Shown: positions 1-36,598 of the stretch, piece after piece
Numbering within the stretch: the first letter of the stretch is position 1
How the letters are laid out: every line of letters starts with the position of its first letter
Source of the DNA: Pseudomonadota bacterium
GTDB taxonomy: Bacteria > Pseudomonadota > Gammaproteobacteria > Burkholderiales > Burkholderiaceae_C
NCBI GenBank assembly: GCA_030538605.1
Contig: JAUNTQ010000028.1
Coordinates: 1 to 36,598, forward strand
DNA: 36,598 bases
Direction of reading: 5' to 3'
Notes under the pieces: model-generated
The model's input: only the letters and a program-made list of their open reading frames with translations
Database searches by the model: none
What the model was told of the DNA's origin: nothing
Made by a program: the position numbers and the translations under genes

Positions 1-7
1 GGACACC

Positions 8-55
8 CGTTTCATGCGATGCGGGTGGCGCGCAGCGCTATGGATAACTGACATG
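8..55 (+). repeat. 48-bp leader repeat, copy 1, ending at the mucD start codon
   Basis: This 48-base segment matches 3989-4036 at 45 of 48 positions, and both copies end exactly at the ATG of the following gene. Inside each is a 10-codon mini-ORF (here 19-51, peptide MRVARSAMDN) whose TGA lies one base before the next ATG. No clear Shine-Dalgarno sequence is visible, so translational coupling from the mini-ORF is possible. That role is inferred. A dispersed non-coding repeat that happens to end at the start codon is the alternative. Confidence 0.7.
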
Positions 56-1555
56 TGGTTGAAGATGACAAGACTTGAAGGTTTCAAGCTGGCGGCCCCC
101 TTGCTGGGCGCGGCGCTGCTGGCGTTTTCGCCATTGACGCAGGCGCAAACCCCCGTGCCTGCTGCACCTGCTGCCGCGCCTTCGGTGCGCGGCTTGCCTG
201 ATTTCACCGATCTGGTGGATCAGGTCGGCCCGGCCGTGGTGAACATCCGCACCATCGAGCGGGTGCGCGCTGGCCGCGGTGGTGGCGGTGGCGGCTCGGA
301 TGAGGAAATGCAGGAGTTCTTCCGCCGCTTTTTCGGCATTCCTCTGCCCAACGTGCCGCGCCAGAACCGCCCGTCGCCCCAGCAGCCCGAGCAGGAAGTG
401 CCGCGCGGCGTCGGCTCGGGCTTCATCATCACCGCCGACGGCTACGTCATGACCAACGCCCACGTGGTGGAGGGTGCCGACGAAGTGCTGGTCACGCTGC
501 CGGACAAGCGCGAGTTCAAGGCCCGCATCGTGGGTGCCGACAAGCGCACCGACGTGGCGGTGGTCAAGATCGACGCCACCGGCCTGCCCGCCGTGCGCGT
601 GGGCGACGTGAATCGCCTGCGCGTGGGCGAATGGGTGATGGCGATCGGCTCGCCCTTCGGGCTGGAGAACACCGTCACCGCCGGCATCGTCAGCGCCAAG
701 CAGCGCGACACGGGCGACTACCTGCCCTTCATCCAGACCGACGTGGCCGTCAACCCCGGCAACTCGGGCGGCCCGCTCATCAACATGCGCGGCGAAGTGG
801 TGGGCATCAACAGCCAGATCTACTCGCGCTCGGGCGGGTTCATGGGCATTTCGTTTGCCATCCCGATCGACGAGGCCATGAGCGTGAGCGAGCAGCTGCG
901 CGCGTCTGGCCGCGTGACGCGCGGGCGCATTGGCGTGCAGATCGCCGAGGTCACGCGCGACGTGGCCGAGTCCATTGGCCTGGGCAAGCCGCAAGGCGCG
1001 CTGGTGCGCAGCGTGGAGCCGGGTGCACCCGCCGACAAGGCAGGCGTGGAGGCGGGCGACATCATCGTGCGCTTCGAGGGCCGCGCCATCGAGCGCGCCT
1101 CCGATCTGCCGCGCCAGGTGGGCAACACCAAGCCCGGCACGCGCAGCACCATGACGGTGTTTCGCCGTGGGCAGAACCGCGAGCTGAACGTGACCATTGC
1201 CGAGCTGGAGCCCGAACAAACCGCCAGGCGCCCCGCCTCGCGCGGCAGCGAGCCGCCCAAGGCAGCAGGCCGGACGCAGGTGCTGGGCCTGACACTGGCC
1301 GAGCTGACCGATGCGCAGCGCCGCGAGCTGAACGCCAAGCGCGGCGTGCGCGTGGAAGCGGCCGCCGACGCAGGCGCACGCGCCGGGCTGCGCGAGGGCG
1401 ACATCATCCTGTCCGTCGGCAACACCGAAATTCACAACCTGAAAGAGTTCGAGGCCGCCGTCGAAAAAGCCGACCGGGCCAGGCCCATCAACATGCTGGT
1501 GCAGCGTGGCGACCTGGTGCAGTTCGTGCTGGTTCGGCCCGGCACCGCACGCTGA
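53..1555 (+). CDS. mucD: Periplasmic HtrA-type serine protease, MucD/DegQ-like
   Basis: This is a periplasmic serine protease and chaperone of the HtrA family, which degrades misfolded envelope proteins. The protein is 500 aa from the ATG at 53, and an ATG at 65 is also possible. It has an N-terminal signal peptide ending near QAQ, then a Gly-rich loop, the trypsin-like domain and two PDZ domains. The catalytic triad is visible: His137 (TNAHVVEG), Asp167 (RTDVAVVK) and Ser238 (NPGNSGGP). The PDZ segments start around GVQIAEVTRD and VLGLTLAEL. An upstream ATG at 14 lies in the same frame but would spoil the signal peptide. In Burkholderiales this gene usually follows rpoE-rseA-rseB, so those genes are expected just left of the window. 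Its start lies in the same 48-bp leader as lepB. The family is certain; mucD versus degP/degQ naming is less so. Confidence 0.93.
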   Translation: MWLKMTRLEGFKLAAPLLGAALLAFSPLTQAQTPVPAAPAAAPSVRGLPDFTDLVDQVGPAVVNIRTIERVRAGRGGGGGGSDEEMQEFFRRFFGIPLPNVPRQNRPSPQQPEQEVPRGVGSGFIITADGYVMTNAHVVEGADEVLVTLPDKREFKARIVGADKRTDVAVVKIDATGLPAVRVGDVNRLRVGEWVMAIGSPFGLENTVTAGIVSAKQRDTGDYLPFIQTDVAVNPGNSGGPLINMRGEVVGINSQIYSRSGGFMGISFAIPIDEAMSVSEQLRASGRVTRGRIGVQIAEVTRDVAESIGLGKPQGALVRSVEPGAPADKAGVEAGDIIVRFEGRAIERASDLPRQVGNTKPGTRSTMTVFRRGQNRELNVTIAELEPEQTARRPASRGSEPPKAAGRTQVLGLTLAELTDAQRRELNAKRGVRVEAAADAGARAGLREGDIILSVGNTEIHNLKEFEAAVEKADRARPINMLVQRGDLVQFVLVRPGTAR

Positions 1556-1580
1556 GGCTGGGGGGACTTCCCAAAAAATC

Positions 1581-1652
1581 CTGATATGGATAAACGCTGC
1601 TTGCGCATGAATATCGTACGCAAGCAGCTATGTGATTGATTGTTCATATCAG
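1581..1652. repeat. AT-rich two-tier palindrome, short variant (copy 1 of 6)
   Basis: The outer arms CTGATATG (1581-1588) and CATATCAG (1645-1652) enclose a second stem, GCTGCTTGCG (1596-1605) with CGCAAGCAGC (1619-1628). The inner core is the same as in the longer copies at 10270, 18550, 22487, 28050 and 32846, but the TTTCAGAT inner stem is absent. It lies 25 bases after the mucD stop and could end the mucD transcript, although no T-run follows. Confidence 0.7.
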
Positions 1653-1857
1653 CACCAGGCCGTTGTCGCTTGTTTTCGCACTGTCAGCGGCACAGCACGC
1701 GCCGGCCTTCTCTGGCTTCGTGCGGAAATGGATAAAATCCCGCGTCCTTGACAGGGTTGGCGTGCATGCGGTTGACCCGGGTTTTCCCGCTTGTGCGTGC
1801 GTGTGACAGCGGTTCTCGGGTCGCGCCATTCGGGCAAAGAGCCAAACGCTTTTTGCC

Positions 1858-1935
1858 TACAATGAGGTCCCAACTATCGCAGTTGCCATAGATTGTTGGT
1901 TGAGGGCGCGCCGCTTCATGGGCGCGCCCTTTTTT
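1858..1935 (+). ncRNA. Candidate leader RNA or small RNA upstream of lepA
   Basis: A TACAAT hexamer at 1858-1863 resembles a sigma-70 -10 box, but no convincing -35 box is seen. A transcript starting near 1870 would fold a small hairpin (CAACT 1871-1875 with AGTTG 1881-1885) and end at the intrinsic terminator at 1904-1935, giving about 65 nt. It could be a stand-alone small RNA, or an attenuated leader of lepA, whose ATG is 105 bases downstream. The terminator is seen in the sequence; the RNA itself is inferred. The stretch 1653-1857 shows nothing else I can support. Confidence 0.35.
1904..1935 (+). terminator. Intrinsic terminator upstream of lepA
   Basis: A perfect 9-bp stem, GGGCGCGCC (1904-1912) with GGCGCGCCC (1921-1929), has an 8-base loop and is followed by six T. 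The T-run is only on the + strand side, so it acts on rightward transcripts. It lies between mucD and lepA, which argues that lepA has its own promoter downstream or depends on read-through. Confidence 0.8.
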
Positions 1936-2039
1936 CATAGGATTTGCGCCATTCGGCATGTGTTTGCCCGCTGTGGCGCAGGTCGTTTTCATGCGTGCAG
2001 CGGGCGTCCGCTGCGCGCGCCATTTGCCTTCATTCCTTG

Positions 2040-3848
2040 ATGGACCACATCCGAAACTTCTCGATCATCGCCCATATCGACCACGGGAAATCCACCCTGG
2101 CCGACCGGCTCATCTCGCGCTGCGGCGGCCTGTCGGACCGCGAGATGAGCGAGCAGGTGCTCGACTCGATGGACATCGAGAAAGAGCGGGGCATCACCAT
2201 CAAGGCGCAAACCGCCGCCCTGCAATACAAGGCCCGCGACGGGCAGCTCTACAACCTCAACCTGATCGACACCCCCGGCCATGTGGACTTCTCTTACGAG
2301 GTCAGCCGCTCGCTGTCGGCCTGCGAAGGCGCGCTGCTGGTGGTCGACGCGAGCCAGGGCGTGGAGGCGCAGACCGTGGCCAACTGCTACACCGCGCTTG
2401 ACCTGGGCGTGGAAGTGCTGCCCGTGCTCAACAAGATGGACCTGCCGCAGGCCGACCCTGACAACGCCAAGGCCGAGATCGAGGACGTGATCGGCATCGA
2501 CGCGGGCGACGCCATCGCCATCTCGGCCAAGACGGGCATGGGGATAGACGAGGTGCTGGAGCAGATCGTCGCCAAGGTGCCGCCGCCGCGCGGCCAGCCC
2601 GACGCGCCGCTGCGCGCCATGATCATCGACAGCTGGTTCGACGCCTACGTGGGCGTGGTGATGCTGGTGCGCGTGGTCGACGGCCGCCTGCAAAAAGGCG
2701 AGCGCTTCAAGATGATGGCCACCGGCGCCGCCTATGAGGCGAACAACCTGGGCGTGTTCACGCCCGGCCAGCAGCCGCGCGAGGCGCTGGAGGCGGGCGA
2801 GGTGGGCTACATCATCGCCGGCATCAAGGAGCTGAAAGCCGCCAAGGTGGGCGACACCATCACGCTGGAGAAAAAGCTGCCCAACAACCTGGGCCCGGCC
2901 AGTGCGGCCCTGCCCGGCTTCAAGGAGGTGCAGCCGCAGGTGTTTGCCGGCCTGTACCCGACCGAGGCGAACCAGTACGACGCGCTGCGCGACAGCCTGG
3001 AAAAGCTCCAGCTCAACGACGCCAGCCTGCACTATGAGCCCGAGGTCAGCCAGGCGCTGGGCTTCGGCTTTCGCTGTGGCTTTCTGGGCCTTTTGCACAT
3101 GGAGATCGTGCAGGAGCGGCTGGAGCGCGAGTTCGACATGGACCTCATCACCACCGCGCCCAGCGTGGTCTACGAGGTGGAAAAGGCCGACGGCGAAGTC
3201 ATCCAGGTAGAGAACCCGTCCAAGATGCCCGACCAGGGCAAGATCAACGAAATCCGCGAGCCGATCGTCACCGTGCACCTGTACATGCCGCAGGACTACG
3301 TGGGCCCGGTGATGACGCTGGCCAACCAGAAGCGCGGCGTGCAGCTCAACATGGCCTACCACGGCAGGCAGGTCATGCTCACCTACGACTTGCCGCTGGG
3401 CGAGATCGTGCTGGACTTCTTCGACAAGCTCAAAAGCGTCTCACGCGGCTACGCCAGCATGGACTACGAGTTCAAGGAGTACCGTCCGTCCGACGTGGTG
3501 AAGGTGGACATCCTGCTCAACGGCGAGAAGGTCGATGCGCTTTCAATCATCGTGCACCGCAGCCAGTCGCAGTTCCGCGGGCGCGCGGTGGCGGCCAAGA
3601 TGCGTGAGATCATCAGCCGCCAGCAGTTCGACGTGGCGATCCAGGCCGCCATCGGTGCCAACATCATCGCGCGCGAGAACATCAAGGCCTTGCGCAAAAA
3701 CGTGCTGGCAAAATGCTATGGCGGCGACATCACGCGCAAGCGCAAGCTATTGGAAAAACAGAAAGCAGGCAAGAAACGGATGAAGCAGATCGGATCGGTC
3801 GAAGTGCCGCAAGAGGCGTTCCTGGCCATTTTGCAGGTGGAAGACTGA
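2040..3848 (+). CDS. lepA: Elongation factor 4 (LepA), ribosome back-translocase GTPase
   Basis: LepA is a translational GTPase that binds ribosomes and is linked to back-translocation and 30S assembly. From the ATG at 2040 ([19 protein letters not shown]) the product is 602 aa, the usual length. The open frame continues upstream to 1944, but that extension matches no LepA N-terminus. G motifs are visible: AHIDHGKST (residues 11-19), DTPGHVDF and NKMDLPQ. The LepA-specific C-terminal domain ends in a Lys/Arg-rich segment ([17 protein letters not shown]) near residues 578-594. The gene follows mucD after 484 bases containing a terminator. It precedes lepB by 185 bases, the classic lepA-lepB pair. 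Confidence 0.98.
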
Positions 3849-3874
3849 AATGAAACATGACTTCGCTGCGCTCC

Positions 3875-3968
3875 ATGACTGGCGCTGGCGCGCCATGACA
3901 AATGACAAATGCATCGTGCACACCGATGTCGCGAGTCATTTGTCATGCGCTCGCCAGAGCGCAGTCAT
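3875..3968. repeat. REP-like imperfect inverted repeat in the lepA-lepB gap
   Basis: The arm at 3875-3906 (ATGACTGGCGCTGGCG, then CGCCATGACAAATGAC) pairs imperfectly with 3935-3968 (GTCATTTGTCATGCGC, then TCGCCAGAGCGCAGTCAT). About 28 nt separate the arms. This would form a long hairpin in a lepA-lepB transcript. No T-run follows, so it is not a typical terminator; a REP-type element or mRNA-stability hairpin is more likely. Confidence 0.6.
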
Positions 3969-3988
3969 TCGTCATCGCGCACCGCTGG

Positions 3989-4036
3989 CGTTTCATGCCA
4001 TGCGGGTAGTGCGCAGCGCTATGGATAACTGACATG
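3989..4036 (+). repeat. 48-bp leader repeat, copy 2, ending at the lepB start codon
   Basis: This is the partner of 8-55, with 45 of 48 bases identical. The mini-ORF here is 4000-4032 (MRVVRSAMDN), and its TGA is followed by one base and then the lepB ATG. Relative to copy 1, two of the three differences fall inside the mini-ORF: one is silent and one exchanges Ala for Val. Confidence 0.7.
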
Positions 4037-5017
4037 CCCATCCTCACCGCATTCATTCTGGCCGGCTTCGTCGGCTACGGTGCCGCGTGGTATTTCGGCA
4101 TGGTGGAAGGCAACTTCGCCTTGCTGCTGTTTCTGGCCACCGTGGTCACCGGGGTCTACTGGCTGGCCGAGCGCTTCGTGTTTCTGCCGCGCCGCCGTGC
4201 GGCAGCGCAGCAAGCGGTCGACGCATTGCGTGCCCGGCGTGAAGAGCTTGCCCGCCAGGGCATCGAGCAGGTAGACAGCAGCTTTGAAGACGCGGCCCGA
4301 CAGCAGACCCTCGCCCAACCCTGGTGGCTGGACTGGACGGCGGGGCTGTTTCCGGTCATCCTGATCGTGTTCCTGCTGCGCTCCTTCGTGTTCGAGCCGT
4401 TCAAGATTCCGTCCGGCTCCATGATCCCCACGCTGCTCATCGGCGACATGATCCTGGTGAACAAATTCACCTACGGCCTGAAGCTTCCCGTGGTCAACAC
4501 CCGGCTCACGCAAGGCAAGCCGGTGGAGCGCGGTGACGTGGTGGTGTTTCGCTACCCGCCGCGGCCCAGCATCGACTACATCAAGCGCGTGGTGGGCGTG
4601 CCGGGCGACGAGGTGGCCTACATCAACAAGCGCCTGGTCATCAACGGCCAGCCCGTGCCGGTCACCCCCGCGTCCGACTTCTTCGACGAGTCGGTGATGG
4701 AATACTTCAAGCAGTTCAGCGAACAGCTGAGCAGCCAGGACGAGGGTGTGAAAAACCACCGGATCATCGTGGATGATCGCCGGCCCGGCTTCATCGCGGG
4801 GGCCGACCCCTTTGTCTACCGCGACAATTGCCAGTACAGCGTGGAGGGCGTCACCTGCAAGGTGCCCGAAGGGCATTACTTCATGATGGGTGACAACCGC
4901 GACAACTCGCTCGACTCGCGCTACTGGGGCTTCGTGCCCGATGCCAACATCATCGGCAAGGCGTTCTTCGTGTGGATGAACTTCGGCAACTTGAAGCGCA
5001 TCGGTTCGTTCAACTAA
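4034..5017 (+). CDS. lepB: Signal peptidase I
   Basis: This inner-membrane protease removes signal peptides from exported proteins. The 327-aa product has two N-terminal membrane segments (about residues 3-22 and 24-45), a cytoplasmic loop, a further membrane helix ending at FLLRSFVFEPF, then the periplasmic catalytic domain. The Ser-Lys dyad is visible: Ser129 in SGSMIPT and Lys184 in DYIKRVVG. The conserved GDNRDNSLDSRYWG segment is near the C-terminus. The central insert (residues about 215-260) is typical of Gram-negative enzymes. The start follows the duplicated 48-bp leader. The next gene begins 19 bases downstream, consistent with a lepB-DUF4845-rnc-era operon. Confidence 0.98.
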   Translation: MPILTAFILAGFVGYGAAWYFGMVEGNFALLLFLATVVTGVYWLAERFVFLPRRRAAAQQAVDALRARREELARQGIEQVDSSFEDAARQQTLAQPWWLDWTAGLFPVILIVFLLRSFVFEPFKIPSGSMIPTLLIGDMILVNKFTYGLKLPVVNTRLTQGKPVERGDVVVFRYPPRPSIDYIKRVVGVPGDEVAYINKRLVINGQPVPVTPASDFFDESVMEYFKQFSEQLSSQDEGVKNHRIIVDDRRPGFIAGADPFVYRDNCQYSVEGVTCKVPEGHYFMMGDNRDNSLDSRYWGFVPDANIIGKAFFVWMNFGNLKRIGSFN

Positions 5018-5036
5018 TTTTGGGAGCAGCAAGGAT

Positions 5037-5405
5037 ATGAAAGCACAAACGCGTTCGGCCCAGCGGGGCATTTCGTTCATCGGTCTGCTGGTGCTGGGCA
5101 TCGTGCTGGCGCTGCTGGCCATCGTGGGCGCGCGCGTGCTGCCCACGGCCACCGAGTACATGGCCATCCAGAAGGCGGTCAAGAAAGCCGCCGCCGAGGC
5201 AGACACCGTGCCCGGCGTGCGCGCGTCATTCGACCGCACCGCGAGCATCGACTACATCGAATCCATCTCCGGCAAGGATCTGGAGGTCACCAAGATGGGC
5301 GACAAGGTGGTGGTGAGCTTCGCCTACGAGAGGGAGATTCCGCTCGCAGGTCCGGCCTATCTGCTGCTCAAGTACAACGGCTCGTCCGACATGGGCGGCA
5401 GGTGA
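5037..5405 (+). CDS. DUF4845 family single-pass membrane protein
   Basis: A 122-aa protein with a short basic N-terminus, one membrane helix (about residues 12-32, ISFIGLLVLGIVLALLAIVG) and a small periplasmic domain. A good ribosome-binding site (AAGGA) precedes the ATG. DUF4845 proteins are found next to lepB and rnc throughout Betaproteobacteria, and their function is unknown. The N-terminus (RGISFIGLLVL) resembles a type IV pilin-like leader helix but lacks the usual Glu at position +5, so I do not call it a pseudopilin. Confidence 0.9.
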   Translation: MKAQTRSAQRGISFIGLLVLGIVLALLAIVGARVLPTATEYMAIQKAVKKAAAEADTVPGVRASFDRTASIDYIESISGKDLEVTKMGDKVVVSFAYEREIPLAGPAYLLLKYNGSSDMGGR

Positions 5406-5436
5406 GCGCCCACGCAAGGCGACGGGCGCATGCGGC

Positions 5437-6126
5437 GTGTCTGACGACTTGAACGGCTTGCAGGCGCGCCTGCAGCACCGCTTTTCCAATGTGGCGCTGC
5501 TGCAGCGCGCCCTCACGCACCGCAGCTTCTCGGCCGACCACAACGAGCGGCTTGAATTTCTGGGCGACTCGGTGCTGGGCGTGGCCGTGGCCCACATGCT
5601 GTACGAAACCCTGGGCAAGCTGCCCGAGGGCGATCTCTCGCGCATGCGCGCGCAGCTGGTGCGCCAGGACAGCCTGCACCGCCTGGCGCTGGCGCTGGGC
5701 CTGCCCAAGCTGCTGCGCCTGGGGGAGGGGGAGATGCGCTCGGGCGGGCAGACGCGCCCCTCCATCCTGGCCGATGCGCTGGAGGCCCTCATCGGCGCGG
5801 TGTACCTCGACGGCGGGCACGACGCCGCCGTGGCCCTGGTGCGCCGCCTGTTCGACCGCACCGAAATCACCCCCGCCACGTCCGCCGCCGCCAAGGACGC
5901 CAAGACCGCCTTGCAGGAGTGGCTGCAAGGGCGCAAGATGCAACTGCCGCACTATGAAGTGCTGCGCATCCTGGGCGCGGCGCATCGCCAGACCTTTGAA
6001 GTGCAGGCGCGCGTGGCCGAGCGCGACCTTGAGCGCACGGGGCAGGGCGTTTCGCGCCGCGCCGCCGAGCAGGCCGCCGCCGCTGCCCTCTTGCAAGCCC
6101 TGCAGGCACACACCACCCGAGCATGA
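5437..6126 (+). CDS. rnc: Ribonuclease III
   Basis: This double-strand-specific endoribonuclease acts in rRNA and mRNA processing. The start is the GTG at 5437 (MSDDLNGLQ), giving 229 aa, close to the family norm. The signature ERLEFLGDS carries Glu37, Glu40 and Asp44. Asp113 and Glu116 in [10 protein letters not shown] complete the metal site. The dsRNA-binding domain fills about residues 154-222 and ends in the Ala-rich [14 protein letters not shown] helix. The stop overlaps the era start by four bases (ATGA), so the two genes are translationally coupled. Confidence 0.97.
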
Positions 6127-7097
6127 GCGAAACCACCGACCTTCCGCCTTCCTCCGATCCCGCCCCTGACACAGCGCCTGACGCACACGGCAGGCGCTGC
6201 GGCCTGATTGCCATCGTGGGCAAACCCAACGTGGGCAAGTCCACCTTACTCAACGCGCTGGTGGGGCAAAAAATCAGCATCACCAGCCGCAAGGCGCAGA
6301 CCACGCGCCACCGCATCACGGGTATTCGCACCCTGACAAACGACGACGGTGGCGGCACGCAATTCGTGTTCGTCGATACCCCCGGCTTTCAGACCAAGCA
6401 CTCGGCGGCGCTGAACAAATCGCTCAACAAGACCGTGGTCGGCGCGATGGACGGGGTGGACCTGATCCTGTTCGTGGTCGAGGCGGGCAGCTTCACGCTG
6501 GGCGATGCCAAGGTGCTGGCGCTCATGCCGCCGGACACGCCGGTCATTCTGGTGGCCAACAAGCTCGACACGGTGCACCGGCGCACCGAAATCGCGCCCT
6601 GGCTGCGCGACATGCAAGAGCGCCACCCCTTCGCCGAATTCGTTCCCATGTCGGCCAAGAACCCGCGCGACGTGCTCAACCTGCTGCGCATTTGCGAGCG
6701 CTACCTGCCCGAGCAGCCCTGGTGGTACAGCGAGGACGAGCTGACCGACCGCAGCGAGAAGTTTCTGGCCAGCGAAGTCGTGCGCGAAAAGCTCTTTCGC
6801 CTGACGGGCGACGAGCTGCCTTACACCTCCACCGTCGTCATCGACAAGTTCGACGAGGAAAAAAGCCGCGCGCATGGCCGCATGGTGCGCATCGCGGCCA
6901 CCATCATCGTCGAGCGCGACGGCCACAAGGCCATGGTCATCGGTGAAAAAGGCGAGCGCCTCAAGCGCATCGGCACCGAAGCGCGGCAAGAGCTGGAAAA
7001 GCTCATGGATTGCAAGGTGTTCCTGGAGCTGTGGGTCAAGGTGCGCAGCGGCTGGGCCGACGACGAGACGCGCCTGCGCAGTTTTGGCTACGAATGA
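6123..7097 (+). CDS. era: GTPase Era, 16S rRNA/30S maturation factor
   Basis: Era is an essential GTPase that binds the 3' end of 16S rRNA during 30S assembly. The 324-aa protein has an N-terminal extension of about 25 residues, then the GTPase domain: P-loop GKPNVGKST (33-41), DTPGFQ (85-90) and NKLD. The C-terminal KH domain contains [16 protein letters not shown] and ends with the usual RSFGYE. It overlaps rnc by four bases at its start. At its 3' end it overlaps the oppositely oriented antitoxin gene by ten bases. Confidence 0.98.
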
Positions 7098-7318
7098 GGC
7101 GCGCGCTCGGCGCGGTCAAGCCGCTCCAGCACCGCCAGCGCCGCTGCCCTGTCGGCTTGCGCCGCCAACGCGCGAAAGCGGCTTTCGGCGTCGAATGCGG
7201 CAATGGCCTGCGTGCTCATTTCCTCGATCAACTTGTTCATGCTCAGGCCGCGTGCCTGCGCCAGTTGCCTAAGACGCCCGGCGGTGTTGTCGGGCAGGCG
7301 GATGGTGATGGTGCTCAT
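7088..7318 (-). CDS. Ribbon-helix-helix (CopG-type) antitoxin
   Basis: A 76-aa protein whose N-terminus ([34 protein letters not shown]) has the strand plus two-helix pattern of ribbon-helix-helix DNA-binding proteins. I chose the ATG at 7318 because it overlaps the toxin stop by four bases and gives the compact N-terminus; the frame extends six codons further. It should bind DNA as a dimer, repress its own operon and neutralise the PIN toxin through its C-terminal half. It is encoded after the toxin, the reverse of the usual antitoxin-toxin order. Its last ten bases overlap the end of era. Confidence 0.82.
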
Positions 7319-7737
7319 GGCAAAGTCTCCAGGCATTGCGCGGGCGTGAGCACGCGCAGGTGTTTCCAGCTCAGTTCACCGTGGCGCAAATCGCGCAGGT
7401 TGTGCGTCACGATGGCGCTGGCACCACCGGCAATCGCCAGTTCAATCAGGTGGTTGTCACCTTCGTCGCGCAGATTGGGGCGCCAGCCGAAATAGGGGGT
7501 GATCCAGCGCCCGGCCTGCGCCAGCGCGGCCAGCACCTGCTGACGCTCGGCTGCCGTGGTCTGCGGCGTCCATACTTCTCCACGCCCCAGCAGGTCTTCG
7601 TATTCCAGCCACAAGGCATTGCCGAACAAAGGCTGGTATCGACCTTGCAGCACCGCGCGCAACATCTGGCGTGACGCGCCGCCGCCTGAGCGCAGCGCGG
7701 CAACAAACACATTGGTGTCCAGCACGATGGTATGCAT
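7315..7737 (-). CDS. PIN-domain toxin (putative RNase) of a toxin-antitoxin pair
   Basis: A 140-aa PIN-domain protein, expected to cleave RNA with a Mg2+-dependent acidic cluster. The likely acidic residues are Asp7 (LDTNVF), Glu45 or Glu47 (LEYEDLL), Asp94 (GDNHLIEL) and Asp116 (THNLRDL). This fits the 'putative toxin component, PIN family' group (COG1569). The ATG at 7737 gives a clean start at MHTIVLDTN. The frame continues upstream, but the extension has no PIN character. Only 58 bases separate it from recO on the other strand. That gap holds an AT-rich CATATG palindrome which may be the autoregulatory operator; that is a guess. Confidence 0.83.
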   Translation of the reverse strand: MHTIVLDTNVFVAALRSGGGASRQMLRAVLQGRYQPLFGNALWLEYEDLLGRGEVWTPQTTAAERQQVLAALAQAGRWITPYFGWRPNLRDEGDNHLIELAIAGGASAIVTHNLRDLRHGELSWKHLRVLTPAQCLETLP

Positions 7738-7795
7738 GATAATGACAGCATATGTGCATTCAAATTCAAGGTCAAGCCGGAAGGGAAGGTGAGCC

Positions 7796-8566
7796 TTGAA
7801 GCGCATCACCCACGAACCCGCCTACGTGCTGCACCACTACGACTGGAGCGAGTCCAGCGTGATCGTGGAGGTGTTTGCGCGCGCGCATGGGCGGGTGGCG
7901 CTGGTGGCCAAAGGGGCCAAGCGGCCATCGTCCAACTTCCGTTCGGTGCTGTTGCCTTTGCAGCACCTGTCGCTCAGCTGGGGCGGAGATGCCGAGATTC
8001 GCACCCTGAAAAGCGCCGAGTGGGGCGGCGGGCCGGTGATGCCCACGGGCGATGCCTTGCTGTCGGGCTATTACGCCAACGAGCTGCTCATGCGCCTGCT
8101 GGCGCGCGAGGACGCGCATCCGCGCCTGTTTGATGCCTACGCGGCGCTGGTGCACGTGCTGGCGGCGCAAGAGGGCGATGCGCTGGTGGCGGCGGCGCTG
8201 CGCGCCTTCGAGCTGCTGCTGCTGCGCGAAACCGGCCACCTGCCCGCGCTGGATGCGCAAACGCTCACGCTCGCCCCGCTGGATGCGGCCGCGCGCTACC
8301 GGCTGGTGGCCGAGGGCGGCTTGCGCGCCGCGCATGGCGACGACGCAGCCTGGCTGGCCGGGGCGCACTGGCTGACGCTGGCGCGCGCGCTGGCAGATGG
8401 CGGTGCGCCGTTCTCCGCCACGCTGCAAGCCACCGCCGCGCTGCCTGGCGAAGCGCGCGGACTGCTGCGCCAGCAGTTGCGCGAATTGCTCCACTACCAT
8501 TGCGGCGTCGGCACGCTGCGCACGCGGCAGCTCATGATGGACTTGCACACGTTTTCCGCGCCATGA
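7796..8566 (+). CDS. recO: DNA repair protein RecO
   Basis: RecO helps RecR and RecF load RecA onto single-stranded DNA gaps. The 256-aa product begins with the OB-fold ([21 protein letters not shown]) and continues into the helical C-terminal domain. The start codon appears to be TTG at 7796, preceded by GGGAAGG; no ATG fits the family N-terminus. In most Comamonadaceae recO directly follows era. Here a 700-bp toxin-antitoxin cassette separates them, so recO probably uses its own promoter within or beside that cassette. Its stop overlaps the pdxJ start by four bases. Confidence 0.93.
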
Positions 8567-9327
8567 CCACCCAACTCTCCGTCAACGTCAACAAGGTTGC
8601 GCTGGTGCGCAACACGCGGCATCTGGGCATTCCCGGCGTGGTGCGCGCGGCCACGCTGTGCCTGCAGGCGGGCGCGCACGGCATCACCGTGCACCCGCGG
8701 CCCGACGAGCGGCACATCCGCGCGCACGACGTGCACGAGCTGGCTGCGCTGCTGCAAGGCTGGCCGGGCCGTGAATACAACATCGAGGGCAACCCCACGC
8801 AGAACCTGATGGGCTTCATCCGCGCCACGCGCCCGCAGCAGGCCACCTTCGTGCCCGACAGCGAAGACCAGTTCACCAGCGACCACGGCTGGCACCTGGC
8901 CGACGACGCGGTGTGCCAGCGCCTGCGCCCGCTGGTAAACGAGGCGCGGGCGCTGGGCGTGCGCGTGAGCCTGTTCATGGACCCGCTGCCCGAGCTGATG
9001 CCGCTGGCGCGCGCGCTGGGCGCTGACCGCGTGGAGCTGTACACCGAGCCCTACGCCGCCGCCTGGGCCAGCGGCGATGCCGCCGCGCGCGCCGCCGAGC
9101 TGGCCCGCTACGCCGCCGCCGCCCGCGCCGCACACGCAGCGGGTTTGGGCGTGAACGCGGGGCACGACCTGAGCCGCGACAACCTGGCCGACTTTCTGCG
9201 CGCCGTGCCGGGCGTGGAAGAGGTGAGCATCGGCCACGCGCTCATCGCCGATGCGCTGGAGCTGGGCTACGCGGCCACGGTGCAGGCGTATCTGGGCTGC
9301 ATCGCGCAGGCAGGCGCGTCCGACTGA
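8563..9327 (+). CDS. pdxJ: Pyridoxine 5'-phosphate synthase
   Basis: PdxJ condenses 1-deoxy-D-xylulose 5-phosphate with 3-amino-2-oxopropyl phosphate in vitamin B6 synthesis. The ATG at 8563 ([19 protein letters not shown]) overlaps the recO stop and gives 254 aa, the usual size. Conserved active-site segments are visible: [10 protein letters not shown] (44-53), NIEGNPT (73-79), the helix near VSLFMDP, and GHALIADAL near the C-terminus. In related genomes acpS commonly follows. Here the gene ends one base from a convergent ligase gene, so the operon stops at pdxJ. Confidence 0.97.
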
Positions 9328-9328
9328 G

Positions 9329-10249
9329 CTATCGGCGCTGAGTTGCAAGCGGCGCGTCTTCGCGCACGCGCACGAAGCGGGCAAAGCGGGGCAGGCCGCT
9401 GTCTGCGTGCAGGCCCTGGTAGCGGTAGGTGACCCACCGGCCCACGGCAGGCGGCTGGGCGCGCTGGGCGTCGGTAAAGCCCGTGCCCAGGCGAAAGCGC
9501 TTGCCCTCGGGCGTTTCGACCAGCAGTGCGCCCATGCGGCCTGCATGTCTGCCCTGGCCGGGGATGTGGCGCAGCACGCGCGCTTCGGCGTCGTCGTGGT
9601 CTTTCAGCTTGAGCAAATCGGTGCTGCGGCCAGCGTGGTATTCGGCGCTGGCGCGGTGCAGCATCAGCCCTTCGCCCCCGGCTTTGACCACCTCGCGCAG
9701 CAGCGCCTGCAGCTCGGCGTGGCTGGCCAGCTTGCGCTGTTCCACGGCTTGCAGCGCAGGGTTTTGCACCTTGGGCAAGGTGGCTTGCAGTGCGGCCAGC
9801 CGCGCGTCGAAAACGCCGCCGTGCGTGGGCAGATCGAACACCATGAAGCGCAGGGCCTGCCAGGCGGCGTCATCGGGCTGGTAGCGCGCCACGGCAGACT
9901 GCACCTGATCGAACTGGCCCGGCCCGGCCCACAGCTCGCCGTCCAGGGCCACGCGCGGCCAGCCGCTGGTGAAGGCGTCGGGCGGGGTGATGCGGCGCCC
10001 GCCCCGTGTCCACAGCGTGTGGCCGTCCCACCAGGCGCGCACGCCGTCGTACTTTTCGCTGACCCACCATTCGCTCATGCGCAGGCCGGGGTGGTAGCGG
10101 CCAGCCAGCTGCATGGGCGGCGGGTTGGCCGCGTTGATGACCGTGCCGCTGGCGGCGGGCTGCGCCAGCTGGGCCTGTACACCTGCCGCGCGTGTCAGCG
10201 CCCAGGCGGCGATGGATGATGCGAGAAAGTGACGGCGGTGCAGGGGCAT
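9329..10249 (-). CDS. Exported ATP-dependent DNA ligase (Lig E type)
   Basis: This enzyme would seal nicks in DNA outside the cytoplasm. The 306-aa protein starts with a signal peptide containing RRHFLAS, which may be Tat-type, and ends it near AGVQAQ. It then has the minimal adenylation and OB domains. Motif I is KYDGVR with the AMP-accepting Lys66. DGELW (103-107), FMVFDLP (about 135-141), GEGLMLH (192-198) and KLK (214-216) match motifs III to V. Lig E enzymes lack extra domains and usually carry a signal peptide; they have been linked to DNA uptake and extracellular DNA. Nothing in the neighbourhood points to competence genes. The gene converges with pdxJ with one base between the stops. 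Confidence 0.88.
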   Translation of the reverse strand: MPLHRRHFLASSIAAWALTRAAGVQAQLAQPAASGTVINAANPPPMQLAGRYHPGLRMSEWWVSEKYDGVRAWWDGHTLWTRGGRRITPPDAFTSGWPRVALDGELWAGPGQFDQVQSAVARYQPDDAAWQALRFMVFDLPTHGGVFDARLAALQATLPKVQNPALQAVEQRKLASHAELQALLREVVKAGGEGLMLHRASAEYHAGRSTDLLKLKDHDDAEARVLRHIPGQGRHAGRMGALLVETPEGKRFRLGTGFTDAQRAQPPAVGRWVTYRYQGLHADSGLPRFARFVRVREDAPLATQRR

Positions 10250-10269
10250 GGGGAGAGAGAATGTATTAT

Positions 10270-10361
10270 AAAAAGTGAGCTTCTTGCGTACGTTATATAG
10301 TATTTTCAGATATATTTGTATCTGAAATAAAGGTAAAACGTACGCAAGAAGCTCACTTTTT
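10270..10361. repeat. AT-rich two-tier palindrome (copy 2 of 6)
   Basis: The outer arms at 10270-10293 and 10338-10361 are a perfect 24-bp inverted repeat (AAAAAGTGAGC, TTCTTGCGTACGT). The inner stem TTTCAGATA (10304-10312) pairs with TATCTGAAA (10319-10327) around a 6-base loop. Terminal A and T runs would give terminator-like hairpins in both directions. The element lies between the ligase and fabI genes, both on the minus strand. It occupies part of the 302-base gap 10250-10551, together with the hairpin at 10400. Confidence 0.9.
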
Positions 10362-10399
10362 TTACATTTTGTTCATCCGTGTCCATAGGCCACTGCCTT

Positions 10400-10506
10400 G
10401 TAGGCTGGGTAGAGCCGAAGGCGAAACCCAGCGTTCTGGCGAGCTGGTTTGCTGGGTTTCGCTTTCACTCTACCCAGCCTACAAAGATGTGTGCATACAC
10501 AAGCCC
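10400..10506. repeat. GC-rich hairpin repeat, GCTGGGTTTCGCC family (copy a)
   Basis: The left arm 10400-10432 (GTAGGCTGGGTAGAGCC, then GAAGGCGAAACCCAGC) pairs imperfectly with 10451-10482. A conserved tail, AAGATGTGTGCAT, then ACACAAGCC, follows to about 10505. Copies lie at 18406-18512 and 30875-30957, with a half-copy at 22592-22622. It lies 38 bases from the AT-rich palindrome. The remaining bases to fabI show nothing further. Confidence 0.85.
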
Positions 10507-10551
10507 CAGCGGGGGAAAGGGCCACAACCAACAGTTGCTTGAAGGCGCGCT

Positions 10552-11355
10552 TTATCCCACCATGTCGGCAGACAGGCCCGCCGTCTGGCTGAAGCCGCCG
10601 TCGACGTAGGTGATTTCGGCGGTGACGCCGGCGGCCAGGTCGCTCAGCAGGAAGGCGGCGACGTTGCCCACGTCGTCGATGGTCACGTTGCGGCGCAGGG
10701 GCGAGGCGCTGGCCACGGTGCCGAGCAGCTTGCCGAAGTCCTTGATGCCGCTGGCCGCCAGCGTCTTGATGGGGCCGGCTGAGATGCCGTTGACGCGCAC
10801 GCCTTTGCCGCCCAGCGCCTCGGCCATGAAGCGCACGCTGGCTTCAAGAGAGGCCTTGGCCAGGCCCATGGTGTTGTAGTTGGGGATGGTGCGCAGCGCG
10901 CCCAGGTAGCTGAGGGTGAGCAGCGCGGCCTTGTCGCTCAGATAGGGCAGGGCGGCCTTGGCCATGCCGGGGAAGCTGTAGGCGCTGATGTCGTGGGCGA
11001 TGCGAAAGTTTTCGCGGCTCAGGCCGTCGAAGAAGTTGCCCGCAATGGCCTCGCGCGGGGCAAAGCCGATGGCATGCACGAAGCCGTCGAAGGTGGGCCA
11101 GGTGGCCGACAAGTCCTTGAACATGGCTTCGATCTGCTCGTCGCTGCCGACGTCGCAGTCGAACACGAGCTGGCTGTCGAACTCGGCGGCGAAGTCGGTG
11201 ATGCGGGCCTTGAAGCGTTCGCCCACGTAGCTGAAGGCCAGCTCGGCGCCTTGCGCGCGGCAGGCGCGGGCGATGCCGTAGGCGATGGAGCGGTTGGACA
11301 AAACGCCGGTGATGAGCAGTTTTTTGCCTGCCAGAAAGCCGTGGGGGTTGCGCAT
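10552..11355 (-). CDS. fabI: Enoyl-[acyl-carrier-protein] reductase (NADH), FabI
   Basis: FabI catalyses the last reduction in each fatty-acid elongation cycle and is the target of triclosan. The 267-aa product has the short-chain dehydrogenase fold, with cofactor-binding [11 protein letters not shown] (residues 17-27) and the FabI catalytic pattern Tyr150, Tyr160 and Lys167 ([11 protein letters not shown]). The ATG at 11355 is preceded on its strand by AAAGGAG. It is divergent from the YejA-like gene, with only 56 bases between the starts, so the two promoters must overlap. Confidence 0.97.
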
Positions 11356-11411
11356 GTTTTGCCTGCTCCTTTGAGATGAAAATCGGCGAAAAAAGTGGTC
11401 AGAATTGTCGC

Positions 11412-13226
11412 ATGCGTGTTTTGCTTTCCCTCTTGCTCACGGCCACGGCATCGACCTGCTGGGCCGCCCACGGCTACGCCCTTTGGGGCGACATGAAGTA
11501 TCCGCCGGGTTTTGCCCATTTCGACTACGTCAACCCCGATGCGCCCAAGGGCGGCGAGCTGCGGCTGGCAAGCAATCTGCGCGTGTCCACCTTCGACAAA
11601 TACAACCCCTTCACCATTCGCGGCAACGCCCCGGCGTACCTGAGCCAGCTCATGTTCGACACGCTGCTGACTGGCTCGCTCGACGAAGAGGGCGCTGCCT
11701 ACGGCCTGCTGGCCGAAGACGTGCAGGTGGCCGAAGACCGGCTTTCGGCCACCTTCACGCTGCGGCGCGAGGCGCGCTTTCACAACGGCGATGCGGTGCT
11801 GGCGCGCGACGTCAAGCACAGCTTCGACACCCTCATCGGCCCGCACGCCGCGCCGGGCTACAAGACGCTGCTGGCCGACGTGGCGGGCGTTGACGTGGTG
11901 GGCGAGCGCACGGTGCGCTTTCGCTTCAGCCAGCCCAACCGCGAACTGCCGCTCACCGTGGGCGGGCTGCCCGTGTTCAGCCACCAGTGGGGCGAGGGCA
12001 AGCCCTTCAACGAGGTGGTGATGGAGCCGCCCATCGGCAGCGGCCCCTACACCATCGGCCCGGTGAAGTTCGGCAAGGACATCACCTATGTGCGCCAGCC
12101 CGACTACTGGGCGCGCGAGCTGAACGTGCGGCGCGGCACGGCCAACTTCGACCGCATCCTGGTCAAAATCTACCGCGACAACACCGCCCGGCTGGAGGCG
12201 CTGAAAGCGGGTGAGTTCGACCTGATGGCGTTTTATTCGGCCGGCGACTGGGCGCGGCGCGTCAATGGCAAGCGCTTTGATTCGGGCGAGCTGGTCAAGG
12301 GCGAGTTCCAGCACAAGCTGCCCACCGGCTTTCAAAGCTACGTGCTCAACAGCCGCCGCCCGCTGCTGGCCGACGCGCGCGTGCGCCAGGCGCTGGGCCT
12401 GGCGATCGACTACGAGTGGATGAACCGGCAGATGTTCTACGGCTCCTACAGCCGCGTGCACGGCCTGTTCGGCAACACCTCGTGCGCGGCCAGCGGCACG
12501 CCCAGCGCGCAAGAGCTGGCGCTGATGGAGCCGTTTCGCCAGCACATTCCACCCGCCGCCTTCGGCCCCGCCCATGTGCCCCCGCGCACCGACCAGCCGC
12601 AGGACGCCACCGTCGGCGGCCTGCGCGAGAACCTGCGCCGCGCGCGCGACCTGCTGGCCCAGGCAGGCTGGCAGATCGACAAGGGCACGCTGCGCAACGC
12701 GCAGGGCCAGCCCTTCGTGCTGGAGTACCTCGACAGCAACGAAACCGGCGCGCGCGTGGTCGCGCCGTGGCTGCGCAACCTGGAGCGCCTGGGCATCACC
12801 CTGCGCTTTCGCCCGGTGGACTTTGCGCTGTACCAGCAGCGGCTGCAAAAGTTCGACTTCGACATCACCAGCCTGGCCTACCAGGGCACGCCCAACCCGG
12901 GGCAGGAATACGCCGACCTGTTCGGCAGCCAGGCCGCCGACACCGAAGACTCGGGCAACCTGGCGGGCGTGAAAAACCCCGCCATCGACGGCCTCATCAG
13001 CCACATGGTGGGTGCCAAGACGCACGCCGACTACCTGGCCGCATGCCGCGCGCTGGAGCGCGTGGTCAGCCACAGCCACTACCTGCTGCCTCAGTGGTTT
13101 GCGCCCACGCACCGGCTGGCCTACAACGCCTGGCGGCTGGCCATGCCCGGGCAGATTCCGCCTTACTTCAGGGGCGAGACCTGGGCCATCGACACCTGGT
13201 GGGCCCGGCCCGCGCCGGTGCGCTGA
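11412..13226 (+). CDS. Periplasmic peptide-binding protein of an ABC transporter, YejA-like
   Basis: A 604-aa family 5 extracellular solute-binding protein. From the ATG at 11412 there is a signal peptide ([18 protein letters not shown]), followed by the YejA-type opening [29 protein letters not shown]. YejA binds peptides, including microcin C in enterobacteria, for uptake by YejBEF. No yejB, yejE or yejF gene is present here, so the partner permease and ATPases must lie elsewhere. The open frame extends 12 codons upstream, but that would disrupt the signal peptide. Oligopeptide import is likely; the exact ligand cannot be told. Confidence 0.87.
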
Positions 13227-13374
13227 GCGCCGGTGTGGCGGCGGCGCGTCGCCATGCAGGCGGCGCGGGCCATGGCGGCGCTGATGCGCAATACTGGCAG
13301 CCGCTTTGCAAGCGCTCCCGGTGTGCCGATGTGGCTGCCGGGCCCTGAGGTCATCACGTTCAGAAAGGTTCACG

Positions 13375-15756
13375 ATGTCGGATCACACCCCGTTTCCCGC
13401 GCGCCGCAAGCCGTGGCTGAGTCTGTGGCTGCTGCTGCCCATGGCGGTCTATCTGCTGGTGGGCGGCGCGTGGCTGATCGGCCTGGGCGGCTCGCCCTAT
13501 TACGCGGTGCTGGGCGCGCTGCTGGCGCTGTGCGCTGCGCTGCTGTGGCGTGGCCGCGCGGCGGCTCTCGGGCTGTATGCCCTGGTGATCTGGGGCACCC
13601 TGGTGTGGGGGCTGTGGGAGTCGGGCACCGACTTCTGGGCACTGGCCCCGCGCTACGGCCTGCTGTTCTTGCTGGGCCTGTGGCTGCTGCTGCCCCGGGG
13701 CACGCGCGCACAGGGCCGCACGCCGGGCACGCGCGCCGCGCTGGGCGCGGGGCTGGCGGCCATGCTGGCGGTGCTGGGCTACAGCATCTTCAACGACCCG
13801 CAGCAGGTGCATGGCGAAATCGCCCGCGCCCAGCCCGCCGAGGCGGCCCCGGTGCCGGGCGTGGCCCCCGAAGACTGGCCGGCCTATGGCCGCACGCAGG
13901 AAGGCGTGCGCTATTCGCCGCTGACGCAGATCAACGCGGACAACGTGAAGGAGCTGAAGCTCGCCTGGACCTACCGCACGGGCGACATGCCCGGGCCCAA
14001 CTCGCCGATCGAGGCCACCAACGAGGTCACGCCCATCAAGGTGGGCGACAAGGTGTTTCTGTGCACCATGCACCAGTTTCTGGACGCGCTGGACGCCAGC
14101 ACCGGCCAGCGGCTGTGGCGCTTTGACCCGCAGCTCAAGGTCAACCCGAGCTACCAGCACCTGACCTGCCGCGGCGTCTCCTACCACGACGTGGCGCAGC
14201 ACCCAGGCGCTGCCGCCGTCAGCACGCAATGCCCGCGCCGCATCATCCAGCCCGTGGGCGATGGGCGGCTGATCGCCGTGAACGCCGACAACGGCACGCG
14301 CTGCACCGACTTTGGCGATAACGGCGAGGTCAATCTGCAGGCGCACATGCCCTACGCCTACCCGGGCGGCTACAACCCCACGTCGCCCGCCGTGGTCACG
14401 CCCACCACCATCGTCATCGGCGGCTCGGTCACCGACAACTACTCGAACGAAGAGCCTTCGGGCGTCATCCGGGGCTACGACGTCATCACCGGTGCGCTGA
14501 AATGGGTGTTCGACACCGGCGCCGAAAACCCCAACGCCATGCCGGGCGAGAACACCACCTTCGTGCACAACTCGCCCAACGCCTGGGCCCCGCTGGCCTA
14601 CGACGCCGCCGCCGACGTGGTGTACGTGCCCACCGGCGTGGGCACGCCCGACATCTGGGGCGGCGACCGCGGGCCGCTGAAAGAGCGCTACGCCAACTCG
14701 GTGCTGGCGCTTCAGGCCGAAAACGGGCATCTGGTGTGGCATTTCCAGACCACGCGCCACGACCTGTGGGACATGGACGTGCCCTCGCAGCCCACGCTGA
14801 CCGAGGTGCGCCAGGCCGATGGGCAGACGGTGCCGGTGGTCTACGTCACCACCAAGACGGGCGAATTCTTCGTGCTTGACCGGCGCGACGGCAAGCCGGT
14901 GGTGCCCGTCACCGACCGGCCCGTGCCGCAGGCCGTCAAGCGCGGGCCGCAAACCAAGGGCGAACACTATGCGCCCACGCAGCCCTTCTCGGATCTCAGC
15001 CTGCGGCCCAAGGAGATGCTGACCGACAAGAACATGTGGGGCGGCACCCTGCTCGACCAGCTCATGTGTCGCATCATGTTCAAGCGGCTGAACTACGAAG
15101 GCGTCTACACGCCGCCCTCGGAAAACGGCACGCTGGTGTTTCCGGGCAACCTGGGCGTGTTCGAGTGGGGCGGCATCTCGGTCAACACCGACCGGCAGGT
15201 GGCGGTGATGAACCCCATCGGCCTGCCGTTCACCTCGCGCCTGATCCCGAAAGACCCCGACCGCCCCCGCACCGAGCGCGGCGCCGGCACCGAAAGCGGC
15301 GTGCAGCCCATGTATGGCGTGCCGTACGGGGTGGAGATCAACGCCTTCCTGTCGCCGCTGGGCCTGCCCTGCAAGGAGCCGGGCTGGGGCTTCATCGCCG
15401 CGGTGGACATGACCACGCACGAAGTGGTGTGGAAAAAGCGCATCGGCACCATCCGCGACAGCCTGCCCAGGCTGATGCAGCTGCCGCCGCTGCCCATCGG
15501 CGTGCCCGGCCTGGGCGGCGCCATCTCCACCGCAGGCGACGTGATGTTCGTCGCCGCCACGCAGGACGACTACCTGCGCGCCTTCCGGGTGAGCAACGGC
15601 GAAAAACTGTGGCAAGCGCGCCTGCCCGCCGGCGGCCAGGCCACGCCCATGACCTACAGCGTGGACGGCAAGCAGTACGTGCTCATCATGGCCGGCGGCC
15701 ACGGCTCCTTCGGCACGCGCATGGGCGACTACCTGATGGCGTATGCGCTGCCGTAG
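13375..15756 (+). CDS. gcd: Membrane-bound PQQ-dependent dehydrogenase, glucose/quinate family
   Basis: This enzyme oxidises a sugar or cyclic polyol at the periplasmic face and passes electrons to ubiquinone. The 793-aa protein begins after AGAAAGG at the ATG 13375. It has about five N-terminal membrane helices (residues 12-125), then an eight-bladed PQQ propeller beginning at WPAYGRTQEGVRYSPL. Family segments such as HDLWDMDVPSQP, RNVLDR-like FFVLDRRDGKPV, and GGHGSFGTRMGDYLMAYALP at the end are visible. The glucose versus quinate/shikimate substrate cannot be settled from sequence alone. No PQQ-synthesis genes are present. The 148-base gap before it shows nothing distinctive. Confidence 0.93.
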   Translation: MSDHTPFPARRKPWLSLWLLLPMAVYLLVGGAWLIGLGGSPYYAVLGALLALCAALLWRGRAAALGLYALVIWGTLVWGLWESGTDFWALAPRYGLLFLLGLWLLLPRGTRAQGRTPGTRAALGAGLAAMLAVLGYSIFNDPQQVHGEIARAQPAEAAPVPGVAPEDWPAYGRTQEGVRYSPLTQINADNVKELKLAWTYRTGDMPGPNSPIEATNEVTPIKVGDKVFLCTMHQFLDALDASTGQRLWRFDPQLKVNPSYQHLTCRGVSYHDVAQHPGAAAVSTQCPRRIIQPVGDGRLIAVNADNGTRCTDFGDNGEVNLQAHMPYAYPGGYNPTSPAVVTPTTIVIGGSVTDNYSNEEPSGVIRGYDVITGALKWVFDTGAENPNAMPGENTTFVHNSPNAWAPLAYDAAADVVYVPTGVGTPDIWGGDRGPLKERYANSVLALQAENGHLVWHFQTTRHDLWDMDVPSQPTLTEVRQADGQTVPVVYVTTKTGEFFVLDRRDGKPVVPVTDRPVPQAVKRGPQTKGEHYAPTQPFSDLSLRPKEMLTDKNMWGGTLLDQLMCRIMFKRLNYEGVYTPPSENGTLVFPGNLGVFEWGGISVNTDRQVAVMNPIGLPFTSRLIPKDPDRPRTERGAGTESGVQPMYGVPYGVEINAFLSPLGLPCKEPGWGFIAAVDMTTHEVVWKKRIGTIRDSLPRLMQLPPLPIGVPGLGGAISTAGDVMFVAATQDDYLRAFRVSNGEKLWQARLPAGGQATPMTYSVDGKQYVLIMAGGHGSFGTRMGDYLMAYALP

Positions 15757-15774
15757 GGGGCGGCCGCTTGCGGT

Positions 15775-15799
15775 CATGTGCGCATAGCATGCGCACATG
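15775..15799. promoter_or_regulatory. Perfect 10-bp inverted repeat spanning the ccdA start codon
   Basis: CATGTGCGCA (15775-15784) and TGCGCACATG (15790-15799) form a perfect inverted repeat around a TAGCA spacer, and the right arm contains the ccdA ATG. It could be the operator bound by CcdA, or an mRNA hairpin that buries the start codon. No separate Shine-Dalgarno sequence is evident. The symmetry is seen directly; the role is inferred. Confidence 0.6.
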
Positions 15800-16042
15800 G
15801 AACAAACGCCGCACACCCGCAAACGCCCGGTCAACCTGACACTGAACGAAGACCTGGTGCGAGAAGCCAGGGCGCTCAGTGGCAACCTCTCAGCCACGGT
15901 AGAGGCGATGCTGACCGAATATGTCTTGCGCGAGCGTCATGCGCGGCTGCAAAAGCAGGGCGAAGCCGATGCAGCCTGCCGCGAGTGGAATGCCGTGCTC
16001 GATGCGCACGGCTCGTTTGCCGACGCTTACTCGCCGCTTTGA
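15797..16042 (+). CDS. ccdA: CcdA-type antitoxin
   Basis: An 81-aa protein of the CcdA family. It has an N-terminal DNA-binding part (RKRPVNLTLNEDLVREARALSGNLSATVEAMLTEYV) and a C-terminal toxin-binding tail (REWNAVLDAHGSFADAYSPL). The tail's ...F-A-D-x-Y/F ending is typical of chromosomal CcdA. It normally represses its own operon and neutralises the gyrase poison CcdB. It follows gcd by 40 bases and precedes the ccdB reading frame by 12 bases. Because ccdB is frameshifted, this antitoxin may now be an orphan. Confidence 0.88.
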   Translation: MEQTPHTRKRPVNLTLNEDLVREARALSGNLSATVEAMLTEYVLRERHARLQKQGEADAACREWNAVLDAHGSFADAYSPL

Positions 16043-16054
16043 CGGACGCGGGAG

Positions 16055-16385
16055 ATGGCGCAGTTCGATGTGCATGCCTACAAAGGGCCACGCCGCCAAG
16101 ACGTGGCCTTTGTCGTGCGGGTAGCAGTCCGCACTGTTCGACGGCTATCGGCGGCGCGTCGTGGTGCCGCTGCTTCGGCGCGACGCCTTGCCAGCCGGCA
16201 TGAAGAGCGCGGGCTCACGCTTGAACCCCGTGTTTCAGGTGAACGGGCTGGCCGTGGTGCTGAACCCGCTGGACATGGTGTCGATGGATGTGGCGGCGCT
16301 GGGGGCCAAGGCAGGGTCACTGGCCGGGCAGGGCCAGGCCATCACGGATGCGCTGGACGAGTTGCTGGCGCGCGCCTGGGGATAG
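16055..16385 (+). pseudogene. ccdB: ccdB gyrase-toxin gene with a one-base frameshift
   Basis: The first 23 codons from ATG 16055 (MAQFDVHAYKGPRRQDVAFVV) match a CcdB N-terminus. Continuity of the family then moves to another frame: from 16125 the sequence reads QSALFDGYRRRVVVPLL, and it continues through LNPVFQVNG to a Trp-Gly C-terminus at 16385. One extra base at about 16122-16124 (GGTAGCAG instead of GGTGCAG) accounts for the shift. CcdB poisons DNA gyrase, and its C-terminal Trp-Gly is important in the F-plasmid protein. As read, the toxin is not made intact. A sequencing error is the main alternative. Confidence 0.82.
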
Positions 16386-16398
16386 AGGCAGCGCCCCT

Positions 16399-17742
16399 TC
16401 AGCCGCCCAGCTCCTCGCGCAGCACCCAGGCCGCTTCTTGCGTGGCGGGGTGGTCGGGGTAGCGCTTGTGCAGGGCCTGGTACACGGGCAGGGCCTTGTC
16501 GCCACGGGCCAGGCCCTGCTTGAGGGCGCGGATGATGAGCTCGTAGGCGCGCGGGATGTGGGGCGAGCGGGCAAAGCGCTTGTCGAAGCCGCGCAGCACG
16601 GCAATGGTCTGCTTGGCGTTCATCTGCTTCCAGGCGCTTTCGGCCAGAGCCAGGGCCTGGTCGGGGTCTTCCAGCGCAAAGCCGGGCAGTTTGGCGGCCA
16701 CGGTCTTGTGCACCTGCACGGCTTCGGGGCCGTGCTTTTGCGCCAGCAGCAGGCGCACGAAGCGCTGGGTGTGGTCGCTCAGACGGCCGGACTGCGGGTC
16801 GTCGAGCAGCAGCACGCGGTGGTAGCGGCGCTGGTCGTCGGTGCTGTCGTGGCCGGTGCGCGCCCATTCGCGTGCCTGGGCGATGGCTTCTTGCAGATCG
16901 TCTTTTTGCACCAGGGCAGCGACTTCGGCGTCGCGCAGCTGGGCCTGGGTTTTCACGGGACGGGCGGCAGAGGCGATGGGGGCGGCGGGGTCGGCCTCGG
17001 GTTCGCGCAGCACGTCGATCTGCAAGGCACCGTGGTGCTGGTACATGACGTAGCCGATGAGCGCGGCCATGACCCACAGGAAGTAGATGGCGATGAACAC
17101 GGATGCGGGCAGCAGCAGCCACAGGGGCACGAGGGGCAGCAGCAGCAGCAGCGCTTGCGGAAGGCCTTGTTGCAGCAGGAACAGGAACAGGCACAGCAGC
17201 AGGTATTGCAGGCCGATGCCGGTCATGGTGTCGAGCAGCTCCAGCGGGTTGAGCGCGGCGCGCAGGCTGCCGCTCTGGATGAGCACCATCAGCGTGGCGG
17301 GTATGAGCAGCGACGAGACGAGGCTGGCGACCGTGCCGAGCAGCTCGCTCCGGCGGTCGAGAAAGACGATGGCCATGCCGTGCAGCACGAGCACGGCGAA
17401 GAACTTCAGCGGCAGGATTTTCCAGTCGGCGTCGTTCAGGTTGCTGCGGTAGTCGCGGCTGTGCAGCACCCCGCGCGAGGCGAGCGCGGCGACCTTGAAG
17501 GCGTAGATGCCCGCGCCCAGCAGAAGGCCGATGCCCACGAAGATGCGCGCGATCAGCGGCAGGTGCAGCAGGTAGCTGGCCAGCGAGAGCAGCATGAGCC
17601 AGATCAGCGGCTCAAGCTGCAAGGGGAACAGGAAGAAGTGGTTGAGCCGGTGCCAGAAGGGGGCGATGGCGGACGGCTGCGCGGCGGCGTCATCGTCGTC
17701 GTCGAAAACGCTGGCGGGGGTGGCGCGGGAGCGGGAGGACAT
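16399..17742 (-). CDS. Polytopic membrane protein with a helical-repeat C-terminal half, unknown function
   Basis: A 447-aa protein I do not recognise by name. It has a charged N-terminus (FDDDDDAAA), about six membrane helices between residues 40 and 245 (for example FFLFPLQLEPLIWLMLLSLASYLL and a Leu-rich stretch near 200-235), then a soluble half of about 200 residues. That half is rich in paired helices (AEVAALVQKDDLQEAIAQAREWA; HKRYPDHPATQEAAWVLREEL) and looks TPR-like. The first half resembles DUF4013-type membrane domains, but this is a weak match by eye. It is divergent from a small membrane protein at 17924, with 181 bases between the starts. It converges with ccdB. Confidence 0.78.
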   Translation of the reverse strand: MSSRSRATPASVFDDDDDAAAQPSAIAPFWHRLNHFFLFPLQLEPLIWLMLLSLASYLLHLPLIARIFVGIGLLLGAGIYAFKVAALASRGVLHSRDYRSNLNDADWKILPLKFFAVLVLHGMAIVFLDRRSELLGTVASLVSSLLIPATLMVLIQSGSLRAALNPLELLDTMTGIGLQYLLLCLFLFLLQQGLPQALLLLLPLVPLWLLLPASVFIAIYFLWVMAALIGYVMYQHHGALQIDVLREPEADPAAPIASAARPVKTQAQLRDAEVAALVQKDDLQEAIAQAREWARTGHDSTDDQRRYHRVLLLDDPQSGRLSDHTQRFVRLLLAQKHGPEAVQVHKTVAAKLPGFALEDPDQALALAESAWKQMNAKQTIAVLRGFDKRFARSPHIPRAYELIIRALKQGLARGDKALPVYQALHKRYPDHPATQEAAWVLREELGG

Positions 17743-17923
17743 GCGGACAGCGGGCGGATCGCCTCGCGGGCGATGGGGCCGGGAAATGGGGATGCCGCAA
17801 TTGTGTCAGAACGCAACTGGTTCGGATGGACAATGGCGGCTTGTGTCTGGCGGCGTGCGCACGGGTGCGGCGCGTGCTGTGTTTTCTTGCAGGCCGCAGG
17901 GCGCGGCGGAAGGCGGGTGGGCG

Positions 17924-18400
17924 ATGAAGCTGGGTGTGCTGTCTTTGGTGCTGGGGGCGTGCGCGCTGCTGCTGGCGGTGGTGCATCACTGGGCGGGGCC
18001 GCTGTCGCCGCCGCCGCCGTTGGAAGAAGTGGTGGCGCACAAGGCGGGTTCGCTGGCAGGGGCGGCGCGCGATGCGGCGCTGGCCGGCTTGCGCGGGCAG
18101 CCGTTGCCGGAAAAGGCGCGCGCCGCCCCGCGCTTGAACGCGGACCAAGGGGTGCAGCTGGCGGCGGCCGTGCTGGCGGTGGCGGCCTTGGTGGCGGGGG
18201 CGGTGGCCATGTCGCGCCCCGGCCAGCGGCGCATGGCGCTGGGGGGCGCGGCTTTGGGCGCGGCGACCTTGCTGTTTCAGTTGGCGATGCTGGCACTGGC
18301 GGTTTGGGTGGCCAGCATGATGGGCAGCGCGCTGAGCCTGCTGGGGATGTTGGTGGTGGTGCTGCTGGTGTTGGCCTTGCTGGCGCTGCTGGGCGGGTGA
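17924..18400 (+). CDS. Small three-helix membrane protein, unknown function
   Basis: A 158-aa protein starting at ATG 17924, after a GGCGGAAGGCGGG stretch. It has one N-terminal membrane helix (LGVLSLVLGACALLLAVVHHW), a linker of about 60 residues rich in Ala, Pro and Arg, then two or three hydrophobic helices to a C-terminus ending LALLALLGG. No enzyme motif is visible. The frame is open much further upstream, but the earlier part overlaps the opposite gene and has no coding character. Codon use in the chosen region fits the genome. It may be functionally tied to the divergent membrane protein at 16399-17742; that is inference only. Confidence 0.6.
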   Translation: MKLGVLSLVLGACALLLAVVHHWAGPLSPPPPLEEVVAHKAGSLAGAARDAALAGLRGQPLPEKARAAPRLNADQGVQLAAAVLAVAALVAGAVAMSRPGQRRMALGGAALGAATLLFQLAMLALAVWVASMMGSALSLLGMLVVVLLVLALLALLGG

Positions 18401-18405
18401 GTCTT

Positions 18406-18512
18406 GTCGGCTGGGTAGGGCCGAAGGCGAAATCCGGCGTTCTCGCGAGCCGGTTTGCTGGGTTTCGCCTTCGGCTCTACCCAGCCTACGAAGATGTGTG
18501 CATGCACAAGCC
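18406..18512. repeat. GC-rich hairpin repeat, GCTGGGTTTCGCC family (copy b)
   Basis: The left arm 18406-18438 pairs with 18457-18489 (GCTGGGTTTCGCC, TTCGGCTCTACCCAGCC), and the same AAGATGTGTGCAT tail as in copy a follows to 18512. The tail contains the palindrome TGTGCATGCACA. The hairpin starts five bases after the stop of the small membrane protein and may serve as its transcript end. Confidence 0.85.
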
Positions 18513-18549
18513 AATGTGATGGGCCTGCTTCAGTCGGTCTGTGCTTATT

Positions 18550-18641
18550 AAAAAAGGAGCTTCTTGCGTACGTTTTTAAACGATTTCAGTATTGAAAGTA
18601 TCTGAAATTGAATATAAACGTGCGCAAGAAGCTCCTTTTTT
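18550..18641. repeat. AT-rich two-tier palindrome (copy 3 of 6)
   Basis: The 26-bp arms at 18550-18575 and 18616-18641 match with one difference, which would be a G-U pair in RNA. The inner stem ATTTCAG (18583-18589) pairs with CTGAAAT (18602-18608). The ends carry runs of six A and six T. It lies between convergent genes, so a two-way terminator role is plausible. It is part of a repeat island with the hairpin at 18406 and the repeat at 18696; these elements fill the gap 18401-18782. Confidence 0.9.
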
Positions 18642-18695
18642 ATGTGTGTTCGGGCTGTTGGCTTCAGGGTCGCACTAGCCAAGCCCTTTCAAACG

Positions 18696-18764
18696 GTCGC
18701 GGAGCAGACCATTCCAGGCCGCCCGAGCCGGGGTTTCCCCGGCGACCAGCGGCGTCCCCCTGGG
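18696..18764. repeat. Intergenic direct repeat, CCGCCCGAGCCGGGGTTTCC family (copy 1)
   Basis: This segment (CGCGGAGCAG, ATTCCA, GGCCGCCCGAGCCGGGGTTT, CAGCGGCGTCCCCCT) recurs at 30976-31042 with few differences. It is not a simple palindrome. In both places it follows one of the hairpin families and lies just beyond the 3' end of a minus-strand gene. Confidence 0.8.
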
Positions 18765-18782
18765 GATGACGCCGAAGGCGGC

Positions 18783-19337
18783 TCAGGGGGTGCCAGGTGC
18801 TCCGCTGCCGTCATGCATCCACCGGGCATGCTGCGGCGCTTGCTTGGTGCGGTCCCACTCGTTGAGCATGTCCCATTTCACGTCATTCAGCGCCTTGTTC
18901 ATGGCGGGGGTGGCGGTGTTGGCGGCCAGCTCCAGGCGGTGGCCTGAGGGGTCGAAGAAGTAGATGGACTGGAACAAGGTGTGGTCGGTGGGGCCGAGCA
19001 CTTCGACGCCGCCGGCTTCCAGCCGGGCCTTGGCTTTCATCAGGGTGTCGACCGAGTCCACCTTCAGCGCCAGGTGTTGCGTCCAGGCGGGGGTGTTGGC
19101 GTCGGTGGGGGTGAGCATGTCGGCCTTGGTGGGCAGCTCGAAGAAGGCCAGGATGTTGCCGCCGCCGATGTCGATGAAGATGTGCATGTAGGGGTCGGGG
19201 GCCTTGGTGGAGGGCACTTCGTTTTCGGCGATGGCGAGCACGAAGTCGGCACCGAGGTGCTTCTGGTACCACTCGACGGTTTCCTTGGCGTTCTTGCAGC
19301 GGTAGGCGACGTGGTGTACGCCGTTGAGAAGGGCCAT
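18783..19337 (-). CDS. VOC-superfamily metalloenzyme (glyoxalase/ring-cleavage type)
   Basis: A 184-aa vicinal-oxygen-chelate protein with two beta-alpha-beta-beta-beta modules. Candidate metal ligands are His8 or His9 (GVHHVAY), His88 (TQHLALKV) and Glu136 (HRLELAAN), the usual His-His-Glu set. The C-terminal 40 residues (MLNEWDRTKQAPQHARWMHD) extend beyond the fold. Members include glyoxalase I, fosfomycin-resistance proteins and extradiol dioxygenases. The neighbouring FAD hydroxylase makes an aromatic ring-cleavage or related role most likely, but this is inference. A strong AAGGAG precedes the ATG at 19337. It is last in the minus-strand cluster. Confidence 0.88.
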   Translation of the reverse strand: MALLNGVHHVAYRCKNAKETVEWYQKHLGADFVLAIAENEVPSTKAPDPYMHIFIDIGGGNILAFFELPTKADMLTPTDANTPAWTQHLALKVDSVDTLMKAKARLEAGGVEVLGPTDHTLFQSIYFFDPSGHRLELAANTATPAMNKALNDVKWDMLNEWDRTKQAPQHARWMHDGSGAPGTP

Positions 19338-19381
19338 GAGAGTCTCCTTGGGTTGTGTGGGGCGGTGAAGGGTGGGCGGGC

Positions 19382-19606
19382 TCAGGCGCCTTCGCGCGCG
19401 ATGTGCAGCGCCTGGCGCAGCACGGCGATGTCGCCGACGTGGTTGGCCAGCAGCAGGATGAGGCGGGCGTTGACGGCGGCGCTTTGCTCGTCGCTGAGAC
19501 CTTGGTGGGTGTCGATGAGCAGCTCGTAGAAGTCGTCGCCGGGCGAGTAGGGCTGGATGTAGCGCTGGCCGGCTTCGTGGAAGTGGGGTTCGGTGATGAG
19601 GGGCAT
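19382..19606 (-). CDS. DUF2783 family small protein
   Basis: A 74-aa protein starting at 19606, 11 bases after the monooxygenase stop. The core DDFYELLIDTHQGLSDEQSAAVNARLILLLANHVGDIAVLRQAL is predicted all-helical and matches my recollection of DUF2783, a family found almost only beside FAD-dependent aromatic hydroxylases. No catalytic motif is visible. A small accessory subunit of the hydroxylase is the simplest proposal, and it is unproven. A longer open frame upstream is the shadow of the hydroxylase gene. Confidence 0.82.
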   Translation of the reverse strand: MPLITEPHFHEAGQRYIQPYSPGDDFYELLIDTHQGLSDEQSAAVNARLILLLANHVGDIAVLRQALHIAREGA

Positions 19607-19617
19607 GGCGCAGCCTT

Positions 19618-21285
19618 TCAGATGTGGCAGGTGGCGCGTTGCAGCGCGGCCTGGACGTGCGCGGCGTTCAGTGTGCGCCAGCGGGCGGCGACGTGCTGGT
19701 CGGGGCGCAGCAGGTAGGTGGTGCCGGGGTGCAGGTCGTAGCGCTCGCGCACGCAGTCTTGCGCGTCGATCAGGGTGGGCAGGCCGTGCGGGGCGGTGCC
19801 GCGCGTGGCGATCACCAGTGCTTCGATAGGGATAGCGCATTGCGCAAGCTGGGCAAGCGCGTTGGCCGTTTCGTCGCTCAATGCGCTGGCGTCTTCAACG
19901 TGGTGCAGCAGTTGAAAGCGGTTGCCGGTGTGGCGCAGCAGCCAGCTTGGCTGGCTGTCTGCCTGCACGGGGGCGTCGGCCAGGGGGGCGCCGGGGAGCA
20001 TGTCACCCTCGAAGGTGTCGGTGTCGAGGGTGTTCAGGGGCGAGTCGGTGAGCCAGGTGGGCACGGACAGGCGGCCCGAGTTGACCAGCGCGCGGGCGAA
20101 GGGGTATTGCGCGGCCAGGCTCAGCACGGCGTTGCGAAAGGCTTTGCTGGTGGCGCTTTTGGGGGTGATGAAGTCGGTGGAGCGGGTGGAGTTGCGCAGG
20201 TTTTCGTCGGCGGCGAAGCAGCGTTCGGCGCTGTAGGTGTCGAGCAGGGCGGCGGGTGCCTTGCCATCCATCACGAGCTTGAGCTTCCAGCCGAGGTTGT
20301 CCACGTCCTGGATGCCGGAGTTGGCCCCGCGCGCGCCGAAGGGCGAGACCTGGTGCGCGGCGTCGCCGGTGAAGAGCACGCGGCCATGGTTGAAGCGCTG
20401 CATGCGCCGGCACTGGAAGGTGTAGACGCTGACCCACTCCAGCTCGAACTCGCGCTCGTCGCCCAGCATGGCCTGGATGCGGGGGATGACGTTTTCGGGC
20501 TTTTTCTCTTCCACCGGGTCGGCCTGCCAGCCGAGCTGGAAGTCGATGCGCCAGACGTGGTCGGCCTGCTTGTGCAGCAGCACGCTCTGATTGGGGTGAA
20601 AGGGCGGGTCGAACCAGAACCAGCGCTCGGCGGGGAAGTCGGCCTTCATCACCACGTCGGCGATGAGAAAGCGGTCCATGAAGATCTTGCCCTCGATGTC
20701 CAGGCCCAGCAGGGTGCGGATGGGGCTGCGCGCGCCGTCGGCGACGATGAGCCAGTCGCAGGTGAGGGTGTAGGCACCGTCGGGGGTTTCGACGCGCAGG
20801 GTGACCTGATCGGCGGCGGGCGTGACGTCGATGACCTTGTGCTTGAAGCGCTTTTCAAGCAGCGGCAGGTCGGCCGTGCGCTGGATGAGGAATTCCTCCA
20901 GGTAGTACTGCTGGAGGTTGATCATGCCGGGGCGCTGGTGGCCGTCTTGCGGGCGCAGGTTGAAGTTGAAGACTTCGCCTTCGCCAAAAAAGGTGCGGCC
21001 CACGTCCCAGCTCACGCCCTTGTCCACAAAGCGGTTGTCGCAGCCGATGCGGTCAAGCACCTCCAGCGTGCGCTTGGCGTAGCACACGCCGCGCGAGCCG
21101 ATGCTGACGGTGTTGTCATCGTCCAGCAGCAGCACCGGCTGGCCCTGGTGGGCCAGGTCAATGGCCGCGCACAGGCCCACCGGCCCCGCGCCCACCACGA
21201 TGACGGGGTAATGCCCCGCCTGGCCGCTGGCCAGCTCGGGCGGCTTGACGTAGTCGAAGGTGGGGTAGGTGAAGGTTTTTTGCAT
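19618..21285 (-). CDS. FAD-dependent aromatic hydroxylase (MhpA/TfdB-like)
   Basis: A 555-aa flavoprotein monooxygenase that would hydroxylate a phenolic substrate using NAD(P)H and O2. The Rossmann motif GAGPVG lies at 32-37. The DG motif (VADGARSPIR) is at 183-184. The FAD-ribityl GD motif (LFTGDAAHQVSPFGARGANSGIQD) is at 307-308. The C-terminal 150 residues form the thioredoxin-like domain found in the phenol hydroxylase/MhpA group. The substrate cannot be read from sequence. It heads the hydroxylase-DUF2783-VOC run. The MBL-fold gene lies 141 bases upstream, across a long inverted repeat. Confidence 0.92.
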   Translation of the reverse strand: MQKTFTYPTFDYVKPPELASGQAGHYPVIVVGAGPVGLCAAIDLAHQGQPVLLLDDDNTVSIGSRGVCYAKRTLEVLDRIGCDNRFVDKGVSWDVGRTFFGEGEVFNFNLRPQDGHQRPGMINLQQYYLEEFLIQRTADLPLLEKRFKHKVIDVTPAADQVTLRVETPDGAYTLTCDWLIVADGARSPIRTLLGLDIEGKIFMDRFLIADVVMKADFPAERWFWFDPPFHPNQSVLLHKQADHVWRIDFQLGWQADPVEEKKPENVIPRIQAMLGDEREFELEWVSVYTFQCRRMQRFNHGRVLFTGDAAHQVSPFGARGANSGIQDVDNLGWKLKLVMDGKAPAALLDTYSAERCFAADENLRNSTRSTDFITPKSATSKAFRNAVLSLAAQYPFARALVNSGRLSVPTWLTDSPLNTLDTDTFEGDMLPGAPLADAPVQADSQPSWLLRHTGNRFQLLHHVEDASALSDETANALAQLAQCAIPIEALVIATRGTAPHGLPTLIDAQDCVRERYDLHPGTTYLLRPDQHVAARWRTLNAAHVQAALQRATCHI

Positions 21286-21311
21286 GTTGTCTCCGCGTCA
21301 TCCGAACAGCC

Positions 21312-21427
21312 AACAGCCGGACGCAGAGGACGCAAAGACTACGCAGAGGACGCAAAAGAACAGCCAAAAAATTGGTATTTCTTTTGCGTCCTCTGCGAAT
21401 CCTTTGCGCTCTCTGCGTCCGGCTGTT
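21312..21427. repeat. Long inverted repeat of CGCAGAGGACGC units overlapping the MBL gene stop
   Basis: The outer arms AACAGCCGGACGC, AGAGGACGCAAAG (21312-21337) and 21402-21427 pair at 24 of 26 bases. The inner arms 21342-21360 (CGCAGAGGACGCAAAAGAA) and 21379-21397 pair perfectly. The right outer arm reaches the stop codon of the MBL-fold gene. The unit GACGCAGAGGACGC repeats within each arm. It would form a strong hairpin between the MBL and hydroxylase genes and could limit read-through. Confidence 0.85.
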
Positions 21428-22395
21428 CAGGCTGTTTTCTGCAACTCGTGCCACATCTGCTGGTCGCGCTCGGCTGTCCAGATGCGCGGGTCGCGCACGC
21501 CGCTGGCTTCGTCGTGGGCGCGGGTCACGTCGAAGGGCAGGCAGTGCTCGTAGATGAAGACGTGGCCGAACTTGGGGTCCATGTGCTGGCGGGTGTGCTT
21601 CATGGTGGCGTTCAGGTCCATGCCCTGGGCCACGGCCTCTTGCGCGCTGGCAAACAGCGTGCTGACGAAATCGCGCGTGTAGGCCAGGCCTTTTTGCACG
21701 GCGTCGGGCGTCATCAGCGCGGGGCCGCGGCCAGGTACGAGCTTGTCGAATTTCATCGCGGCCAGGCGGTCGAGCGTGGCGGGCCAGTCGGCCAGATAGG
21801 CGTCGCCCGTGTAGCAGGCGGCGTCGGCTTCGACCAGATCGCCTGAGAAGCAGATGTTCTGCGCGGGCAGGGTGACGATGGTGTCGCCCTTGGTGTGGCC
21901 GCGCCCGACTTGCTGGATGTTGACTTCCAGCTCGCCCAGCCACAGCGTCATCTGGCCGCTGAAGGCAAGCGTGGGCCAGGTCAGGCCCGGCACGCTTTCG
22001 ACGGCCTGAAACAGGCGCGGGAAGCGGCCAATCTCCGAATCCATGTCTTGCTGGCCGCGCTCGACGATCAAGTCATAGGTGTCGCGGCTGGCGATGACTT
22101 GCTGCAAGCCCTCGGCCCGGTAGCCCGATGCGCCCAGCACGCGCACGGCGTGGTAGTGGGTGAGCACGACGTACTTGATGGGCTTGTCGGTGACTTCGCG
22201 CACCTTCTTGATGACGCCTTGCGCGGCCACGGGCGTGGCGGTGGCGTCCACGATCATCACGGCGTCGTCGCCAATGATGACGCCGGTGTTGGGGTCGCCC
22301 TCGGCGGTGTAGGCCCAGGCGTTGTCACTGAGCTTTTCCCAACTGATCTTCTTTTCTTCAAGGTCGGCCTGGGAGGCGAATTTTTTGTCGGACAT
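21427..22395 (-). CDS. MBL-fold hydrolase with an altered second metal site
   Basis: A 322-aa metallo-beta-lactamase-fold protein. The usual HxHxDH motif reads HYHAVR: His80 and His82 remain, but the Asp and final His are Val84 and Arg85. His167 (GRGHTKGD) and Asp186 (FSGDLVE) remain. The last ligand, normally His in PGHG, is Arg223 (VPGRG). So metal site 1 looks complete and site 2 lost. I recall the same HAVRVLGA pattern in relatives that sit beside aromatic hydroxylases, so it is probably a true subfamily rather than decay. It probably hydrolyses a thioester, lactone or ester in the pathway served by its neighbours; the substrate is unknown. It is first in the minus-strand cluster. Confidence 0.88.
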   Translation of the reverse strand: MSDKKFASQADLEEKKISWEKLSDNAWAYTAEGDPNTGVIIGDDAVMIVDATATPVAAQGVIKKVREVTDKPIKYVVLTHYHAVRVLGASGYRAEGLQQVIASRDTYDLIVERGQQDMDSEIGRFPRLFQAVESVPGLTWPTLAFSGQMTLWLGELEVNIQQVGRGHTKGDTIVTLPAQNICFSGDLVEADAACYTGDAYLADWPATLDRLAAMKFDKLVPGRGPALMTPDAVQKGLAYTRDFVSTLFASAQEAVAQGMDLNATMKHTRQHMDPKFGHVFIYEHCLPFDVTRAHDEASGVRDPRIWTAERDQQMWHELQKTA

Positions 22396-22450
22396 GCGGT
22401 GTTTTCCGTCGTTCGTGGGGATGGCGGGATTGTCTGCGGCGCTTAGCTAT

Positions 22451-22469
22451 TCGTCAATATATTTGACAA
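22451..22469. promoter_or_regulatory. Candidate operator upstream of the MBL-fold gene
   Basis: TCGTCAA (22451-22457) and TTGACAA (22463-22469) form an inverted repeat (6 of 7 bases) around TATAT, 56 bases upstream of the MBL start. The size and symmetry suit a MarR- or GntR-type dimer. No regulator gene lies nearby, so the binding protein is unknown. Confidence 0.4.
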
Positions 22470-22486
22470 TGTTTAAATCGGGGTAA

Positions 22487-22580
22487 GATAAAAAAGGAGC
22501 TGCTTGCGCATGTATTTAGATATTTTCAGATTGATTTCAATCTGAAAATACTTGTCTACATGCGCAAGCAGCTATCGTTA
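22487..22580. repeat. AT-rich two-tier palindrome (copy 4 of 6)
   Basis: The core arms AGCTGCTTGCGCATGTA (22498-22514) and 22557-22573 are perfect over 17 bp. The inner stem TATTTTCAGATTGA (22521-22534) pairs perfectly over 14 bp with 22537-22550, leaving a two-base loop. GATA and TATC flank it. It lies between fruA and the MBL gene, both on the minus strand. The rest of the 249-base gap holds the operator at 22451 and the half-hairpin at 22592. Confidence 0.9.
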
Positions 22581-22591
22581 TCGGCTTGCTT

Positions 22592-22622
22592 GCTGGGTTT
22601 CGCCTTGCCCTGCCCAGCCTGC
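22592..22622. repeat. Half-copy of the GCTGGGTTTCGCC hairpin family
   Basis: Only the right arm of the family is present (GCTGGGTTTCGCC, then TTGCCCTGCCCAGCCTGC). It starts 12 bases after the AT-rich palindrome. Its placement mirrors the full copies at 10400 and 18406, which also adjoin AT-rich palindromes. Confidence 0.65.
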
Positions 22623-22644
22623 GGGGGCGCTTTCGCGCGCCTTG

Positions 22645-24393
22645 TCAGCCTGCGGCCGTCACCGGTTTTTTCAGCACGCCCAACAGCACCACGCTCAGCA
22701 GCGTGCCAGCGGCAATGGCCACGAGGTACATGCCCAGGTGGGTGACGGCGTTGGGGATGGGCAGCACGAACGCGCCGCCGTGGGGCACGCGCAGTAGGCA
22801 GCCCGCGGCCATGCTGATGGCACCGGTCAGGGCCGAGCCTGCGGCCAGCGCGGGGATGACGCGCAGCGGGTCTTTGGCGGCAAAGGGGATGGCCCCTTCG
22901 GTGATGAAGGCCAGGCCCATCACGCCCGCGGCCTTGGCGCCGTCGCGCTCTTCGCGGGTGAAGCGGTTTTTGAACACCCAGGCCGCCACGGCAATGGCCA
23001 GTGGCGGGGTCATGCCGCCTGCCATGACGGCGGCCATGGGCGCATAGACTTCGCTGGCGATCAGGCCCGTGCCGAAGGTGTAGGCCGCCTTGTTGACAGG
23101 CCCGCCCATGTCGATGGCCATCATGCCGCCCAGCAGCAGGCCGAGCACCAGCGCGCTGCCGGTCTGCATGCCCTTGAGCCATTCGGTGAGCGCGGCCAGC
23201 GCGGCGGCCACGGGCTGGCCGACGACGTAGTACATCAGCAAGCCCACGATGGCGGTGGACAACAGCGGCAGGATGAGCACGGGTTTGAGCCCGTCGAGGT
23301 TGCGGCCAAGCTGAATCTTTTCGTTCAGCCACCGGGCGCTGTAGCCGGCGATGAAGCCCGCCACCAGCCCGCCCAGAAAGCCCGCGCCGATGGCGTGGGC
23401 CACCACGCCGCCTGCCATGCCGGGGGTGATGCCGGGGCGGTCGGCAATCGAGTAGGCGATGTAGCCCGCCAGCACCGGAATCATGAGCGAGAACGCCTGC
23501 TGCCCGATGGTGAACAGCGTCCAGCCGAGCGTGCCTTTGTTGGCCTCTTCATAGACGTAGATGCCGCCCAGCGCAAAGCCCAGCGCGATCAGCAGCCCAC
23601 CGGTGACGACAAAAGGCAGCATGAAGGACACGCCGGTCATCAGGTGCTTGTAGATGCCGGTGCGCTCTGGCTTGGGTGCTGCGGCGCTGGCGGCGGCGGT
23701 GGGTGCGCCATGCACGGTGGCCTCGGCCTGCGCCTGGGCAATGAGGGCTTGGCCGTTTTTGATGGCGGCTTTGGTGCCGCCCGAGAACAGGCGCTTGCCT
23801 GCAAAGCGGCTGGTGTCTACCTGCGTGTCGGCGGCGATGATGACCAGGTCTGCCGCCGCAATGTCGGCAGGCGTGAGGGCGTTTTGCGCGCCGACGGAGC
23901 CTTGCGTTTCAACCTTGATCGTGTGGCCCAGCGCGGCGGCGGCGCTTTTCAGCCCCTCTTCGGCCATGAAGGTGTGGGCAATGCCGGTGGGGCAGGAGGT
24001 GATGGCGACGATGCGCAGCGGGGCACCAGTGGTATTTGCTGAAGATGCGGCGTTTGCGCTTTTTTGGTCTGCGCTGGCAGCTATTGAATTTTTATCGTAA
24101 AACGCCAGCACGGTGGCGGCGTCGTGCAGCACGTCGGCCAGCGTGGCGCGCTGCACGGCCTTGCCTGCCAGGCGCATGTCGTGGGTGGCTTCGTCTGCCG
24201 CGCCGACCAGCAGCACCTGCGTGGCGGCGGCGATGTCGGCATCGGTCAGCGGCTCTGTCACGCCGCTCGTGGCGTGGGTTTCCACGCGCAGCGGCAGCCC
24301 GCGCGCCTCGGCGGCTTGGCGCAGGGCTTCGCGCGCGAGCAGGCCGTGGGTGTCGCGCGTGGCGGCGTGCACAACGACTACCAGGGGGTGCAT
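22645..24393 (-). CDS. fruA: Fructose PTS permease, EIIB'BC (FruA)
   Basis: The membrane permease imports fructose and phosphorylates it to fructose 1-phosphate. From the ATG at 24393 (preceded by AGGAG) the product is 582 aa. Residues 1-95 are an EIIB-like domain lacking the active Cys (HAATRDTHG). A linker follows (about 100-124), then the active EIIB domain with Cys134 ([17 protein letters not shown]), then the EIIC membrane domain from about 245, with [12 protein letters not shown] and [10 protein letters not shown]. The linker contains a low-complexity AT-rich segment that resembles half of the intergenic palindrome (24070-24096). It is third in the fruB-fruK-fruA operon, 20 bases after fruK. 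Confidence 0.96.
24070..24096 (-). repeat. Half-copy of the AT-rich palindrome inside the FruA linker
   Basis: Read on the coding strand this is GATAAAAATTCAATAGCTGC followed by CAGCGCA. It resembles the left arm of copy 4 (GATAAAAAAGGAGCTGC, TTGCGCA). It is in frame and encodes DKNSIAASA in the linker between the two EIIB domains. The match is by eye and short. Confidence 0.4.
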
Positions 24394-24413
24394 GTGGGGT
24401 TCTCCTTGGCGTT

Positions 24414-25397
24414 TCATTTTTCGGGTGTGGGCAGCGCTTGCAGCTCGACCTGCGCGGCCAGGGCCTGCACTTCGGTGCGCGCGGGCAGGTGCGGGCCGAT
24501 CTGGCGCAGCTTGGCCGTGGCAAAGGCCACGCCCAGCGCCAGTGCCTCGCGCCAGGGCAGGCCCGCGTGGCGCGCGGCCACCAGGCCTGCCACCTGCGCA
24601 TCGCCTGCACCTACGGTGCTAAGGGGTGTCACGGGCAGCGGCGCGGCCTGCCACGCGCCTTCGGGCGTGGCGATGAGCGCGCCCTCGGCCCCCAGCGACA
24701 CGGCCACCGCGCCCACGCCGCGTGCCAGCAGCGCGCGCGCTTCGTGCAGCACGTCGGCGGTGGTGCGCAGCGGGCGGCCTGCCCAGTCTTGCAGCTCGTG
24801 GCGGTTGGGTTTGATGAGGACGGGCAGGTGGGGGCCATTTAGCGCCTGCGCCAGCGCGGGGCCGCTGGTGTCGAGCACCACGTGCGCGCCGCATTCGACC
24901 AGCAGCGCCAAAAGCGGCGCGTAGCCCGCGGCGCGCAGATCGGGCGGCAGGCTGCCCGCGGCCACCACCCATTGGCCGGGCTGCACCTGCTGACGCACGG
25001 CGGCCAGCAGCGCCTGCCACGCGGCGGGTGGCACGGCGGGGCCGGGCAGGTTGATGTCGGTGGTGTCGCCGGTGTCGGCGGCCAGCAGCTTGATGTTGGT
25101 GCGCGTGCGGCCCGGCAGGCGCACGCAGGCGTCGATCACGCCTTTTTGCGCAAACAGCGCGGCAAACGGCGCGGCGTTGTCTTGCCCCAGCAGGCCGCTG
25201 GCTACCACGGGCGTGCCCCAGTCGGCCAGGCAGCTTGCGACATTGATGCCCTTGCCGCCCGCGTTGTGCTGCGTGTGCGTGGCGACGTTGACCTCGCCAG
25301 CGCGCAGCGCGGGCAGGTGCACCGTCTGGTCGATGGCGGGGTTGGGTGTGAGGGTGAAAACGGGCAGGGGGGCGAGGTGACTGGTGGCGTGGGGCAT
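24414..25397 (-). CDS. fruK: 1-phosphofructokinase (FruK)
   Basis: This PfkB-family sugar kinase converts fructose 1-phosphate to fructose 1,6-bisphosphate in the cytoplasm. The 327-aa protein begins with a typical [15 protein letters not shown], followed by the PfkB signature [15 protein letters not shown] (about 47-61). The C-terminal motif is [12 protein letters not shown], with the catalytic Asp in GAGD. Most relatives have Ser-Met or Ser-Phe where this one has Ala-Gln. GAGG-like GAGGCACGCC precedes the ATG. The gene lies 27 bases after fruB and 20 before fruA, so it is in the operon. Confidence 0.95.
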
Positions 25398-25424
25398 GGC
25401 GTGCCTCGCAGGCAGTGGGTGGGT

Positions 25425-27977
25425 TCAGCGCTTGACTTGCGCGGGCGCGTCGAGCCGCGCGGCCAGGGCGCGCACGCTGTCGGCGGTGTCGCTGGCTGTG
25501 GCCAGCGCGGCCAGCTCGGTGAGCAAGGCGGTGTCACATCCGCGCAGCGCGGCCTTGACGGGGGCAATGTCGCGCTGGCTCATCGACAGCTCGCGCACGC
25601 CCAGGCCGGTGAGGATGGCTGCGCCCAGCGGGTCGCCCGCGATGCCGCCGCACACGCCTACCCAGCAGCCGTGGCCGCGTGCCTGGGCGGCCTGCGCGCC
25701 TTGCACGGTGCGCTGGATCATGCGCAGCACGGCGGGGTGCAGGCTGTCGGCTTCGCGGGCCAGCTCGGGGTGCTGGCGGTCGACGGCCAGCACGTATTGC
25801 GTGAGGTCGTTGGTGCCGATGGAGAAAAAGTCCACCTGCATGGCGAGTTGATCGGCCATGACGGCGGCGGCAGGCACTTCCACCATGATGCCGATGGGCA
25901 CCACGGGTGCGCCGAGCTGCTGGCGGATGCGCTCGCAGTCGCTGCGCAGCGCGGTCACTTCGGCCAGGCTGGTGATCATGGGGAACATGATGGACAGCGC
26001 AGCGGCGGCGGTGCCGGTGCCTGCCTCTTTCGCGGCGCGGTAGATGGCGCGCAGTTGCGGCTCCAGCAAGTCGGGGCGGCGCAGCATGAGGCGGCTGCCG
26101 CGTATGCCGAGAAAGGGGTTTTCCTCGTGTGGCAGGTGCAGGTAGGGCACCTGCTTGTCGCCACCAATGTCGAGCGTGCGGATGATGAGCGGCTTGCCGC
26201 CCAGTGCCTGCACCATGTCCCGGTAGATGGCGTATTGCTCGTCCTCGGTGGGGGCGCTGTCGCGCTCCAGGTAGAGGAATTCGGTGCGCATCAGCCCCAC
26301 GCCTTCGGCCCCGGCAGCCAGCGCAGCGGGCACTTGCTCGGGGCGGTTGACGTTGGCCGCCACTTCCACGCGCACGCCGTCGCGGGTGGTGGCGGGCTGC
26401 AAGGCGCGCTCGGCGTTGGCGCGGGTTTGCGCCTGCTGGCGCTCGCGCCACTGGCGGGCGCTGGCCAGATCGGCTTCGTCCAGTTGCCAGTACAGCCGCG
26501 CGCCGTCGCCGTCCACCACCACGGGCGTGCCGTCTGGCAAGTCGAGCAGCGCGCTGCCTGCGGCCACCAGCGCGGGCAGGCCCAGCGTGCGGGCGATGAT
26601 GGCCGTGTGCGACGAGGGGCCGCCCTGCGCCGTGCACAGCGCGGCCACGCGGCGCACGTCAAGCGCGGCGGTGTCGCTGGGGGTGAGGTCGGTTGCGGCG
26701 ATGACGAGGTGCTCGCCGTCTTGCGGCGCGTCCTCGTGCCGCGCCAGCTCGGGGGCCAGCTTGCCCAGCACGCGCTGGCCCACGTCGCGCAAGTCGGCGG
26801 CACGGGCGGCCAGCACGGGGTTGCCCAGCGCGGCCAGTTGCGTGGCCACGTGTTCGATGGCGTGGTGCCAGCTATGGGCCACGCCGTGGCCTTGCACCAT
26901 GCGCTGGCAGGCGTGGGTGAGCAGGTCGGTGTCGCCCAGCAGCTCTGCCTGCGCGCGAAAGATGCCGCCTTCAGCCGCGCCAATGCGGCGGGCGGTGTCA
27001 CCGGCCAGTTGCAGCAGCTCGGCGCGGGTGTCGGTCAGGGCGGCATCGAGCAGGTCTGCGCCCTCATGCAGCGCAATGGGCACATCGGGCACTTGCAGCG
27101 CGGCGGCGCGGCGCACGCACAGCGTGCCCACGGCCAGGCCCGGGCTGGCGCTGATGGCTTGCAGCGACAGCGACTTGCCCGCGGGCTGCCAGGCGGCGCG
27201 CGGCGCGGTGGCTTGCTGCTGCCGGGCCTTGTCGGCCTCGGCCTGCTCGGCGTTTGTCAGGCGCTCCATCACGCCTTTGAGCGCGACCAGCGCGGCGGCA
27301 GCGTCGGAGCCTTCGGCAGACACGCGCACCGTCTGGCCGTGGGCTATGCCCAGTTGCAGCAGGGCGATGAGGTTCTTGCCATCGCCCACCTCGCTGCCGC
27401 TGCGCACGCGCACGCTGGCGGCAAAGCGGCGCGCGGCCTCTACCCATTGCTGGGCAGGGCGCGCGTGCAGGCCGTTGGGGTAGGGCATCGTCCAGTCGAA
27501 GCCCTGCGCGTAATCGGCTTGCGGCGCGGCGGGCGCGGCGGCGGGGGCTTGCTCGAGCGCGGCGAGGATGTCGCCTGCGTCTTGCGTGGTGGCCAGACGC
27601 TGCAAGGTGGCTTCGTCTTGCAGCAGGCGCGTGAGCCGCCGCAGCAGCGAAAGGTGTTCGTCAGACTGTGCGGCAATGGCGAAGATGAGGTGCGCTGTCT
27701 GCCCCGCGTTCCAGGCCACGCCGCCGGGCACTTGCAGCACGGCAATGCCGGTCTTGCGGATCATGTGGCGGTCGGCAATGACCCCGTGCGGAATGGCCAC
27801 GCCGTGGCCCAAAAACGTGTTGGCCGCCTGCTCGCGCGCCAGCAGGCTGTCGATGTAGGCCGGGGCAATGTGTCCCGCATCGGCCAGCAGTTGCCCCGCC
27901 TGGCGAATGGCGGCAACCTTGTCGGCAGGGGCAGCGCCCAGTTGAATCAGCTCACGGCTGACCAGTGGATTGGACAT
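25425..27977 (-). CDS. fruB: Fructose PTS EIIA-HPr-EI fusion protein (FruB/multiphosphoryl transfer protein)
   Basis: This 850-aa protein carries the whole soluble phosphorelay from phosphoenolpyruvate to FruA. The domains in order are EIIA(Fru) with His64 (VAIPHG), HPr with His171 (PNGLHARPAQ), and Enzyme I with His457 (GGPSSHTAIIARTLGLPALV) and a C-terminal PEP-binding barrel with the GVCGGIAGDP segment. An Ala/Pro/Gln linker (about 143-158) separates EIIA and HPr. The HPr regulatory Ser position reads GKNLIALLQLG, with Asn, so HPr-kinase control is not expected. AGAGGAG precedes the ATG. It heads the fruB-fruK-fruA operon, and no fruR-like regulator is in the window. Confidence 0.96.
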   Translation of the reverse strand: MSNPLVSRELIQLGAAPADKVAAIRQAGQLLADAGHIAPAYIDSLLAREQAANTFLGHGVAIPHGVIADRHMIRKTGIAVLQVPGGVAWNAGQTAHLIFAIAAQSDEHLSLLRRLTRLLQDEATLQRLATTQDAGDILAALEQAPAAAPAAPQADYAQGFDWTMPYPNGLHARPAQQWVEAARRFAASVRVRSGSEVGDGKNLIALLQLGIAHGQTVRVSAEGSDAAAALVALKGVMERLTNAEQAEADKARQQQATAPRAAWQPAGKSLSLQAISASPGLAVGTLCVRRAAALQVPDVPIALHEGADLLDAALTDTRAELLQLAGDTARRIGAAEGGIFRAQAELLGDTDLLTHACQRMVQGHGVAHSWHHAIEHVATQLAALGNPVLAARAADLRDVGQRVLGKLAPELARHEDAPQDGEHLVIAATDLTPSDTAALDVRRVAALCTAQGGPSSHTAIIARTLGLPALVAAGSALLDLPDGTPVVVDGDGARLYWQLDEADLASARQWRERQQAQTRANAERALQPATTRDGVRVEVAANVNRPEQVPAALAAGAEGVGLMRTEFLYLERDSAPTEDEQYAIYRDMVQALGGKPLIIRTLDIGGDKQVPYLHLPHEENPFLGIRGSRLMLRRPDLLEPQLRAIYRAAKEAGTGTAAAALSIMFPMITSLAEVTALRSDCERIRQQLGAPVVPIGIMVEVPAAAVMADQLAMQVDFFSIGTNDLTQYVLAVDRQHPELAREADSLHPAVLRMIQRTVQGAQAAQARGHGCWVGVCGGIAGDPLGAAILTGLGVRELSMSQRDIAPVKAALRGCDTALLTELAALATASDTADSVRALAARLDAPAQVKR

Positions 27978-28049
27978 GGTGCAGTCTCCTCTGAAAGCAC
28001 AGTCTATCCGCAGCGCTGGCTTGCAGACAGCGTGTACGATGCTGCAGGG

Positions 28050-28148
28050 TAATAAAAAATAATAGCTATTTGCATAGGTTATAAATCAACTTCAATAATA
28101 TTTATATTGAAAATAATGTATATGCTGCGCAAATAGCTATCAAAATAA
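28050..28148. repeat. AT-rich two-tier palindrome (copy 5 of 6, divergent)
   Basis: Core arms ATAGCTATTTGC (28062-28073) and GCAAATAGCTAT (28129-28140) are perfect over 12 bp, with looser AT-rich extensions. The inner stem TTCAATA (28091-28097) pairs with TATTGAA (28105-28111). It lies in the 306-base divergent gap between fruB and the MFS gene, so it cannot end either transcript in the usual way. The rest of this gap shows no clear promoter. Confidence 0.8.
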
Positions 28149-28283
28149 TTTCAACCAGCACACCCCGCTGGCCCATGACGCCCGGTCTTGCTGCCTTCGC
28201 TCCGGGCGAAGGCAGGCCACCGTCGCGGCTGTCAGGGCTGCCCGTCGGTGCACGCACGCGCGCAGTGCGTACCATCTGTTCTC

Positions 28284-29486
28284 ATGTCTTCTGATGCTCC
28301 CGTCCCCGTGCCACTGCGCGACGACGCCAAGGTGATCGGCCTGGTGGGTCTGGCCCATGCCAGCTCGCACTTTGCGCACCTGCTGCTGCCGCCGCTGTTT
28401 CCCATTTTCATGAGCGAGTTCGGCGTGGGCTTTGCCCAGCTGGGTTTCCTGATGACGGTGTTTTTCATCGTCTCGGGCACGGGGCAGGCGTCGGCCGGTT
28501 TTCTGGTCGATCGGGTGGGCGCGCGACCGGTGATGGTGGCCTCGTTCGTGTGCTTTATCGCCGCGTGCCTGGCGGGCTACTGGGCACAGAGCTACGCGGG
28601 GCTGATGCTGGTGGCCGTGCTGGCGGGGCTGGGCAATGCGCCGTTTCACCCGGTGGACTTTTCCATTCTCAACCAGCGCGTGTCGCCCGCGCGCCTGGGC
28701 TACGCTTTCAGCGCGCATGGCCTCAGCGGCAACCTGGGCTGGGCGCTGACGCCGGTGTTTTTGCTGTTTTTCACCGCCTGGCAGGGCTGGCGCTCGGGCT
28801 ATCTGGCGGCGGCGGTGATGTATGCGCTCATCCTTGCCGTGCTGCTGGCAGGGCGCGCGCACCTGAAAACCGAGGTCGTGTGCCGCGCGCCCGATGCGCC
28901 GCGGGGCAGCGACGTGGCGTTTCTGAAGCTGTCCGTGGTGTGGTGGTGTTTTGCGTTCTTTCTGCTCTCCACCATGACGCTGGCCGTGGTGCAGGGCTTT
29001 GCCCCCTCCATCATGAAAGCCATGCACGGCGTGAGCTTCGAGGCGGCCACGGCCGTCATCACCGCCTACATGCTCTGCGGCGCGGCAGGTATGTTCGTGG
29101 GCGGCCTCGTGGCCGCGCGCATGCCGGCGGCCAGCGACCGCGTGGTGGCCTGGGCCATGGGCGCAGGCGCGGTGCTGATCGTGGCCGCCGCCACTGGCTG
29201 GCTGGGCGGCTTCGGCTCGATGGCGGTGCTGGCCGCCAGTGGCTTTGCCATTGGCATTGGCGGCCCCAGCCGCGACATGATGATCAAGAAAGCCGCCCCC
29301 CAGGGTGCCACGGGCCGCGTGTACGGCACCGTGTATTCGGGCCTGGATATCGGCTTTGCCCTTGCGCCGCTGATTTATGGCGCGTTCATGGACCGGGGCT
29401 GGTACGCCACCACGCTGGCGCTGGCGGCGGTGTTCCTCACGCTGTCGGTGGTGGCCGCGCTGGGCGTGGGGCGGCGCACGGCATGA
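28284..29486 (+). CDS. MFS transporter, 12 membrane helices
   Basis: A 400-aa major facilitator protein with about 12 hydrophobic helices. The N-terminus MSSDAPVPVPLRDDAKVIGLVGLAHASSHFAHLLLPPLFP and the GFLVDRVGARPVM loop match MFS motif A. The helix-1 HxxxH pattern resembles the Fsr-like efflux branch. The ATG at 28284 is chosen because the upstream frame has no helix and overlaps the repeat region; no clear Shine-Dalgarno sequence is present. The amidohydrolase gene begins 34 bases downstream, so the pair may be co-transcribed. The substrate is unknown. Confidence 0.87.
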   Translation: MSSDAPVPVPLRDDAKVIGLVGLAHASSHFAHLLLPPLFPIFMSEFGVGFAQLGFLMTVFFIVSGTGQASAGFLVDRVGARPVMVASFVCFIAACLAGYWAQSYAGLMLVAVLAGLGNAPFHPVDFSILNQRVSPARLGYAFSAHGLSGNLGWALTPVFLLFFTAWQGWRSGYLAAAVMYALILAVLLAGRAHLKTEVVCRAPDAPRGSDVAFLKLSVVWWCFAFFLLSTMTLAVVQGFAPSIMKAMHGVSFEAATAVITAYMLCGAAGMFVGGLVAARMPAASDRVVAWAMGAGAVLIVAAATGWLGGFGSMAVLAASGFAIGIGGPSRDMMIKKAAPQGATGRVYGTVYSGLDIGFALAPLIYGAFMDRGWYATTLALAAVFLTLSVVAALGVGRRTA

Positions 29487-29520
29487 TCGCCCGCGCCCTT
29501 TGCTGATTTTTTTTTGCGCC

Positions 29521-30768
29521 ATGCACCTGACCCTGTTCAAGAACGTCCACGTCGTCGATGTGCGCAGCGGTCAGCTGCTGGAAGACCACCACGTGCTGGT
29601 CGAGGGCGAGGCGATCCGCGAAGTCTCCGAGCAGCCCATCACCTCAAACGCCGCCCGCACCATAGACGGCGCGGGCCGCACGCTGATGCCGGGGCTGATC
29701 GATTGCCACGTACACGTCACCGCCTCGCACATCAACTTCGGGCTGCTGGCGCAGACGCCCCACACCCTGCTGGCCTATCGCGCGCTGCCCATCTTGCGCG
29801 GCATGCTGCGGCGCGGCTTCACCACGGTGCGCGATGCGGGCGGGGCCGACTGGGCCTTGAAGCAGGCGCTGGAAGACGGTGTGGACGGCACCGTGATGGG
29901 CCCGCGCCTGTTCGTCAGCGGCTCGCCGCTCAGCCCCACGGGCGGGCATGGCGACTTTCGGCCCCGCTCGGGCCGCTTGCAGCCGGTGGGTTGCAGCTGC
30001 CACCAGCTGGCGGGCACGCGCGTGGTCGATGGCGTGGACGCCGTGCGCCAGGCGGTGCGCGAGCAGATGCAGATGGGGGCCGACCAGATCAAGATCATGT
30101 CCAGCGGCGGCGTGGCATCGCCCACCGACCCGGTGAACGCACTGGGCTACTCGCTGGACGAGACGCGCGCCATCGTCGATGAGGCCGCTGCGCGCCACAC
30201 CTACGTGCTGGCGCACGCCTACACGCCCGAGGCCATTCGCCGCGCGGTGGCATGTGGCGTGCGCAGCATCGAACACGGCAACCTGATCGACGCACCCACC
30301 GCCGCGCTGATGGCCGAGCGCAGCGCGTTTGCCGTGCCCACGCTCGTCACCTATGAAGCGCTGGCCGAGGACGGTGCGCGCCTGGGCCTGCCGCGCGAGA
30401 GCGTGGCCAAGATCGAGCAGGTGCGCGAGGCGGGCCTGCGGTCGCTGGAAATCTTCAAGGCCGCCGGCGTGAAGATGGCGCTGGGCACCGACCTGCTGGG
30501 CGAATCGCACACGCGGCAAAGCGACGAGCTGCGCATCCGCGCACAGGTGCTGTCCAAGCTGGAAGTGCTGCAAAGCGCCACGCTGGTGGGCGCCGAGCTG
30601 CTGGGCCAACAAGGCGTGCTGGGTGAAGTCACGCCCGGCGCGCGCGCCGACTTGCTGCTGGTGGATGGCAACCCGCTGCATGACCTGGCCTGCCTGGCTG
30701 GCCAGGGCGAGCGCCTGGCGCTGGTGATGCAGGGCGGGCAGGTGCGGGTGAACGCGCTGGGCGCATGA
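29521..30768 (+). CDS. Metal-dependent amidohydrolase (imidazolonepropionase/prolidase-like)
   Basis: A 415-aa amidohydrolase-superfamily enzyme of the COG1228 type. All metal-site residues are visible: His63 and His65 (DCHVHV), the carboxylated Lys191 (QIKIMSSGG), His232 (LAHAYTPEA), His252 (SIEHGN) and Asp324 (LGTDLLG). This is a binuclear site. Relatives hydrolyse dipeptides such as Xaa-Pro/Xaa-Arg or cyclic amides. The ATG at 29521 follows a T-rich stretch; the longer frame overlaps the MFS gene. The upstream transporter could import its substrate or export its product. Confidence 0.9.
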   Translation: MHLTLFKNVHVVDVRSGQLLEDHHVLVEGEAIREVSEQPITSNAARTIDGAGRTLMPGLIDCHVHVTASHINFGLLAQTPHTLLAYRALPILRGMLRRGFTTVRDAGGADWALKQALEDGVDGTVMGPRLFVSGSPLSPTGGHGDFRPRSGRLQPVGCSCHQLAGTRVVDGVDAVRQAVREQMQMGADQIKIMSSGGVASPTDPVNALGYSLDETRAIVDEAAARHTYVLAHAYTPEAIRRAVACGVRSIEHGNLIDAPTAALMAERSAFAVPTLVTYEALAEDGARLGLPRESVAKIEQVREAGLRSLEIFKAAGVKMALGTDLLGESHTRQSDELRIRAQVLSKLEVLQSATLVGAELLGQQGVLGEVTPGARADLLLVDGNPLHDLACLAGQGERLALVMQGGQVRVNALGA

Positions 30769-30771
30769 AAA

Positions 30772-30799
30772 AAACCCCGTTGCCGAGGCGACGGGGTTT
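30772..30799. terminator. Bidirectional intrinsic terminator
   Basis: AAACCCCGT (30772-30780) pairs with ACGGGGTTT (30791-30799). A run of seven A to the left gives a T-tail for minus-strand transcripts, so it best serves the binding-protein gene at 31169. The + strand has only a short T-run, which also follows the amidohydrolase stop. Confidence 0.75.
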
Positions 30800-30874
30800 C
30801 AAGAAGCAAACAAGCCACGACGCTTGCCTGGAAAACGCAAGGCCATCGCATTGAAGATGCCCTGCGACATCCTT

Positions 30875-30957
30875 GTAGGCTGGGTAGAGCGAAGCGAAAC
30901 CCAGCAAACCGGCCTCGCAAAAACGCTGGGTTTCGCCTTCGGCTCTACCCAGCCTAC
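30875..30957. repeat. GC-rich hairpin repeat, GCTGGGTTTCGCC family (copy c)
   Basis: The left arm GTAGGCTGGGTAGAGC, GAAGCGAAACCCAGC (30875-30905) pairs with 30925-30957. The loop differs from copies a and b, and the AAGATGTGTGCAT tail is missing. It lies in the 400-base gap 30769-31168 between convergent genes. Confidence 0.85.
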
Positions 30958-30975
30958 GAGGCTGCAAATCGGAAG

Positions 30976-31042
30976 GCCGCGGAGCAGGCCATTCCAAGGC
31001 CGCCCGAGCCGGGGTTTCCCGGGCGAGCAGCGGCGTCCCCCT
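30976..31042. repeat. Intergenic direct repeat, CCGCCCGAGCCGGGGTTTCC family (copy 2)
   Basis: The partner of 18696-18764. It is followed to 31168 by GC-rich sequence with small inverted units (GAAGGGG/CCCCTTC, GAGCCGTCGCC/GGCGACGAGC) in which I see no gene. Confidence 0.8.
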
Positions 31043-31168
31043 TCCCGAAGAGAGAAGGGGCTGAGGCCCGTGGCTCCAAGCCTGCTTGCGCAGGTTTGGA
31101 CGGGCCGAAGAGCCGTCGCCTCTGGCGACGAGCGCGGTGGCGAGCGTCAGCGCCTCAGGGGGATGCTC

Positions 31169-32755
31169 TTATTTCACGGTCGTCCACTGCGGCATGGGCC
31201 GGTCGTCGGCGCGGTGCACGGTGGTCACGTTCTTGCGCATGGCCCAGGGGCGGATCTGGTCGTGCAGGGGCAGGTAGTTGTAGTCGTCTTTCACGGTTTG
31301 CAGCACTTCGTGAATCATGGCGTTGCGCTTGGCTTCGTCCATCTCGACCTTGATCTGCTGAACCAGCGCGTCGATCTTCGGGTTGCTCATGCGGCCGTTG
31401 TTGAAGTTGCCGGCCGCGCCGCCCTTGCCGTCCACCGTGCTGATGAGCGAGTCGATCGAGTACAGCGCGTCGAACGTGGCCACGCCCCAGCCCAGCATGT
31501 AGGCGCTGACTTCGTAGCGCTGGATCTTGCCGACGTGAATGGCCATCGGGTTGGTGAGCAGCCGCGTCTTGACGCCGATGCGCGACCACATGGCGGTGAC
31601 GGCCTGGCAGATCTGCTCGTCGTTGACGTAGCGGTCGTTGGGGCAGTCCAGCGTCAGCTCGAAGCCCTGCGGGTAGCCCGCGTCGGCCAGCAGCTTTTTG
31701 GCGCCTTCCACGTCGAACTTGGCGGCGCGCTGGCCCAGCTCTTTCGTCCAGCCGTTGACCATGGGGGCGATCATGGTGCCGGTGGGTGTGCCCAGCCCGC
31801 GCATCACGTTGCGCTCGATGGCGGCCATGTCTACCGCCTGGTAGAGCGCCTGGCGCACGCGCTTGTCTTTCAGCGGGTTCTTGCCCTTGACGTTGCTGCC
31901 CAGCAGCTCGTCGCGGTGCTGGTCGAAGCCGAGGAACATGGTGCGGTTTTCGGGCGCTTCGATCACGCGGATGTTGGCGTCGCGCTTGATGCGCTCCAGG
32001 TCTTGCACGGGTGGATCCACCACGAAGTCGACCTGGCCCGTGAGGAGCGCGGCCGAGCGCGTGGCAGCTGATTTGATGGGGGTGAACACCACCTCTTCGA
32101 CGTTGCCCCTGGGCTTGTCCCACCAGTCGGGGTTTTTCTTGAGCGTGGTGCGGGTGTCGGGCTGCCAGGACACGAGCATGAAGGGGCCGGTGCCGTTGGC
32201 GTTGCGCGAGGCGAAGTTCTCTTCCTTGGCCTTGAAGTCCTGTGCCTTGGTGGCGTTGTTTTTCTCGGCCCAGGCCTTGTTCATGATGCGCGCCTCGACC
32301 AGCTCGCGCAGCACCACGGGGCTGGGGCCTTTGAGGATGACGTCGACGGTGTGCTCGTCCACCTTCTTGACCTCTTGCACGCTTTGCGTGGCCGAGGTGA
32401 GGTTGGACGGCGGCGTCATGGTGCGGGCGAGGGAGAAGACCACGTCGTCGGCGGTGAAGGGTGCGCCGTCGTGGAATTTGACGCCCTTGCGCAATTCGAA
32501 GCGCAGCTGCGTGGGGCTGATGAAAGTCCACTTGGTGGCCAGCGCGGGCTCGATCTGGAACTTGTCGTTGTAGCGGATCAGCGGCTCGTACACCATCTGC
32601 TGATAGGCCAGCGTGGTCTGGTGGTTCTGGCCAGCGGGGTCGAAGGTGAGGATGTCGTTGGCACCGGCAATGCGCAGCGTGGCCGCGTGCGACGCGCCTG
32701 CCAGCGCGAACGCGGCCAGCGCCACGGCGCCAAGGGCAAAGGTGGGACGGAACAT
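31169..32755 (-). CDS. Periplasmic solute-binding protein of a peptide ABC transporter (family 5)
   Basis: A 528-aa DppA/OppA-type binding protein. From the ATG at 32755 the signal peptide is MFRPTFALGAVALAAFALAGASHA, followed by ATLRIAGANDILTFDPAGQNHQTT. Family segments are visible: LRFELRKGVKFHDGAPFTADDVVFSL near 95-120, and DKRVRQALYQAVDMAAI. Dipeptides, oligopeptides or other substrates such as opines are possible. No permease or ATPase gene is adjacent, so partners must be elsewhere. It is divergent from the ThDP enzyme, with a palindrome in between, and ends at a terminator after 400 bases. Confidence 0.9.
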   Translation of the reverse strand: MFRPTFALGAVALAAFALAGASHAATLRIAGANDILTFDPAGQNHQTTLAYQQMVYEPLIRYNDKFQIEPALATKWTFISPTQLRFELRKGVKFHDGAPFTADDVVFSLARTMTPPSNLTSATQSVQEVKKVDEHTVDVILKGPSPVVLRELVEARIMNKAWAEKNNATKAQDFKAKEENFASRNANGTGPFMLVSWQPDTRTTLKKNPDWWDKPRGNVEEVVFTPIKSAATRSAALLTGQVDFVVDPPVQDLERIKRDANIRVIEAPENRTMFLGFDQHRDELLGSNVKGKNPLKDKRVRQALYQAVDMAAIERNVMRGLGTPTGTMIAPMVNGWTKELGQRAAKFDVEGAKKLLADAGYPQGFELTLDCPNDRYVNDEQICQAVTAMWSRIGVKTRLLTNPMAIHVGKIQRYEVSAYMLGWGVATFDALYSIDSLISTVDGKGGAAGNFNNGRMSNPKIDALVQQIKVEMDEAKRNAMIHEVLQTVKDDYNYLPLHDQIRPWAMRKNVTTVHRADDRPMPQWTTVK

Positions 32756-32845
32756 GGGTAAGGCCTTTTCAGTCAAGTGTGAGGAAGGACAATGTTACAA
32801 GTGCGTGACCACCCGTGCGCATGGCATGTGGCCATTCGCCTGAAA

Positions 32846-32941
32846 ATAAAAAGTGAGCTTCTTGCGTACGTTTTAAATTGATTTCAGATGGTTTTATATC
32901 TGAAACTGTTTCATAAATTACGCAAGCAGCTCACTTTTTAT
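32846..32941. repeat. AT-rich two-tier palindrome (copy 6 of 6)
   Basis: The 23-bp arms at 32846-32868 (ATAAAAAGTGAGC, TTCTTGCGTA) and 32919-32941 match at 22 positions. The inner stem TTTCAGAT (32882-32889) pairs with ATCTGAAA (32898-32905). It lies in a divergent 244-base gap, so it must sit inside or beside the promoter region of one or both genes. The arms closely match copy 2 at 10270. Confidence 0.9.
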
Positions 32942-32999
32942 CAATACATCGCTGTGGCCCAGGGCAGGCCAGCGTCAGGCGTTCGGAGGGTGTTCAATA

Positions 33000-34697
33000 A
33001 TGCCCCGCATGACCCAACGCATCGCAGGCCACCTTCTCGTTGAATGCCTTCTGGCCCAGGGCGTCACCCATGCGTTCGGCGTGCCGGGCGAAAGCTATCT
33101 GGCCGTGCTGGACGGGTTTTATGCCCACCGCGACCAGATCGACTTCATCGTCTGCCGCCAGGAAGGCGGCGCAGCCTTCATGGCCGAGGCGCACGGCAAG
33201 CTCACGCGCCAGCCCGGCGTGTGCTTCGTCACCCGCGGGCCGGGGGCGACGAATGCGAGCATTGGCGTACACACGGCATCGCAAGACTCCACGCCTATGG
33301 TGTTGTTCGTGGGCGATGTGGCCAGCGACCAGCGCGACCGCGAGGCGTTTCAGGAAGTGGGCTACGGCGACTTCTTCGGCGCGTTCGGCATGGCCAAGCG
33401 GGTGGAGCGCATCGACAGCGCCGAGCGCCTGCCCGAATACGTGGCGCGCGCCTTTGCCACCGCGCTCAATGGCCGCCCTGGCCCGGTGGTGCTGGTGCTG
33501 CCCGAAGACATGCTCACCCAAGCCGTGCCCGATGACCTGAGGCCCATGCCGCGCTGGCAGCCGCCTGCCTATCAGCCTGCGCCGCAGGCCATGCATGAGC
33601 TGCGCGAAATGCTCTCAAAAGCAAAGCGCCCCATCGTCATCGCCGGTGGCGGCGGCTGGACGCCCGAGGCCGCGCGCGATTTGCAGGCCTTTGCCGAAAC
33701 CTGGCACCTGCCCGTGGGCAACGCCATGCGTTTTCAGGACACCTTTGACAACCGCCACCCGCTGTATGCGGGCGACGTGGGCATTGCCATCAACCCCCGG
33801 CTGGGCCAGCGAATCACCGATGCGGATCTCATCCTCGCCATCGGCCCGCGCCTGGGCGAGATGACCACCAGCGGCTACCGCCTGCTGTGCGTGCCGCGCC
33901 CGAAGCAGCAGCTCATCCATATCCACGCCAGCGCCGAGGAGCTGGGCCGCGTCTACCAGCCCGACCTGGCCCTGTGCGCCAGCCTGCCCGCCGCCGCCGC
34001 CGCGCTGGCCGCGCTGGCCGCACCGGCCGATGTGCCGTGGCGCGACTGGACGCAGGCCGTGCATGCCGACCACCTCGCCAACATGCAGCCACAGGCGCTG
34101 CCCGGCCCGGTGGACATGCACGCCATCATCTGCACGCTGCAAAAGCTGCTGCCCGAAGACGCAGCGCTGACCAACGGCGCGGGCAACTTCGCCGGCTGGC
34201 TGCACCGCTACTTCCACTATCACGGCATTGCCAAAGGCCACAAGACGCAACTGGCCCCCACCAACGGCGCGATGGGCTATGGCGTGCCAGCCGGCATTGC
34301 CTGCGCCATCACCACCGGGCGGCTGGCCGTGACGTTTGCGGGCGACGGCGACTTTCTGATGAACGGGCAAGAGCTGGCCACTGCCCACCAATACGGCGCG
34401 CGCACCATCGTCATCGTGCTCAACAACGGCGTGTACGGCACTATCCGCATGCACCAGGCGCGCGACTACCCGCACCGCCAGGCCGGCACCGGGCTGGTCA
34501 ACCCCGACTTCGTGCAACTGGCGCAAAGCTACGGCTACGCGGGCGAGCGCGTGGTGGGCACCGACCAGTTCGAGCCCGCCCTGCGCGCCGCGCTGGCGCG
34601 TGAGAGCGGCACGCTGATCGAGGTGGTGCTGAGCGATCAGGTCATCACCACCCGCAGCACGCTGGCGGCCATCGAGGACAAGGACGGCAAGCGCTGA
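33000..34697 (+). CDS. Thiamine diphosphate-dependent enzyme, acetolactate synthase-like
   Basis: A 565-aa ThDP enzyme of the acetolactate synthase/decarboxylase superfamily. The N-terminal PYR domain has the catalytic Glu55 (CRQEGGAAFMAEAHG). The C-terminal PP domain has GDGDFLMNGQELATA (from residue 448) followed by a NN pair for Mg2+-ThDP binding (VLNNGVYG). The middle domain is the FAD/transhydrogenase-like fold. No small regulatory subunit gene follows, so it is probably not biosynthetic acetolactate synthase; a catabolic lyase or decarboxylase is more likely. GGAGGG sits 10 bases before the ATG. The substrate is unknown. Confidence 0.87.
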   Translation: MPRMTQRIAGHLLVECLLAQGVTHAFGVPGESYLAVLDGFYAHRDQIDFIVCRQEGGAAFMAEAHGKLTRQPGVCFVTRGPGATNASIGVHTASQDSTPMVLFVGDVASDQRDREAFQEVGYGDFFGAFGMAKRVERIDSAERLPEYVARAFATALNGRPGPVVLVLPEDMLTQAVPDDLRPMPRWQPPAYQPAPQAMHELREMLSKAKRPIVIAGGGGWTPEAARDLQAFAETWHLPVGNAMRFQDTFDNRHPLYAGDVGIAINPRLGQRITDADLILAIGPRLGEMTTSGYRLLCVPRPKQQLIHIHASAEELGRVYQPDLALCASLPAAAAALAALAAPADVPWRDWTQAVHADHLANMQPQALPGPVDMHAIICTLQKLLPEDAALTNGAGNFAGWLHRYFHYHGIAKGHKTQLAPTNGAMGYGVPAGIACAITTGRLAVTFAGDGDFLMNGQELATAHQYGARTIVIVLNNGVYGTIRMHQARDYPHRQAGTGLVNPDFVQLAQSYGYAGERVVGTDQFEPALRAALARESGTLIEVVLSDQVITTRSTLAAIEDKDGKR

Positions 34698-34785
34698 CCG
34701 CGTGGCGCGTCAGCATGGATGCCGAAGCCATCCATTTGCAGGCGTTTGTCTGCGCTCCCAATTTCCCTCTTATTCCCGCATTTTT

Positions 34786-34864
34786 TCCGTCATTCCCGCG
34801 AAGGCGGGAATCCATCGTTGGCACATGCACTGAGGCTGGATTCCCGCCTTCGCGGGAATGACGG
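34786..34864. repeat. Pair of dRS3-like 20-bp palindromes in inverted orientation
   Basis: ATTCCCGCGAAGGCGGGAAT (34792-34811) and ATTCCCGCCTTCGCGGGAAT (34840-34859) each fit the ATTCCC-N8-GGGAAT pattern known as dRS3 in Neisseria. Flanking TGAC/GTCA and CCA/TGG extend the pair into one inverted repeat. Such elements are widespread in Betaproteobacteria. They lie in the 313-base gap 34698-35010, which otherwise holds only the terminator at 34957. Confidence 0.85.
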
Positions 34865-34956
34865 GGTTGAGTGAGAGCGCATGCTTCTTGGGTTGGTGCC
34901 TGTGCGCCTGGGCGGGCATCACGGGCTTTGCCAAGTCGCTTGTCCTCAAAGCAAAA

Positions 34957-34985
34957 AAAAACCGGCTCATCGAGCCGGTTTTTTC
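34957..34985. terminator. Bidirectional intrinsic terminator after the SWIB gene
   Basis: ACCGGCTC (34961-34968) pairs perfectly with GAGCCGGT (34972-34979), leaving the 3-base loop ATC. Runs of eight A on the left and T on the right make it functional in both directions. It ends the minus-strand SWIB transcript 26 bases after the stop and could also end the ThDP gene transcript. Confidence 0.9.
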
Positions 34986-35010
34986 TTGAGGCCTGCGCCG
35001 TGCGCGCGGA

Positions 35011-35346
35011 TCAGGACAGGTGCTGGTTGACCAGCTTGGTCATCTCGAACATCGTCACCTGCGGCTTGCCGAAGATGGGCTTGAGCTTGTCGTCGGCGTT
35101 GATGTTGCGCTTGTTCACGCTGTCTTGCAGGTTGTGCGCCTTGATGTATTCCCACACCTTCTTCGTCACCTCGAAGCGGGGCACGGGCTTGGCACCGATG
35201 ACGGCGGCCAGCGCGGGGCTGGGCGTCATGGGCTTGGCGAAAGCCGCGTTGGGGGTGCGCTTCTTGGCGGGGGTGGCTGCCTTGTCTGCGGCGGCCTTCT
35301 TGGCCGGGGCTGCTTTCTTGGCAGGGGCTTTCTTTGCAGTTGCCAT
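35011..35346 (-). CDS. SWIB/MDM2-domain protein with a histone H1-like N-terminal tail
   Basis: A 111-aa protein. Residues 1-35 are Lys/Ala/Pro-rich (MATAKKAPAKKAAPAKKAAA), like bacterial histone H1 tails. Residues about 36-111 form a SWIB domain (AAVIGAKPVPRFEVTKKVWEYIKAHNLQD, then NINADDKLKPIFG and VTMFEMTKLVNQHLS). SWIB domains occur in eukaryotic chromatin remodellers and, as small proteins, in Chlamydia and many Betaproteobacteria. A nucleoid or DNA-associated role is likely but unproven. The ATG at 35346 follows AGAGGA. The frame runs further upstream, but without SWIB or tail character. It is monocistronic, with the terminator at 34957. Confidence 0.92.
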   Translation of the reverse strand: MATAKKAPAKKAAPAKKAAADKAATPAKKRTPNAAFAKPMTPSPALAAVIGAKPVPRFEVTKKVWEYIKAHNLQDSVNKRNINADDKLKPIFGKPQVTMFEMTKLVNQHLS

Positions 35347-35419
35347 GATGGGGAATCCTCTTTGTTGGGTTTGCACTTTTTTCGCCTGCGTGATGGGGCC
35401 AACCGCACGGCTGATGCGC

Positions 35420-35440
35420 ATGCTACTGGATAAGTAGCAT
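35420..35440. promoter_or_regulatory. Perfect palindrome upstream of the SWIB gene
   Basis: ATGCTACT (35420-35427) and AGTAGCAT (35433-35440) flank GGATA, 74 to 94 bases upstream of the SWIB start. It could be an operator in the SWIB promoter. The gap 35347-35629 shows nothing else definite. Confidence 0.4.
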
Positions 35441-35629
35441 CGTTCCAAGGGGAAAAAGCGGTTTCGCCCAAGAATGTTGCTTTTTTTTAAAGAGGGCGCC
35501 CCCGGCGCGGCCATGGGCTGCGGCAAGTTCCCGTTCATGCGCCGTTGCAGTGGAGCCGCCATGCAGGGCGCTGTAACATCGTTGACTGGCCTTCACGCCG
35601 AGGGCCGCTGTCAATCCAAAGGAATACGC

Positions 35630-36415
35630 ATGTACCACCGCGCTCGACTGAAAATGCTGATGGCCGCCTGTGCCGTGGCACTGACCGCTTGCGGCGGCAG
35701 CGGCGGCGGCGATTCATCTCCCCCCGCCCCCGCACCCGCGCCGCCGGTCGAACAGCCCCCCGCCGTGACGCCGAACTCGGGCAACGCGTCCGACTGCTTT
35801 GGCGCGCAAATGCATGCAGACGGGGCCGGCTACACCGCCACCTATGCTCTTCAGAACGACCGTCAGCGCACGGTGCAGTACGCTGTCAAGTCGCCCGCCA
35901 GCTTTGCGGGCCAGGACGGCTTGATCGAGATTTCGGAAACGATCACCGAAAGCGATGCCACGTCTTCCGGCACGCCCCCGGAAAAGACGGTTCAGGCCGT
36001 TCGGTATATCGGCCTGGACGGCATGGTGGAAGTGGAGTACGGCAGCGTCACCACCGTGCTGCGCGACACCTACGCCACCCCGCCGATCACGACGCCTGGC
36101 GAGCCGGAAACCGCCGTCCTGACGCCGCCCACGCGCAACCCGATGTACACCTTGACCCCTGATAACCAGAGCCATGCGTTTCCGGGGGATGCCCATTTGG
36201 TGGTGAACTACCTCGGGCAGGAAACCATTGCCACGGCTGCCGGAAGCTTCGACACCTGCAAGTTCTCCCACTTTCCTGGCGACACCGCCAAACCTTCGGT
36301 GACCGAGTGGCGTGCCAAGGGCAGCGGCATCGTGGTGCAGACCGGCCTGGTCGGGTTCTTTCATGTGGCGGAGGTCACGGCCACGCTGACGTCCCTGACG
36401 CCAAAGGCGCCCTGA
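35630..36415 (+). CDS. Lipoprotein of unknown function
   Basis: A 261-aa lipoprotein. The signal sequence ends in the lipobox LTAC with the lipidated Cys21, followed by Gly and Ser, and then a Pro/Ala-rich linker (SSPPAPAPAPPVEQPPAVTP). The rest is predicted mainly beta. GSFDTCKF and EWRAKGSGIVVQTG near the C-terminus resemble the 'G-F-x-C ... W-x-A-K-G-x-G' ending of small periplasmic beta proteins such as DUF3108-like ones; that match is weak. GGAA precedes the ATG at 35630, and the frame upstream has no signal character. The next gene is convergent. Confidence 0.8.
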   Translation: MYHRARLKMLMAACAVALTACGGSGGGDSSPPAPAPAPPVEQPPAVTPNSGNASDCFGAQMHADGAGYTATYALQNDRQRTVQYAVKSPASFAGQDGLIEISETITESDATSSGTPPEKTVQAVRYIGLDGMVEVEYGSVTTVLRDTYATPPITTPGEPETAVLTPPTRNPMYTLTPDNQSHAFPGDAHLVVNYLGQETIATAAGSFDTCKFSHFPGDTAKPSVTEWRAKGSGIVVQTGLVGFFHVAEVTATLTSLTPKAP

Positions 36416-36440
36416 TCCGGTTGCGGTCAACCCGTCACGC

Positions 36441-36598
36441 TCAGCCTGGCCGCCGCCGCCAGGCCAGGCGTGAAGGCGCGGTGGCCAGCAGCACGCCCGC
36501 CAGCGCCACGCCATAGGCTGCCCACTGCGCCGGCCCCAGCCTTTCGCCCAGCGCCAGCACGCCCACGGCGGCGGCGCTGATGGGCAGCATGACGGTGA
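36441..36598 (-). CDS. C-terminal fragment of an EamA/DMT-family transporter
   Basis: The last 52 codons of a minus-strand gene that continues beyond the window. The sequence TVMLPISAAAVGVLALGERLGPAQWAAYGVALAGVLLATAPSR matches the final helices of drug/metabolite transporter (EamA) proteins, including the conserved PISAAAVGVLxLGE segment. It ends in a basic WRRRPG tail at the stop 36441-36443. The substrate and the rest of the protein are outside the window. Confidence 0.75.
   Translation of the reverse strand, partial: TVMLPISAAAVGVLALGERLGPAQWAAYGVALAGVLLATAPSRLAWRRRPG

What the first reader, a model, noticed from the sequence alone, without database searches (positions are those of the whole stretch)
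10270..32941. Six copies of an AT-rich two-tier palindrome between genes
Copies at 1581, 10270, 18550, 22487, 28050 and 32846 share one design: outer arms built on GCTGCTTGCG or GCTTCTTGCG, and, in five of six, an inner stem TTTCAGAT/ATCTGAAA or a variant of it. The total is about 92-100 bp (one is 72). Arms differ between copies, but the two arms of each copy match each other, so base pairing is maintained. They stand out as AT-rich islands in a GC-rich genome. Two lie in divergent gaps, so a pure terminator role does not explain all of them. They may be non-autonomous mobile elements, nucleoid or protein binding sites, or structured RNAs.
Basis: partly seen in the sequence, partly recalled or inferred. 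Interest (0 to 1): 0.7.

Follow-up and report, generated by a model that had tools for sequence, protein, structure and literature searches.

The report
Dispersed 92-bp palindromes with exclusion zones
The six palindromes belong to a large family of tiny repeated DNA elements scattered mostly near gene ends in one family of bacteria; they are probably small mobile elements, and in this genome two of them are rarely found within about two to three thousand bases of each other.

Summary
The window holds four full 92-bp palindromes, one divergent copy (28056) and one lacking its centre (1592). The genome (Ottowia-like Comamonadaceae by nearest protein hits) has 291 places matching the arm pattern, against 0 for the reversed control. 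Listed copies are nearly all 91-92 bp. The family model hits 31 of 250 genomes, own included, in 19 of 126 genera; among 276 class genomes only the own and one of the same family. A 56-bp short form shares the outer stem. Nine open-access literature searches found no description.

The 82 sampled copies lie between genes: 27 of 88 convergent gaps, 9 of 83 divergent, 46 of 532 codirectional. Copies exclude each other: 3 pairs under 3 kb against about 20 expected; GTAG repeats do not. No target-site duplication is evident. Nothing favours the transcribed strand. Best reading: a new family of MITE/SPRITE-like mobile palindromes kept as DNA. Mobility is inferred, terminator activity untested, and the cause of the exclusion open.

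The parts
1592..1637 (.). short copy: outer arms only, inner part missing (about 46 bp), 36 nt after the stop of a degP/htrA-type gene
10270..10361 (.). full 92-bp palindrome
   Evidence: 93.8 bits
18550..18641 (.). full 92-bp palindrome in a convergent gap
   Evidence: (84.2 bits)
22490..22581 (.). full 92-bp palindrome between a fructose PTS gene, fruA type (stop side), and a metallo-beta-lactamase-superfamily gene (start side)
   Evidence: (81 bits)
28056..28146 (.). divergent 91-bp copy with outer arms AGCTATTTGCA / GCGCAAATAGCT, in a divergent gap
   Evidence: (42.3 bits)
32848..32939 (.). full 92-bp palindrome in a divergent gap
   Evidence: (81.9 bits)
24035..24090 (-). match to the short (56-bp) form inside the open fruA reading frame, ahead of the IIB domain; not tested against chance
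   Evidence: (41.8 bits)

Best explanation
The 92-bp palindrome (L-form) and a 56-bp polar relative (S-form) are two forms of one family of small, non-coding, dispersed DNA elements confined, as far as tested, to one bacterial family (Comamonadaceae by named hits). They most likely spread as mobile, non-autonomous hairpin DNA moved by an enzyme not identified here. They settle, or survive, mainly beside gene 3' ends, where their A-tract/GC-stem/T-tract shape resembles a bidirectional intrinsic terminator and is tolerated or used as one. The palindrome is kept as DNA (cruciform, single-strand hairpin or symmetric binding site), not as a sense-strand RNA. In this genome a new copy does not land, or is not kept, within about 2-3 kb of an existing one, which looks like local target immunity or purging of close pairs. 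Shown here: copy number, architecture, distribution in the genomes searched, gene context, strand neutrality, no evident target-site duplication, local exclusion. Inferred: mobility, the mover, terminator activity, the cause of the exclusion.
For: 291 pattern matches, 0 control. Listed matches nearly all 91-92 bp in 31 of 250 genomes, 19 of 126 genera, patchy (own included). In the same genus 13 of 29 genomes, own included, give a hit with the own-genome model. One copy on a Comamonas fluminis plasmid, the only one of 72,556 plasmid records with a match to one query copy. No solitary arms beyond degenerate or short-form partners in 183 kb. The S-form model aligns to some L-forms with about 40 extra bases, e.g. 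L200:4491-4587 (32.3 bits). 11 of 28 S-form matches lie inside called genes (not tested against chance, 4 of the 11 were seeds of the model). No L and S in one gap (0, 2.5 expected, P 0.06). Exclusion: 0 pairs under 2 kb and 3 under 3 kb against 20-21 expected in three nulls; GTAG repeats 4 under 2 kb against 2.3. Strand neutrality. A GC-stem with A/T-tracts on both sides; 45 of 64 codirectional copies nearer the stop, median 27 against 85.5 nt.
Against: No target-site duplication evident and no clean empty site. No mover found: of two Y1 transposase genes one has an element within the fetched stretch, about 1 in 3 by chance by my estimate. Some sites are shared between species (G003 has a 92-bp copy after the same gene as own C153:36887), so part of the set may be old and vertically kept. 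I know of no such exclusion for MITE-like repeats (recalled). Two close pairs exist elsewhere in this genome, about 1.36 kb (L021) and 1.14 kb (L030) apart. In two other genomes the exclusion is weak or partial, on capped lists and a simpler null: G003 0 against 2.1 under 2 kb, P 0.12; G166 1 against 2.2 under 2 kb, P 0.34, and 1 against 6.9 under 5 kb, P 0.004. The regular spacing of the first sample was not repeated in the second.
Confidence: 0.5

Rival explanations
1. Bidirectional intrinsic terminators under selection: the elements are the host's own 3'-end hairpins, kept because they stop transcription from both sides.
For: Position just after stops and in convergent gaps; A-tract and T-tract on both sides of a GC-rich stem base; at C153:86143 4 of the 4 relatives examined have an ordinary bidirectional terminator in that gap; one element per gap (0 gaps with two against 5.5 expected in the first sample); predicted hairpin energies of -37.5 to -52.5 kcal/mol for the four full window copies, both strands.
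Against: T-tract no better on the read-through side (29 against 30 pairs; 21 against 22). No G.U excess and no sense-strand energy advantage. Ordinary terminators, by a crude finder, are not depleted in gaps with an element (convergent 5 of 15 against 6 of 22; codirectional 3 of 23 against 18 of 148). 9 of 82 lie in divergent gaps. Does not explain the 2-3 kb exclusion.
Confidence: 0.25
2. Chromosomal sites for a DNA-binding or topology protein (nucleoid, gyrase-type or insulator sites) that need a minimum spacing.
For: Sequence boxes AGCTGCTTGCG and TTTCAG strongly conserved, with independent variation at box positions 13 and 14, as for half-sites; nearly fixed 92-bp length; local exclusion of about 2-3 kb with mean spacing 8.9 kb.
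Against: Beyond 3 kb the positions do not differ clearly from random, so no long-range regularity is shown. 219 of 250 genomes of the family, and 16 of 29 of the genus with the own-genome model, give no hit (strict filters, so absence is not firm). A 36-kb stretch without a copy exists.
Confidence: 0.15
3. Structured RNA element (processing site, sRNA or stability hairpin).
For: Strong predicted hairpins on both strands; paired columns covary beyond chance.
Against: No Rfam match to the element at gathering score in the window or in 20 further loci; below threshold only generic hairpin families, mostly microRNAs; no sense-strand preference.
Confidence: 0.06

Closest known systems
SPRITE of Streptococcus pneumoniae (PMC3049150, passages read)
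   Same: AT-rich, terminator-like, AAAA/TTTT ends, over-represented between convergent genes, close to 3' ends of genes, no target-site duplication established, some MITE features
   Different: 30 copies and an 18-bp duplex in a Firmicute; here 291 or more copies, a 92-bp two-tier palindrome, a second short form and an exclusion zone; sequences not compared by tool
ERIC and other bacterial MITEs (PMC10969869, passages read)
   Same: intergenic, palindromic, high copy (ERIC 30 to 711 per genome), some at 3' ends of genes
   Different: ERIC is reported from Enterobacteriaceae and Vibrionaceae; its length of about 127 bp and its TA duplication are recalled; no duplication evident here; sequences not compared by tool
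BRE, beta-proteobacterial repeat element (PMC3110155, passages and one section read)
   Same: about 90 bp, dispersed, Comamonadaceae among the hosts
GTAG/CGTC-tagged REPs with RAYTs (PMC3733652, start of abstract in a listing and a term search)
   Same: palindromic, intergenic; GTAG-type repeats occur in the same genome
   Different: no GTAG or CGTC tag at the ends; 92 bp against 20-40 bp
Inverted DNA-uptake-sequence terminators (recalled)
   Same: inverted pairs of a short word near gene ends
   Different: no solitary words in 183 kb apart from degenerate or short forms

Membership tests
MITE | terminal inverted repeats and small non-coding body | tested here: met
   92-bp near-perfect palindrome
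MITE | target-site duplication | tested here: not met
   72 own and 28 relative copies, 3,600 combinations of boundaries and lengths 2-10: best own excess 7 against 2.1 (3-mers), not convincing for that many trials; local alignment of flanks no excess, direct or inverted
MITE | autonomous transposon with the same ends | not tested
   only Y1_Tnp genes were sought
REP/RAYT | GTAG or CGTC tag beside a 20-40 bp hairpin | tested here: not met
   ends are A/T-tracts in alignments A1 and A2
REP/RAYT | RAYT gene flanked by copies | tested here: inconclusive
   of two Y1_Tnp loci L189 has one element at 2033-2124, L190 none at E 0.01
Intrinsic terminator | GC-rich stem base followed by T-tract | tested here: met
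   6.64 and 6.75 T in 12 nt at the two ends of 64 codirectional copies
Intrinsic terminator | better T-tract or fold on the transcribed strand | tested here: not met
   29 against 30, and 31 against 33, of 64
Intrinsic terminator | stops transcription | not testable with these tools
   needs a reporter assay or RNA 3'-end data
BRE (Bordetella repeat) | GC 63.7-78.9%, tandem, also in ORFs | tested here: not met
   GC 22-40% in long own copies, one per gap; BRE description; sequences not compared
DNA uptake sequence | single copies spread over genes | tested here: not met
   183 kb
Rfam RNA family | score above gathering threshold | tested here: not met
   0 for the window; only tRNA and TPP riboswitch hits in 20 further loci

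The most novel reading that the evidence does not exclude
A non-coding mobile palindrome family that shows a sharp exclusion zone of about 2-3 kb around each copy, i.e. target immunity or a minimum-spacing rule for elements that carry no gene, set by a protein bound to the AGCTGCTTGCG and TTTCAG boxes and acting on nearby DNA.
Probability: 0.25. Interest if true: 0.8.

Novelty: new variant of a known kind. Interest (0 to 1): 0.55.

Why it matters
It would add a very abundant repeat family to a bacterial family for which none of this shape was found in print in the searches run (open-access papers only). Its two forms, nearly fixed length and sequence boxes make it easy to trace. The exclusion zone is, to my knowledge, unusual for short dispersed repeats and can be tested directly: it asks whether gene-less elements are subject to target immunity, or whether the chromosome needs these sites spaced. 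It also offers a natural case where a mobile-looking hairpin stands in a gap that holds an ordinary terminator in relatives.

Tried and rejected
Uptake-sequence idea: rejected, no solitary arms in 183 kb. Target-site duplications or insertion into older palindromes: no convincing signal, direct or inverted. GTAG-repeat association: 10 of 43 gaps with an element against 5 of 214 without at first, but not beyond expectation once gap class and length were weighted (15 against 12.3, P 0.16). Regular 8-kb spacing: striking in the first sample (CV 0.44, 0/5000), not repeated in the second (CV 0.76, P 0.21), both together CV 0.64, 7/5000; the pair count shows that only the short-range exclusion is clear. 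Conserved slots: relatives carry an S- or L-form (E below 0.001) in 16 of 40 gap fragments beside genes that flank a 92-bp copy here, but also in 5 of 20 control fragments, and 13 of the 16 were seeds of the S model, so no slot conservation is claimed beyond single aligned cases. Rearrangement breakpoints: 4 of 7 elements in two 20-kb stretches fall at breaks of gene order against G003 (judged by eye), too few and confounded with operon ends. BRE and Rfam: rejected. An integron attC resemblance was considered from memory only.

Rows dropped and limits: 3 of 40 first copies of other length left model R1. 4 of 72 own and 6 of 28 relative copies not of core length 76 left the column test. 97 of 100 copies entered the first gene-context test (L157 and two without a called gene on each side left out). 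The second one used 110 own copies, without the two short ones. The short hit L197:2170-2220 was not counted in set 2, although two similar short hits were counted in set 1. 28 S-form matches (E below 0.001) were used (a little weaker), of which 19 fell in gaps. Copies were assigned to gaps with a tolerance of 45 nt. Gene calls come from a home-made codon-usage caller, not a standard program. The genome surveys scored only 15-71 candidates a genome with strict filters, so absences and copy numbers there are not firm.
Full report
What is there. A covariance model built from 37 copies in the same genome (alignment A1; model R1) finds four full 92-bp copies in the window at 10270-10361, 18550-18641, 22490-22581 and 32848-32939 (81-93.8 bits), a divergent one at 28056-28146 (42.3 bits) and a short one at 1592-1637 (22.1 bits). 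The consensus reads AAAAAGTG-AGCTGCTTGCG-spacer-TTTCAGAT-loop-ATCTGAAA-spacer-CGCAAGCAGCT-CACTTTTT. The long window copies are 22-35% GC; the first five contigs sampled are 66-68% GC.

How many. A pattern for the outer arms finds 291 places in the 3.77-Mb genome and none with the reversed pattern. Contiguous samples of 412 kb and 375 kb hold 47 and 35 counted copies, so about 390 in all by extrapolation. The nearest named relatives of one window protein are a MAG (85% identity) and Ottowia sp. GY511 (78%), so the host is an Ottowia-like member of the Comamonadaceae (inference).

Relatives. In the same genus 13 of 29 genomes, own included, give a hit with R1, and 2 of 7 other genomes of the family in that search do. 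A wider model (R2; A2) hits 31 of 250 genomes of the family, own included, in 19 of 126 genera (17 candidates scored per genome, so copy numbers are not comparable). Of 276 genomes of the class, 2 have hits: the own genome and G166 of the same family. 24 genomes of 24 other families of the order gave none with R1. Listed matches are nearly all 91-92 bp long (a few 90 or 93). G003 (same genus) and G166 (another genus) have 79 and 82 distinct copies in lists limited to 150 scored candidates. One copy lies on a Comamonas fluminis plasmid, the one record of 72,556 with a match to one query copy. One query copy had no match in the phage collection. None of the 80 named relatives' loci kept round the gene at 33000 has a full copy; one has a weak short match.

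Two forms. Relatives and this genome also carry a 56-bp polar form, majority sequence ATAGCTGCC.GCGCTTG...GG.AAGCGCTG..GGCC.ATTT (A3). A model of it (R3) also aligns to some 92-bp copies with about 40 extra bases, e.g. L200:4491-4587 and L148:6802-6898 (30-32 bits). I read the 92-bp form as the short stem plus an inserted inner hairpin, or the reverse. Of 28 short-form matches examined 11 lie inside called genes, among them fruA of this window; these were not tested against chance. Of the 47 long or short copies of the first sample none lies inside a called gene; some overlap a gene end by up to 10 nt and one by 40 nt of a weakly scored call. The 35 of the second sample were all assigned to gaps with a tolerance of 45 nt.

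Pairing. Pairing exceeds shuffled partners. The coupling is in the spacers, at the ends and weakly in the inner box, not in the outer box: spacer 732 matches against 650 expected of 1020; ends 376 against 337 of 544; inner box 440 against 417 of 544; outer box 698 against 697 of 748. Box columns 13 and 14 vary independently in the two arms. Related copies can inflate such counts; the slid control argues against this as the sole cause. In 64 codirectional copies G.U and A.C are about equal on the sense strand (107 and 99, P 0.63), sense and antisense folds are equally stable (31 against 33), and T-tracts are equal (29 against 30). Selection on a sense-strand RNA is therefore not visible; the palindrome behaves as a DNA feature.

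Place. In 787 kb the 82 copies occupy 27 of 88 convergent, 46 of 532 codirectional and 9 of 83 divergent gaps. In codirectional gaps 45 of 64 lie nearer to the upstream stop (median 27 nt) than to the next start (85.5 nt) (P 0.0016). No gap has two (0 against 5.5 expected in the first sample). This fits terminators, and it also fits insertions weeded out of promoters, as was argued for SPRITE and other repeats (PMC3049150, passages).

Exclusion. In the first sample the spacing was regular (CV 0.44, nulls 0.84-0.88; 0/5000). The second sample did not repeat this (CV 0.76, P 0.21), but no interval was under 2 kb in either (second sample 0 against 4.1, P 0.007; together 0 against 11.3). A pair count shows 0 pairs under 2 kb and 3 at 2-3 kb against 20-21 expected under three nulls, and no clear departure beyond 3 kb apart from a slight excess at 8-10 kb. 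GTAG repeats in the same DNA show no exclusion (4 under 2 kb against 2.3). In 38 stretches of 2-4 kb taken round a copy, 2 held another copy (L021, L030); seven of those stretches overlap the first sample, and no expectation was computed for them. In G166 there is 1 interval under 5 kb against 6.9 (P 0.004) but no significant lack under 2 kb (1 against 2.2); in G003 the trend is not significant (0 under 2 kb against 2.1, P 0.12).

Sites in relatives. No target-site duplication is evident. At C153:86143 the four relatives examined share an ordinary bidirectional terminator in the gap where this genome has the element. After the gene that ends at C153:26813 (VWA-type by my own reading) three relatives begin with a similar stretch of about 20 bases but continue as shorter forms, and G003 has a 92-bp copy after the same gene as C153:36887. 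A control set tempers this: 16 of 40 test fragments and 5 of 20 control fragments of relatives hold some form of the family, and 13 of the 16 were seeds of the model used.

Literature. Nothing matching was found in nine searches of open-access papers. The ~90-bp BRE of Bordetella is GC-rich, tandem and partly in ORFs (PMC3110155, section read), so I take it for a different thing; the sequences were not compared. SPRITE is the best analogue in behaviour. In term searches the stem-loop survey PMC2267715 names Bordetella but no Comamonadaceae, and the RepRanger paper PMC12306157 and the GTAG/CGTC paper PMC3733652 name none of the hosts asked for.

Judgement. A new family of small dispersed palindromes, of the kind of MITEs and SPRITEs, with an unusual local exclusion. 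Mobility is inferred; terminator activity is plausible and untested; the exclusion is the part worth following.

Noticed in passing
window 24035-24090 (- strand): A match to the short form lies inside the open fruA frame, ahead of the IIB domain (protein reads ...[19 protein letters not shown]...), reminiscent of palindromic elements in Rickettsia proteins (recalled). Whether relatives lack the stretch was not tested.
   Followed up: partly
window 10391-10491, 18406-18489, 30868-30964: Paired GTAG-type repeats, some close to the palindromes; in the sampled genome they share gaps with them no more than expected.
   Followed up: yes
window 34787-34864 and 21312-21427: Two other inverted repeats: a perfect 28-bp arm CCGTCATTCCCGCGAAGGCGGGAATCCA with 22 nt between the arms, and a 56-nt arm built of CGCAGAGGACGCAAA words.
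   Followed up: no
window 29500-32755: Several relatives, e.g. G003 and G023, keep the genes at 28308-29486 and 33000-34697 side by side and the genes of this segment elsewhere, so the segment looks moved in here, next to the palindrome at 32848.
   Followed up: no
L194-L196 (G000 C122 66700-103000): A 36-kb stretch without any copy, with lower GC (0.634) and weak codon-usage score (97 against 162 per kb for the contig): probably a foreign island. Two other long element-free stretches do not look foreign by GC.
   Followed up: partly
L148 1278, 6807, 16887 and L151 16817: Four of seven copies in these two stretches fall at breaks of gene order against G003 (by eye).
   Followed up: partly
L148 4596-5620: A palindrome plus one gene sit between two genes that are close neighbours in three relatives, as if element and gene had come together.
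   Followed up: partly
L189 2033-2124: A copy lies near one of the two Y1-transposase genes of the genome; about a one in three chance event by my estimate.
   Followed up: no
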